DNA from: Brienomyrus brachyistius
Taxonomy: Eukaryota > Chordata > Actinopteri > Osteoglossiformes > Mormyridae
Direction of reading: 5' to 3'
Assembly: GCF_023856365.1 (NCBI RefSeq)
Contig: NW_026042433.1
Location: 248,001-312,000, forward strand
Length of the DNA: 64,000 nt
Positions 1 through 64,000 of the stretch are shown one piece after another. The translations under genes were made by a program, and so were the position numbers. Below the pieces are notes generated by a model. The model saw nothing but the letters and a program-made list of their open reading frames with translations, was not told the origin of the DNA and searched no databases. Positions within the stretch are counted from its first letter, which is position 1, and each line of letters starts with the position of its first letter.

Positions 1-484
1 CCGTCTAACCTCTGATTACTGCATGACATTTCTGATAATTGATGAGTAGAAGTCTGTTGTCAAATGTCTGTTGCTTGGTGGTAAGATGTTTCCAAAAGGA
101 GAACCACAAAGAGCACAGTCATTTTCAAGGTTATTTCTCACTGGTCAGTGTGAAAGGCTGCATCATTACTATAACGCCGGGCTCAGCACAGTGACTGCAC
201 CTGCGCTGCACTGTAGACCACAAGCCAGGCTGCAGACCATCAGCCCTGAAAGTTAAAACAGGACTCGTATGTGTGTCATGTGTTGTTTAATAAAAATTTA
301 CAGGACAGAACATAGTGGATTCAGTTTCCTTTGCTCTTACACTCCCAGTCCAAAGTGTGGCCACAATGTCAATGCATCTGTCTCTTTTTTTCACTGTGTT
401 ATTCACCTTAATATCAAAAGGCTCCAAAGCAGTACAGTAATGCAGAACAAATAATGTAACTAACAAGGAAGTGGGGAGGTAATG

Positions 485-1432
485 GACAGAAGTGTTGGTT
501 TTTGGTAACTCCACTCCTCTGACCTCCACTGTAATTTTAGGTTCCTTGGAACAATATTGTAAACCAGTCATCACACACCTAGGGGTTAAAGTCGACACCA
601 ACCTTAAGTTTGACACGCAGATAAGATCAGTTGTCAAGTCAAGCTTTTTACAATTGAGGCAGTTGGCCAAAATAAAGCCAATTCTTTCTAAGCAGCACTT
701 TGAGACAGTAATCCACTCTTTTGTCGGTACTAGTTTGGACCACTGTAACGCCCTCTATGTTGGGGTTAGAGGCTCCACTATTGTTCACCTCCAGAAGGTT
801 CAAAATACTGCCGCACATGGAAATATGAGCATGTCTCCCCCATTTTAGACTCACTCCACTGGCTGCCCGTACATTTTAGGATTCATTTTAAAATTCTGTT
901 ATTTGCTTTTAAAGCCCTCAAGGGTCTTGCTCCACCTGACCTCTGTGAGCTGCTTCACCCTTACACCCCCACCTGCTCTCTCAGGTCAGCTGATCAGCTG
1001 CTCCTGATGGTTCCTAAGACTCAGCGTGAGCTTAGAGGGGATCGAGCTTTTGCATTCGCAGCTCCTAAAATGTGGAATGATTTGCCTTTTCACATTAGAG
1101 AGGCCTCTTCTCTTTAAATCTTTAAATCTCTTTTTAAAACTCATCTCTTCTCCTTGGACACCTTGTGAGATATTAACTTTAATAGTAAATTTTATTTCAA
1201 TCTTAGCCTTTTCTTTATTAATATAAATTTTTATATATTCATAAATAATTATTAATATAATATTTTTATTTTAATGGCCATTTACTTACATTTAATGTTT
1301 TGGTTTTTATTAAATTTATTTTAATTCGTTTTTAAGTTTGTGAATATTTTTATTTATTCCTTTGTGCAGCACTTTGGTCGATAAGGTTGTTTAAAGTGCT
1401 TTTTAAATAAAGCTGGATTGGATTAGATTGGA
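485..1432 (+). mobile_element. L2-like LINE 3' remnant (RT C-terminal region)
   Basis: Translation at 492-848 resembles the end of a fish non-LTR ORF2: HLGVKVDTNLKFDTQI, then LDHCNALYVGV and VQNTAA. The frame breaks near 825 and continues in another frame as LDSLHWLPVHFRI, then GDRAFAFAAPKMWNDLP, which is the usual C-terminal block of this LINE group. A stop follows at about 1,115. The 3' end has a short ATTGGATT-type repeat near 1,415-1,432. The element is truncated, frameshifted and not coding. Confidence 0.75.
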
Positions 1433-1639
1433 AGATGGCTCAACAAATCTCTCTCCCAGTATGTAAAATTCGATAGAGGGGCGCAAGGTGACATTCTGTC
1501 AGGGGCCCAGAATTTTTAGCTACACCTCTGTGCTACTGTGTTTTTATTTTTACTCTAGCCATCAACAACTCTGGAGCTGCTATATTGCCACCTGGTGGTG
1601 AAGAGATCAGACAAAATATGTACACATGTAACCAACAGT

Positions 1640-1930
1640 GGGGCGGCATGGTGGTGCAGCGGTTAGCACTGTTGCCTCACACTTCTGGGACCCCGGTTTG
1701 AGTCTCTGCCTGGGTCACATGTGTGTGGAGTTTGCATGTTCTCTCTTGCTAAATTGGCCGTAGGAGTGCATGTGTGTGTGAATGGTGTGTGAATGGTGTG
1801 TGAATGTGCCCTCCGATGGGCTGGCCCCCATCCTGGGTTGTTCCCTGCCTTGTGCCCATTGTTTGCAGGATAGGCTCCGGACCCCCCGCGACCCAGTAGG
1901 ATAAACGGTTTGGACAATGGATGGATGGAT
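1640..1930 (+). mobile_element. SINE-like interspersed repeat ending in TGGA tract
   Basis: Begins GGGGCGGCATGGTGGTGCAG, includes GGAGTTTGCATGTTCTC and ends GGACAATGGATGGATGGATG. This short non-coding family is common in fish genomes; further copies lie at 6,902, 14,652, 52,157, 53,970 and 54,366. The middle (cgtcgtgg...aattgga in the copy at 6.9 kb) is missing here. Right-arm copy at about 49,706-49,991 on the minus strand. I do not assign a formal family name. Confidence 0.75.
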
Positions 1931-2710
1931 GTATGAGGGTGAGTCACAATGACAACAGCTGCTCTGTTGACTTGGTCCCAGGAGTCGTCAGCGTTGGTCT
2001 GCCGGGGCCCCCGTCCTGTCTGTGGAAGCACCCCTCTTGTTGGCTGTTCTCTCTGCCTGGGCCCCCTCTCCTGCTGCCTCACCTTTGGGTTGAAGTGGCT
2101 CCCCATTGCCTCTGTAAAGCTCTTTGTGTATCTTAGAAAAGGGCTGTATACATGTAACATTCATTCATTTATTCGAGGTCCCAGCCAGAAGAGTGCAGTC
2201 CCACACTGTCCCAACAGCCTGAATCAGCTGGATGTTATAGGATTAAGACACTTCCTGCATTAGGCCATTTACCCTCAGTGTATTTCCACATACCCTGACA
2301 GGATGGATGACAATACTGTGGCCCTAATTTTCAATACACAGTTTTCACAGGAGTCTCACCCTCATCCACATTCTCTGCATTCCTTATCTCATGCTTTTTT
2401 GCCACCCGCATCTCCTCTGCCTGCTTTGTCTCATTTTCCCACAATTGAAACACCTTCCAATTTGTCTCCGTTTTAGTTCTACCACATTAATACCTGAGCA
2501 ACCAGTCTGATCCTGTTCCTCTAATTTCAAACGCATCTGGCTTATCTGATTGGGACTGAAGCTGCTGTTTCTAGGAAAACCACATTCGTCCCACTGGGGC
2601 AGGTCTGACGCCGCGTCCTTCCCATATTTCTCCCATAATTGTTGTAGAGAATTTCAGCTGGAGATCTTTCCCAGAAGCAAGTCACTTCACTTTAGCACCT
2701 GTTATCAGTA

Positions 2711-3302
2711 AAAGTCAAGTCAAGTAGGTCTTTAATGTTATTTTTAACTTTACACAGTTGAGTATAGTACAGTTACAAAAGAAACTGTTTCCCTCGGACC
2801 AAGGTGCTACTTAAATTAACACAAGACTAACACATACCAACCTAGCAACATACTGTATGGTGCATAATGAGCAAAAACTGTGCAAACATTGCAGGACAGT
2901 GCAAAAAGAGAGGACAACTGACACCAACGAGCACAAACAGCACAGTAAACCCAATACTGATAAGGTGCAGTTTGGTTGTGCAATGAGGTAGCAATAAAAA
3001 TAAATAAAAGTAACTGTAAACATGGCTACAATAAGATAAAAAAATAGTAGTTAAATAATAAAGTGTGTTAATGAGTGTATGTGTGTGTGGTATCAGATTA
3101 GTCCCTGAGAGTTCAGTAGTCTGACGGCATGGGGGATAAAGCTGTTTGAGTCTGGCTGTAAAGGCCCGAATGCTCCGGGACCTATTTCCAGAAGGCAGGA
3201 GGGTGAAACGATAATGTGAGGGGTGGGTGGGGTCATCCACAATGGTGGTGGCTTTGCGGATGCAGTGTGTGGTGTGAATATCCGTGATGGAGGGGAGAGA
3301 TA
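2711..3302 (-). mobile_element. LINE ORF2 C-terminal and 3' end, part 2 of a split element
   Basis: On the minus strand the sequence reads LPSITDIHTTHCIRKATTI, then HYRFTLLPSGNRSRSIRAF, which is the typical C-terminal region of a fish non-LTR reverse-transcriptase protein. A 3' tail with TAAAGACCTACTTGACTTGAC follows. It continues the fragment at 4,131-4,680; the two were separated by insertion of the solo LTR at 3,303-4,130. Right-arm copy at 48,338-48,929 (+). Confidence 0.75.
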
Positions 3303-4130
3303 TGTTAGGGTTATCTTCTTCTGAAGATGCGCTGGAAACAAACCAGTCTCTGAACACAGAACAACACAGACAGCTGTGATGACGTTTTACTTGCTGCAAG
3401 GTGTAGGGAATCCACTTGCAGAGTCTCCGCAGTTTCAGCAAAATGATGGTTTATTGAACAGCAAAAATAATACAATGTAATACAGTGTAGAGACACACCG
3501 GGTACTGAAAGGCAGCTCAGACACAAATTGAAGACAGTTCTTCACCCCCCTTTATACCCAAAAAGGCCCTCCCCACCAAGGTGTTGTGTGTAGGTGTTGT
3601 GAGTGAATTTACATATAAAGAGTGACCCCCTGGAGTGTGAGGATCCTGAGACGGGGACAGGACAGAACAGGGTAGAGACTTTTATGATCATTGTAATTAA
3701 ATTCTTATCACCTTATCTTATCCTTATCACCCTAGTGGTGCCAACTGGAACCCCCATTCTCTCCCTGGCTTCCCCCATGATCATAAATTCCTAACATTGT
3801 CTGCATTCAAATGATCAACCAAGAACCTTGGGGCATTTTTACCACTTTTCCTTACAAAGGGAAGCCCGGTCCTGACCTCGAGGTGTCAGCCTCTCAGTCG
3901 AACTCGGCCAACTTCGAAAAAGGAACTCCCCTCGCAGTGTCTTTTATTGAGGTACACAAACAGGATATGCAACTGACATTGAACATTGTTTGTCACCATA
4001 TATGGGGTGGAAATATTCAAGCGACAGTTCTTGAGACGTGTTATTGCTCAATTAAGATCAAGCTGCGGCAGGGTGTTGTTTCCAAGCGTCTAGCAAAATG
4101 ATAATAAAAAAAGTACATATTTCTCTAACA
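3303..4130 (-). mobile_element. Solo LTR (828 bp) inserted in a LINE
   Basis: The element starts TGTTAG and ends CTAACA, and is flanked on both sides by the 5-bp target duplication TATCT (AGATA on the plus strand, at 3,298-3,302 and 4,131-4,135). Reading on the minus strand there is a TATAAA box (plus-strand 3,551-3,556) and a polyadenylation signal AATAAA (3,450-3,455), which set the orientation. There is no internal retroviral coding sequence, so it is a solo LTR left by LTR-LTR recombination. Family not assigned. Confidence 0.85.
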
Positions 4131-4680
4131 AGATACTCCAATGATTTTCTCACCTGTCATCACTATCTGTTGTAGGGACTTGCGATCTGAGGCGACATAG
4201 TTCCCAAAGCAGACTGTGATGCAGCTGCTCAGGGTGCTTTCAACAGTTCCCCAATAGAGTGTGAGGATGGGAGATGGGCTTTTCTGAGCTTCCGTGGAGA
4301 GTAGAGGTGCTGCTGTGCTTTCCTTACTATGGAGCTGATGTTGAAGGACCTGGTGAGATTCTCCGCCAGATGGACAACAAGGAATCTGGTACTCTCTACG
4401 ATCTCCACAGATGAGCCATCGATGTGCAGCAGAGAGTGGTCACTCTGTGCTTTGTGTTCTTCTAAAGTCAACAACCATTTCTTTGGTCAACATTCAGAGA
4501 CAGGTTGTTGGCTCTGCAGCAGTCCGATAGTCATCACACTTCCTCTTTGTATGCTGAGTCACCGTTTTTATTGACGAGACCCACAGTCTTGTCATCAGCC
4601 TGATGTTGATGATGTGATTCGAAATGTGCATTGCTGCTCAGTTGTGAGTCATCGGAGTTAACAGCAGTGGGCTGAGCATA
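4131..4680 (-). mobile_element. LINE ORF2 fragment, part 1 of a split element
   Basis: Minus-strand translation includes HIDGSSVEIVESTRF, HLAENLTRSFNISSIVRKA and YSPRKLRKAHLPSS, a well-known block between the RT domain and the C-terminus of fish LINEs. An upstream ADD-region remnant is frame-broken. It leads directly into 2,711-3,302 once the LTR is taken out. The first base of this part belongs to the AGATA target duplication. Right-arm copy at 46,960-47,509 (+). Confidence 0.75.
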
Positions 4681-4685
4681 AAGTC

Positions 4686-5166
4686 CTGGGTTCCTGCTAC
4701 AGCGTCTGAGCAGCCGCCTTCGTCGCCCGTAGCTCCTGCGCAGCCCGAGCAGCCGCCTCCGCTGCCCCCTGCGGCCCTAGAACCCGAGGCGCTCCCTCTG
4801 CCTCAAATGACTGTGCCCCCTGGGGCTCTTGTTCCTGGCCCCACTCCTGTCCCTGACCCAGCTCCAGACTTTCCTGCCCTAGTCCCCGAGGAGGTCCCGG
4901 ACAGTCCGACCACCGTGTGTGCCACGCCCCCTGATTATCCACGTGTGCTTCCCTGATCGTACCCAGCTGTGTCCGATTATTTTCAATCAGTCCTGTCTAT
5001 TTGAGTCCATGTCTTACTAGAGTTCAGTGTCCGTCATTGAAGTCCGTCTGCGTGAGATGTTTCCTGCACCCCGTGTTCCTAATAAATCCCCGTATTTCCC
5101 CGTATCCTGCCTGCCTTGCCTGTTTCCTGCCCGTCCGCCGCTCCCGTTAAACGGCGATCGTGACAC
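4686..5166 (+). repeat. Proline-rich GC-rich repeat with TGTCACG-type end
   Basis: The first part reads as Pro/Ala/Glu-rich peptide (PPLPPAALEPEAL-like) and reaches CATPPDYPRVLP and a stop near 4,956. A non-coding tail with AATAAA (about 5,081) follows and ends CGATCGTGACA. The large repeat at 23,757-24,990 has the same peptide ending and related tail, so they are one family. The TGTCACG terminus read from the other strand suggests LTR-retrotransposon 3' sequence, but no LTR pair is visible. Right-arm copy at 46,474-46,954 (-). Confidence 0.55.
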
Positions 5167-5789
5167 AAGGCACACGCACATCAACAAGTACCAATGCAGC
5201 AAATACAGATGAACAATTTAGGAGGAATACTAGTCAAAGGAAGGAAGAAAAGCAGCCCACCCTATCTCATGGTCACGGACACAAACATCAGGGAGTGTTA
5301 TGAAGAAGACACCACACTTAGCACCATTGGTTTTACGCAGTGAATTACACCAGAGAGAGTTTTTACATTCTAGCTGTGTTACATAACATTCCTCAGCCTT
5401 CAGGTTTTTTCCACACAATGCAGGACACGCAGGGGTGCCAAACAAAACAGCGGAACTGCAGTGTAGCCAATTATTTGTTTCAGTAGTTTTAAGAAAACTA
5501 GAACATAAAATGTTTGTTTTACTTAGGTAAAAGTCCAGTTGAAACAGACTTTATTTTTAAAAAGTTAGATTGGCTTTAAGTGATGAAACATGTTACTTGT
5601 GTTAATATTGCTTAATGAAGTGTAGGTGACATAGAAGCATGCAGTTTGATGTTTGGGGGCTGTAGTTTTTAATGGGACTATTTGAATATGGAGTACTAGT
5701 GTTGTACTTTTTAAGGGTACAGCACACGAAAAAAATACAGAGTATTAAAAGTGCCTCTCTTTAAAGGAACTGAGTTATCTTAGTGTATT
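5167..5789. other. Unassigned interval (right-arm mirror 45,851-46,473)
   Basis: No convincing ORF or repeat. It holds a short open stretch (5,230-5,445 minus) with several cysteines but no recognisable motif, then AT-rich sequence. I see nothing else. Confidence 0.5.
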
Positions 5790-6290
5790 TTACATCACAT
5801 ACACTCTCGGTCCGCTGGGGGAGTCCATCCCGCTGTAGTTGGAGAATGCTGCCATCAGTCGCTCGGTGTAGCAGGATTTACCAGGCTCCTGTTTAAACTG
5901 ATGCATCATGCCCCAGTCCATGCGCAGGAGGACCAGTCTCTGAAGGGCTGTCGCATGGTGAGGTCTGTTCTGCCTGGGATCCAGCAGGTCACTGGCAATG
6001 TCCTTCAACTCCTTCATCTACAGTGTCAGATGAGCAAACCTCATCTCCCCCTTGAGGATTTGGACAAACCAACATAGGGGCAAGAATTTCTGCTACCTCG
6101 TCCTGCTGCCTGAGTGTTTCGCCACGGCACTTCATCACCGAGAAGGAGGTAGAGTCGGGTGCTGAATGGTTATGATCCTCGTCTGCAGGGGGGAGAGGGG
6201 AAGGGGCAGGGGAACCACTTGCTACTCCTCCCTCGGCGGCATAAGGAGGAAGCTGCTGTTTGGGCAGCAATGCTTGGGCAGGAGCCACAC
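5790..6290 (-). pseudogene. Endogenous retrovirus-like gag fragment (capsid region), broken
   Basis: The minus-strand reading starts with a Pro-rich, acidic stretch and changes frame near 6,010. It continues into a capsid-like block with a QFKQEPGKSC...YTERL...F..YSGM pattern, which resembles the C-terminal capsid region of retroviral gag (the YxERL...F..hSG signature). The right-arm copy has 6 more bases (two residues, E and C) just before YTERL. There is no pol beside it and the ORF ends at 5,790. It has the same orientation as the gag start at 8,916-9,317 and may be the same provirus, though 2.6 kb of other repeats lie between. Degraded relic. Confidence 0.5.
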
Positions 6291-6847
6291 AGTTTATTTC
6301 TGGGTATCTAATTAGCGGACACCATTAGGTCCCTTCAGGGGCTCCACAGACAAACTCATTGACATAATAGAATTGTCACAGAAAAATTCTTTGTCACATT
6401 CTCAGTCGACATAGACTGTGTGCTGTTTACATATTTTTGGCACAAACGAAATCTCATATGCATATTGACATATCTTTGGCACAAGTGGACCTCCATCACT
6501 TTAAAGAGGGTAAACTCTGGTCAGGAAATTTACGACGTCAGAATAAACTGATTTTTAACAGAAGTAACTGACATGCCCTAATAAGGAAATGCATACAATC
6601 AGAATACAATATCTGTGGTTTTTAACAGTGGTAACAATCTGATAATGAAAGGAATCAGATCAACATTTCTATAGCATGTAACAGAGCTTGCTCCCCTCCA
6701 GAACTCATTGTTCCAGTAGTTATCTGAAATCATCTGCAGGAGCTATTCTTTTATTTGTATATTAAGCGTAATTATTCATGAATATTATTGATGATGTTTA
6801 TTTGTTCAATGTTTTTATTTATTCGTATTTATTGTTTATAATATAAT
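6291..6847. other. Unassigned AT-rich interval (right-arm mirror 44,783-45,345)
   Basis: No ORF over 60 codons and no recognised repeat. It lies between the gag relic and a TA microsatellite. Confidence 0.5.
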
Positions 6848-6848
6848 G

Positions 6849-6889
<41 letters not shown>
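6848..6889. repeat. TA dinucleotide microsatellite
   Basis: About 20 TA units. The right-arm counterpart (44,751-44,782) is about 6 bp shorter. Confidence 0.95.
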
Positions 6890-6892
<3 letters not shown>

Positions 6893-6901
6893 TTGTAATA
6901 G

Positions 6902-7256
6902 GGGTGGCATGGTGGTGCAGTGGTTAGCACTGTTGCCTCACACCTCTGGGACCTGGGTTCGAGTCTCCGCCTGGGTCACATGTGTGTGGAGTTTGCATGT
7001 TCTCCCCGTGTCGTCGTGGGGTTTCCTCCGGGTACTCCGGTTTCCCCCCACAGTCCAAAAACATGCTGAGGCTAATTGGAATCACTGAATTGCCCATAGG
7101 TGTGCATGTGTGAGTGAATGGTGTGTGAGTGTGCCCTGCGATGGGCTGGCCCCCCATCCTGGGTTGTTCCCTGCCTCGTGCCCATTGCTTCCGGGATAGG
7201 CTCCGGACCCCCCGCGACCCAGTAGGATAAGCGGTTTGGAAAATGGATGGATGGAT
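6902..7256 (+). mobile_element. SINE-like repeat ending in TGGA tract, full-length copy
   Basis: The most complete copy of the family: GGGGTGGCATGGTGGTGCAG head, GGTTCGAGTCTCCG (Pol III box B-like), TTTGCATGTTCTCCCCGTG, TTTCCTCCGGGTACTCCGG, and a GGATAGGCTCCGGACC to GCGACCCAGTAGGATAAGCG tail followed by TGGATGGATGGA. Inserted beside the TA microsatellite. The box B-like motif fits RNA polymerase III origin; no box A was verified. Confidence 0.75.
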
Positions 7257-7806
7257 AGTATTGTAATACTTGAAACGAGAGGTACTGCCTGCCTTAGTGA
7301 TCTTTACTATTGTGTAAGTGTATTCCCACCTGTAGGGGGCAGCAATGGTTGTTATTAGAGGTGCTGAGATTACGCGGCTCAGGGCTGAAGGTGCAAAGTG
7401 AAACAGTCATTGACCGTATTTGCCGTGTGTGATGGTGTCTGCATATCGACCCTTTCGAGCCAAACAAACCAGTTCAAAGTACTGTGCGTTAATATATCAT
7501 ATGAATAAATCCACTCAAGAACTAAACTCAATATCGTATCCTCATCATTCAACGCGTCCGACTTTTCCACCTCTTACCACAAGGCAGTGGATTACATGGG
7601 GAAATTACAAACAAGGAGAATTTAATCTGTTTTTCCTCTACATTGTCGTTATTCAGAATATTACAGACTATGAACAAAAACGGACAATGTAAGAAAATAA
7701 AAAAATGTGTATGAAAGCTAGAGTATTTTTGCAGTGGTGAACACTAGCTGGTTTATGTACTAGCTCACACTCAAGAAACAGCATAAATGCTACTCATACA
7801 CAGTTG
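7257..7806. other. Unassigned interval (right-arm mirror 43,826-44,375)
   Basis: No recognisable gene. At 7,331-7,344 it has CCTGTAGGGGGCAG, one mismatch from a CTCF core motif. Otherwise nothing seen. Confidence 0.5.
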
Positions 7807-8029
7807 GGGGGCAGGGGTCAGTCCTTGTGCCTGTAATGAGAAGGTCACCAGTTGAAACTAACCCAGCCACAGCACGTCTGTGGGTCCTTGAGCAAGGCCC
7901 TTAACCCCCAGCTCCCTGGGCGCCCCAACAGGCAGCTGCACTTCGCGGACAATTTACTCCACAAAGAGTAAGTTGAGGGAGACATAAAAAACAATTTCCC
8001 CACAGGGATTAATAAAGTCCATCCATCTA
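7807..8029 (+). mobile_element. tRNA-derived SINE
   Basis: Head with AGGTCACCAGTTGAAACTA (decayed box B), then GCACGTCTGTGGGTCC, TTGAGCAAGGCCCTTAACCC, CCAGCTCCCTGGGCGCC and a tail GGGATTAATAAAGT. A better-preserved relative lies at 53,521-53,745. Right-arm copy at about 43,603-43,825 (-). Confidence 0.75.
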
Positions 8030-8915
8030 TGGAATATTATTTAGCACTATCTAACGTAGAATATAAGAATTATGATTTTATAAAAAGTATGCCAAATATC
8101 CATGATATAATCATTACAATGTAAACATTGTAATGTAATCAACACAATGGAACCAACTGAGTATGTATTTGCACCTTTTGTTAGTCTAAGTTTCTGTTAG
8201 CTACTTTATGTTAGTCATGAATCTATGAATATTCACTTTTATTAGCGTATATTTCATCATTATGTAAAAGGACAAATATATTATCAACCTTTTAGTGAGA
8301 CAATGTGTAAACGGCTGAAAATACCAAGGTTTACTACTGAAGGAAGGGATTCACCTGAGTTCACCAGAAGTTCATGGCTGAGTATTTTTAAAAAACCAAG
8401 TGGAGCTGCTCGCGCCACTATTATGTTCAACCGAGAGACCAAACGGTAAAAGAAATGACTATCAAACTTATCACCTAGAGGTGAACATAAATCTATACAA
8501 ATATCACCTGCATGCACATTACTTCTTTTACAATAACCAACTCCTGATCCATACTGTTAGTCGTGAAAAAAATAACTATTGTGTACATAGAGGCCCTGTG
8601 TAAAAAGATAACTGCCAAGGAAAAGATCAAAAACATTTATTTCAAGGATTCAAAGTTTTTATGGTCATGTACAGTGTACAGTGCAGTTCTTATTTGATTA
8701 ACTTGAATGTCTTCACAGACAAGACGATTAAACAAATAAAGCAGCGCAACATTACAGTAACTAACAACAAACAAACAAAGTTCACGAGTACTATTACAGT
8801 ATTCATATCATTTATTTAAATTTAATTTTACCAAGTAAATTAATTGAAAAGCAGTTACCACTGCTTTACCTGCTTCTCGGGAGAAATAGCAGATATACAA
8901 ACGTCATGTATGTAA
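8030..8915. other. Unassigned interval with a LINE-like 3' tail (right-arm mirror 42,717-43,602)
   Basis: At about 8,650-8,740 the minus strand resembles the tail of a fish non-LTR element (TTATTTGTTTAATCG...TGTACATGACCATAAAAAC). The rest is AT-rich with no gene that I can support. Confidence 0.4.
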
Positions 8916-9317
8916 CTAAAATCTTAAGCCAATAAGGGCAAAGTTGTGTCGTAATGCCCACGCTCGCCTCTCCTGCTCCTGTTTCTCTCCCTCTTTTCTC
9001 CACTTTCCCCGTTGTAACACCCTCGCTTTCACTAGCTCGCGTCCTGCCTCGTCTTTCAGGCCGCTATGCTCCTTTACCTTACGCCATAAAAGTGCTCCTA
9101 ATGATTGCCTATCCTCCGGTTTGTATCCTGCACATTTCACTGCAATCCCCATACGCTTCCACGCATCTGCCGTCTCTCTCTCTCGGCCCTTTTCCTGAGC
9201 TGTTTTTCCCACTGCTATTTTTAACAGCTGTATCTGTTCACACAGAGGCTTCCACCGCCCGCGCACTGGTGGACCCCAGCCCCCGTCATCCAATTCTCTA
9301 TCAAATTCGTGATCCAT
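8916..9317 (-). pseudogene. Endogenous retrovirus gag N-terminal ORF (matrix-like), truncated
   Basis: A 133-codon ORF starting with ATG (MDHEFDRELDDGGWG), charged and rich in Arg, Lys and Glu. It lies about 0.9 kb downstream of the tRNA-Pro primer site on the same strand, where a gag start is expected. It ends at a stop at 8,916, where the sequence changes to unrelated AT-rich DNA, so the rest of gag, pol and env is missing. I do not see a diagnostic matrix motif; identity rests on position and composition. Right-arm copy (42,315-42,716) encodes the same peptide. Confidence 0.5.
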
Positions 9318-9587
9318 GTTTTAGCTTATCTGACCTACACTTCTCCTGATCCAACAACCCCTGTGCCTCAGGGGATGGATTTATCCACCCACACTTAGTA
9401 CACCTCTTAGTTGTCTCTGAGTGCCCCACTAACAAACACCACCAAAACCTAAACCCACACTCACACACAATCACCGAACCACGCAAAACAGTAAATAGTA
9501 AATGGTAAACCCACTCACACTGGAATAGTGAATAGTAAACACGCACTTACACACGCGAAATAGTAAATAGCGCTGTGTACACTTTTT

Positions 9588-9871
9588 GGTACCTTGGGAC
9601 CCCACGTCTCGGGACTTTTTAGCCCGATGCTTTGAGTACTCTAATCTCGGGACTTTAACCCAATACTTTGAGGACTTTCACCTCGGGACTTCAACCCGTT
9701 TTAAGGAGGATGAACCTTACTCCCTTTTTGGTACCTTGGGACCCCACGTCTCGGGACTTTTTAGCCCGATGCTTTGAGTACTCTAATCTCGGGACTTTAA
9801 CCCAATACTTTGAGGACTTTCACCTCGGGACTTCAACCCGTTTTAAGGAGGATGAACCTTACTCCTCCGAC
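9588..9871 (-). repeat. 142-bp tandem duplication in the retroviral leader (left arm only)
   Basis: Two head-to-tail copies (9,588-9,729 and 9,730-9,871), both starting GGTACCTTGGGACCCCACG. Each copy contains about three internal sub-repeats around CTCGGGACTT. It lies between primer site and gag, the leader region that in simple retroviruses holds RNA dimerisation and packaging signals. The right arm has one copy (about 41,903-42,044). Confidence 0.93.
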
Positions 9872-10231
9872 CAATTTAGCTGTTCGGGGGTCCTGAATTT
9901 CCCGGGACGCTCAATCCCAGCTGTCCTACTGCTCATCAGCAGTAGGTGGGTTGCCAAACCAAGGACACGACAGTGGACTTAAATCCTCCGCCAATAGGTT
10001 CTACTACGGGGTCCCGTACCCTCTGTTCACAGGCCGTCAGAGCTACGCACAACAGGCCCTCGCCACAATATTGGTCGACAGATCCTGAGACACTTCCAGC
10101 CACTTTATTTAGCAATCGCCAATATGCAGAATTCGATAAAACAGGCTCTGCTCACCTAATTGCTGGGCGCCCGTGGCTCTCTGCGTCCCCAAGACCTCGT
10201 CTCTGGTTCCAATCCAAACAACCTTCTCCTC

Positions 10232-10249
10232 ATCCCGGACGAGCCCCCA
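10232..10249 (-). promoter_or_regulatory. Retroviral primer-binding site matching tRNA-Pro
   Basis: The minus strand reads TGGGGGCTCGTCCGGGAT, the 18-nt complement of the tRNA-Pro 3' end used by murine leukaemia-type retroviruses. It starts three bases after the LTR's terminal CA, a normal spacing. Right-arm copy at 41,525-41,542. Confidence 0.93.
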
Positions 10250-10252
10250 AAT

Positions 10253-10744
10253 TGTTGGAGTTAGACTCCACCGAGTCCGTTGATGAGGAAAAGATGCATT
10301 CGTGAGGCAAAGGATGGTTGTAAGTCAGCTCTCTTTATTTGTTGTACAGATCGATCCGGGAGCCACTCTCAGATGCACAAAAGTACACACCAAGGGAAGC
10401 TCAGCTCCCTGTTGTCTGTGTCTAACTTTTATACCCCGTTTAGGGCGTCTACTGTTCTTGTTGGTATCTTTCCAGTTGACGTAACATATAACTATTGTTT
10501 GGACATTGCTGGCGTTAGTCCCCACACCCGTTCCCTTTGATCTTATCTTGTTATGTTGCAATTTAGCAGCGTCAGCGACCCCCTCCCTTGTCATGTCCCC
10601 GCAGGTCAAGCGTAAGCTTAATGTCACCACGAGCCTGTCAATGTACCTTCTGCTTTCCGGAATTTACTTACACAACGAGGAGGGCTGGAGCCCCCCTTCT
10701 CTTCCTGCCTGTGTTCCAGTTTGTTCCCCTTTCTCAGTGTGACA
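10253..10744 (-). mobile_element. Endogenous retrovirus 5' LTR (about 492 bp)
   Basis: Minus-strand LTR starting TGTCACACTGAG (tentative) and ending ACTCCAACA just before the primer site. It has TATAAAA (plus-strand 10,427-10,433) and AATAAA (10,334-10,339) in proper U3-R order. The tRNA-Pro primer suggests a gamma- or epsilon-retrovirus-like element. No second LTR copy, pol or env is present in the window. The 5' boundary is uncertain because I see no target duplication. Confidence 0.8.
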
Positions 10745-13265
10745 AAGTTTAGCACGCAACCTAGCCCCCCTTCATTCGCCATTTATATTTTCCGCCGGGC
10801 ACCCGAAATGCTGCCACACAAAAGATTTAAAAGTGTCTGGGGTATCTACTATAGTAATTTAGTCAGATGCCAACATATTCACAGCAGCTAATTTGCAGCG
10901 CATTCGTGAAACCGCTTTTCGCTCCAACGAGAAACTCATGTTGTAATATCGCGAGATCTCGTGACACGCGTTTCACTCCCACTTCTTAGTAACAGTCATG
11001 ATTTGATAAAGTGACAACCTGCGTAATAATTGGTAATACATAGAGTTTGCTATTGTTCAGGCTAGCAGACTGTTATGGCTTGAGGTTAATGGTGCCTGTT
11101 ACTTGTGAATTTTCACATTTGCAGGGATCTTCTGCCTCGTGAACGTGAAACGGATAATTATGCTAAAAGAAGAAAAAAGCAGAACTGCAATGTGTGTAAG
11201 GCTGGTGCTGATTTTTCAGTCTGAACACAGTAAAATTTATACAAATTACCTGTATTCAAACTTGTATTCTTTATATAGTTTGGTTAATTACTATTTAAAA
11301 GTTTTATCTGCGCTCCATTGTATAACTTGTACTGGAGATTTGTATGTACTTTTTGATTGGAAATGGTTAGTTGTATATACATTGAATATTTTTATGATTA
11401 ATTTCTTTGTTTATTTAATTTGGCAACAGATTTGCACTTTTAGAAGTATTGCTGTTCATTTTTGTGAAAGTTGTTACTAAAAAAAACAAAAGAAGCAGAC
11501 TTGTGTAAATCCTATATTGGCCGTGTATTCTTCCTGTAGCGTAGTGACAGCTTTTTGTACGGAAGCCGTGAACGGCTGTGCTTGCAAATATATTTTCTTC
11601 TGAATAATTAGAAGGATAAGCATATTTTGTCGCCGCCGCGAGATAGTCATGCCATACACAGCTCTGCTCGTTTTTGTACTGTTACTGTGTTACTTAATTT
11701 GCGCATCCATGAATTTAACGTTGACATTAAGTCAACATTGACATTGACAACGTTGACATTAAGTGTTGCACCTATCTAGTGTTTTACTGTGAAGGGCATG
11801 TTATATCTCGTCTCTAAGTCGCACTATGGTCCAGGGGAATGCTATGTCATATCAGAACATGTGTCGATTATGTGGCAATATAAATATTTTATATTACTGT
11901 CAGTTTTAGTTTCAGAAATCCATCATTTGAGAAAAAAGGCCAGTCACGACAAATATATATGGAATATAACAACAGAGTTTAGGCAGCTGTATTTGTTTAA
12001 GTGTAAAGATGCACATAGAAACATGCATGAGCTCATCTGAGAATAAACTGAATGCAATGAAGATTTGTGACTCCTGCTGGAAAATGCGAATAGTGGCAGG
12101 GTCTTCAAGTAGTACATTTGTCTGAGAGTCAATTAATATTAGGAAAGGCACAGTTTTTTTTCAATGGCGCTAATTATCAAGAAGGAAATGGAGTACCCCA
12201 GCACCTGGTTTACGGGCACTGGAAGCTCCAGTATCAGTCAGACTTTCATGTAAGTATATGTGTGTTTAATGACTTAGCAGTTGGTTAAAAAGTAGACTTG
12301 TGCATGTTTCATCTTTACCAGGGGCAGAGGGGAAACTCAATAAATAGCCTTCTCTCACACTTCCAGACCTGCAGAACTGAGCATGTCCCCTGGTTTTGTG
12401 CATATGTCTGTAGGCTTTGAGTTTTTCCTATGGGGGCTTCAATTTCCTCCCAGAGTACAAATACGTGCAGATCAGTTGCATTGGGGAGTCCATACTGTGA
12501 TGCTGAGTGGGTGTAGGAGGAGATTGAGAGATGAAACTCCGGATGATTTACTCCCTCGGCTAACTAACCAGAACAGGATCGTACCAATACCAAAATGATA
12601 AGTTTATAAATGTTTTTCACTACCCTGATTCATTCAGTTATTTATGTTTGTTAATTCCACCTCCCAAGCAAATACATAAATAAACAAACAAACAAATATT
12701 CAGGGGGAATGTGTCATAGGTGATAGAATCAGTGGATGAATCTAAAGAAAAAAAGTTGTGATTTCTTTCTCTCCAAAACACAATGCAAAAAACTCTTAAG
12801 TTAGGTAAGACATTGAAATTTTATGACAGTAGCATGATGCAGAGGAACAACAGAAGGAAAAATCTAACTAAACCTGAGTCAACTAGGACTAATTACACTA
12901 AATTAAGTGGAACACACAAAATACCTAAAACCACTTAATAAACAAGCAAGAAATATTACATTTGATTAACTATACTGATGCCTGAGGGAAGTTCTTGTGC
13001 TTAATGCAGCAAGTATGTACAGCTGCAGAGACACTACACATAGTGCAAATAAATTAAAAAGTATACAGTACACACACTGATTCCTGAAAAATCAAAATAC
13101 CATGGAATACTAATGAAATACTTATCAGGATGATGATGACGATGATGATGATAATAATAGAAATAATAATGAATTAGTTTAGGGTATTATGCAATTGACA
13201 TGTACAATTAAAAAAGAAATTGCACCAGACATTTCCTGTGGCAAAGAAGGGTTGCTTTGTGCCAC
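10745..13265. other. Unassigned AT-rich block (right-arm mirror about 38,509-41,029)
   Basis: Several short AT-rich ORFs (11,139-11,480 plus; 11,789-12,040 plus; 12,383-12,598 plus) without recognisable motifs. It contains AAAC-type simple repeats near 12,680-12,700. I see no exon structure or known transposon and support no gene here. Confidence 0.5.
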
Positions 13266-13266
13266 G

Positions 13267-13500
13267 TTACTCAAGTCAATTCACTTTATTTTGTATAGTG
13301 CATTTTCACAGCCTTACATAGTCTCAAAGCACTTTACTTTGTCCCTGCCCAATTGTCCCAGTGAGCAATATCAAGCCTGAAAAATTATAAAGCCACATTG
13401 GCAAGGATAAACTCAGTCATAGTAAGAAACCTTTGGAGGAACCAGAGTGAAAGGGGGAGCCCATCCTCCACAGGGCAGAAGTCAGGTTAACAAAGTCCTG
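13267..13500 (-). repeat. Fish interspersed repeat tail (GGATGGGCTCCCCCTTT type)
   Basis: The minus strand has GAGGATGGGCTCCCCCTTTC, then CTCCAAAGGTTTCTTACTATG and a GCACTATACAAAATAAAGTG tail, a motif set commonly seen in fish non-LTR or SINE tails. A related piece lies at 20,850-21,060. Right-arm mirror at about 38,274-38,507 (+). Confidence 0.5.
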
Positions 13501-13867
13501 ATCTATATGGTTCAATTAGTTAAGTCCGGATGTAAATACAGAATAACTGGCAGCAGGGCACACAGGAAAGACGTCACAGGCAGGAGGGCAGGCAGGAGGG
13601 TGGCACAGGCAGGACGTAATGGGCAGGAGGGCGGGCAGGCAGGGCAGCACAGGCAGAAGGGCTGGCGGGTAGCCAGAACTGTTTTGCCACTGCAGTCTGT
13701 TTTACAGTTTCATCTGCATTTGTTCCCACAAGGAATAACAACAGCTAATTTATGAACATGCTGCTTTTCAGAAAAGAAGTTTAATTTCTAGGAACATGAC
13801 CAGTGCAAACATTTAGTGTTGACGGTTCTTTGTAAAATGGATGTTCTGTACTTTTATTGATCTGTCC

Positions 13868-13905
13868 GTCCATCCATCCATCCATCCATCCATCCATCCA
13901 TTTTC
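13868..13905. repeat. CATC tetranucleotide microsatellite
   Basis: Run of CATC units. The right arm (about 37,877-37,906, as TGGA) is two units shorter. Confidence 0.9.
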
Positions 13906-13980
13906 TAACTACTTCTGATGAAGTTCCGGGTTATGAGGTATCCTGAAGCCCAGGCAATATGGGACACACACACACACATA

Positions 13981-14242
13981 GGGTATACCTATCTTTATGG
14001 GGCCCGCTCATTCACTTCTATGGGATAAATGCTAACGCTAACTATGACAAGCTTAACCCCCACCCTGCCCTAACCATAACCATAAGTAACCCAGCAAAAT
14101 ACAAGAGGTTTTGCATTTTTAGTTTTTCCATAGCAGTCACAGATTTTTATAAAATAGAGTTTTCCTGGTTTTCGGTTTCGTGGTCCCCATAAGGGAAAAA
14201 AAACAGGTATTTATCACGTTATGGGGTAGGATAGGTATACCC
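13981..14242. mobile_element. MITE with 13-bp terminal inverted repeats inside a CA microsatellite
   Basis: Starts GGGTATACCTATC and ends with its exact reverse complement (14,230-14,242); inner termini are also partly complementary (TATGGGG against CCCCATA). The 262-bp body has no coding sequence. CA repeats lie on both sides (13,964-13,978 and 14,249-14,280), so it probably inserted into, or seeded, a CA tract. Family not assigned. Right-arm copy at 37,540-37,801. Confidence 0.75.
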
Positions 14243-14243
14243 G

Positions 14244-14279
<36 letters not shown>

Positions 14280-14651
14280 CACACAAATGGATAGATCAAC
14301 ACAGTTACTATGGATGTCGATCCTGCAATAATGAGACAGAACTATCATACTTAATAGGATCATATCCCTAGTTCTACATATGCATAATTATATTTTAAAA
14401 AGATCCCACGCACCCAGCACATGAGATGTTTGAACTTCTGCTCTCTGGTAAACGTTACCGCAGTATGCATTGCAGAACAACCAGATTTAATAAGACCTTC
14501 TACCCCCAAAGCCATCAGAATACTAAATGCTAATGAACATAAGTTTATGTGAAACCCTACTCTCTCTTCCTCTCTGTGCACTTTATTACCACAACTGGTA
14601 TTAAGTTTACTTTTTATTTATACAGTATAGTGCAATAATATAATCACGAAT

Positions 14652-14795
14652 GGTGTGTGTGTGTGCCCTGTGATGGGCTGGCCCCCCATCCTGGGTTGTT
14701 CCCTGCCTCGTGCCCATTCCACATTCCGGGATAGGCTCCGGACCACCCGCGACCCAGTAGGATAAGCAGTTTGGAAAATGGATGGATGGATATAA
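14652..14795 (+). mobile_element. SINE-like repeat, 3' fragment
   Basis: Only the last ~145 bp of the family (GTGTGCCCTGTGATGGGCTG to GGAAAATGGATGGATGGA). It ends directly against a copy of the LINE-flank sequence also found at 17,510. Right-arm mirror at about 36,989-37,132 (-). Confidence 0.75.
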
Positions 14796-14995
14796 CTAAC
14801 ATAAGACAGACATTACACCTAACAAACAATAAACACGAAATAAAGGAGTGGACACAAAAAAAATGTAATGCAATGACCAGATTTAACACCTGGATTATGT
14901 CCCCCCTTAGTCTCCTTTGCTCGAGGCTAAACAGATTCAGCTCAGCTAACCTCTCCTCATTAGACATTCCTCTAAGACCAGGAATCATTCTCCCA
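14796..14995 (-). mobile_element. CR1-like LINE fragment with internal deletion
   Basis: Minus strand encodes MIPGLRGMSNEERLAELNLF and FSLEQRRLRGDIIQV, the same block as in the longer copy at 17,623-18,096. It then jumps to the shared 3' flank (AAATCTGGTCATTGCATT...). About 285 bp present in the longer copy are missing, with TTAA shared at the join. Right-arm mirror at about 36,789-36,988 (+). Confidence 0.75.
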
Positions 14996-15785
14996 GCTAA
15001 GCAAGCCTGAGTCCGGCTTCCACTCCCCCGATTCCCAGCAATGTTAACTTGGAAGGGCGTGTTCTGTATGCACAACTGAGACAACCCAGGTGGAGCTCAG
15101 CTCATCGGCTGGCAAAATTGCCTTCAGGTATCACCCACCCTAGTGAGAGTCCAAGCTAGGGCTGTTCTCAGAACTCACCCTAAACGAGGTCCTGCTCAAA
15201 AGTTGTAATGACCGCCTGAGGTACCTGTGAGCCTTGCCCGTAATGAGTCAGTGGGTGTAGCCGAGCTGACACGCTTTTGGGCGTCCAATTGCTGAGAACT
15301 CCCCTTCGGTTTTGACAAACTGTACGATCGCAAGCAGTGACAGCAGAGCCACAGACAAGCTCAACCAGCAGAGAGCGAATGGTAAGCACCCAACACCCGA
15401 AGGGCTCAACTGATCACATCCAAACGACTTCCTGATGGGATTGTGTACGTAACTGGTTTACTGTTGTTAATAGTGGTTGAACTTCTATGCAAGTCCCCTT
15501 GTTGGGGGAGAGGGAATGAATGAAAGCATAAGGTGAAATAAAACCTAAAATAAATCAAAAAGGTTAAACAGAAATCAAACCAAATGAATTGTGTTTCTTC
15601 TTCAATTGTAAACATAAATTAGTTATGCAACAATAACCTAATTGGATGTTAATGTATTGTGATCAAATTGATTTAGTCCATGAAGTTAATTCCTGCTTTC
15701 AGGCAAGAACCTGTGTGTCCAATTATGCGTGTTGTATCACCGCAGTTGACCACCAGAGACCCAACTCAGATGTTGTTAACCTACT
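14996..15785. other. Unassigned interval (right-arm mirror 35,999-36,788)
   Basis: No gene or repeat recognised. Short ORFs at 15,180-15,389 and 15,406-15,615 (minus) lack recognisable motifs. Confidence 0.5.
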
Positions 15786-16446
15786 ATGGCGGACCACTAG
15801 AGGTGCAATTTCAATGGAGTGGCACTGCTATGGCTTGCCACTAGAAGCGCAATTTCAAAATGGAGTGGTAGTTCTATGCCTGACCATCAGGGGAGCAATA
15901 TCGAAATGGGGTCGTAGTTCTATGCCTGACCACTGGAGGCGCGATTTCGAAATGGAGTGGTAGTTCTATGCCTGACCACTAGAGGCGCAATTTCGAACTG
16001 GAGTGGTAGTTCTATGCCTGACCACTAGGGGCGCAATATCGAAATGGAGTGGTAGTTCTATGCCTGACCACCGGGGGCGCAATATCAAAATGGAGTGGTA
16101 GTTCTATGCCTGACCACTAGAGGCGCGATTTCGAAATGGAGTGTTAGTTCTATGCCTGACCACTAGAGGCGCAATTTCGAAATGGAGTGGTAGTTCTATG
16201 CCTGACCACCGGGGGCGCAATATCGAAATGGAGTGGTAGTTCTATGCCTGACCACCGGGGGCGCAATATCGAAATGGAGTGGTAGTTCTATGCCTGACCA
16301 CCGGGGGCGCAATATCGAAATGGAGTGGTAGTTCTATGCCTGACCACCGGGGGCGCAATATCGAAATGGAGTGGTAGTTCTATGCCTGGCCACTGGAGGC
16401 GCAATTTCGAAATGGAGTGGAAGTTCTATGCCTGACCACTAGAGGT
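15786..16446. repeat. 46-bp minisatellite (about 14 units)
   Basis: Head-to-tail units built on TAGTTCTATGCCTGACCAC, then a variable CTAGAGGCGC or CGGGGGCGC core, then AATWTCGAAATGGAGTGG. Several unit types occur, and the right arm (35,338-35,998) has the same order of types, with scattered substitutions. The core CCACYRGRGGCGC resembles the CTCF binding core but is one base shorter. No ORF through it is credible. Confidence 0.93.
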
Positions 16447-17500
16447 AACCAAACGGTTGCCGACGCAAGATGAGTGACACACACATTTAATGCATGCGCA
16501 TGCCGCTTGCGGCCTTCTTCTGTGCCTTGCACAGTATAAACCCCCTTAAAACAATTACTGAAGCGAGACGGCGCTCGCGTTACGGCGACGGATTTAAATT
16601 GTGAGTGCACTATAATTTGTCGCAAATGGTGCTTAACCACGGTGGGTCTCAAGCACAGGAGACTCCCAATTTCTAAATGACACACTCACAGCGCAAAGTT
16701 GTGTTAAACTTGCTTTGTCTACAGCAGGCACACACATACGAGTATGATCCTGATAGGTAACTAAGCTATCGGTCTTATGTCCAAGCGCAACATAATTTAG
16801 GTTAGAACCTCGTAACAAGTATTCCCGTTTGCTAATAGAGAGATCTCTCCCAGGATATATAGAAACGGAGAAACTCCGAATCGAACCTGGAAACAAAGCG
16901 CTACATCTGAGAATTTCGTCAGACATATGGTTAAGGGTCACTGCAGTTTAATACGAAAGAACTACAATGAAATAACCGAAAATAAAACAAAATAATATAA
17001 CTACTAATAATAGAAATAAAAATAACTATAATAAGCCCTTATGATCCCGCTTAAATGCCTTCAGATTGCCATGAGTGCGACTTTGGCAACCAGTTCACAG
17101 TAGCGCTTCTTCACTGCACGTTCGGTCATAAAAAATTTAAATTGTGTGCTCAGAATAAGTTTAAACCTTCTGCCTTGTGATTATTAACCAATTGTTATGC
17201 CGAATGGTCGGCTCCTCCAAACTCAATTGCGAAACACTGTGAGTCTGTTAATGTGTGACTTAAATGGAACTCATTAATAACCAGTATCGCGTAATAACCT
17301 GGGTTAGAATAGAAGGCTCATACAACAAGCTGCGTCACCAGGTAATGTAAACGATCGGTAGCGAAGCTCCCCTCACGGCCAACGAGAGAGAGTCTCGCGA
17401 TATTTCAGGCGAATTTGAGGTTTCAGAGCGTAGATCGCACAGGCAGGGATTCTTGTGAGCACTCAATGAACAGAGGCTGAAGTTGTGTAAAAGACATGCA
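16447..17500. other. Unassigned interval (right-arm mirror about 34,284-35,337)
   Basis: Read on the minus strand it has AATAAATGCATGTC near 17,500, followed by a GC-rich stretch and an open frame at 16,633-16,941. That could be LTR-type sequence, but I find no matching ends or primer site, so I leave it unassigned. Confidence 0.35.
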
Positions 17501-18115
17501 TTTATTCCTATAACTAACATAAGACAGACATTACACCTAACAAACAATAAACACGAAATAACGGAGTGGACACAAACAATGTAATCATGAAAATGCAATG
17601 ACCAGATTTAAAATGAGTAACCTTAAAAGGGAAAATACTGTTCTGCAATGCAAGCAATTTTGCAAAAAATCTTATCTAGCTCTGATTTAAAAGAACCCAG
17701 GGTTTTAGCTTGTGTTACAATAACAGGAAGACTATTCCATACTCTAACTACACGCTGTGTACAGAAATGCTTCATCAAATTCGTTTTAAAATGTTCTCCA
17801 GCTAATTTCCACTTATGGCCACGAGTTCTGGTATTTAAACTAACATTGAAATAGTCATTTGGCTGAAAAGCATCCAGACCTGTTAGAATCTTAAACACCT
17901 GGATTATGTCCCCCCTTAGTCTCCTTTGCTCGAGGCTAAACAGATTCAGCTCAGCTAACCTCTCCTCATTAGACATTCCTCTAAGACCAGGAATCATTCT
18001 CGTTGCCCTACGTTGCACCTTTTCCAAGGCAGCAATGTCCTTCTTAAGGTATGGTAACCAAACCCGCACACAATATTCTAGGTGGGGTCTTACCAAGGAA
18101 TTATGTTATCGTAGC
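17501..18115 (-). mobile_element. CR1-like LINE ORF2 C-terminal fragment
   Basis: Minus-strand ORF (17,623-18,096) of 157 codons reads VRPHLEYCVRVWLPYLKKDI, VQRRATRMIPGLRGMS, LFSLEQRRLRGDIIQV, RTRGHKWKLAGEHF and RVVRVWNSLP in order. This is the C-terminal region after the RT domain in CR1/L2-group LINEs. Compared with the copy at 60,801-61,606 it lacks the N-terminal part and has a changed C-terminus (CKIACIAEQYFPF). Its 3' flank is shared with the shorter copy at 14,796. Dead fragment. Right-arm copy at 33,669-34,283 (+). Confidence 0.85.
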
Positions 18116-18116
18116 A

Positions 18117-18524
18117 TCACTTGCCTTGTCTTAAACTCCACACACCTAGAGATGCAATGTGCCTTCTCGCGTGGTGTTCCTGCAGAGGGAGTCTGTGAGT
18201 GCTGGAGATTGGGGGAGGGGGCAGTGTGGCTATGTCTGCTCTGTGTTCCTCCAGACGAGCAAAGAAGCTGTTTAGCTCCTTTGCTAAAAGGGCGTTGCTG
18301 TTAACAGTGACGGTGTTGTTGCCTTTGAAGTTTGTAATGTGTTGTATTCCCTGCCACACCCACTGTGGGTTGTTGTATGTGAAGTAGACCTCTATTTTCT
18401 GTTTCTCTGCCTGCCTGGCAACCTTGATGCCCCTATTCAGGTTAGCTCTGGCTGCACTCTGTGTTCTTGACTGCGCTGTCTTGTCCTGTAGTATTGTATT
18501 GTTGCTCTTGTGTTTATCTTGCAC
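18117..18524 (-). mobile_element. LINE ORF2 fragment (linker between endonuclease and RT)
   Basis: The 135-codon minus-strand ORF contains YNNPQWVWQGIQHITNFKG and LAKELNSFFARLEEH, a pattern typical of the segment between endonuclease and reverse transcriptase in fish LINEs. It belongs to a different LINE family from the adjoining CR1-like piece. On the other strand, 18,480-18,700 resembles a LINE 3' end with an AATAAA at about 18,683. Right-arm copy at 33,260-33,667 (+). Confidence 0.7.
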
Positions 18525-18848
18525 TTTCTCCCTCTGTTTGTGCTCCTTTCACTCTGTATAGTTCTATCTTGCCCGCACTTGTGTCATCTTGTGTTGTTTC
18601 TGTTTTTCTTCTTTGTCTTGCACCGTGGTCCAGGAGGAACAATGTTTCCTTTCACTGTGTACTGTGTATATTGCTGAAATAACAATAAACCCACTTGACC
18701 ACCTGCCTCGATTCATCCTGAAGAGTTTTCCAATGTTGTTCAAAGGTCTGTTTGTTTCGGGTGAAGGACACGCCCCTGGACGTGCTGGATAAGGGGACCA
18801 CAGATCAGTGTCCTCAGTCCTGCTTCTCCCTTCAAAGCTGAGAGGAAG

Positions 18849-20842
18849 ATGACCCGCCTGCTGGTTCTGGTTTTGGCTTATGGAGCTCTGCTTATCTCCA
18901 CAGAGGCCCAGCAAGATTACCACAGTCTCCCTGCACTCTACAAGACGGCCATTAAACTCGCAGTCGAAAATGCTCATCAAGGAACCCGTCAGCACATGAA
19001 TTTCTATAACATCCAGGGCCGTCCGAAGGTAACTGCTGAGAAAGTGTTTACAAAAGTGTGAAACTTTCATCATCTGCAAGCTGAACTAATGAGAATCACA
19101 TTGATTTTGATGTTTTAATTTCAATGCATATGATGCTTAATGTCTCTTCACAATGAAAGTGATGGTTGTATATCTCAGCCCTGGTCAATTTTACCTTCTC
19201 ACAGTTTCTCTCTGAATCTGCTGCAGTCAAGTCTGTGACAGTTTGCCATTTTTTGGGTGATTATTGTTTGTTATATTGCCTTTAAAACAGTTGTAGGCAA
19301 TTTTGTATATAACGTGTTTATGTGATTTAGATCAGCAGTGAATACATTGACATTGAGATTCTCTTGAGAGCAACAAAATGTCCAAAGTCAACTGCAACAG
19401 ACCATCGGGCTGACTGTATTTTCATGGACAAGAGGGTAAGTAAAGAGTCACTGTGACTGTGAGCATTGGACATATCAGTTAGCAAATTAATTTAGGTTCA
19501 TGTTAACTTTTTTGATGCCCTGCGGAGGAAAGTTAGCCAACAATAAAGTAACAAATAGATAGGTGGCCTCAAACAGCCAGTTCCATCACCTTATTCTCAA
19601 ATTTTAGTAGGTTTACAGGCTTAAAGGCTGGATTACCAGGCAGTTGAAATCAGCCTTAAATGGCAGTGTGGTGTTTTGTGGTGAAAGGGCAATTAAATCT
19701 GGTCAGAGCAGGGTAGATGCGCAGTGTGAATTACCCTTTAAATTTACCTCTTTAAATAGTGAACTACAGGACCACTTAGCTTGATCGGAGGACAGTATTT
19801 TAATACAGAGCAGTGTTCAGTTAAACGGGATTTGTTGTTCATACTTTTAGATGAACTTGCTTTGTATAATATAGCCTTAAGGTGACCCTGCTTTGGAAGC
19901 TCTTTCCTCTAAAATTGTTCTGTGTCATTAAACCCTGCAGTCCAGCAGCTCTGCCTTAAATCTTTAGATATATCTTTACTACACCTTCTCTCACTGTATT
20001 TATTGCCCACCACTCTTTAAATACTGTTTTTGTGTGTCTGTGTGTTTTTGCAGCCATTCATTAACTGTAGAGTTTGCAGCAGACGGTCTGGTAATAATCT
20101 TACACATCCATCAATTGACTGTGTACCAAACAAGAAAGTGGATGAAGTAAGTGTAGAGAGTCTTAGCATTATGGAAATGTAACAGGTGTGTGAATTGTGT
20201 CTAAACATGTGGTTAAACTTTGATTGTGTTTGTACATGCAAAAATTTGATCAGAGTACTGTTTATTAATGACAAGGTTACTTTTAATCTGAACAACAGTG
20301 GCAGCACCAGGGAAAAGCTTGGGGGGGGGGGCTCTAGCTCCTCCTCCAATGACCATAGTACCCCCACAGCACCCCCAAAATATTGGTTTCATTTTTTCTT
20401 TAACTATCTGTAAAATCTGTATATTGTGTAAGACATTTTTGCGGTTTTTATAGCATACTTGTAGTGTATTTTTTCTTCAAAGTACACATAGAGGCTCTGT
20501 GAGCTAGACGTTAGAATTTCATATTTTATCATATTTTATCCATGCTGTAGCTTATCGTGCTGTGTGCTTCTATACAGCATCTACATAAGCTGAAAAGCTA
20601 AAGCACCCGCTCTAAATAATCTCACTCCCCTATAGCACCTGTAGCATTAAGTCACTGGCGCTGCCACTGCTGAATAAACGACTCCAATCTGACTAAACCG
20701 CTTAACTTTTCCTCCCCATGTTACATTTCAGGACAAACGACGTAATATGTGTCCTTCTGATAAACCTCCTCTCAGATCTAAAACTGCCTTGGCTTCCAAG
20801 GACACTAAAGAAGCTGAAGGAGACTGTCTGGGCTGTTTCTGA
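18849..20842 (+). CDS. rarres2: Secreted cystatin-fold protein, chemerin (RARRES2)-like, four exons
   Basis: Proposed exons: 18,849-19,028, 19,331-19,435, 20,054-20,146 and 20,732-20,842 (stop TGA at 20,840). All junctions have GT/AG signals (AAG/GTAACT, TTTAG/ATC, AGG/GTAAGT, TTGCAG/CCA, GAA/GTAAGT, TTTCAG/GAC) and are in phase 0, giving about 162 residues; human prochemerin has 163. Residues 1-20 form a signal peptide (MTRLLVLVLAYGALLISTEA). Exon 1 has an N-terminal cystatin-like helix (LPALYKTAIKLAVENAH). Exons 2-4 hold six cysteines spaced C-x11-C-x10-C-x2-C-x16-C-x14-C, close to the chemerin pattern as I recall it (9, 10, 2, about 15, about 17). Chemerin is a secreted chemoattractant and adipokine precursor activated by C-terminal processing. 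Odd: the last ~28 residues lack the chemerin C-terminal FPGxFAFS signature and exon 4 runs into repeat-like DNA, so the ending may be altered, or a further exon missed. Another cystatin/cathelicidin-fold protein is possible. Confidence 0.6.
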
Positions 20843-20849
20843 TGGCTGA

Positions 20850-21060
20850 TGGTCCTGCAATGTGGACCAGAGGAGGAAACTGGAAGGGAAAATGCTTTGC
20901 TTTATATCATGCCCACCCAAAGCCCCCAGTGAGTAAGCCATAGGCGCCGATAGCATGGAAAAACTCCCAAGAAGGAAGAAACCTTGGGAGGGACCAAACT
21001 CAAAGGGGGAGCCCATCCTCCTGGGGCCGGCAAAGTGTAGGTGCAGGATCACAAAAAACT
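20850..21060 (-). repeat. Fish interspersed repeat tail next to the chemerin-like last exon
   Basis: The minus strand reads GGAGGATGGGCTCCCCCTTTG, then CCTCCCAAGGTTTCTTCC and GGGAGTTTTTCCATGC, a motif series seen in fish SINE/LINE tails. It begins almost at the stop codon of the proposed exon 4 and may have replaced the original gene end. Right-arm mirror at 30,725-30,935 (+). Confidence 0.55.
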
Positions 21061-22740
21061 TAACGAGAGAATTCGACTGTCCCTCACAAAAACTGTAAAG
21101 TTTTAGTGGCTAAATTGCTTTTTCTATGCCTTTTCAAACAGGAGGAGATTTGTTTGGCTATATGTAGAAATTTTCTATACAATTTAGACAGCACAGAATC
21201 ATTAACCTACTTTAATGAATTTATTTATACAACCACATATTTCACACATTTTGACATCAGTCATGCAGTGAAGATACAGTCTCTTTATTTCTTGACGCCA
21301 ACCCTCCCCATTAATCCGGGCTTGGGACCGACACCTAGTTGAGCTGGCTTGCTCCCTTAAGTGGCTGGGTTAGGCTAAACTATGTACATATTTATAAAGA
21401 CTACAATAAATTTATAAAGACCTCCCTAAATATGTAGTCTAACAAAACGCAGTTTAAAGAAGGTAGCCTACCTGGTAAACAAAGAAATTAAAAGGCCCAC
21501 AGCATATAATCGGGCTATATTCCAAGCAGTTTTTAAGAACGTAACCTACATGGCGAAATTGAATTACTTTCTGGACCAACAAACGCAACCAGGCATGAAC
21601 ATTATGCACCTTCCTAGTCTTGATGTAAGTCGTCCTACAGATGAGGACGTTAGGCAGCCTTTAGATCCGACCCATCATGCACTGCAGTTTTTTGCAAATT
21701 CCTCAGACGGAAAACCATTAAATACCTCTTCTATTACCTTATATTACCTTATATTCATGTAATAAATATACAAATATCAATTAGTTGGAAATCAGCCAGA
21801 CAGACGTAATTACTACAAATGGTTTCCACTGTATTTGTGACTCTGAGTGCCGCAGGCTTGGATGCAGTGCCGCACCATTTTGTAAGGCATGCACTGGCCA
21901 ATCATGTAGCACTTCTCTCAGAAATATTAATGAGACATCACCTACCACCCTGCAAAAAAGAAATTTGCCGCTTGTCCCCCTGCACATGAGCCAACTTGGC
22001 TGCGTCAACCAGCGGAGCTCCGGAGCCTCTGGAGAAACACGCGGCAAAAAAGGCTCGCATGCGGTCTTCCAAAGTTTGGGAATACTTCAGTCATGACACC
22101 TTTTCTGCGCCTCTACTGTAGCTGGCGTTAATGATGCTGTTTCAGCCATTTTATATTTTCTGTTTACTTATTCTGTCATGTAAGACTGAGACAAATTATC
22201 GTTTACGACAATTCTTACACACTGTAGCCTGACTTGCTGACTTAAGTAAGTTTAACTATAAGCTACCTTTGCTAGTGTTTGTGAATAACATGTTTCTCTA
22301 GTTATGAAATTATTCCATGTTTTAGCATCTGTTTCAACATTAAAGTCAAATTGGTATACTGAAATATATAAAAACTATTGAACTATTAACTTAAGTCTAA
22401 CATAGAAAATCCTACTGAATCTCTTAAGATTTTCCTTTTTTGTTAATGCACTAATGTTTAAGAAGTGTCTTAATAAATTGAATTTCAGATTTGTGTGTGG
22501 GTGGGAGTGGGTGAATTGTATTAAATTCATACATTCATTCTTTTGGCTCAGACATTACTGACCTAAAACAAATTGAGGCATTGGGTAAGTGCTTAAATTA
22601 GCTACTAAATGGCAAAAAATATTCTAAATATCACATTTTCCATTCTTCGGTATAATTTTAACGAATCACCTATGCTGCCAAACATTAACGCATAGATTGT
22701 CACAACACTCTATGTTTTAGTTCTTCTTTATGTGTATAGG
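21061..22740. other. Unassigned interval between gene and next exon (right-arm mirror 29,045-30,724)
   Basis: AT-rich with small open frames (21,550-21,762; 21,785-22,096 plus, the latter cysteine-rich at its start: FHCICDSECRRLGCSAAPFC). None has a recognisable domain or clear splice context. I support no gene here. Confidence 0.4.
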
Positions 22741-22764
22741 ACGGTGTGATGGTTCTGGTGGTGG

Positions 22765-23031
22765 GTGTGGCCGACGCTGCTCGCGATGTTTGGCTATGCT
22801 GCAGTCCCAGGGACCAAGTTGGAACACATTTCCACCTTCAAGCTTAGGTGGAAAAACGGCACCGAGACCCAGCAGCAGGACAACTTCACTTGTCCAGACA
22901 ACCAGCCCTGCTTCATCATTGAAGTAAGCCCTGTGAACAGGAGCGAGATGTACTTCTGCAGTGGATGTTATAGCGGAAAGAACATCCCCATCCTCACGTC
23001 TGCCGGAGTGCCCCCTCAAGTGGGTGTGTGA
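22765..23031 (+). CDS. Unrecognised cysteine-rich exon, possibly part of a secreted or surface protein
   Basis: Open frame ending in TGA at 23,029-23,031. From ATG at 22,786 it reads MFGYAAVPGTKLEH, then FKLRWKNGTET, NFTCPDNQPCFIIE, VNRSEMYFCSGCYSG and GVPPQVGV. It has three N-glycosylation sequons (NGT, NFT, NRS), four cysteines, and a W followed by a YFC motif that faintly recalls immunoglobulin-type domains; I cannot assign a family. A strong donor (GAA/GTAAGC at 22,921) could end the exon early, and CAG acceptors lie near 22,803-22,811, so exon limits are open. It lies 1.9 kb downstream of the chemerin-like gene on the same strand and could be a neighbouring gene's terminal exon or a relic. 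Upstream in this frame is a stop at 22,747. Confidence 0.35.
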   Translation: MWPTLLAMFGYAAVPGTKLEHISTFKLRWKNGTETQQQDNFTCPDNQPCFIIEVSPVNRSEMYFCSGCYSGKNIPILTSAGVPPQVGV

Positions 23032-23071
23032 CTTAACTCGATGGATGAATTGGACAGAATGTACTGTTACT

Positions 23072-23740
23072 AGAGGTCGACCGATATGGGTTTTTCAATA
23101 GCCGATGCCGATATTTAGGAGTCAGGGTCAGGCGATGGCCGATATATGCTGCTGATTTTTTTTGGCCGATAATTGGACGTTTTCCCCTCTATTTGCATGG
23201 TAAAATATCACACTAATAATAACAAACGATACACAAAATTTCTCAATTTAGCATTTATTGAATACTCAACTTGGAAACAATAACACATTTATAAACAATA
23301 AAAATAGCAGCATCAGAATCTCTGTTAGTGCACAATATAGCAGCAAACTCCTCATGTTTGACGGAAGGAAATTTGTAAACAATACAAAAAGGAATAAGCA
23401 TGTTATCTTCAGTTGTAATCCCACTTCCAGTCCCTGAGTCTTACTCACCACACTCATACTTCACAGCAATCAGACAGCAGTTAATTAACCAGAAGAGAAA
23501 AATGCAAAAACACAACAGAACTTGTAAATAATAACAAACTAATAGACAATAAAAATAGCAGCATCAGAATCTCTATTAGTGCCAAATATAGCAGCAAACT
23601 CCTCATGTCTGACGGAAGGAAAATTTGTAAATACACAAAGGAATGAGCACATCTTCAGTTTTAATCCCATTTCCAGTCCCTGAGTCTTCCTCATCCCACA
23701 AGCAGGCAAGGCATGTCACCCCGGTTGTGTGACACTTATT
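23072..23740. mobile_element. DNA-transposon-like non-coding repeat with an internal duplication
   Basis: Begins AGAGGTCGACCGATATGGG and has repeated GGCCGAT motifs, features of a common fish non-autonomous DNA transposon (hAT-like by memory, not verified). From 23,262 it contains two related ~180-bp blocks (23,278-23,456 and 23,525-23,699) sharing AATAGCAGCATCAGAATCTC, CTCCTCATGT and CCAGTCCCTGAGTCTT. The second end is not defined. Right-arm mirror at 28,045-28,713. Confidence 0.5.
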
Positions 23741-23756
23741 TTATATAATAAAATAA

Positions 23757-24990
23757 GTGCCCCCTGCGGCCCCAGAGCCCGAGCAGCCGTCTCCGCTGCC
23801 TGCAGCTACCGCGCCCACGTCCGAGGCGCTTTCCCTGCCTGCAGCTCCCGGGCAGGCGCCCCCTCTGCAGCCTGCAGCTCCAGTCCCTGGCCCCACTCCA
23901 GTCCCTTCTCCCCCTGTGACTCTGGTACCCTCACCCCGACGAGCCCGACCCCGGCCGCAGGTCCTTATGTCTGTGTCCCATAAGGGGAGAGGACACAGAC
24001 GCACGGCTGGGGTCCCACCCGCCCAGCCCCCTGGCTCGCCCTCCCTCGCCGGCGCTAGGGCTTGGTCGGCACCTGCGGGTCCTGGCCCTCCGGGTCGGCT
24101 GTCGTCTGCGGGTCCCCCTCCGCGGCCTCGTCGCCCTGCCTCGGTCCCTCCTCCGGCGTCTTATCGGTTGCCTGCGGGCCCCCCGACGGCGGCTCCTCAT
24201 TCGCCTGCTGGTCCTCCCGCTCTGGCGTGTCGGAGGACGTCGCCGTCTGCTGCGGCTCCCCCTCTCTCCTTGCCCTCGCCAGGGTCCCTTCCAGCTCCTT
24301 CGTCCCCTTCCCTGGTCTCCCCTCCGACTCCCTCCTTCGTCCCTGCGTCTGTCCCTCACCCCGTCTCCTCGGCCCCTCCGGCTCCGGCCTCCCGGCCGCC
24401 TGCAGCCCTTCCGGCTGCCTCCCGTCGCCCGCTGGGTCTCCCTCGGGCTCCTCTTGGTTCCCCCTCCTTCTCTCCCTGGCCTCCCGTCTTTGTCCCTCCT
24501 GCCTCTGCTCCCCCTCGCTTTGTTCCTCCTGTCTCTGTCCCTCCTCTCTTTGTCCCTCGTCCCTCTGGCTTCTGCTCCTCTTTCCCCGATGTTCCCTTCG
24601 TTCACTCCCGGTCCTTTTGTCCTGCCTGTTCCCTCCGTGTCCCCCTTTCTGATCTGTTTCTCTGCCTTTCCTGTTTTATGTCAAGTCTTGTCCTGGCTCC
24701 TTCCCCTGTGCCAGTTCTGTCTGTCCGTTCTGTTCCCTGTCCCTCATTAATGAGGTTTTATATAGATATACATATATGCCCGGCTTGTCCGCTCCTCGTG
24801 TGTGCCACGCCCCCTGATTACCCACGTGTGCTTCCCTGATCGTCTCCTGCTTTGCCCGATTACTTTGATTAGTCATGACCTATTTTAAGTTCTGGTCTTA
24901 CCTGTTTGCCCTGTCCGTCATTGTAGTTTGTCAATGCCTGCGTTCCGTCCTGCTCTACCCGCTCCGTTTCCCCGATTAAAGACCCGTTTT
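23757..24990 (+). repeat. Large proline-rich GC-rich repeat next to the apex array
   Basis: One 360-codon frame is open (Pro, Ala, Ser rich), but it starts with GTG, has no ATG near its start and no recognisable domain. It ends CATPPDYPRVLP, like the repeat at 4,686-5,166, followed by a similar non-coding tail with CCCCGATTAAAGACCCG. The other strand is also open for 224 Arg-rich codons because of GC bias. I regard it as transposable-element sequence (perhaps LTR-retrotransposon 3' region), not a host gene. Its tail abuts the 29-bp array at 25,005. Right-arm copy at 26,795-28,028 (-). Confidence 0.55.
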
Positions 24991-25004
24991 CACAAACACA
25001 AAAA

Positions 25005-25559
25005 ATTGGCTCAGATAGGCGACGGACAATCTGATTGGCTCAGATAGGCGACGGACAATCTGATTGGCTCAGATAGGCGACGGACAATCTGATTGGCTCA
25101 GATAGGCGACGGACAATCTGATTGGCTCAGATAGGCGACGGACAATCTGATTGGCTCAGATAGGCGACGGACAATCTGATTGGCTCAGATAGGCGACGGA
25201 CAATCTGATTGGCTCAGATAGGCGACGGACAATCTGATTGGCTCAGATAGGCGACGGACAATCTGATTGGCTCAGATAGGCGACGGACAATCTGATTGGC
25301 TCAGATAGGCGACGGACAATCTGATTGGCTCAGATAGGCGACGGACAATCTGATTGGCTCAGATAGGCGACGGACAATCTGATTGGCTCAGATAGGCGAC
25401 GGACAATCTGATTGGCTCAGATAGGCGACGGACAATCTGATTGGCTCAGATAGGCGACGGACAATCTGATTGGCTCAGATAGGCGACGGACAATCTGATT
25501 GGCTCAGATAGGCGACGGACAATCTGATTGGCTCAGATAGGCGACGGACAATCTGAGCC
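25005..25559 (+). repeat. 29-bp tandem array, left block (about 19 units)
   Basis: Head-to-tail 29-bp units beginning ATTGGCTCAGATAGG and ending GACAATCTG. The units I read are nearly identical and carry the GGCTCAG variant. Each contains an inverted CCAAT box (ATTGG) and a short CAATC-T-GATTG inverted repeat across unit junctions. There are no unique spacers, so it is a minisatellite and not a CRISPR array. Confidence 0.97.
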
Positions 25560-26780
25560 AATCAGATTGTCCGTCGCCTATCTGAACCAATCAGATTGTC
25601 CGTCGCCTATCTGAACCAATCAGATTGTCCGTCGCCTATCTGAACCAATCAGATTGTCCGTCGCCTATCTGAACCAATCAGATTGTCCGTCGCCTATCTG
25701 AACCAATCAGATTGTCCGTCGCCTATCTGAACCAATCAGATTGTCCGTCGCCTATCTGAACCAATCAGATTGTCCGTCGCCTATCTGAACCAATCAGATT
25801 GTCCGTCGCCTATCTGAACCAATCAGATTGTCCGTCGCCTATCTGAACCAATCAGATTGTCCGTCGCCTATCTGAACCAATCAGATTGTCCGTCGCCTAT
25901 CTGAACCAATCAGATTGTCCGTCGCCTATCTGAACCAATCAGATTGTCCGTCGCCTATCTGAACCAATCAGATTGTCCGTCGCCTATCTGAACCAATCAG
26001 ATTGTCCGTCGCCTATCTGAACCAATCAGATTGTCCGTCGCCTATCTGAACCAATCAGATTGTCCGTCGCCTATCTGAACCAATCAGATTGTCCGTCGCC
26101 TATCTGAACCAATCAGATTGTCCGTCGCCTATCTGAACCAATCAGATTGTCCGTCGCCTATCTGAACCAATCAGATTGTCCGTCGCCTATCTGAACCAAT
26201 CAGATTGTCCGTCGCCTATCTGAACCAATCAGATTGTCCGTCGCCTATCTGAACCAATCAGATTGTCCGTCGCCTATCTGAACCAATCAGATTGTCCGTC
26301 GCCTATCTGAACCAATCAGATTGTCCGTCGCCTATCTGAACCAATCAGATTGTCCGTCGCCTATCTGAACCAATCAGATTGTCCGTCGCCTATCTGAACC
26401 AATCAGATTGTCCGTCGCCTATCTGAACCAATCAGATTGTCCGTCGCCTATCTGAACCAATCAGATTGTCCGTCGCCTATCTGAACCAATCAGATTGTCC
26501 GTCGCCTATCTGAACCAATCAGATTGTCCGTCGCCTATCTGAACCAATCAGATTGTCCGTCGCCTATCTGAACCAATCAGATTGTCCGTCGCCTATCTGA
26601 ACCAATCAGATTGTCCGTCGCCTATCTGAACCAATCAGATTGTCCGTCGCCTATCTGAACCAATCAGATTGTCCGTCGCCTATCTGAACCAATCAGATTG
26701 TCCGTCGCCTATCTGAACCAATCAGATTGTCCGTCGCCTATCTGAACCAATCAGATTGTCCGTCCCCTATCTGAACCAAT
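25560..26780 (-). repeat. 29-bp tandem array, inverted block (about 42 units)
   Basis: The same 29-bp unit in reverse orientation, but apart from the junction unit the copies carry GGTTCAG (read on the unit strand) where the left block has GGCTCAG. The last unit, beside the right arm, has one further change (GTCCCC for GTCGCC). The flip lies at 25,546-25,572, where an 11-bp inverted repeat flanks a GCCAA loop. The block is 23 units longer than the left one, so the flip is off-centre. Confidence 0.97.
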
Positions 26781-26794
26781 TTTTTGTGTTTGTG

Positions 26795-28028
26795 AAAACG
26801 GGTCTTTAATCGGGGAAACGGAGCGGGTAGAGCAGGACGGAACGCAGGCATTGACAAACTACAATGACGGACAGGGCAAACAGGTAAGACCAGAACTTAA
26901 AATAGGTCATGACTAATCAAAGTAATCGGGCAAAGCAGGAGACGATCAGGGAAGCACACGTGGGTAATCAGGGGGCGTGGCACACACGAGGAGCGGACAA
27001 GCTGGGCATATATGTATATCTATATAAAACCTCATTAATGAGGGACAGGGAACAGAACGGACAGACAGAACTGGCACAGGGGAAGGAGCCAGGACAAGAC
27101 TTGACATAAAACAGGAAAGGCAGAGAAACAGATCAGAAAGGGGGACACGGAGGGAACAGGCAGGACAAAAGGACCGGGAGTGAACGAAGGGAACATCGGG
27201 GAAAGAGGAGCAGAAGCCAGAGGGACGAGGGACAAAGAGAGGAGGGACAGAGACAGGAGGAACAAAGCGAGGGGGAGCAGAGGCAGGAGGGACAAAGACG
27301 GGAGGCCAGGGAGAGAAGGAGGGGGAACCAAGAGGAGCCCGAGGGAGACCCAGCGGGCGACGGGAGGCAGCCGGAAGGGCTGCAGGCGGCCGGGAGGCCG
27401 GAGCCGGAGGGGCCGAGGAGACGGGGTGAGGGACAGACGCAGGGACGAAGGAGGGAGTCGGAGGGGAGACCAGGGAAGGGGACGAAGGAGCTGGAAGGGA
27501 CCCTGGCGAGGGCAAGGAGAGAGGGGGAGCCGCAGCAGACGGCGACGTCCTCCGACACGCCAGAGCGGGAGGACCAGCAGGCGAATGAGGAGCCGCCGTC
27601 GGGGGGCCCGCAGGCAACCGATAAGACGCCGGAGGAGGGACCGAGGCAGGGCGACGAGGCCGCGGAGGGGGACCCGCAGACGACAGCCGACCCGGAGGGC
27701 CAGGACCCGCAGGTGCCGACCAAGCCCTAGCGCCGGCGAGGGAGGGCGAGCCAGGGGGCTGGGCGGGTGGGACCCCAGCCGTGCGTCTGTGTCCTCTCCC
27801 CTTATGGGACACAGACATAAGGACCTGCGGCCGGGGTCGGGCTCGTCGGGGTGAGGGTACCAGAGTCACAGGGGGAGAAGGGACTGGAGTGGGGCCAGGG
27901 ACTGGAGCTGCAGGCTGCAGAGGGGGCGCCTGCCCAGGAGCTGCAGGCAGGGAAAGCGCCTCGGACGTGGGCGCGGTAGCTGCAGGCAGCGGAGACGGCT
28001 GCTCGGGCTCTGGGGCCGCAGGGGGCAC
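26795..28028 (-). repeat. Large proline-rich repeat, right-arm copy
   Basis: Mirror of 23,757-24,990 with the same open frames in all three readings; at least two base differences (near 27,000 and 27,933). Confidence 0.55.
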
Positions 28029-28753
28029 TTATTTTATTATATAAAATAAGTGTCACACAACCGGGGTGACATGCCTTGCCTGCTTGTGGGATGAGGAAGA
28101 CTCAGGGACTGGAAATGGGATTAAAACTGAAGATGTGCTCATTCCTTTGTGTATTTACAAATTTTCCTTCCGTCAGACATGAGGAGTTTGCTGCTATATT
28201 TGGCACTAATAGAGATTCTGATGCTGCTATTTTTATTGTCTATTAGTTTGTTATTATTTACAAGTTCTGTTGTGTTTTTGCATTTTTCTCTTCTGGTTAA
28301 TTAACTGCTGTCTGATTGCTGTGAAGTATGAGTGTGGTGAGTAAGACTCAGGGACTGGAAGTGGGATTACAACTGAAGATAACATGCTTATTCCTTTTTG
28401 TATTGTTTACAAATTTCCTTCCGTCAAACATGAGGAGTTTGCTGCTATATTGTGCACTAACAGAGATTCTGATGCTGCTATTTTTATTGTTTATAAATGT
28501 GTTATTGTTTCCAAGTTGAGTATTCAATAAATGCTAAATTGAGAAATTTTGTGTATCGTTTGTTATTATTAGTGTGATATTTTACCATGCAAATAGAGGG
28601 GAAAACGTCCAATTATCGGCCAAAAAAAATCAGCAGCATATATCGGCCATCGCCTGACCCTGACTCCTAAATATCGGCATCGGCTATTGAAAAACCCATA
28701 TCGGTCGACCTCTAGTAACAGTACATTCTGTCCAATTCATCCATCGAGTTAAG

Positions 28754-29020
28754 TCACACACCCACTTGAGGGGGCACTCCGGCAGACGTGAGGATGGGGA
28801 TGTTCTTTCCGCTATAACATCCACTGCAGAAGTACATCTCGCTCCTGTTCACAGGGCTTACTTCAATGATGAAGCAGGGCTGGTTGTCTGGACAAGTGAA
28901 GTTGTCCTGCTGCTGGGTCTCGGTGCCGTTTTTCCACCTAAGCTTGAAGGTGGAAATGTGTTCCAACTTGGTCCCTGGGACTGCAGCATAGCCAAACATC
29001 GCGAGCAGCGTCGGCCACAC
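28754..29020 (-). CDS. Unrecognised cysteine-rich exon, right-arm copy
   Basis: Mirror of 22,765-23,031 with identical translation. Conservation here means little because the arms are nearly identical throughout. Confidence 0.35.
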   Translation of the reverse strand: MWPTLLAMFGYAAVPGTKLEHISTFKLRWKNGTETQQQDNFTCPDNQPCFIIEVSPVNRSEMYFCSGCYSGKNIPILTSAGVPPQVGV

Positions 29021-30942
29021 CCACCACCAGAACCATCACACCGTCCTATACACATAAAGAAGAACTAAAACATAGAGTGTTGTGACAATCTATGCGTTAA
29101 TGTTTGGCAGCATAGGTGATTCGTTAAAATTATACCGAAGAATGGAAAATGTGATATTTAGAATATTTTTTGCCATTTAGTAGCTAATTTAAGCACTTAC
29201 CCAATGCCTCAATTTGTTTTAGGTCAGTAATGTCTGAGCCAAAAGAATGAATGTATGAATTTAATACAATTCACCCACTCCCACCCACACACAAATCTGA
29301 AATTCAATTTATTAAGACACTTCTTAAACATTAGTGCATTAACAAAAAAGGAAAATCTTAAGAGATTCAGTAGGATTTTCTATGTTAGACTTAAGTTAAT
29401 AGTTCAATAGTTTTTATATATTTCAGTATACCAATTTGACTTTAATGTTGAAACAGATGCTAAAACATGGAATAATTTCATAACTAGAGAAACATGTTAT
29501 TCACAAACACTAGCAAAGGTAGCTTATAGTTAAACTTACTTAAGTCAGCAAGTCAGGCTACAGTGTGTAAGAATTGTCGTAAACGATAATTTGTCTCAGT
29601 CTTACATGACAGAATAAGTAAACAGAAAATATAAAATGGCTGAAACAGCATCATTAACGCCAGCTACAGTAGAGGCGCAGAAAAGGTGTCATGACTGAAG
29701 TATTCCCAAACTTTGGAAGACCGCATGCGAGCCTTTTTTGCCGCGTGTTTCTCCAGAGGCTCCGGAGCTCCGCTGGTTGACGCAGCCAAGTTGGCTCATG
29801 TGCAGGGGGACAAGCGGCAAATTTCTTTTTTGCAGGGTGGTAGGTGATGTCTCATTAATATTTCTGAGAGAAGTGCTACATGATTGGCCAGTGCATGCCT
29901 TACAAAATGGTGCGGCACTGCATCCAAGCCTGCGGCACTCAGAGTCACAAATACAGTGGAAACCATTTGTAGTAATTACGTCTGTCTGGCTGATTTCCAA
30001 CTAATTGATATTTGTATATTTATTACATGAATATAAGGTAATATAAGGTAATAGAAGAGGTATTTAATGGTTTTCCGTCTGAGGAATTTGCAAAAAACTG
30101 CAGTGCATGATGGGTCGGATCTAAAGGCTGCCTAACGTCCTCATCTGTAGGACGACTTACATCAAGACTAGGAAGGTGCATAATGTTCATGCCTGGTTGC
30201 GTTTGTTGGTCCAGAAAGTAATTCAATTTCGCCATGTAGGTTACGTTCTTAAAAACTGCTTGGAATATAGCCCGATTATATGCTGTGGGCCTTTTAATTT
30301 CTTTGTTTACCAGGTAGGCTACCTTCTTTAAACTGCGTTTTGTTAGACTACATATTTAGGGAGGTCTTTATAAATTTATTGTAGTCTTTATAAATATGTA
30401 CATAGTTTAGCCTAACCCAGCCACTTAAGGGAGCAAGCCAGCTCAACTAGGTGTCGGTCCCAAGCCCGGATTAATGGGGAGGGTTGGCGTCAAGAAATAA
30501 AGAGACTGTATCTTCACTGCATGACTGATGTCAAAATGTGTGAAATATGTGGTTGTATAAATAAATTCATTAAAGTAGGTTAATGATTCTGTGCTGTCTA
30601 AATTGTATAGAAAATTTCTACGTATAGCCAAACAAATCTCCTCCTGTTTGAAAAGGCATAGAAAAAGCAATTTAGCCACTAAAACTTTACAGTTTTTGTG
30701 AGGGACAGTCGAATTCTCTCGTTAAGTTTTTTGTGATCCTGCACCTACACTTTGCCGGCCCCAGGAGGATGGGCTCCCCCTTTGAGTTTGGTCCCTCCCA
30801 AGGTTTCTTCCTTCTTGGGAGTTTTTCCATGCTATCGGCGCCTATGGCTTACTCACTGGGGGCTTTGGGTGGGCATGATATAAAGCAAAGCATTTTCCCT
30901 TCCAGTTTCCTCCTCTGGTCCACATTGCAGGACCATCAGCCA

Positions 30943-32935
30943 TCAGAAACAGCCCAGACAGTCTCCTTCAGCTTCTTTAGTGTCCTTGGAAGCCAAGGCA
31001 GTTTTAGATCTGAGAGGAGGTTTATCAGAAGGACACATATTACGTCGTTTGTCCTGAAATGTAACATGGGGAGGAAAAGTTAAGCGGTTTAGTCAGATTG
31101 GAGTCGTTTATTCAGCAGTGGCAGCGCCAGTGACTTAATGCTACAGGTGCTATAGGGGAGTGAGATTATTTAGAGCGGGTGCTTTAGCTTTTCAGCTTAT
31201 GTAGATGCTGTATAGAAGCACACAGCACGATAAGCTACAGCATGGATAAAATATGATAAAATATGAAATTCTAACGTCTAGCTCACAGAGCCTCTATGTG
31301 TACTTTGAAGAAAAAATACACTACAAGTATGCTATAAAAACCGCAAAAATGTCTTACACAATATACAGATTTTACAGATAGTTAAAGAAAAAATGAAACC
31401 AATATTTTGGGGGTGCTGTGGGGGTACTATGGTCATTGGAGGAGGAGCTAGAGCCCCCCCCCCAAGCTTTTCCCTGGTGCTGCCACTGTTGTTCAGATTA
31501 AAAGTAACCTTGTCATTAATAAACAGTACTCTGATCAAATTTTTGCATGTACAAACACAATCAAAGTTTAACCACATGTTTAGACACAATTCACACACCT
31601 GTTACATTTCCATAATGCTAAGACTCTCTACACTTACTTCATCCACTTTCTTGTTTGGTACACAGTCAATTGATGGATGTGTAAGATTATTACCAGACCG
31701 TCTGCTGCAAACTCTACAGTTAATGAATGGCTGCAAAAACACACAGACACACAAAAACAGTATTTAAAGAGTGGTGGGCAATAAATACAGTGAGAGAAGG
31801 TGTAGTAAAGATATATCTAAAGATTTAAGGCAGAGCTGCTGGACTGCAGGGTTTAATGACACAGAACAATTTTAGAGGAAAGAGCTTCCAAAGCAGGGTC
31901 ACCTTAAGGCTATATTATACAAAGCAAGTTCATCTAAAAGTATGAACAACAAATCCCGTTTAACTGAACACTGCTCTGTATTAAAATACTGTCCTCCGAT
32001 CAAGCTAAGTGGTCCTGTAGTTCACTATTTAAAGAGGTAAATTTAAAGGGTAATTCACACTGCGCATCTACCCTGCTCTGACCAGATTTAATTGCCCTTT
32101 CACCACAAAACACCACACTGCCATTTAAGGCTGATTTCAACTGCCTGGTAATCCAGCCTTTAAGCCTGTAAACCTACTAAAATTTGAGAATAAGGTGATG
32201 GAACTGGCTGTTTGAGGCCACCTATCTATTTGTTACTTTATTGTTGGCTAACTTTCCTCCGCAGGGCATCAAAAAAGTTAACATGAACCTAAATTAATTT
32301 GCTAACTGATATGTCCAATGCTCACAGTCACAGTGACTCTTTACTTACCCTCTTGTCCATGAAAATACAGTCAGCCCGATGGTCTGTTGCAGTTGACTTT
32401 GGACATTTTGTTGCTCTCAAGAGAATCTCAATGTCAATGTATTCACTGCTGATCTAAATCACATAAACACGTTATATACAAAATTGCCTACAACTGTTTT
32501 AAAGGCAATATAACAAACAATAATCACCCAAAAAATGGCAAACTGTCACAGACTTGACTGCAGCAGATTCAGAGAGAAACTGTGAGAAGGTAAAATTGAC
32601 CAGGGCTGAGATATACAACCATCACTTTCATTGTGAAGAGACATTAAGCATCATATGCATTGAAATTAAAACATCAAAATCAATGTGATTCTCATTAGTT
32701 CAGCTTGCAGATGATGAAAGTTTCACACTTTTGTAAACACTTTCTCAGCAGTTACCTTCGGACGGCCCTGGATGTTATAGAAATTCATGTGCTGACGGGT
32801 TCCTTGATGAGCATTTTCGACTGCGAGTTTAATGGCCGTCTTGTAGAGTGCAGGGAGACTGTGGTAATCTTGCTGGGCCTCTGTGGAGATAAGCAGAGCT
32901 CCATAAGCCAAAACCAGAACCAGCAGGCGGGTCAT
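30943..32935 (-). CDS. rarres2: Chemerin-like gene, right-arm copy in opposite orientation
   Basis: Mirror of the gene at 18,849-20,842. Exons on the minus strand: 32,756-32,935, 32,349-32,453, 31,638-31,730 and 30,943-31,053. Exon 1 translates identically, and exons 2-4 look unchanged with intact splice signals; the visible intron difference is a G-tract length. If the palindrome is real, the two genes point towards each other across the apex. If it is an assembly join, this is the other allele. Confidence 0.6.
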
Positions 32936-33259
32936 CTTCCTCTCAGCTTTGAAGGGAGAAGCAGGACTGAGGACACTGATCTGTGGTCCCCTTATCCAGC
33001 ACGTCCAGGGGCGTGTCCTTCACCCGAAACAAACAGACCTTTGAACAACATTGGAAAACTCTTCAGGATGAATCGAGGCAGGTGGTCAAGTGGGTTTATT
33101 GTTATTTCAGCAATATACACAGTACACAGTGAAAGGAAACATTGTTCCTCCTGGACCACGGTGCAAGACAAAGAAGAAAAACAGAAACAACACAAGATGA
33201 CACAAGTGCGGGCAAGATAGAACTATACAGAGTGAAAGGAGCACAAACAGAGGGAGAAA

Positions 33260-33667
33260 GTGCAAGATAAACACAAGAGCAACAATACAATACTACAGGA
33301 CAAGACAGCGCAGTCAAGAACACAGAGTGCAGCCAGAGCTAACCTGAATAGGGGCATCAAGGTTGCCAGGCAGGCAGAGAAACAGAAAATAGAGGTCTAC
33401 TTCACATACAACAACCCACAGTGGGTGTGGCAGGGAATACAACACATTACAAACTTCAAAGGCAACAACACCGTCACTGTTAACAGCAACGCCCTTTTAG
33501 CAAAGGAGCTAAACAGCTTCTTTGCTCGTCTGGAGGAACACAGAGCAGACATAGCCACACTGCCCCCTCCCCCAATCTCCAGCACTCACAGACTCCCTCT
33601 GCAGGAACACCACGCGAGAAGGCACATTGCATCTCTAGGTGTGTGGAGTTTAAGACAAGGCAAGTGA
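33260..33667 (+). mobile_element. LINE linker fragment, right-arm copy
   Basis: Mirror of 18,117-18,524 with the same WQGIQHITNFKG and ELNSFFARLE motifs. Confidence 0.7.
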
Positions 33668-33668
33668 T

Positions 33669-34283
33669 GCTACGATAACATAATTCCTTGGTAAGACCCC
33701 ACCTAGAATATTGTGTGCGGGTTTGGTTACCATACCTTAAGAAGGACATTGCTGCCTTGGAAAAGGTGCAACGTAGGGCAACGAGAATGATTCCTGGTCT
33801 TAGAGGAATGTCTAATGAGGAGAGGTTAGCTGAGCTGAATCTGTTTAGCCTCGAGCAAAGGAGACTAAGGGGGGACATAATCCAGGTGTTTAAGATTCTA
33901 ACAGGTCTGGATGCTTTTCAGCCAAATGACTATTTCAATGTTAGTTTAAATACCAGAACTCGTGGCCATAAGTGGAAATTAGCTGGAGAACATTTTAAAA
34001 CGAATTTGATGAAGCATTTCTGTACACAGCGTGTAGTTAGAGTATGGAATAGTCTTCCTGTTATTGTAACACAAGCTAAAACCCTGGGTTCTTTTAAATC
34101 AGAGCTAGATAAGATTTTTTGCAAAATTGCTTGCATTGCAGAACAGTATTTTCCCTTTTAAGGTTACTCATTTTAAATCTGGTCATTGCATTTTCATGAT
34201 TACATTGTTTGTGTCCACTCCGTTATTTCGTGTTTATTGTTTGTTAGGTGTAATGTCTGTCTTATGTTAGTTATAGGAATAAA
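33669..34283 (+). mobile_element. CR1-like LINE fragment, right-arm copy
   Basis: Mirror of 17,501-18,115; ORF at 33,688-34,161 with identical translation. Confidence 0.85.
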
Positions 34284-35337
34284 TGCATGTCTTTTACACA
34301 ACTTCAGCCTCTGTTCATTGAGTGCTCACAAGAATCCCTGCCTGTGCGATCTACGCTCTGAAACCTCAAATTCGCCTGAAATATCGCGAGACTCTCTCTC
34401 GTTGGCCGTGAGGGGAGCTTCGCTACCGATCGTTTACATTACCTGGTGACGCAGCTTGTTGTATGAGCCTTCTATTCTAACCCAGGTTATTACGCGATAC
34501 TGGTTATTAATGAGTTCCATTTAAGTCACACATTAACAGACTCACAGTGTTTCGCAATTGAGTTTGGAGGAGCCGACCATTCGGCATAACAATTGGTTAA
34601 TAATCACAAGGCAGAAGGTTTAAACTTATTCTGAGCACACAATTTAAATTTTTTATGACCGAACGTGCAGTGAAGAAGCGCTACTGTGAACTGGTTGCCA
34701 AAGTCGCACTCATGGCAATCTGAAGGCATTTAAGCGGGATCATAAGGGCTTATTATAGTTATTTTTATTTCTATTATTAGTAGTTATATTATTTTGTTTT
34801 ATTTTCGGTTATTTCATTGTAGTTCTTTCGTATTAAACTGCAGTGACCCTTAACCATATGTCTGACGAAATTCTCAGATGTAGCGCTTTGTTTCCAGGTT
34901 CGATTCGGAGTTTCTCCGTTTCTATATATCCTGGGAGAGATCTCTCTATTAGCAAACGGGAATACTTGTTACGAGGTTCTAACCTAAATTATGTTGCGCT
35001 TGGACATAAGACCGATAGCTTAGTTACCTATCAGGATCATACTCGTATGTGTGTGCCTGCTGTAGACAAAGCAAGTTTAACACAACTTTGCGCTGTGAGT
35101 GTGTCATTTAGAAATTGGGAGTCTCCTGTGCTTGAGACCCACCGTGGTTAAGCACCATTTGCGACAAATTATAGTGCACTCACAATTTAAATCCGTCGCC
35201 GTAACGCGAGCGCCGTCTCGCTTCAGTAATTGTTTTAAGGGGGTTTATACTGTGCAAGGCACAGAAGAAGGCCGCAAGCGGCATGCGCATGCATTAAATG
35301 TGTGTGTCACTCATCTTGCGTCGGCAACCGTTTGGTT

Positions 35338-35998
35338 ACCTCTAGTGGTCAGGCATAGAACTTCCACTCCATTTCGAAATTGCGCCTCCAGTGGCCAGGC
35401 ATAGAACTACCACTCCATTTCGATATTGCGCCCCCGGTGGTCAGGCATAGAACTACCACTCCATTTCAATATTGCGCCCCCGGTGGTCAGGCATAGAACT
35501 ACCACTCCATTTCGATATTGCGCCCCCGGTGGTCAGGCATAGAACTACCACTCCATTTCGATATTGCGCCCCCGGTGGTCAGGCATAGAACTACCACTCC
35601 ATTTCGAAATTGCGCCACTAGTGGTCAGGCATAGAACTAACACTCCATTTCGAAATCGCGCCTCTAGTGGTCAGGCATAGAACTACCACTCCATTTCGAT
35701 ATTGCGCCCCCGGTGGTCAGGCATAGAACTACCACTCCATTTCGATATTGCGCCCCTAGTGGTCAGGCATAGAACTACCACTCCAGTTCGAAATTGCGCC
35801 TCTAGTGGTCAGGCATAGAACTACCACTCCATTTCGAAATCGCGCCTCCAGTGGTCAGGCATAGAACTACGACCCCATTTCGATATTGCTCCCCTGATGG
35901 TCAGGCATAGAACTACCACTCCATTTTGAAATTGCGCTTCTAGTGGCAAGCCATAGCAGTGCCACTCCATTGAAATTGCACCTCTAGTGGTCCGCCAT
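35338..35998. repeat. 46-bp minisatellite, right-arm copy
   Basis: Mirror of 15,786-16,446: same unit number and order, a few substitutions (for example CCACTAGTGG in one unit near 35,615). Confidence 0.93.
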
Positions 35999-37506
35999 AG
36001 TAGGTTAACAACATCTGAGTTGGGTCTCTGGTGGTCAACTGCGGTGATACAACACGCATAATTGGACACACAGGTTCTTGCCTGAAAGCAGGAATTAACT
36101 TCATGGACTAAATCAATTTGATCACAATACATTAACATCCAATTAGGTTATTGTTGCATAACTAATTTATGTTTACAATTGAAGAAGAAACACAATTCAT
36201 TTGGTTTGATTTCTGTTTAACCTTTTTGATTTATTTTAGGTTTTATTTCACCTTATGCTTTCATTCATTCCCTCTCCCCCAACAAGGGGACTTGCATAGA
36301 AGTTCAACCACTATTAACAACAGTAAACCAGTTACGTACACAATCCCATCAGGAAGTCGTTTGGATGTGATCAGTTGAGCCCTTCGGGTGTTGGGTGCTT
36401 ACCATTCGCTCTCTGCTGGTTGAGCTTGTCTGTGGCTCTGCTGTCACTGCTTGCGATCGTACAGTTTGTCAAAACCGAAGGGGAGTTCTCAGCAATTGGA
36501 CGCCCAAAAGCGTGTCAGCTCGGCTACACCCACTGACTCATTACGGGCAAGGCTCACAGGTACCTCAGGCGGTCATTACAACTTTTGAGCAGGACCTCGT
36601 TTAGGGTGAGTTCTGAGAACAGCCCTAGCTTGGACTCTCACTAGGGTGGGTGATACCTGAAGGCAATTTTGCCAGCCGATAAGCTGAGCTCCACCTGGGT
36701 TGTCTCAGTTGTGCATACAGAACACGCCCTTCCAAGTTAACATTGCTGGGAATCGGGGGAGTGGAAGCCGGACTCAGGCTTGCTTAGCTGGGAGAATGAT
36801 TCCTGGTCTTAGAGGAATGTCTAATGAGGAGAGGTTAGCTGAGCTGAATCTGTTTAGCCTCGAGCAAAGGAGACTAAGGGGGGACATAATCCAGGTGTTA
36901 AATCTGGTCATTGCATTACATTTTTTTTGTGTCCACTCCTTTATTTCGTGTTTATTGTTTGTTAGGTGTAATGTCTGTCTTATGTTAGTTATATCCATCC
37001 ATCCATTTTCCAAACTGCTTATCCTACTGGGTCGCGGGTGGTCCGGAGCCTATCCCGGAATGTGGAATGGGCACGAGGCAGGGAACAACCCAGGATGGGG
37101 GGCCAGCCCATCACAGGGCACACACACACACCATTCGTGATTATATTATTGCACTATACTGTATAAATAAAAAGTAAACTTAATACCAGTTGTGGTAATA
37201 AAGTGCACAGAGAGGAAGAGAGAGTAGGGTTTCACATAAACTTATGTTCATTAGCATTTAGTATTCTGATGGCTTTGGGGGTAGAAGGTCTTATTAAATC
37301 TGGTTGTTCTGCAATGCATACTGCGGTAACGTTTACCAGAGAGCAGAAGTTCAAACATCTCATGTGCTGGGTGCGTGGGATCTTTTTAAAATATAATTAT
37401 GCATATGTAGAACTAGGGATATGATCCTATTAAGTATGATAGTTCTGTCTCATTATTGCAGGATCGACATCCATAGTAACTGTGTTGATCTATCCATTTG
37501 TGTGCA

Positions 37507-37538
<32 letters not shown>

Positions 37539-37539
37539 C

Positions 37540-37801
37540 GGGTATACCTATCCTACCCCATAACGTGATAAATACCTGTTTTTTTTCCCTTATGGGGACC
37601 ACGAAACCGAAAACCAGGAAAACTCTATTTTATAAAAATCTGTGACTGCTATGGAAAAACTAAAAATGCAAAACCTCTTGTATTTTGCTGGGTTACTTAT
37701 GGTTATGGTTAGGGCAGGGTGGGGGTTAAGCTTGTCATAGTTAGCGTTAGCATTTATCCCATAGAAGTGAATGAGCGGGCCCCATAAAGATAGGTATACC
37801 C
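37540..37801. mobile_element. MITE, right-arm copy
   Basis: Mirror of 13,981-14,242, with the TG/CA tracts on both sides. Confidence 0.75.
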
Positions 37802-40800
37802 TATGTGTGTGTGTGTGTCCCATATTGCCTGGGCTTCAGGATACCTCATAACCCGGAACTTCATCAGAAGTAGTTAGAAAATGGATGGATGGATGGATGG
37901 ATGGACGGACAGATCAATAAAAGTACAGAACATCCATTTTACAAAGAACCGTCAACACTAAATGTTTGCACTGGTCATGTTCCTAGAAATTAAACTTCTT
38001 TTCTGAAAAGCAGCATGTTCATAAATTAGCTGTTGTTATTCCTTGTGGGAACAAATGCAGATGAAACTGTAAAACAGACTGCAGTGGCAAAACAGTTCTG
38101 GCTACCCGCCAGCCCTTCTGCCTGTGCTGCCCTGCCTGCCCGCCCTCCTGCCCATTACGTCCTGCCTGTGCCACCCTCCTGCCTGCCCTCCTGCCTGTGA
38201 CGTCTTTCCTGTGTGCCCTGCTGCCAGTTATTCTGTATTTACATCCGGACTTAACTAATTGAACCATATAGATCAGGACTTTGTTAACCTGACTTCTGCC
38301 CTGTGGAGGATGGGCTCCCCCTTTCACTCTGGTTCCTCCAAAGGTTTCTTACTATGACTGAGTTTATCCTTGCCAATGTGGCTTTATAATTTTTCAGGCT
38401 TGATATTGCTCACTGGGACAATTGGGCAGGGACAAAGTAAAGTGCTTTGAGACTATGTAAGGCTGTGAAAATGCACTATACAAAATAAAGTGAATTGACT
38501 TGAGTAACGTGGCACAAAGCAACCCTTCTTTGCCACAGGAAATGTCTGGTGCAATTTCTTTTTTAATTGTACATGTCAATTGCATAATACCCTAAACTAA
38601 TTCATTATTATTTCTATTATTATCATCATCATCGTCATCATCATCCTGATAAGTATTTCATTAGTATTCCATGGTATTTTGATTTTTCAGGAATCAGTGT
38701 GTGTACTGTATACTTTTTAATTTATTTGCACTATGTGTAGTGTCTCTGCAGCTGTACATACTTGCTGCATTAAGCACAAGAACTTCCCTCAGGCATCAGT
38801 ATAGTTAATCAAATGTAATATTTCTTGCTTGTTTATTAAGTGGTTTTAGGTATTTTGTGTGTTCCACTTAATTTAGTGTAATTAGTCCTAGTTGACTCAG
38901 GTTTAGTTAGATTTTTCCTTCTGTTGTTCCTCTGCATCATGCTACTGTCATAAAATTTCAATGTCTTACCTAACTTAAGAGTTTTTTGCATTGTGTTTTG
39001 GAGAGAAAGAAATCATAACTTTTTTTCTTTAGATTCATCCACTGATTCTATCACCTATGACACATTCCCCCTGAATATTTGTTTGTTTGTTTATTTATGT
39101 ATTTGCTTGGGAGGTGGAATTAACAAACATAAATAACTGAATGAATCAGGGTAGTGAAAAACATTTATAAACTTATCATTTTGGTATTGGTACGATCCTG
39201 TTCTGGTTAGTTAGCCGAGGGAGTAAATCATCCGGAGTTTCATCTCTCAATCTCCTCCTACACCCACTCAGCATCACAGTATGGACTCCCCAATGCAACT
39301 GATCTGCACGTATTTGTACTCTGGGAGGAAATTGAAGCCCCCATAGGAAAAACTCAAAGCCTACAGACATATGCACAAAACCAGGGGACATGCTCAGTTC
39401 TGCAGGTCTGGAAGTGTGAGAGAAGGCTATTTATTGAGTTTCCCCTCTGCCCCTGGTAAAGATGAAACATGCACAAGTCTACTTTTTAACCAACTGCTAA
39501 GTCATTAAACACACATATACTTACATGAAAGTCTGACTGATACTGGAGCTTCCAGTGCCCGTAAACCAGGTGCTGGGGTACTCCATTTCCTTCTTGATAA
39601 TTAGCGCCATTGAAAAAAAACTGTGCCTTTCCTAATATTAATTGACTCTCAGACAAATGTACTACTTGAAGACCCTGCCACTATTCGCATTTTCCAGCAG
39701 GAGTCACAAATCTTCATTGCATTCAGTTTATTCTCAGATGAGCTCATGCATGTTTCTATGTGCATCTTTACACTTAAACAAATACAGCTGCCTAAACTCT
39801 GTTGTTATATTCCATATATATTTGTCGTGACTGGCCTTTTTTCTCAAATGATGGATTTCTGAAACTAAAACTGACAGTAATATAAAATATTTATATTGCC
39901 ACATAATCGACACATGTTCTGATATGACATAGCATTCCCCTGGACCATAGTGCGACTTAGAGACGAGATATAACATGCCCTTCACAGTAAAACACTAGAT
40001 AGGTGCAACACTTAATGTCAACGTTGTCAATGTCAATGTTGACTTAATGTCAACGTTAAATTCATGGATGCGCAAATTAAGTAACACAGTAACAGTACAA
40101 AAACGAGCAGAGCTGTGTATGGCATGACTATCTCGCGGCGGCGACAAAATATGCTTATCCTTCTAATTATTCAGAAGAAAATATATTTGCAAGCACAGCC
40201 GTTCACGGCTTCCGTACAAAAAGCTGTCACTACGCTACAGGAAGAATACACGGCCAATATAGGATTTACACAAGTCTGCTTCTTTTGTTTTTTTTAGTAA
40301 CAACTTTCACAAAAATGAACAGCAATACTTCTAAAAGTGCAAATCTGTTGCCAAATTAAATAAACAAAGAAATTAATCATAAAAATATTCAATGTATATA
40401 CAACTAACCATTTCCAATCAAAAAGTACATACAAATCTCCAGTACAAGTTATACAATGGAGCGCAGATAAAACTTTTAAATAGTAATTAACCAAACTATA
40501 TAAAGAATACAAGTTTGAATACAGGTAATTTGTATAAATTTTACTGTGTTCAGACTGAAAAATCAGCACCAGCCTTACACACATTGCAGTTCTGCTTTTT
40601 TCTTCTTTTAGCATAATTATCCGTTTCACGTTCACGAGGCAGAAGATCCCTGCAAATGTGAAAATTCACAAGTAACAGGCACCATTAACCTCAAGCCATA
40701 ACAGTCTGCTAGCCTGAACAATAGCAAACTCTATGTATTACCAATTATTACGCAGGTTGTCACTTTATCAAATCATGACTGTTACTAAGAAGTGGGAGTG

Positions 40801-41029
40801 AAACGCGTGTCACGAGATCTCGCGATATTACAACATGAGTTTCTCGTTGGAGCGAAAAGCGGTTTCACGAATGCGCTGCAAATTAGCTGCTGTGAATATG
40901 TTGGCATCTGACTAAATTACTATAGTAGATACCCCAGACACTTTTAAATCTTTTGTGTGGCAGCATTTCGGGTGCCCGGCGGAAAATATAAATGGCGAAT
41001 GAAGGGGGGCTAGGTTGCGTGCTAAACTT

Positions 41030-41521
41030 TGTCACACTGAGAAAGGGGAACAAACTGGAACACAGGCAGGAAGAGAAGGGGGGCTCCAGCCCTCCTCGTT
41101 GTGTAAGTAAATTCCGGAAAGCAGAAGGTACATTGACAGGCTCGTGGTGACATTAAGCTTACGCTTGACCTGCGGGGACATGACAAGGGAGGGGGTCGCT
41201 GACGCTGCTAAATTGCAACATAACAAGATAAGATCAAAGGGAACGGGTGTGGGGACTAACGCCAGCAATGTCCAAACAATAGTTATATGTTACGTCAACT
41301 GGAAAGATACCAACAAGAACAGTAGACGCCCTAAACGGGGTATAAAAGTTAGACACAGACAACAGGGAGCTGAGCTTCCCTTGGTGTGTACTTTTGTGCA
41401 TCTGAGAGTGGCTCCCGGATCGATCTGTACAACAAATAAAGAGAGCTGACTTACAACCATCCTTTGCCTCACGAATGCATCTTTTCCTCATCAACGGACT
41501 CGGTGGAGTCTAACTCCAACA
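41030..41521 (+). mobile_element. Endogenous retrovirus LTR, right-arm copy
   Basis: Mirror of 10,253-10,744. TATAAAA at 41,341-41,347, AATAAA at 41,435-41,440, end CA at 41,521. Confidence 0.8.
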
Positions 41522-41524
41522 ATT

Positions 41525-41542
41525 TGGGGGCTCGTCCGGGAT
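41525..41542 (+). promoter_or_regulatory. tRNA-Pro primer-binding site, right-arm copy
   Basis: TGGGGGCTCGTCCGGGAT on the plus strand, followed by a leader with a possible splice donor (AG/GTGAGC near 41,620) and then the gag ORF. Confidence 0.93.
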
Positions 41543-42314
41543 GAGGAGAAGGTTGTTTGGATTGGAACCAGAGACGAGGTCTTGGGGACGCAGAGAGCCA
41601 CGGGCGCCCAGCAATTAGGTGAGCAGAGCCTGTTTTATCGAATTCTGCATATTGGCGATTGCTAAATAAAGTGGCTGGAAGTGTCTCAGGATCTGTCGAC
41701 CAATATTGTGGCGAGGGCCTGTTGTGCGTAGCTCTGACGGCCTGTGAACAGAGGGTACGGGACCCCGTAGTAGAACCTATTGGCGGAGGATTTAAGTCCA
41801 CTGTCGTGTCCTTGGTTTGGCAACCCACCTACTGCTGATGAGCAGTAGGACAGCTGGGATTGAGCGTCCCGGGAAATTCAGGACCCCCGAACAGCTAAAT
41901 TGGTCGGAGGAGTAAGGTTCATCCTCCTTAAAACGGGTTGAAGTCCCGAGGTGAAAGTCCTCAAAGTATTGGGTTAAAGTCCCGAGATTAGAGTACTCAA
42001 AGCATCGGGCTAAAAAGTCCCGAGACGTGGGGTCCCAAGGTACCAAAAAGTGTACACAGCGCTATTTACTATTTCGCGTGTGTAAGTGCGTGTTTACTAT
42101 TCACTATTCCAGTGTGAGTGGGTTTACCATTTACTATTTACTGTTTTGCGTGGTTCGGTGATTGTGTGTGAGTGTGGGTTTAGGTTTTGGTGGTGTTTGT
42201 TAGTGGGGCACTCAGAGACAACTAAGAGGTGTACTAAGTGTGGGTGGATAAATCCATCCCCTGAGGCACAGGGGTTGTTGGATCAGGAGAAGTGTAGGTC
42301 AGATAAGCTAAAAC

Positions 42315-42716
42315 ATGGATCACGAATTTGATAGAGAATTGGATGACGGGGGCTGGGGTCCACCAGTGCGCGGGCGGTGGAAGCCTCTGTGTGAACAGAT
42401 ACAGCTGTTAAAAATAGCAGTGGGAAAAACAGCTCAGGAAAAGGGCCGAGAGAGAGAGACGGCAGATGCGTGGAAGCGTATGGGGATTGCAGTGAAATGT
42501 GCAGGATACAAACCGGAGGATAGGCAATCATTAGGAGCACTTTTATGGCGTAAGGTAAAGGAGCATAGCGGCCTGAAAGACGAGGCAGGACGCGAGCTAG
42601 TGAAAGCGAGGGTGTTACAACGGGGAAAGTGGAGAAAAGAGGGAGAGAAACAGGAGCAGGAGAGGCGAGCGTGGGCATTACGACACAACTTTGCCCTTAT
42701 TGGCTTAAGATTTTAG
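42315..42716 (+). pseudogene. Retroviral gag N-terminal ORF, right-arm copy
   Basis: Mirror of 8,916-9,317 with identical translation (133 codons). Confidence 0.5.
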
Positions 42717-43602
42717 TTACATACATGACGTTTGTATATCTGCTATTTCTCCCGAGAAGCAGGTAAAGCAGTGGTAACTGCTTTTCAATTAATTTACTTG
42801 GTAAAATTAAATTTAAATAAATGATATGAATACTGTAATAGTACTCGTGAACTTTGTTTGTTTGTTGTTAGTTACTGTAATGTTGCGCTGCTTTATTTGT
42901 TTAATCGTCTTGTCTGTGAAGACATTCAAGTTAATCAAATAAGAACTGCACTGTACACTGTACATGACCATAAAAACTTTGAATCCTTGAAATAAATGTT
43001 TTTGATCTTTTCCTTGGCAGTTATCTTTTTACACAGGGCCTCTATGTACACAATAGTTATTTTTTTCACGACTAACAGTATGGATCAGGAGTTGGTTATT
43101 GTAAAAGAAGTAATGTGCATGCAGGTGATATTTGTATAGATTTATGTTCACCTCTAGGTGATAAGTTTGATAGTCATTTCTTTTACCGTTTGGTCTCTCG
43201 GTTGAACATAATAGTGGCGCGAGCAGCTCCACTTGGTTTTTTAAAAATACTCAGCCATGAACTTCTGGTGAACTCAGGTGAATCCCTTCCTTCAGTAGTA
43301 AACCTTGGTATTTTCAGCCGTTTACACATTGTCTCACTAAAAGGTTGATAATATATTTGTCCTTTTACATAATGATGAAATATACGCTAATAAAAGTGAA
43401 TATTCATAGATTCATGACTAACATAAAGTAGCTAACAGAAACTTAGACTAACAAAAGGTGCAAATACATACTCAGTTGGTTCCATTGTGTTGATTACATT
43501 ACAATGTTTACATTGTAATGATTATATCATGGATATTTGGCATACTTTTTATAAAATCATAATTCTTATATTCTACGTTAGATAGTGCTAAATAATATTC
43601 CA

Positions 43603-43825
43603 TAGATGGATGGACTTTATTAATCCCTGTGGGGAAATTGTTTTTTATGTCTCCCTCAACTTACTCTTTGTGGAGTAAATTGTCCGCGAAGTGCAGCTGC
43701 CTGTTGGGGCGCCCAGGGAGCTGGGGGTTAAGGGCCTTGCTCAAGGACCCACAGACGTGCTGTGGCTGGGTTAGTTTCAACTGGTGACCTTCTCATTACA
43801 GGCACAAGGACTGACCCCTGCCCCC
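43603..43825 (-). mobile_element. tRNA-derived SINE, right-arm copy
   Basis: Mirror of 7,807-8,029. Confidence 0.75.
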
Positions 43826-44375
43826 CAACTGTGTATGAGTAGCATTTATGCTGTTTCTTGAGTGTGAGCTAGTACATAAACCAGCTAGTGTTCACCACTG
43901 CAAAAATACTCTAGCTTTCATACACATTTTTTTATTTTCTTACATTGTCCGTTTTTGTTCATAGTCTGTAATATTCTGAATAACGACAATGTAGAGGAAA
44001 AACAGATTAAATTCTCCTTGTTTGTAATTTCCCCATGTAATCCACTGCCTTGTGGTAAGAGGTGGAAAAGTCGGACGCGTTGAATGATGAGGATACGATA
44101 TTGAGTTTAGTTCTTGAGTGGATTTATTCATATGATATATTAACGCACAGTACTTTGAACTGGTTTGTTTGGCTCGAAAGGGTCGATATGCAGACACCAT
44201 CACACACGGCAAATACGGTCAATGACTGTTTCACTTTGCACCTTCAGCCCTGAGCCGCGTAATCTCAGCACCTCTAATAACAACCATTGCTGCCCCCTAC
44301 AGGTGGGAATACACTTACACAATAGTAAAGATCACTAAGGCAGGCAGTACCTCTCGTTTCAAGTATTACAATACT

Positions 44376-44739
44376 ATCCATCCATCCATCCATCCATTTT
44401 CCAAACCGCTTATCCTACTGGGTCGCGGGGGGTCCGGAGCCTATCCCGGAAGCAATGGGCACGAGGCAGGGAACAACCCAGGATGGGGGGCCAGCCCATC
44501 GCAGGGCACACTCACACACCATTCACTCACACATGCACACCTATGGGCAATTCAGTGATTCCAATTAGCCTCAGCATGTTTTTGGACTGTGGGGGGAAAC
44601 CGGAGTACCCGGAGGAAACCCCACGACGACACGGGGAGAACATGCAAACTCCACACACATGTGACCCAGGCGGAGACTCGAACCCAGGTCCCAGAGGTGT
44701 GAGGCAACAGTGCTAACCACTGCACCACCATGCCACCCC
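44376..44739 (-). mobile_element. SINE-like repeat, right-arm copy
   Basis: Mirror of 6,902-7,256, with two more TGGA tetranucleotides in the tail. Confidence 0.75.
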
Positions 44740-44747
44740 TATTACAA

Positions 44748-44750
<3 letters not shown>

Positions 44751-44782
<32 letters not shown>
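44751..44782. repeat. TA microsatellite, right-arm copy
   Basis: Shorter allele of the TA tract at 6,848-6,889. Confidence 0.95.
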
Positions 44783-44789
<7 letters not shown>

Positions 44790-45345
44790 ATATTATAAAC
44801 AATAAATACGAATAAATAAAAACATTGAACAAATAAACATCATCAATAATATTCATGAATAATTACGCTTAATATACAAATAAAAGAATAGCTCCTGCAG
44901 ATGATTTCAGATAACTACTGGAACAATGAGTTCTGGAGGGGAGCAAGCTCTGTTACATGCTATAGAAATGTTGATCTGATTCCTTTCATTATCAGATTGT
45001 TACCACTGTTAAAAACCACAGATATTGTATTCTGATTGTATGCATTTCCTTATTAGGGCATGTCAGTTACTTCTGTTAAAAATCAGTTTATTCTGACGTC
45101 GTAAATTTCCTGACCAGAGTTTACCCTCTTTAAAGTGATGGAGGTCCACTTGTGCCAAAGATATGTCAATATGCATATGAGATTTCGTTTGTGCCAAAAA
45201 TATGTAAACAGCACACAGTCTATGTCGACTGAGAATGTGACAAAGAATTTTTCTGTGACAATTCTATTATGTCAATGAGTTTGTCTGTGGAGCCCCTGAA
45301 GGGACCTAATGGTGTCCGCTAATTAGATACCCAGAAATAAACTGT

Positions 45346-45850
45346 GTGGCTCCTGCCCAAGCATTGCTGCCCAAACAGCAGCTTCCTCCTTATGCCGCCG
45401 AGGGAGGAGTAGCAAGTGGTTCCCCTGCCCCTTCCCCTCTCCCCCCTGCAGACGAGGATCATAACCATTCAGCACCCGACTCTACCTCCTTCTCGGTGAT
45501 GAAGTGCCGTGGCGAAACACTCAGGCAGCAGGACGAGGTAGCAGAAATTCTTGCCCCTATGTTGGTTTGTCCAAATCCTCAAGGGGGAGATGAGGTTTGC
45601 TCATCTGACACTGTAGATGAAGGAGTTGAAGGACATTGCCAGTGACCTGCTGGATCCCAGGCAGAACAGACCTCACCATGCGACAGCCCTTCAGAGACTG
45701 GTCCTCCTGCGCATGGACTGGGGCATGATGCATCAGTTTAAACAGGAGCCTGGTAAATCCTGCGAGTGCTACACCGAGCGACTGATGGCAGCATTCTCCA
45801 ACTACAGCGGGATGGACTCCCCCAGCGGACCGAGAGTGTATGTGATGTAA
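45346..45850 (+). pseudogene. Gag capsid-like fragment, right-arm copy
   Basis: Mirror of 5,790-6,290 with a 6-bp in-frame difference at about 45,768-45,773. The same frame change separates the Pro-rich part (45,346-45,645) from the capsid-like part (45,617-45,850). Non-functional relic. Confidence 0.5.
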
Positions 45851-46473
45851 AATACACTAAGATAACTCAGTTCCTTTAAAGAGAGGCACTTTTAATACTC
45901 TGTATTTTTTTCGTGTGCTGTACCCTTAAAAAGTACAACACTAGTACTCCATATTCAAATAGTCCCATTAAAAACTACAGCCCCCAAACATCAAACTGCA
46001 TGCTTCTATGTCACCTACACTTCATTAAGCAATATTAACACAAGTAACATGTTTCATCACTTAAAGCCAATCTAACTTTTTAAAAATAAAGTCTGTTTCA
46101 ACTGGACTTTTACCTAAGTAAAACAAACATTTTATGTTCTAGTTTTCTTAAAACTACTGAAACAAATAATTGGCTACACTGCAGTTCCGCTGTTTTGTTT
46201 GGCACCCCTGCGTGTCCTGCATTGTGTGGAAAAAACCTGAAGGCTGAGGAATGTTATGTAACACAGCTAGAATGTAAAAACTCTCTCTGGTGTAATTCAC
46301 TGCGTAAAACCAATGGTGCTAAGTGTGGTGTCTTCTTCATAACACTCCCTGATGTTTGTGTCCGTGACCATGAGATAGGGTGGGCTGCTTTTCTTCCTTC
46401 CTTTGACTAGTATTCCTCCTAAATTGTTCATCTGTATTTGCTGCATTGGTACTTGTTGATGTGCGTGTGCCTT

Positions 46474-46954
46474 GTGTCACGATCGCCGTTTAACGGGAGC
46501 GGCGGACGGGCAGGAAACAGGCAAGGCAGGCAGGATACGGGGAAATACAGGGATTTATTAGGAACACGGGGTGCAGGAAACATCTCACGCAGACGGACTT
46601 CAATGACGGACACTGAACTCTAGTAAGACATGGACTCAAATAGACAGGACTGATTGAAAATAATCGGACACAGCTGGGTACGATCAGGGAAGCACACGTG
46701 GATAATCAGGGGGCGTGGCACACACGGTGGTCGGACTGTCCGGGACCTCCTCGGGGACTAGGGCAGGAAAGTCTGGAGCTGGGTCAGGGACAGGAGTGGG
46801 GCCAGGAACAAGAGCCCCAGGGGGCACAGTCATTTGAGGCAGAGGGAGCGCCTCGGGTTCTAGGGCCGCAGGGGGCAGCGGAGGCGGCTGCTCGGGCTGC
46901 GCAGGAGCTACGGGCGACGAAGGCGGCTGCTCAGACGCTGTAGCAGGAACCCAG
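46474..46954 (-). repeat. Proline-rich repeat, right-arm copy
   Basis: Mirror of 4,686-5,166, with one visible base difference near 46,548 (CAGGGATTTATT against CGGGGATTTATT). Confidence 0.55.
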
Positions 46955-46959
46955 GACTT

Positions 46960-47509
46960 TATGCTCAGCCCACTGCTGTTAACTCCGATGACTCACAACT
47001 GAGCAGCAATGCACATTTCGAATCACATCATCAACATCAGGCTGATGACAAGACTGTGGGTCTCGTCAATAAAAACGGTGACTCAGCATACAAAGAGGAA
47101 GTGTGATGACTATCGGACTGCTGCAGAGCCAACAACCTGTCTCTGAATGTTGACCAAAGAAATGGTTGTTGACTTTAGAAGAACACAAAGCACAGAGTGA
47201 CCACTCTCTGCTGCACATCGATGGCTCATCTGTGGAGATCGTAGAGAGTACCAGATTCCTTGTTGTCCATCTGGCGGAGAATCTCACCAGGTCCTTCAAC
47301 ATCAGCTCCATAGTAAGGAAAGCACAGCAGCACCTCTACTCTCCACGGAAGCTCAGAAAAGCCCATCTCCCATCCTCACACTCTATTGGGGAACTGTTGA
47401 AAGCACCCTGAGCAGCTGCATCACAGTCTGCTTTGGGAACTATGTCGCCTCAGATCGCAAGTCCCTACAACAGATAGTGATGACAGGTGAGAAAATCATT
47501 GGAGTATCT
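46960..47509 (+). mobile_element. Split LINE part 1, right-arm copy
   Basis: Mirror of 4,131-4,680: RT-to-C-terminus block with SSVEIVESTRF and IVRKAQQHLY, ending at the LTR target duplication. Confidence 0.72.
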
Positions 47510-48337
47510 TGTTAGAGAAATATGTACTTTTTTTATTATCATTTTGCTAGACGCTTGGAAACAACACCCTGCCGCAGCTTGATCTTAATTGAGCAATAAC
47601 ACGTCTCAAGAACTGTCGCTTGAATATTTCCACCCCATATATGGTGACAAACAATGTTCAATGTCAGTTGCATATCCTGTTTGTGTACCTCAATAAAAGA
47701 CACTGCGAGGGGAGTTCCTTTTTCGAAGTTGGCCGAGTTCGACTGAGAGGCTGACACCTCGAGGTCAGGACCGGGCTTCCCTTTGTAAGGAAAAGTGGTA
47801 AAAATGTCCCAAGGTTCTTGGTTGATCATTTGAATGCAGACAATGTTAGGAATTTATGATCATGGGGGAAGCCAGGGAGAGAATGGGGGTTCCAGTTGGC
47901 ACCACTAGGGTGATAAGGATAAGATAAGGTGATAAGAATTTAATTACAATGATCATAAAAGTCTCTACCCTGTTCTGTCCTGTCCCCGTCTCAGGATCCT
48001 CACACTCCAGGGGGTCACTCTTTATATGTAAATTCACTCACAACACCTACACACAACACCTTGGTGGGGAGGGCCTTTTTGGGTATAAAGGGGGGTGAAG
48101 AACTGTCTTCAATTTGTGTCTGAGCTGCCTTTCAGTACCCGGTGTGTCTCTACACTGTATTACATTGTATTATTTTTGCTGTTCAATAAACCATCATTTT
48201 GCTGAAACTGCGGAGACTCTGCAAGTGGATTCCCTACACCTTGCAGCAAGTAAAACGTCATCACAGCTGTCTGTGTTGTTCTGTGTTCAGAGACTGGTTT
48301 GTTTCCAGCGCATCTTCAGAAGAAGATAACCCTAACA
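47510..48337 (+). mobile_element. Solo LTR, right-arm copy
   Basis: Mirror of 3,303-4,130. Target duplications TATCT lie at 47,505-47,509 and 48,338-48,342. TATAAA is at 48,084-48,089 and AATAAA at 48,185-48,190, in the expected promoter-then-polyA order on the plus strand. It is flanked by the same split LINE (46,960-47,509 and 48,338-48,929). Confidence 0.85.
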
Positions 48338-48929
48338 TATCTCTCCCCTCCATCACGGATATTCACACCACACACTGCATCCGCAAAGCCACCACCATTG
48401 TGGATGACCCCACCCACCCCTCACATTATCGTTTCACCCTCCTGCCTTCTGGAAATAGGTCCCGGAGCATTCGGGCCTTTACAGCCAGACTCAAACAGCT
48501 TTATCCCCCATGCCGTCAGACTACTGAACTCTCAGGGACTAATCTGATACCACACACACATACACTCATTAACACACTTTATTATTTAACTACTATTTTT
48601 TTATCTTATTGTAGCCATGTTTACAGTTACTTTTATTTATTTTTATTGCTACCTCATTGCACAACCAAACTGCACCTTATCAGTATTGGGTTTACTGTGC
48701 TGTTTGTGCTCGTTGGTGTCAGTTGTCCTCTCTTTTTGCACTGTCCTGCAATGTTTGCACAGTTTTTGCTCATTATGCACCATACAGTATGTTGCTAGGT
48801 TGGTATGTGTTAGTCTTGTGTTAATTTAAGTAGCACCTTGGTCCGAGGGAAACAGTTTCTTTTGTAACTGTACTATACTCAACTGTGTAAAGTTAAAAAT
48901 AACATTAAAGACCTACTTGACTTGACTTT
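48338..48929 (+). mobile_element. Split LINE part 2, right-arm copy
   Basis: Mirror of 2,711-3,302: C-terminal LLPSGNRSRSIRAF block followed by the 3' tail. Confidence 0.72.
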
Positions 48930-49705
48930 TACTGATAACAGGTGCTAAAGTGAAGTGACTTGCTTCTGGGAAAGATCTCCAGCTGAAATTCTCTACAACA
49001 ATTATGGGAGAAATATGGGAAGGACGCGGCGTCAGACCTGCCCCAGTGGGACGAATGTGGTTTTCCTAGAAACAGCAGCTTCAGTCCCAATCAGATAAGC
49101 CAGATGCGTTTGAAATTAGAGGAACAGGATCAGACTGGTTGCTCAGGTATTAATGTGGTAGAACTAAAACGGAGACAAATTGGAAGGTGTTTCAATTGTG
49201 GGAAAATGAGACAAAGCAGGCAGAGGAGATGCGGGTGGCAAAAAAGCATGAGATAAGGAATGCAGAGAATGTGGATGAGGGTGAGACTCCTGTGAAAACT
49301 GTGTATTGAAAATTAGGGCCACAGTATTGTCATCCATCCTGTCAGGGTATGTGGAAATACACTGAGGGTAAATGGCCTAATGCAGGAAGTGTCTTAATCC
49401 TATAACATCCAGCTGATTCAGGCTGTTGGGACAGTGTGGGACTGCACTCTTCTGGCTGGGACCTCGAATAAATGAATGAATGTTACATGTATACAGCCCT
49501 TTTCTAAGATACACAAAGAGCTTTACAGAGGCAATGGGGAGCCACTTCAACCCAAAGGTGAGGCAGCAGGAGAGGGGGCCCAGGCAGAGAGAACAGCCAA
49601 CAAGAGGGGTGCTTCCACAGACAGGACGGGGGCCCCGGCAGACCAACGCTGACGACTCCTGGGACCAAGTCAACAGAGCAGCTGTTGTCATTGTGACTCA
49701 CCCTC

Positions 49706-49991
49706 ATACATCCATCCATCCATTGTCCAAACCGTTTATCCTACTGGGTCGCGGGGGGTCCGGAGCCTATCCTGCAAACAATGGGCACAAGGCAGGGAAC
49801 AACCCAGGATGGGGGCCAGCCCATCGGAGGGCACATTCACACACCATTCACACACACATGCACTCCTACGGCCAATTTAGCAAGAGAGAACATGCAAACT
49901 CCACACACACATGTGACCCAGGCAGAGACTCAAACCGGGGTCCCAGAAGTGTGAGGCAACAGTGCTAACCGCTGCACCACCATGCCGCCCC
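49706..49991 (-). mobile_element. SINE-like repeat, right-arm copy
   Basis: Mirror of 1,640-1,930. It differs by about 10 bp in the GTGTGTGAATG tract, which is shorter here. Confidence 0.75.
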
Positions 49992-50201
49992 ACTGTTGGT
50001 TACATGTGTACATATTTTGTCTGATCTCTTCACCACCAGGTGGCAATATAGCAGCTCCAGAGTTGTTGATGGCTAGAGTAAAAATAAAAACACAGTAGCA
50101 CAGAGGTGTAGCTAAAAATTCTGGGCCCCTGACAGAATGTCACCTTGCGCCCCTCTATCGAATTTTACATACTGGGAGAGAGATTTGTTGAGCCATCTTC
50201 C

Positions 50202-51149
50202 AATCTAATCCAATCCAGCTTTATTTAAAAAGCACTTTAAACAACCTTATCGACCAAAGTGCTGCACAAAGGAATAAATAAAAATATTCACAAACTTAAA
50301 AACGAATTAAAATAAATTTAATAAAAACCAAAACATTAAATGTAAGTAAATGGCCATTAATAAAATAAAAATATTATATTAATAATTATTTATGAATATA
50401 TAAAAATTTATATTAATAAAGAAAAGGCTAAGATTGAAATAAAATTTACTATTAAAGTTAATATCTCACAAGGTGTCCAAGGAGAAGAGATGAGTTTTAA
50501 AAAGAGATTTAAAGATTTAAAGAGAAGAGGCCTCTCTAATGTGAAAAGGCAAATCATTCCACATTTTAGGAGCTGCGAATGCAAAAGCTCGATCCCCTCT
50601 AAGCTCACGCTGAGTCTTAGGAACCATCAGGAGCAGCTGATCAGCTGACCTGAGAGAGCAGGTGGGGGTGTAAGGGTGAAGCAGCTCACAGAGGTCAGGT
50701 GGAGCAAGACCCTTGAGGGCTTTAAAAGCAAATAACAGAATTTTAAAATGAATCCTAAAATGTACGGGCAGCCAGTGGAGTGAGTCTAAAATGGGGGAGA
50801 CATGCTCATATTTCCATGTGCGGCAGTATTTTGAACCTTCTGGAGGTGAACAATAGTGGAGCCTCTAACCCCAACATAGAGGGCGTTACAGTGGTCCAAA
50901 CTAGTACCGACAAAAGAGTGGATTACTGTCTCAAAGTGCTGCTTAGAAAGAATTGGCTTTATTTTGGCCAACTGCCTCAATTGTAAAAAGCTTGACTTGA
51001 CAACTGATCTTATCTGCGTGTCAAACTTAAGGTTGGTGTCGACTTTAACCCCTAGGTGTGTGATGACTGGTTTACAATATTGTTCCAAGGAACCTAAAAT
51101 TACAGTGGAGGTCAGAGGAGTGGAGTTACCAAAAACCAACACTTCTGTC
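50202..51149 (-). mobile_element. L2-like LINE 3' remnant, right-arm copy
   Basis: Mirror image of the element at 485-1432, with the same frame break and the same RT C-terminal motifs. It belongs to the inverted duplication and is not a separate insertion. Confidence 0.75.
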
Positions 51150-51636
51150 CATTACCTCCCCACTTCCTTGTTAGTTACATTATTTGTTCTGCATTACTGT
51201 ACTGCTTTGGAGCCTTTTGATATTAAGGTGAATAACACAGTGAAAAAAGAGACAGATGCATTGACAGCAGTTGTGGCCACACTTTGGACTGGGAGTGTAA
51301 GAGCAAAGGAAACTGAATCCACTATGTTCTGTCCTGTAAATTTTTATTAAACAACACATGACACACATACGAGTCCTGTTTTAACTTTCAGGGCTGATGG
51401 TCTGCAGCCTGGCTTGTGGTCTACAGTGCAGCGCAGGTGCAGTCACTGTGCTGAGCCCGGCGTTATAGTAATGATGCAGCCTTTCACACTGACCAGTGAG
51501 AAATAACCTTGAAAATGACTGTGCTCTTTGTGGTTCTCCTTTTGGAAACATCTTACCACCAAGCAACAGACATTTGACAACAGACTTCTACTCATCAATT
51601 ATCAGAAATGTCATGCAGTAATCAGAGGTTAGACGG

Positions 51637-52156
51637 AAAAAATGACTTTTGTATTTTTCATCTTTTATCTTGGAGCAAACAGTTTTAATTGATGTACATG
51701 AGAGTAAATGGTGAATCAGTTTATTTGCTTTCTAGCTTTCTAGCACTTGGCTACCCAACCATTCATCAGTATGTGACCACTGCCATCTGGCTGAGTAAGT
51801 CTACTGTAATACTATTATTACAGTAGTATTATTAGTATTATTATCAGCTTATTGTGAGAATGGGGTGTGGGAAAAATGTCTTAAATGCAGACTGGTTACG
51901 GTGATCAGGAGCTTACTAATGAAAATGAGAAGAGCAAAGGGTTTGAACATCATAGTGGTTCCACTTGTTTTGAATCAGCCAGTGAGAAACTGACAAAGGG
52001 ACCGGAAACAGGGAGGTACATGCTACAGAGCAGGCTGATCTGATTGGCTGTTCACACAGGTTTGCACGGCACTGCAGTGATTTACATTTTAATTTTTCTG
52101 GGTGTCTGTTAGCTTAACCCTAATAAATCAGTTTCACTTGTTGGATTTCCACTTAT
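51637..52156. other. Unassigned unique sequence just outside the palindrome
   Basis: Starts with GGAAAAAATGAC directly after the arm end and is not repeated on the left. No gene, LTR end or direct repeat is visible at the junction. Contains a short ATT-rich stretch at 51,810-51,845. Confidence 0.5.
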
Positions 52157-52445
52157 GGTCCAGCATGGTGGTGCAATGGTTAGCACTATTGCCTCACACT
52201 TCTGGGAGCTGGGTTTGAGTCACGGCCATAACACCATGTGTGTAAAGTTTGCATGTTCTTCCTGTGTTGTTGTGGGGTTTCCTCCAGGTTCTCTGGTTTC
52301 CCCCCCCCCCCCAGTCCAAAAACATACTGAGGCTAATTGGAGTTACCAAATTGCCTGTAGGTGTGACTGGTATCTGTGCCCTGCGATATGCTGGTGGCCC
52401 ATGCTGGGTTGTTCCTTGCCTCACACCCATATCCTCCAGGACAAT
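52157..52445 (+). mobile_element. Diverged SINE-like repeat
   Basis: GTCCAGCATGGTGGTGCAAT head, TTTGCATGTTCTTCCTGTG, a long C tract, AAAACATACTGAGGCTAATTGG and a short degraded tail without the TGGA tract. Older copy of the family at 6,902. Confidence 0.7.
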
Positions 52446-52567
52446 GTACGCTACTGTAATACAGAATTGAGATCTTGCAAGTACAAGTATGAGTACGTTG
52501 GAGGGCACGTCAGAGGCGGAAATGCTGTAGGTGACGTCAGACGCCGGAGACTTGGCGGAAAATCTGA

Positions 52568-53392
52568 ATGAACAGCGAGGGGAATTTGGAATCTCTTGTG
52601 GAATATATCGACTGGTACTTCAACATTATAGTCATGAAGAAGAACGCAGATGCATCTTCTCCAGCCAAAAGCGAGACACCGTCCTCCAAAAGAAGTTGCC
52701 CGGCAGACTCCCCTGGCACAGCATCGCCGACTGGTAAAGACTTTGCCGACAATCTGGATTCAATCGACAAACGATTGTCCAGCTTCGACGAGAGGTTGGC
52801 TCTCGTCGAGATTCTACATCAGGAATTCAAATCCCCGAGGGAATCTTTGGAATTCAACCAGCAGCAGGTGGAAACACTCGCTGCTGAAAACACCTCACTA
52901 TGGGACTCGGTTAAGTCTCTAACTGAAAATGTGACCCATCTAAATGAAGAAAATAAAAAAATAAAAGAGACTGTCGTCGATCTACAGGCCTGTAGCATGA
53001 GAAATAACCTGGTGTTTTCAGGCATCCCAGAATTACCGTCAAAACCTTTATCAAGAACCACCTGAAGCTTTCAGAGGACACTGAAAAACATCTGCTTTGA
53101 GAGAGTCCATCGGCTGGGAGCCAAGAGGCCTGGTGCACTGAGACCGTATCCTATTGTGGTTAAATTTGGATATTTTAAGCAGAAGGAGCAGGTGAAGAGC
53201 CGCGGCTGGGAGCTGAAAGGAACAGACTTTGTCGTAAACGACCAGTTCCCCAAAGAGATCCTGGAGCGACGCAAAGTTCTGTTCCCAATCCGACGCAACT
53301 TTATTTAGAAGGGTTCCCGAGCTCTCATCGCCGTAGACCAGCTCTACGTGGATGGGCAGCTGTACGGCGACCCCAGTACCACTCCCTGGTAG
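52568..53392 (+). pseudogene. LINE ORF1 (coiled coil plus RNA-binding domain), frameshifted
   Basis: N-terminal Ser/Lys-rich part, then a coiled coil (about residues 60-135, with LDSIDKRLSSFDERL and LAAENTSLWDSVKSL), then DLQACSMRNNLVFSGIPE, the start of the L1-type RRM. The frame shifts near 53,055. The C-terminal domain continues with RVHRLGAKRPGALRPYPIVV and KEILERRKVLFPIRR, with one in-frame stop near 53,306 and a terminal stop at 53,390. Known role: an RNA chaperone that packages LINE RNA. Confidence 0.8.
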
Positions 53393-53399
53393 CCAGCTT

Positions 53400-53516
53400 A
53401 AACTACAGGCAGACGTTTTATTACAAGAGACTCATAGACCTGCCAAAGGATGAACTTAAAACACCCGAGTTTCCCAATGTGTTCTCAGCCTGCTATAACT
53501 CTAGGCAAAGTGGGCA
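53400..53516 (+). pseudogene. LINE ORF2 endonuclease, N-terminal piece
   Basis: Reads LQADVLLQETHRPAKG with frame noise, then FPNVFSACYNSRQ. The LLQETH motif is the conserved glutamate-containing block of AP-type LINE endonucleases. The frame continues after the insertions with GVAILIHKNVNFTVL (53,947 and 54,463 onwards). Confidence 0.7.
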
Positions 53517-53520
53517 CTAG

Positions 53521-53745
53521 GGGGCAGCGTGTGGCTCAGTGGGCTAAGCCTGTATCCTTGTAATCAGAAGGTCGCAGGTTCGAACCCAGCCTCAGCACGT
53601 CTGTGGCTCCTTGAGCAAGACCCTTAACCCCCAGCTCCCTGGGCGCCACTATGAGTGGCAGCCCTTCGTGGTCAACTTACTCCACAAAGAGCAAGTTGAG
53701 GAGGCGTAAAGATTATTGATCCCCTGTAGGGAAATTAATAATAAA
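53521..53745 (+). mobile_element. tRNA-derived SINE inserted in the LINE
   Basis: The head has Pol III box A-like TGGCTCAGTGGGCTAAG and box B GGTTCGAACCC, followed by GCACGTCTGTGGCTCC, TTGAGCAAGACCCTTAACCC and a GGGAAATTAATAATAAATAA tail. It matches the SINE at 7,807. Its insertion split the LINE endonuclease; imperfect direct repeats (AAAGTGGGC... and AAAGAGGGG...) lie at about 53,507 and 53,945. Confidence 0.85.
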
Positions 53746-53748
53746 TAA

Positions 53749-53753
53749 ATAAC

Positions 53754-53848
<95 letters not shown>

Positions 53849-53888
53849 ATAATAATAATAATAAGTTATTATTATTATTATTATTATT

Positions 53889-53941
<53 letters not shown>

Positions 53942-53945
53942 AATA
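53749..53945. repeat. ATT/AAT trinucleotide array forming nested inverted repeats
   Basis: Blocks of TTA repeats switch to TAA repeats, twice in succession (ATT)n(AAT)n ATAAGT (ATT)n(AAT)n, ending with a short ATT block. It has grown from the A/T-rich tail of the SINE. Each switch makes a perfect hairpin-capable palindrome. Confidence 0.95.
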
Positions 53946-53969
53946 AAGAGGGGTAGCAATTCTAATACA

Positions 53970-54327
53970 TCTATCCACCCATCCATTTTTCAAAGCGCTT
54001 ATCCTACTGGGTCGTGGGGGGTCCGTAGCCTGTCCCAGAAGCAATGGGCAAGTGGCAGAGAACAACCCAGGATGGGGGGCCAGCCCATCGCAGGGCACAC
54101 TCACACACTATTCACTCTCACACGCACACCTAAGGGCAATTTAGCAACTCCAATTAGCCTCAGCATGTTTTTGGACACTGGGGGGAAACCGGAGTACCCG
54201 GAGGAAACCCCACGATGACATGGGGAGAACATTCAAACTTCACACACGTGACCCAGGCGGAGACTCGAACCTGGGTCACCCAGGTGTGAGGCAACAGTGC
54301 TAACCACTGCACCACCATGCCGCCCCC
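53970..54327 (-). mobile_element. SINE-like repeat in the LINE endonuclease
   Basis: Complete minus-strand copy (GGGGGCGGCATGGTGGTGC head to TGGATG tail). With the truncated copy at 54,366-54,462 it forms a unit flanked by the direct repeat ATTCTAATACAT (about 53,958-53,969 and 54,464-54,475), the probable target duplication within the LINE. Confidence 0.8.
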
Positions 54328-54365
54328 ATGGAACACCATAATACTCAAAATTAAATTAATAAAAA

Positions 54366-54462
54366 TATCCATCCATCCATCCATTTTCCAAACTGCTAAT
54401 CCTACTGGGCCGCAGGGGGTCCGGAGCAACAGTGCTAACCACTGCATCACCATGCCTCCCCA
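54366..54462 (-). mobile_element. Internally deleted SINE-like repeat (97 bp)
   Basis: Keeps both ends of the family (GGGGAGGCATGGTGATGCAG and GGTCCGG...TTTTCCAAA type tail with TGGATGGATGGA) but joins CGGAGC directly to AACAGTGC; about 260 bp of the middle are missing. Confidence 0.85.
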
Positions 54463-55073
54463 TTCTAATACATAAAAATGTCAATTTCACAGTACTCAAC
54501 ACAATTATAGATCCACAGGGTAGATTTATAATCATTAAATTATCTATACTTAACAAAAAGTTATGTATTGTTAATATATATGGTCCAAATGTTGATAACC
54601 CCTCATTCTTCCACGTTTTCTTTACCGCACTCTCTGAACACCAGGACTGCGCACTTGTTCTTGTGGGCGACCTCAACTTTGGACTAAATAAAGAAATGGA
54701 CAGGCTCAGTACAGCTGCTCAGCGCAATTGGGAATCCACAAACATAGTTAAACAGCACATGAGCGACTATGGACTTTGCGATGCATGGCGTTCTCTTCAC
54801 CCCACCCGTAGGGAATATACTTTCTTCTCACATGTCCATCACTCTTACTCTCATCTGGATTATTTCCTAGTCAGTAGCTCTCTGCTGAGTGACATTTCAG
54901 ACACAGAGATACACCCTATAGCTGTCAGCGATCATGCTCCTGTATCTTTAACCCTAATAAATAAGAAGGCCATTCCACCAAGTAGAAACTGGAGATTTAA
55001 TACATCATTGCTTAAAGATGGAGATTTTATTAACTATTTTAAAAAAAGAGTGGGCTTTATATTTAGACTATAA
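54463..55073 (+). pseudogene. LINE ORF2 endonuclease, main part
   Basis: Reads KLCIVNIYGPNVDNPSFF, VLVGDLNFGLNKEMDR, HSYSHLDYFLVSSSLL and AVSDHAPVSLTL. GDLNF, the S-x-LDYFL block and SDHAPV are the usual AP-endonuclease motifs (metal- and catalysis-related Asp, Asn and His). The frame is lost near 55,073, before the RT domain. Confidence 0.85.
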
Positions 55074-55203
55074 TGACCTGCCTGGAACATCAGCATCTGT
55101 TCTCTGGGAAGCAGGCAAAGCTGTGATGAGAGGTAAAATAATCTCATTCTCATCACATAAAAAGAAGAGAAAACAAGTGTATCCAGGACTTAGAAGAAAC
55201 CAT

Positions 55204-55335
55204 GTGTCACGGGAAGGTTCGGGTGGACAGGCGATCGTGCGGGCGGTGGTTCAGAAAACCAGGCTGACGAGCAGGATCGGGGTAATCGGGGTTTATTCGG
55301 GAAAGGGAGACACGGGAGACAAGCGAGGCTAGATA
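55204..55335 (-). repeat. Short TGTCACG-type segment inserted in the LINE
   Basis: GC-rich block starting TGTCACGGGAAGG and containing GGGGTTTATTCGGG, unlike the surrounding LINE. The start resembles the TGTCACG end of the proline-rich repeat family (46,474 onwards, read on the plus strand). LINE sequence appears to resume after about 55,335. No clear target duplication. Confidence 0.5.
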
Positions 55336-55479
55336 CGATCAGTTAAAAATAAATATGGAAAAAAACAACTATATGTGCTGTTAAAGACTGAAATGGGGAT
55401 ACAGTATATGACCCTGACAGAAAAAACAGCACTTTCAGGGACTTTTACAAATCTTTATATTCACCACAGATAAACCCAT

Positions 55480-56760
55480 CTAAAGACGAAATTGATCAGT
55501 TTCTTGATAGTATAACCCTTCCGAAATTATCAGACAATCAAGCGATGGCACTGGATTCTCCGCTGACACCAGGTGAACTCCAGGAAGCCCTGAACGGTAT
55601 GCCCAATAAAACGGCTCCAGGTCCAGATGGATTTCCAGCAGAATTCTATAAAGAATTCTGGACAATTCTGGCATCAACATTCTGCAGAATGTTGCAAGAA
55701 ACCAGGGAAAATGGTCGGCTACCACCAAATATGAATTCTGCAAACATTAGTCTCTTGCTAAAACCAGGCAAAGATCCTACAGTATCTACCAGCTATCGTC
55801 CAATATCCCTTATAAACGTTGACCTTAAAATAATCTGCAAAGCTCTCTCAAAAAGAATAGAGAAGTTAACCCCTCTCATAATTCATCCTGACCAAACTGG
55901 TTTCATAAGGGAGGCACTCATCAACAAATACACGTAGATTACTTAATCTAGACATAGACTATTCATGCAATAAAAACCTTCAAATTACAATACTGTCTCT
56001 AAATGCAGAAAAAGCATTCGATAGAGTTACAGTAACTGGAATTTTTTATTTGCAGCTTTATGCAAATTTGGTTTCAGAAACTCTTTCATAAACTGGTTAA
56101 AAATATTATATAGTTCACCAACAGCATGCGTCAGGACGAATGACTAAACATCCTCCAGTTTCTGTCTCAAGAGGGGCACCAGCCACGGATGTCCTCTATC
56201 CCCCTCATTGTTTGCGATTTTTATTGAACCACTAGCAGCAGCAATTAGACAGGCTACAGTGATTAAAGGCATTAAATGCAGGAATGTAGAACATAAGGTA
56301 AGACTTTATGCGGATGATGTGTTACTTTTTCTCCAGCATTCACAAACCACTCTTTCTGAGGTAATTACATTAATAAACTCTTTCTCAAGAGTCTCAGGTT
56401 ATTCGATAAACTGGTTAAAATCTACAGTTCTTCCAATTAATTGCTCCTTCCAGAATAATTCTTCCTCTCCACTGTAGTCTGGAGATATTAAATATTTAGG
56501 AATTAATGTTACACCTAGGCTGGCAGATTCAACTAAACTAGACCATTTCCCACTTTTAAAGAAAGTAGCGGATGATCTGGTTAGGTGGAAGTCCCTACCC
56601 ATATCACTTATGGGAAGGGATGCCTCAATAAAAATGATGGTTTTGCCAAGAACTAATTATTTATTTGCAATGATCCCGAGCAAAACATCACCTGACTGGT
56701 TTAGATCTCTGGACTCCGCTATCTTTCCAGAGGAATTCAGATGAACCCCCACGTATTAGC
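55480..56760 (+). pseudogene. LINE ORF2 reverse transcriptase, frameshifted
   Basis: Reads LQEALNGMPNKTAPGPDGFP, then ISLLLKPGKDP, SYRPISLINVDLKIICKALSKR and HPDQTGFI (RT fingers and palm). After a frameshift there is [17 protein letters not shown], then the catalytic [12 protein letters not shown] (YADD box at about 56,305) and [10 protein letters not shown]. Stops occur at 55,935 and 56,476. Enzyme role: target-primed reverse transcription; inactive here. Confidence 0.88.
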
Positions 56761-57572
56761 TTAGAAACACTGCAAAGGACTAAGGATAAAGGAGGACTAG
56801 ATCGGCCTAACTTTCACCACTATTTCTTTGCCAACAGGCTCCAAAACATCTCAGGGTGGTTAAAACATACCCTCTTAGATGAGCCTTGGCCAGACGTAGA
56901 ACAGGCACTATGCAATAAGATAGAGATTTCGGATTTACCATTCATTAGCTCAAACATCAAAACGACAGGAATGCTTCAAAAGCATCAGTATCAGCTCTTT
57001 TCTGACAGCGTGCTGGGAGTTTCTAAAAATGACTGAGTCTTCATTAATCCCATGCAAGCGTACTCCCATCTGGAACAACCCTGATGTACTACTAAACAAT
57101 AATTGATAAACTTCCCAGATTGGAGTTGTAAAGGTATTAAATACTTGGAACATATATTTGAAGGAATAGACTTTATTCCCTTTGACATATTAAACAATAT
57201 GGGATTAGCAAGAATAGATTTTTAGAATATCAACAAGTTAAATCTATAGTAAAAAAAAAAATAAGGTCTAATCAAATCAAATTACAAATACCGCAAAGTG
57301 TGGCAGAATTCCTTAATCTGAAACCCCCCAAATTACTGTCTAAAATATACAGGACACTTTCTAAAATGGATGACTCATTGCAACATGGGTGGAAGATCTA
57401 TCAGTCAGCTGGGACCACAATTTCTGGTCTAAGATATGTTTAAAAACCTATAAACTGATTAGAAATTCCAGTTTACAGTTAATACAATACAAAATCCTGC
57501 ATAGAGTGTGTAATATTCGTGCAGAAAATATTGCATAATTTGTTAGACACAGAATTGATTATTTAAATGATG

Positions 57573-57758
57573 TGTACGTGTTAAATAGAAGCTTTATGTT
57601 GATTGGTTAATGCACACGTGATCTGTTTATGCATACTCGCTGAGACTCAGTCGGAGTAGTTCTACCTGCCTGTACGGAGTACAACATAAACTCCGTGTCA
57701 TTCAATAAAGATTCTGCACAGCTATCCTGCCGTAATTCTTTATAAACAAGACAAAACA
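57573..57758 (+). mobile_element. Short LTR (about 186 bp) of a mag-like Ty3/gypsy element
   Basis: Candidate LTR from TGTACGTG to AAGACAAAACA with AATAAA at 57,704-57,709. It is followed directly by TGGTGCGAGAG (57,759-57,769), a likely primer-binding site. A gag-like ATG follows at 57,793. The left boundary is by analogy only, as no second LTR or target duplication is visible. Confidence 0.6.
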
Positions 57759-57792
57759 TGGTGCGAGAGTAAAAGTGAATCACACGGACACA

Positions 57793-57857
57793 ATGGACGT
57801 CGCTGGTGTTCCGTCGCCCCGCATGGACAAAACAGACAAACAAGACAAAACAGCATA
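57793..57857 (+). pseudogene. Truncated gag start of the mag-like element
   Basis: ATG at 57,793 gives MDVAGVPSPRMD, which resembles the first residues of mag-lineage gag proteins in fish. The reading then changes to a Lys/Asp-rich stretch and stops at about 57,855-57,857. All further gag and pol is missing. Confidence 0.5.
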
Positions 57858-60660
57858 AACGTCAAATTCTCAAAACGAATACTGGAAGAAATAATCAAGC
57901 TTAAAATTGAGTATTATATTTGTGACCTTGAGCGAGTACCCCCCTAATCAAGCGGTATCCAAAGCGAGCACACAGGAGAGATTAGGGCTGGATCATAAAA
58001 GTATTTATTGGTTTTATTAACAATCGCAACAAAAAGGGGAGGGTTCAATAACTCCCGGTGACCTGGTTGATGTTTCCACTGGTGAAGTATATCCCCCAGT
58101 AGGTAGTTTAAAACCCCGGCCCGCGCCACTGGGCAGCCAGAGATATCCTCACAGCAGGCTGGGACCCTATTGCTCGATTAGCACCCCTGGTTTAAACAAA
58201 TCAAAATACCATATACTCAAAACAACAAAATAGTCCTCACTGCAGAACAAAATAAAAACCAATACCGACAGCGCACAGCAAATCCACTCCAATACGCACA
58301 CTGGGGTCGTCAGAGCACTGGTCCCAGGCTCCAACTAATAAGCCCAGGGACAGCCTGCTAGAGGGTACGGACAGAGTCACCCGAGAAAGTCCACGGTCTC
58401 AGCGGAGTTATACATGTGTATCGTTCGCAGATAATTTTACAAAGGCAGTATATACGTTGCGCCCTAAAAGAGGGGAAGAGAAACAGTGGGTACAACTTTC
58501 CCCAAAGGTTGCGGTTTCCTGCAAATGCCAAAACAGAAATTACAAAACCCACACTCCATTCCTCATAATAAACATAAAACCAACATGTATCCCACACAGC
58601 AAAAGCGTTTATCTACCTCCAGAGGACCCGCACTCACACCAGCCGATCAGGTTTTCACCTCCGGTCGCTCTTTTATATATTACCATCGCGTCAGTCAATA
58701 ATTAAAACTATGTCCGACTCAATAGCAATTAACTATGTTAGGAAAAAGATAAAACCCATACCTTGTCTTTGCAAACAATCTTGTTCTGGATACACGACTT
58801 CACCCCCTTGTGCCTTTGGGCAAATGCGTTCGTCCCTCACCATCAATGCCCCAAAACTTCACGAAGAGTGGTCCGCCTTATCCAGAGGAAGACTAGGCTA
58901 CTTGCCGCACTCCCTCTTCCCAAGAAACCTCCAAGACCAAACAGTACTTCGATTCGAATCGCGAGATTATGCGGGTATAAATCTGATGGAATACCGCGCC
59001 CCATATCATCATAAAAATCCCCTCGGGGTATCAAAATAAAGGTCCCCTTTTCAGCTATATGGTCGCTACTCGTACCGGTTATATATTAATTGTTGTTTGT
59101 ATTATGGTATAAAATTTAATCAAGAAATTGACTAAAACAACACCTGATGCACTGACAAATATAATACATTTTCATACCCGTAGTATCATATTTGATACAC
59201 ACATTTTCAGCACGTTTTTCTATAAAATATTTCATGATATATTAAGTTATTATTAGTTAGTTCACACTAATAAAGACTCATTTTGAAATATAATTAATTT
59301 TCGCTACATTGCGCTTACTGTAACTGTTCCCAAAATAGGACTTCTTATCCCATGAAAATCCTGCCGGCTACAACGTGTTTGCAGCCGTCAGTGATTCTTG
59401 AAAAAAAAAAGACGTTTTCCATCTGAACTACATAGGTCATCCACCAGAGGGCAGAATACAGGTATATCATTATATACACCAGGTTTTTGAGGAAAGGGAT
59501 AATCGTATTACTGACGTAGAGGTCTTAAATATGATACATGTGGCGTTATAGGGAGTTAATGTAATTTTCTATTCACTCATGCAAATAAATAATTGTTTGA
59601 TAACAAAAAAATACATTTGTTTTAATTCTTTTTTCCTGTAAACATATCACTTGTCCCCCCCCCCATGCTCCCACATTCAAAAATGAAACTTTTGATAGCA
59701 CTTTATTGCCATCGGTTCCACGGGAATGCAGACCTCTATTCTTTTCTTCTACCTGGCAAGTCCACCATTATAATAGCAATTCACCAAGGTGCAAGCGCAT
59801 GTAGCTCTTAAAGAAATTGTTTGAAAAAATTAGTTTATAGCATGTTTACACCCTAAATACACCAGTGACTGAGTACAACCCTTGTGGACCAGGCGCCTGG
59901 CTTTGACTATTTTTCTGCCATTAAACTAGCAAACATGGGTTGGCCATGAAGTAAAATAACTTGTGCCTTTAAATTGTTAAAAAAAAGTCCTGTGTGTTGT
60001 AAAGTGAGGTATGAAACAGATACCAGGCTGCTTCAGTGAGGGTCAGCGTAAGTTTTATTCATGTGATTTTGCGGTTTCAACTGTTTCATTGGAATCAATC
60101 CAAGCAGCAGCATGAAGACTGTAAACCAAAGAAGTGGGACGATGCCTGAGAAGAACAACTCAGTCAATCCTCACATCTCCTCTCTCCTCAGGCGATTGAT
60201 GGACTCTGAGCATGACACATGTACAAAAGATGAGGACTCTTCTCCACTATTCGAATGGAAATTGTTCTTAATCTTTTATTTATACCTTTTGCTTATACCG
60301 TAAGATTTAGGAACACACTGAAAAAGATCAACTTTAATACATTTGAAGGTTGAAGTTATTGGAATTTGTTACGGCTGATTTGGTGGAATATGTTTTTGGA
60401 CAGAACTGTCAAAAAATGTGGAATGAAAATGCAGTTTAATGGTTGAATCTGTAGCTTGCCTAACTTGCTATAAATTACACACACATGCAGCATTAAAGTA
60501 ACAGGGAGCTATTAGAACAGAGTTGTTGTATTACATTAACACAGACCAGCAAAAAATATAACATTATTCTAACATTAATGTAATGTTGTTCTGAATAGAT
60601 TTCTATGTCCAGTCCTGATTTCAAATTGGGCCTTTAAGCCTAGAATATGGTCAGTTTTAA
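57858..60660. other. Unassigned interval
   Basis: 58.0-59.0 kb is moderately GC-rich with ORFs at 58,457-58,705 and 58,710-59,039 that have no recognisable domain; it may be LTR-type sequence but no ends were found. 59.0-60.6 kb is AT-rich. CCACCAGAGGGCAG at 59,441-59,454 is a close match to the CTCF core. A 63-codon ORF at 60,112-60,303 has no known features. Confidence 0.4.
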
Positions 60661-60780
60661 AAACACTTGACTTTGTTGCAACTCATTTTCATGTTAATGT
60701 CATCTTTCCTGTTAATGTGAGTTTGTTCTGTGTGGGTCTCTGTCTCAGGCTGTCATTTTATTCATAGTTATTCATAAAAT
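60661..60780 (+). repeat. Tandem duplication unit, first (intact) copy
   Basis: About 115-120 bp starting ACTTGACTTTGTTGCAACTC and running through GTGTGGGTCTCTGTCTCAGG to TTATTCATAAAAT. The second copy starts at 60,781 but is split by the CR1-like LINE: first 20 bp at 60,781-60,800, remainder at 61,615-61,695. Confidence 0.8.
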
Positions 60781-60800
60781 ACTTGACTTTGTTGCAACTC

Positions 60801-61608
60801 TGACTAAGTTGAATTCCATCAAGTGGTTAACGGGTGTGAAGATAAATGTAAGGTACTCCATCTAGGGAGCAGAAATATAAAGTACAGGTATTTCATGGGT
60901 GTCACTGAAATAAAGGTAGCTGATCATGAGAAAGACCTTGGTGTGTATGTTGATGCTTCCATGTCCCATTCTCGCCAGTGTGAGGAAGCAATAAAAAAGG
61001 CCAATAGGATGTTGGGGTATATCTCCAGGTGTGTGGAGTTTAAGTCAAGGGAGGTAATGCTAAGATTATACAATTCCTTGGTGAGACCTCACCTAGAATA
61101 TTGTGTGCAGGTTTGGTCACCATATCTTAAAAAGGACATTGTGGCCTTAGAAAAGGTGCAGCGTAGGGCCACAAAAATGATTCCTGGTCTTAGAGGAATG
61201 TCATACGAGGAACGGTTACTTGAGCTAAATCTGTTCAGTCTCAAGCAAAGGAGACTGAGGGGGGACATGATCCAGGTATATAAGATTCTAACAGGTTTGG
61301 ATGCTGTTCAACCAAACAGTTACTTCAGCATTAGTTTAAATACACGAACTCGTGGCCATAGGTGGAAATTAGCGGGAGAACATTTCAAGCTGGATTTAAG
61401 GAAGCACTTCTTTACACAGCGTGTAGTCAGAGTATGGAATAGCCTTCCTGATAATGTAGTGCAAGCTGAATCCTTGGGTTCCTTTAAATCAGAGCTAGAT
61501 AAGATTTTAACAACTCTGAGCTATTAGTTTAGTTCTCCCCAAGCGAGCTTGATGGGCCGAATGGCCTCCTCTCGTTTGTATAGTTCTTATGTTCTTATGT
61601 TCTTAAGA
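60801..61608 (+). mobile_element. CR1-like LINE 3' end, 5'-truncated
   Basis: The 234-codon ORF (60,823-61,527) reads DKCKVLHLGSRN, HEKDLGVYVDASMSHSRQ, SLVRPHLEYCVQVWSPYLKK, RRATKMIPGLRGMSYEER, LKQRRLRGDMIQVYKIL and QRVVRVWNSLPDNVV, the RT C-terminal region of CR1/L2-group LINEs. The 3' end has TTCTTATG repeats (61,586-61,606), as expected for this group. It is the best-preserved copy in the window and a template for judging the deletions in those at 14.8 and 17.6 kb. ORF2 N-terminal parts are absent, so it is dead on arrival. Confidence 0.92.
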
Positions 61609-61614
61609 TTATCC

Positions 61615-61695
61615 TGAAATTTTCAAGTTAATGTCATTCCAGTTAATGTGAGTTTGCTCTGTGTGGGTCTCTGTCTCAGGCTGTCATTTTCGTCT
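61615..61695 (+). repeat. Tandem duplication unit, remainder of second copy
   Basis: TTTCAAGTTAATGTCATTCC to GGCTGTCATTTTCG matches 60,685-60,760 with several substitutions and a small deletion. With 60,781-60,800 it makes up a second copy interrupted by the LINE. Confidence 0.78.
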
Positions 61696-61984
61696 TAGTC
61701 TCATTTAAACCACTTAACAATATGCATAGATTGCATAGCTGCAAATGTAAAATACAAAAATTAACTTGGAAAGCATTCTACAACAACATTCAGTATTGTG
61801 GAGTATTAATAGCATTTATTGCCAATTCCAGTTGCTAGGTAACTTCTATATTTTGAATAGAATACAAGATAATATTTTAAACTAGATTACAGTTAATTGT
61901 TATTTTTCTGTTTAAAAAAGACAATTGCTGTAATTTACATAGGACAAAACCTGTAAAAGACATTTTGTAATTATTTTCTAAATG

Positions 61985-62150
61985 AAATGAAGATGCTTTG
62001 TTACTCCCCTTGGGGAAATTCTCTTTTCACCTACCCCATCTTGCTCTACTTGACACACGGGCACAGACAAAGGTAACAGCAAACCTGGCAGCAAAGGGCA
62101 GCCACCTGTAGGGACACCCATGGAGCTGGGGGTTTTACAGTGATTAACAG
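61985..62150 (-). repeat. SINE-like repeat relic
   Basis: ACTCCCCTTGGGGAAATTCTC followed by a region with ACCCATGGAGCTGGGGGTT resembles the antisense of fish SINE tails, such as the one at 53,521. Heavily diverged. Confidence 0.4.
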
Positions 62151-62400
62151 CAATTTTGCAATACCTTTCTGGCAGCTTTTTTTTTTGCTAGGTATTTACA
62201 GTAAATTCCACATTCAATTCTACACCAAAACAGACGTCATTCCTAAGCGCAGCATGGACTGCTTCCAGACACAGTATCATATGCAATTTCCAGAGTCACT
62301 TGAGTAAGCTGGAGATGCCTCATCCCCGGGTAAGAGAGCCTGCAGTAGGCAGCCTACCAAAAGAGGGCCTTTCCTGTTCCCTTCGTGAATTATAAAACCA

Positions 62401-62622
62401 GTGGAGAGAGCTCTCCTGTTGCAGTTTCAAAGAGAAGACCAACATGGAGAATTTTGGACTGAGGTTTTGCAGTATGAGGGTGCTGAAGGAAAAAGGAGTT
62501 TCAAAGACATTGGTCTGCCTGTACTGCCGATTTTGTCTCTGGCAATTTCAGATGTTCATGTAGAACGTGAATTTACTAATGTGACATTCCTTAAATCTGA
62601 CCACCAAACAGAATGGTTGTAA
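62401..62622 (+). pseudogene. hAT transposase C-terminal (dimerisation) fragment
   Basis: Reads FWTEVLQYEGAEGKRSFKD, then LPVLPILSLAISDVHVEREF and TNVTFLKSDHQTEWL. This matches the layout of the hAT C-terminal dimerisation domain, where a W/Y-rich start leads to a LSLP-SxADVERxFS-like core. The key residues are partly lost (LAISDVHVEREF), and the DDE catalytic part and zinc finger are absent. Decayed relic. Confidence 0.6.
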
Positions 62623-62639
62623 ATTTTCTGTCCAGTTTG

Positions 62640-64000
62640 GTAGATGTACAATTTGGACTGCAAAGAGATGGACTGATGCAGAGGCAGAGCTATAGATAGG
62701 CCTGGGTGAGCTCTGCTGGGCCCACCCATTCAGATTAATGAAATTACATTTTTTATATGTATTACCGGCTTCTAACTCTGTTCCTGCACATCACTGCTGT
62801 TACTGTGGCAAGTACGACAGAATGTGTGAGCTCCCTCTAGTGGTGCTCTTTAGGTAGAACACCACAGTCGTGGGTGTATTATTGTTGCAGTCACCATGTT
62901 GTAAATATCTAAGCCTATATAAGAAAATGTAGGGTAATGAGCTTCACTCAGGCCCACCCAAATTTAATACAGGTCCATCCATCAGCCACTTTTCCATATT
63001 TAAATGCTGCAGGAGGATGCTCACATGAAAAAAAAGACTAATTCATTTCTTTATCCAAAACTATTTCTTTCCTCATTCATTACAAAGAAAAGAGCTTTAA
63101 CTTGTGCGTGCATTGCTTAATTTTAAGCAGCATTATGGAGTATTTTTGGAGATAGAAAAGTTTATGAAGGGTCTGATTTTGGGTATCTTTTACTTGTGGT
63201 TTGGGCTATAAAATTGGAAGGAGTTGCCAACCTTCACTGTGCAGGGTCTGCGCTGTTCTCATCCGTGGACAGTGTGTGAGTTTGTGGGTCAGTCATAAAT
63301 ATGCGGGGGGGCTGTATTTATTCAAAATAATACAGATAAAATTAATATATCTCATCAATTAATTTAAAGTTATTTTTCACCCCAAGCACACCTACCCTTC
63401 CTGAAAATGGTTTAGTCTACAGTCCTGCTCTGGGGTACGTTTCCTGTACCATGATGCATGTTAGCAAAACACAAAAATATGCCAGGAAAATAGCAAGAGA
63501 TCAAAGAAAAAGATACATTCTGTGGGCCATGGCTGCTGCCGCATGGCAGAGGGTGTGAGGGGGAAGTGCAGGGACGATGTCGGCATCACCAAAAGGAGGG
63601 CTACAGCTCTTTGGAGGGAGCCGGTGAGGAGGGCTGGGGGGAGCCAGTCTGCATCCTCTCACTCCTGGGGAGGACCGAGTATTGGCCATCCTAGATCTGA
63701 GAGGCACTTGAGGGAATCCCGGGGTGCATAAATCTCTATAGTCTACCCACCTCCAAGACATCTATGCTTTCTACTCCCCAGCCACTTCCTCTTGGCCCAC
63801 CAACATTTGGCCCCCTGTAGTGTGATCACCAGGGTTCCTCAATATGTGGCACCTCCACACCTGGCTCCTCTACATCAGCCATCCCTTGTCTGGGCCCCTC
63901 TACATCAGGCCCCCTCTGACGTGGCCCTCAGTCCCTCAGGGCGACACTGTCCCCTGAGTCCCCAGAATCCCTTTCAGTCTGGGAGATCACCTAACCCACC
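62640..64000. other. Unassigned interval
   Basis: Mostly AT-rich to 63.5 kb, then GC-richer with short ORFs on both strands at 63,501-63,761 lacking known motifs. AGCTCCCTCTAGTGG at 62,830-62,844 reads on the minus strand as CCACTAGAGGGAGC, close to the CTCF core. No gene supported. Confidence 0.4.

Follow-up and report, generated by a model that had tools for sequence, protein, structure and literature searches.

The question raised by this locus is whether a very large inverted repeat in an assembled fish genome reflects a palindrome in the chromosome or two alleles of one locus that were joined head to head during assembly. The window, a stretch of 64,000 nucleotides from Brienomyrus brachyistius, had been described as beginning with a near-perfect inverted duplication, for which exactly these two explanations were offered. 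Our analysis bears out the duplication, and the two explanations are indeed the right pair.

Inverted arms and the gene they carry

Self-comparison together with global alignment delimited the two arms, in which the following repeats also differ or can be compared:

1 to 25,004, plus strand: left arm of the inverted duplication, bounded on the left by the window edge
26,781 to 51,636, minus strand: right arm of the inverted duplication
9,582 to 9,865, plus strand: 142-bp exact tandem duplication, left arm only; the right arm has one copy near 42,000
15,784 to 16,445, plus strand: 46-bp minisatellite of the left arm, 662 bp, equal in length to the right-arm copy
35,339 to 36,000, minus strand: 46-bp minisatellite of the right arm, 662 bp, with three substitutions relative to the left copy

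A global alignment of the left arm (25,004 bp) with the reverse complement of the right arm (24,856 bp) contains 24,822 identical columns and 11 substitutions in 24,833 aligned bases (0.044%), together with 12 indels, the largest of which is 142 bp. In the minus-strand self-comparison 9,724-25,556 matches 42,050-26,229 at 99.75% over 15,833 columns, including part of the central array, and 1-9,723 matches 51,636-41,909 at 99.55% over 9,746 columns. The structure thus falls within a working definition of large palindromes, namely inverted arms of more than about 10 kb with an identity of >99%. The mirror match is unbroken up to window base 1, and therefore the left limit is the edge of the window (or contig) and no demonstrated end, which makes 25 kb a minimum arm size. 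The window contains no N bases, so that the join bears no marked scaffold gap.

The differences between the arms are of the type seen in germline polymorphism, as would be expected equally of alleles and of true paralogues. Nine of the 11 substitutions are transitions and six lie at CpG, compared to 5.0% of the aligned sites (P = 5.5e-6); the substitution at position 6,857 of the left arm lies next to an indel within a TA tract and is alignment-dependent. Homopolymers or tandem repeats account for 10 of the 12 indels, but only two are length changes of a homopolymer, so that the consensus quality appears to be high. Sequencing noise as the source of the differences was rejected for this reason and because of the CpG share of the substitutions. 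Some of the CpG signal could in principle stem from miscalling related to methylation, although many more than six sites would then be expected.

Both arms carry a gene:

18,849 to 20,839, plus strand: cystatin-like gene of the left arm; coding exons 18849-19028, 19331-19435 and 20054-20182; putative alternative last exon match 20729-20839
30,946 to 32,935, minus strand: cystatin-like gene of the right arm; coding exons 32935-32756, 32453-32349 and 31730-31602; putative alternative last exon match 31056-30946

The three-exon coding sequence is intact in both arms and the right copy is identical to the left. Its 137-aa product shares 84% identity, over 100% of its length, with isoform X17 of LOC125725295 from Brienomyrus brachyistius. 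Protein searches identified six relatives among 21 candidates, all from Brienomyrus or Paramormyrops (assemblies of both are reported in PMC9997568) and none identical, and the similarity of the coding exons places the gene in a mormyrid cystatin-like gene family. The name “chemerin-like” given in the original prediction was not confirmed: the relatives carry the names “cystatin-like protein” and “uncharacterized protein,” and Pfam returned no family up to an E value of 0.1 for the 137-aa product or for four of the relatives. A match of the 98-aa exon-1 frame to PDB chain 7ue2_A (RPB_PLP3_R6; 4.3e-05) was discarded as uninformative, as no stretch of it passed alone. The gene is thus duplicated in the assembled sequence, with an intact copy in each arm, and may be so in the animal.

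With regard to the remaining content, no RNA family matched at gathering score within the window. Two of ten window frames had a Pfam match: Exo_endo_phos at 27.1 bits (cut-off 24.5), and RVT_1, whose 26.8 bits fall short of the cut-off of 29.6. In a scan of five window frames, the frame at 52,568-53,062 gave 15 weak Pfam matches, all below the cut-offs.

The turn inside the apex minisatellite

The spacer between the arms (25,005-26,780) is a minisatellite of 1,776 bp which reverses its orientation; a short spacer between the arms is a feature of large palindromes. Array analysis resolved it into three elements:

25,005 to 25,555, plus strand: 29-bp minisatellite of C type, 19 identical forward units
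25,551 to 25,567, no strand: turn ATCTGA-GCCAA-TCAGAT, at which the array reverses; the loop is C-type
25,557 to 26,780, minus strand: 29-bp minisatellite of T type, a 6-base C-type partial unit followed by 42 reversed units

The apex is clearly asymmetric, with 551 bp of forward units versus 1,224 bp of reversed units, and the half-arrays are separated by a fixed base difference, a C in 19 of 19 forward units and a T in all 42 reversed units. Apart from one unit at the flank with one further change, the reversed units (41/42) are identical to each other. ATCTGA and TCAGAT are the longest words that the array has in common with its reverse complement, and the turn sits on these six bases, using a 6-bp inverted repeat within the 29-bp unit. 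In a folding test, the 58 bases around the junction formed a stem of 23 bp closed by a 5-nt loop. If phases were joined at random, 14 of 841 pairs would have a microhomology of six bases (0.017), although this test was chosen after the junction had been seen. Aligned without gaps, the C-type array reaches at best 56% identity with its own reverse complement.

The C/T difference of the array and the CpG substitutions indicate that the arms represent two DNA lineages with real mutations and not one molecule read twice. The array difference, together with substitutions about 0.2 and 1.2 kb away from the array, also shows that the arms are not one allele folded on itself, but they could still be two alleles.

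A palindrome or two joined alleles

We mildly favor a real palindrome over alleles joined head to head, since an array with at most 56% identity to its own reverse complement should not join the arms by overlap alone. The low identity in combination with the lack of N bases makes a simple overlap error unlikely, and a molecule containing the turn was probably read. On the basis of the sequence we therefore lean toward a young inverted duplication that a microhomology strand switch may have produced in a fish genome, its arms spanning 25 kb or more. Within the 29-bp minisatellite, DNA synthesis would have folded back on itself or continued on the opposite strand of the sister or homologous chromosome, with the 6-bp inverted repeat carried by the units as the possible switch point. 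Ordinary CpG and microsatellite mutations would afterward have accumulated in the arms, and the half-arrays at the center would have diverged in length and unit type, or would have been unlike from the outset in the case of a switch between homologues. The turn would then be part of the chromosome of the animal, and the arms may have undergone gene conversion with each other.

A fold-back of a single molecule predicts equal and identical half-arrays at birth, so that later turnover or a switch between homologues has to be added; that the half-arrays differ in every unit counts against the simple form of this origin. A switch between homologous chromosomes at the hairpin-forming minisatellite would mean that the arms began as two alleles, that each half-array kept its own unit type and that a lineage-specific cystatin-like gene was doubled, but we consider this particular scenario rather unlikely.

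The strongest competitor of a real palindrome is an assembly artefact, to which we assign a substantial though lesser probability: two alleles of one locus would have been joined at the minisatellite, the common sequence would resume at 51,637 and the gene would be single-copy in this stretch. The arms indeed differ like haplotypes, with scattered CpG transitions, length changes of microsatellites and minisatellites and 19 C-type versus 42 T-type units. Furthermore, the palindrome stops exactly at window base 1, and if this were the start of the contig, it is what a graph path up one allele and down the other would leave behind. False duplications are put at 3.7-15.9% of previous assemblies, with a higher prevalence reported for unphased ones (PMC9516821), and for the Brienomyrus brachyistius assembly the authors of PMC12188244 suspect that four kcna7a genes represent two paralogues plus an assembly error. 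Against a join of alleles speak the lack of any word longer than six bases shared by the forward and reversed array, the low ungapped identity of the C-type array to its reverse complement, the missing N gap and the position of the turn on the longest available microhomology. Neither an overlap nor a gap by which opposite strands could be joined was found; other conceivable routes would be, for example, chimeric reads between alleles or gap filling.

Two alleles would also be expected to diverge by more than 0.044%, unless heterozygosity is low. When recombination is left out of the model, the chance of 11 or fewer substitutions between alleles is 0.049 at 0.96% heterozygosity, the value reported for Campylomormyrus compressirostris (PMC10029256), 0.148 at 0.3%, 0.377 at 0.1% and 0.605 at 0.05%. 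This argument is weak, as the chance already amounts to 0.377 at 0.1%. The original prediction took the same flank on both sides of the array as a point in favor of the artefact, which we cannot follow: a genuine palindrome with its turn within the array likewise gives the same flank and no far side, and this observation fits both explanations.

A fold-back artefact of one molecule within the contig, such as a whole-genome amplification chimera, a SMRTbell adapter that was missed or a template-complement nanopore read, is very improbable, even though polymerase snap-back would also turn at a short inverted repeat. It predicts identical arms and equal half-arrays and was rejected, because the half-arrays have 19 and 42 units of different type, the 142-bp duplication is confined to one arm, CpG-type substitutions occur and some substitutions lie about 0.2 and 1.2 kb from the array. 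Amplified samples often yield palindromic reads (47.8% and 43.6% of the reads for two Arabidopsis samples, 11.8% for gorilla, compared to 0.5% in a non-amplified control), and the gorilla assembly, when left uncorrected, showed inverted duplications (PMC6218980). As a variant of the real palindrome, the unbroken match to base 1 would also suit an inverted structure of far greater size, with the window as its inner part and the right arm beyond 51,636 mirrored left of base 1, but this has the lowest probability of all readings.

If the palindrome is real, it would be a large young fish palindrome with a readable birth scar, the 6-bp inverted-repeat turn inside a minisatellite unit, and a gene of the mormyrid cystatin-like family would be doubled. 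It would bear on how such palindromes start and on whether, beyond the sex chromosomes of mammals, their arms are kept alike by gene conversion. As an artefact, it would be a concrete example of a gene falsely duplicated with no gap at the join, a case that checks based on gaps would miss.

Comparison with known systems

In fold-back inversions by microhomology-mediated strand switching the turn lies on a short inverted repeat and encloses a small loop, as in the palindrome described here. They are known mainly as somatic or yeast events, whereas this one, if real, is a germline structure with a minisatellite at its center. False duplications of unmerged alleles in vertebrate assemblies likewise consist of two near-identical copies with allele-like differences, but here there is no N gap, the turn at the 6-bp microhomology is clean and the divergence is low. 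Chimeric reads of palindromic form that arise through amplification or missed adapters (PMC6218980) share the inverted copy around a short turn, but the arms observed here have independent mutations and unequal arrays.

A literature search for palindromes in fish returned results that were off topic by title, which is no evidence of their absence. Among the closest counterparts are the large sex-chromosome palindromes of mammals and willow. The spacer in B. brachyistius differs from these in being a minisatellite that itself reverses; moreover, there is no sign of sex linkage here, and any gene conversion in this candidate palindrome is hypothetical. In common are inverted arms of more than 10 kb (PMC5997626), genes within the arms (PMC5997626; PMC7023750) and an arm similarity reported as above 99% or 99.9% (PMC8981503; PMC3723533). 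For the human Y palindromes a similarity of more than 99.9% is given (PMC3723533), and the arm divergence of 0.044% observed here fits this value.

An inverted duplication with near-identical arms

The near-perfect inverted duplication of the original prediction is borne out both by comparing the window with itself on the minus strand and by aligning the two arms globally, and the palindrome is real at the sequence level. Aligned with the reverse complement of the right arm (26,781-51,636; 24,856 bp), the left arm (1-25,004; 25,004 bp) is identical in 24,822 columns and differs by 11 substitutions and 12 indels; the G+C content is 43.7% in both. As the match extends as far as base 1, its left limit is the edge of the window or contig, which makes 25 kb a minimum length, and the arms may be longer.

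Transitions make up nine of the 11 substitutions, and six of the 11 fall in CpG, which accounts for 5.0% of the aligned sites (binomial P 5.5e-6); the count includes three substitutions within a 46-bp minisatellite and a fourth within a TA repeat. Ten of the 12 indels are located at homopolymers (two) or tandem repeats (eight), and the indels after 366 and after 5,870 at neither. One of the eight is the following:

9,582-9,865, left arm only: exact tandem duplication of 142 bp

Such differences are typical of ordinary germline mutation in methylated DNA, so the arms are separate DNA lineages. Alleles and paralogues both fit this pattern.

The turn within the apex array

The arms meet in a 29-bp minisatellite, which reverses at the turn:

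from 25,005, + strand: forward array, 19 identical units
25,551-25,567: turn, ATCTGA-GCCAA-TCAGAT
up to 26,780, - strand: reversed array, a 6-base partial unit followed by 42 units

The sixth base of the unit is C in all 19 forward units (C type) and T in all 42 reversed units (T type), one of which, next to the flank, carries one more change; the 6-base partial unit belongs to the C type. The apex array thus shows a more than two-fold difference in copy number and one base changed in every unit, unlike the 46-bp-unit minisatellite at 15784-16445 and 35339-36000, which has an equal length of 662 bp in either arm.

ATCTGA and TCAGAT are the longest words that the array has in common with its own reverse complement, and the motif ATCTGA-loop-TCAGAT is found within one unit's length in C-type and T-type arrays alike. 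In a random join a 6-base microhomology is expected in 14 of 841 phase pairs, in a test that was picked after the junction had been seen. As single-stranded DNA, 58 bases around the junction form a stem of 23 bp closed by a 5-nt loop; folding is modest for the two initial units of either array (z -2.23 left; -1.76 right, where the pair includes the variant unit).

The cystatin-like gene and other elements

Each arm contains one copy of a cystatin-like gene, which in the left arm (+ strand) comprises:

18,849-19,028: first coding exon
19,331-19,435: second coding exon
20,054-20,182: third coding exon
20,729-20,839: match to an alternative last exon

All four stretches are mirrored in the right arm, and the two arms do not differ in the three-exon coding sequence, which encodes 137 aa. 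The gene (18849-20839) could end in either of two ways, at a read-through stop in exon 3 or with a fourth exon, and both forms are present among the Brienomyrus isoforms (P0002, P0003). The product matched no Pfam family; it is 84% identical to LOC125725295 isoform X17 and 70% to LOC111837273, and two proteins that bear the name cystatin-like reach 47% and 44%. Of 21 candidates, six proved to be relatives, and all six come from Brienomyrus brachyistius or Paramormyrops kingsleyae, which points to a mormyrid, or a fish close to that family, as the source of the window. Four of the Brienomyrus products are each listed with a contig of 1,645,448 bases, which suggests a local gene cluster in that genome.

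The region 52568-57443 (+ strand) apparently contains remains of an element that we take to be of the LINE type, with an endonuclease piece (Exo_endo_phos above the cut-off), a reverse transcriptase piece (RVT_1 below it) and a frame whose weak coiled-coil matches all stay under the cut-off. Two related open frames, 60808-61527 outside the palindrome and 33679-34161, which is also mirrored in the left arm, share 85% DNA identity across 488 bp; they had no Pfam match and presumably represent the end of another retrotransposon. A long TTA/TAA trinucleotide tract at 53736-53947 is partly its own inverted repeat. The proline-rich open frame of 360 aa at 26946-28028, also without a Pfam match, adjoins the apex array, and this stretch is mirrored in the left arm.

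Origin of the palindrome

The simplest reading is that molecules holding the turn were sequenced. We assume with moderate confidence a real palindrome, in which a strand switch at the microhomology inside the minisatellite would have produced the inverted arms. A fold-back in the cell predicts equal and identical half-arrays, so that the unequal ones would require later turnover; alternatively, the switch may have joined two homologues from birth. Our confidence is not higher because allele chimeras can form by other routes.

Slightly less favoured is the joining of two alleles in the assembly, the choice of the original prediction. The prediction correctly notes that the flank is shared by the two arrays and that a far side is missing, but this does not argue for an artefact, as both readings predict it. 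Joining by overlap requires the forward array to resemble the reversed one, whereas the C-type array reaches at most 56% ungapped identity with its own reverse complement (the T type was scored for shared words only), and a scaffold join normally leaves N, of which the window, and hence the join, has none. Heterozygosity is weak evidence against alleles: at the k-mer value of 0.96% given for the mormyrid Campylomormyrus compressirostris (PMC10029256), which may not apply here, the chance of finding no more than 11 differences over 24.8 kb is 0.049 in a model without recombination, and it rises to 0.148, 0.377 and 0.605 at assumed values of 0.3%, 0.1% and 0.05%. In favour of joined alleles, the authors of one study suspect that the four kcna7a genes in the Brienomyrus brachyistius assembly are two paralogues plus an assembly error (PMC12188244), and false duplications are reportedly more common in unphased assemblies (PMC9516821). 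That a single molecule folded back in the sequencing library is very unlikely, as this would yield equal, identical half-arrays, and those observed are unequal and of different type.

Taken together, the evidence leans slightly toward a true palindrome, which would belong to a known class of structure and whose turn point is unusually legible.
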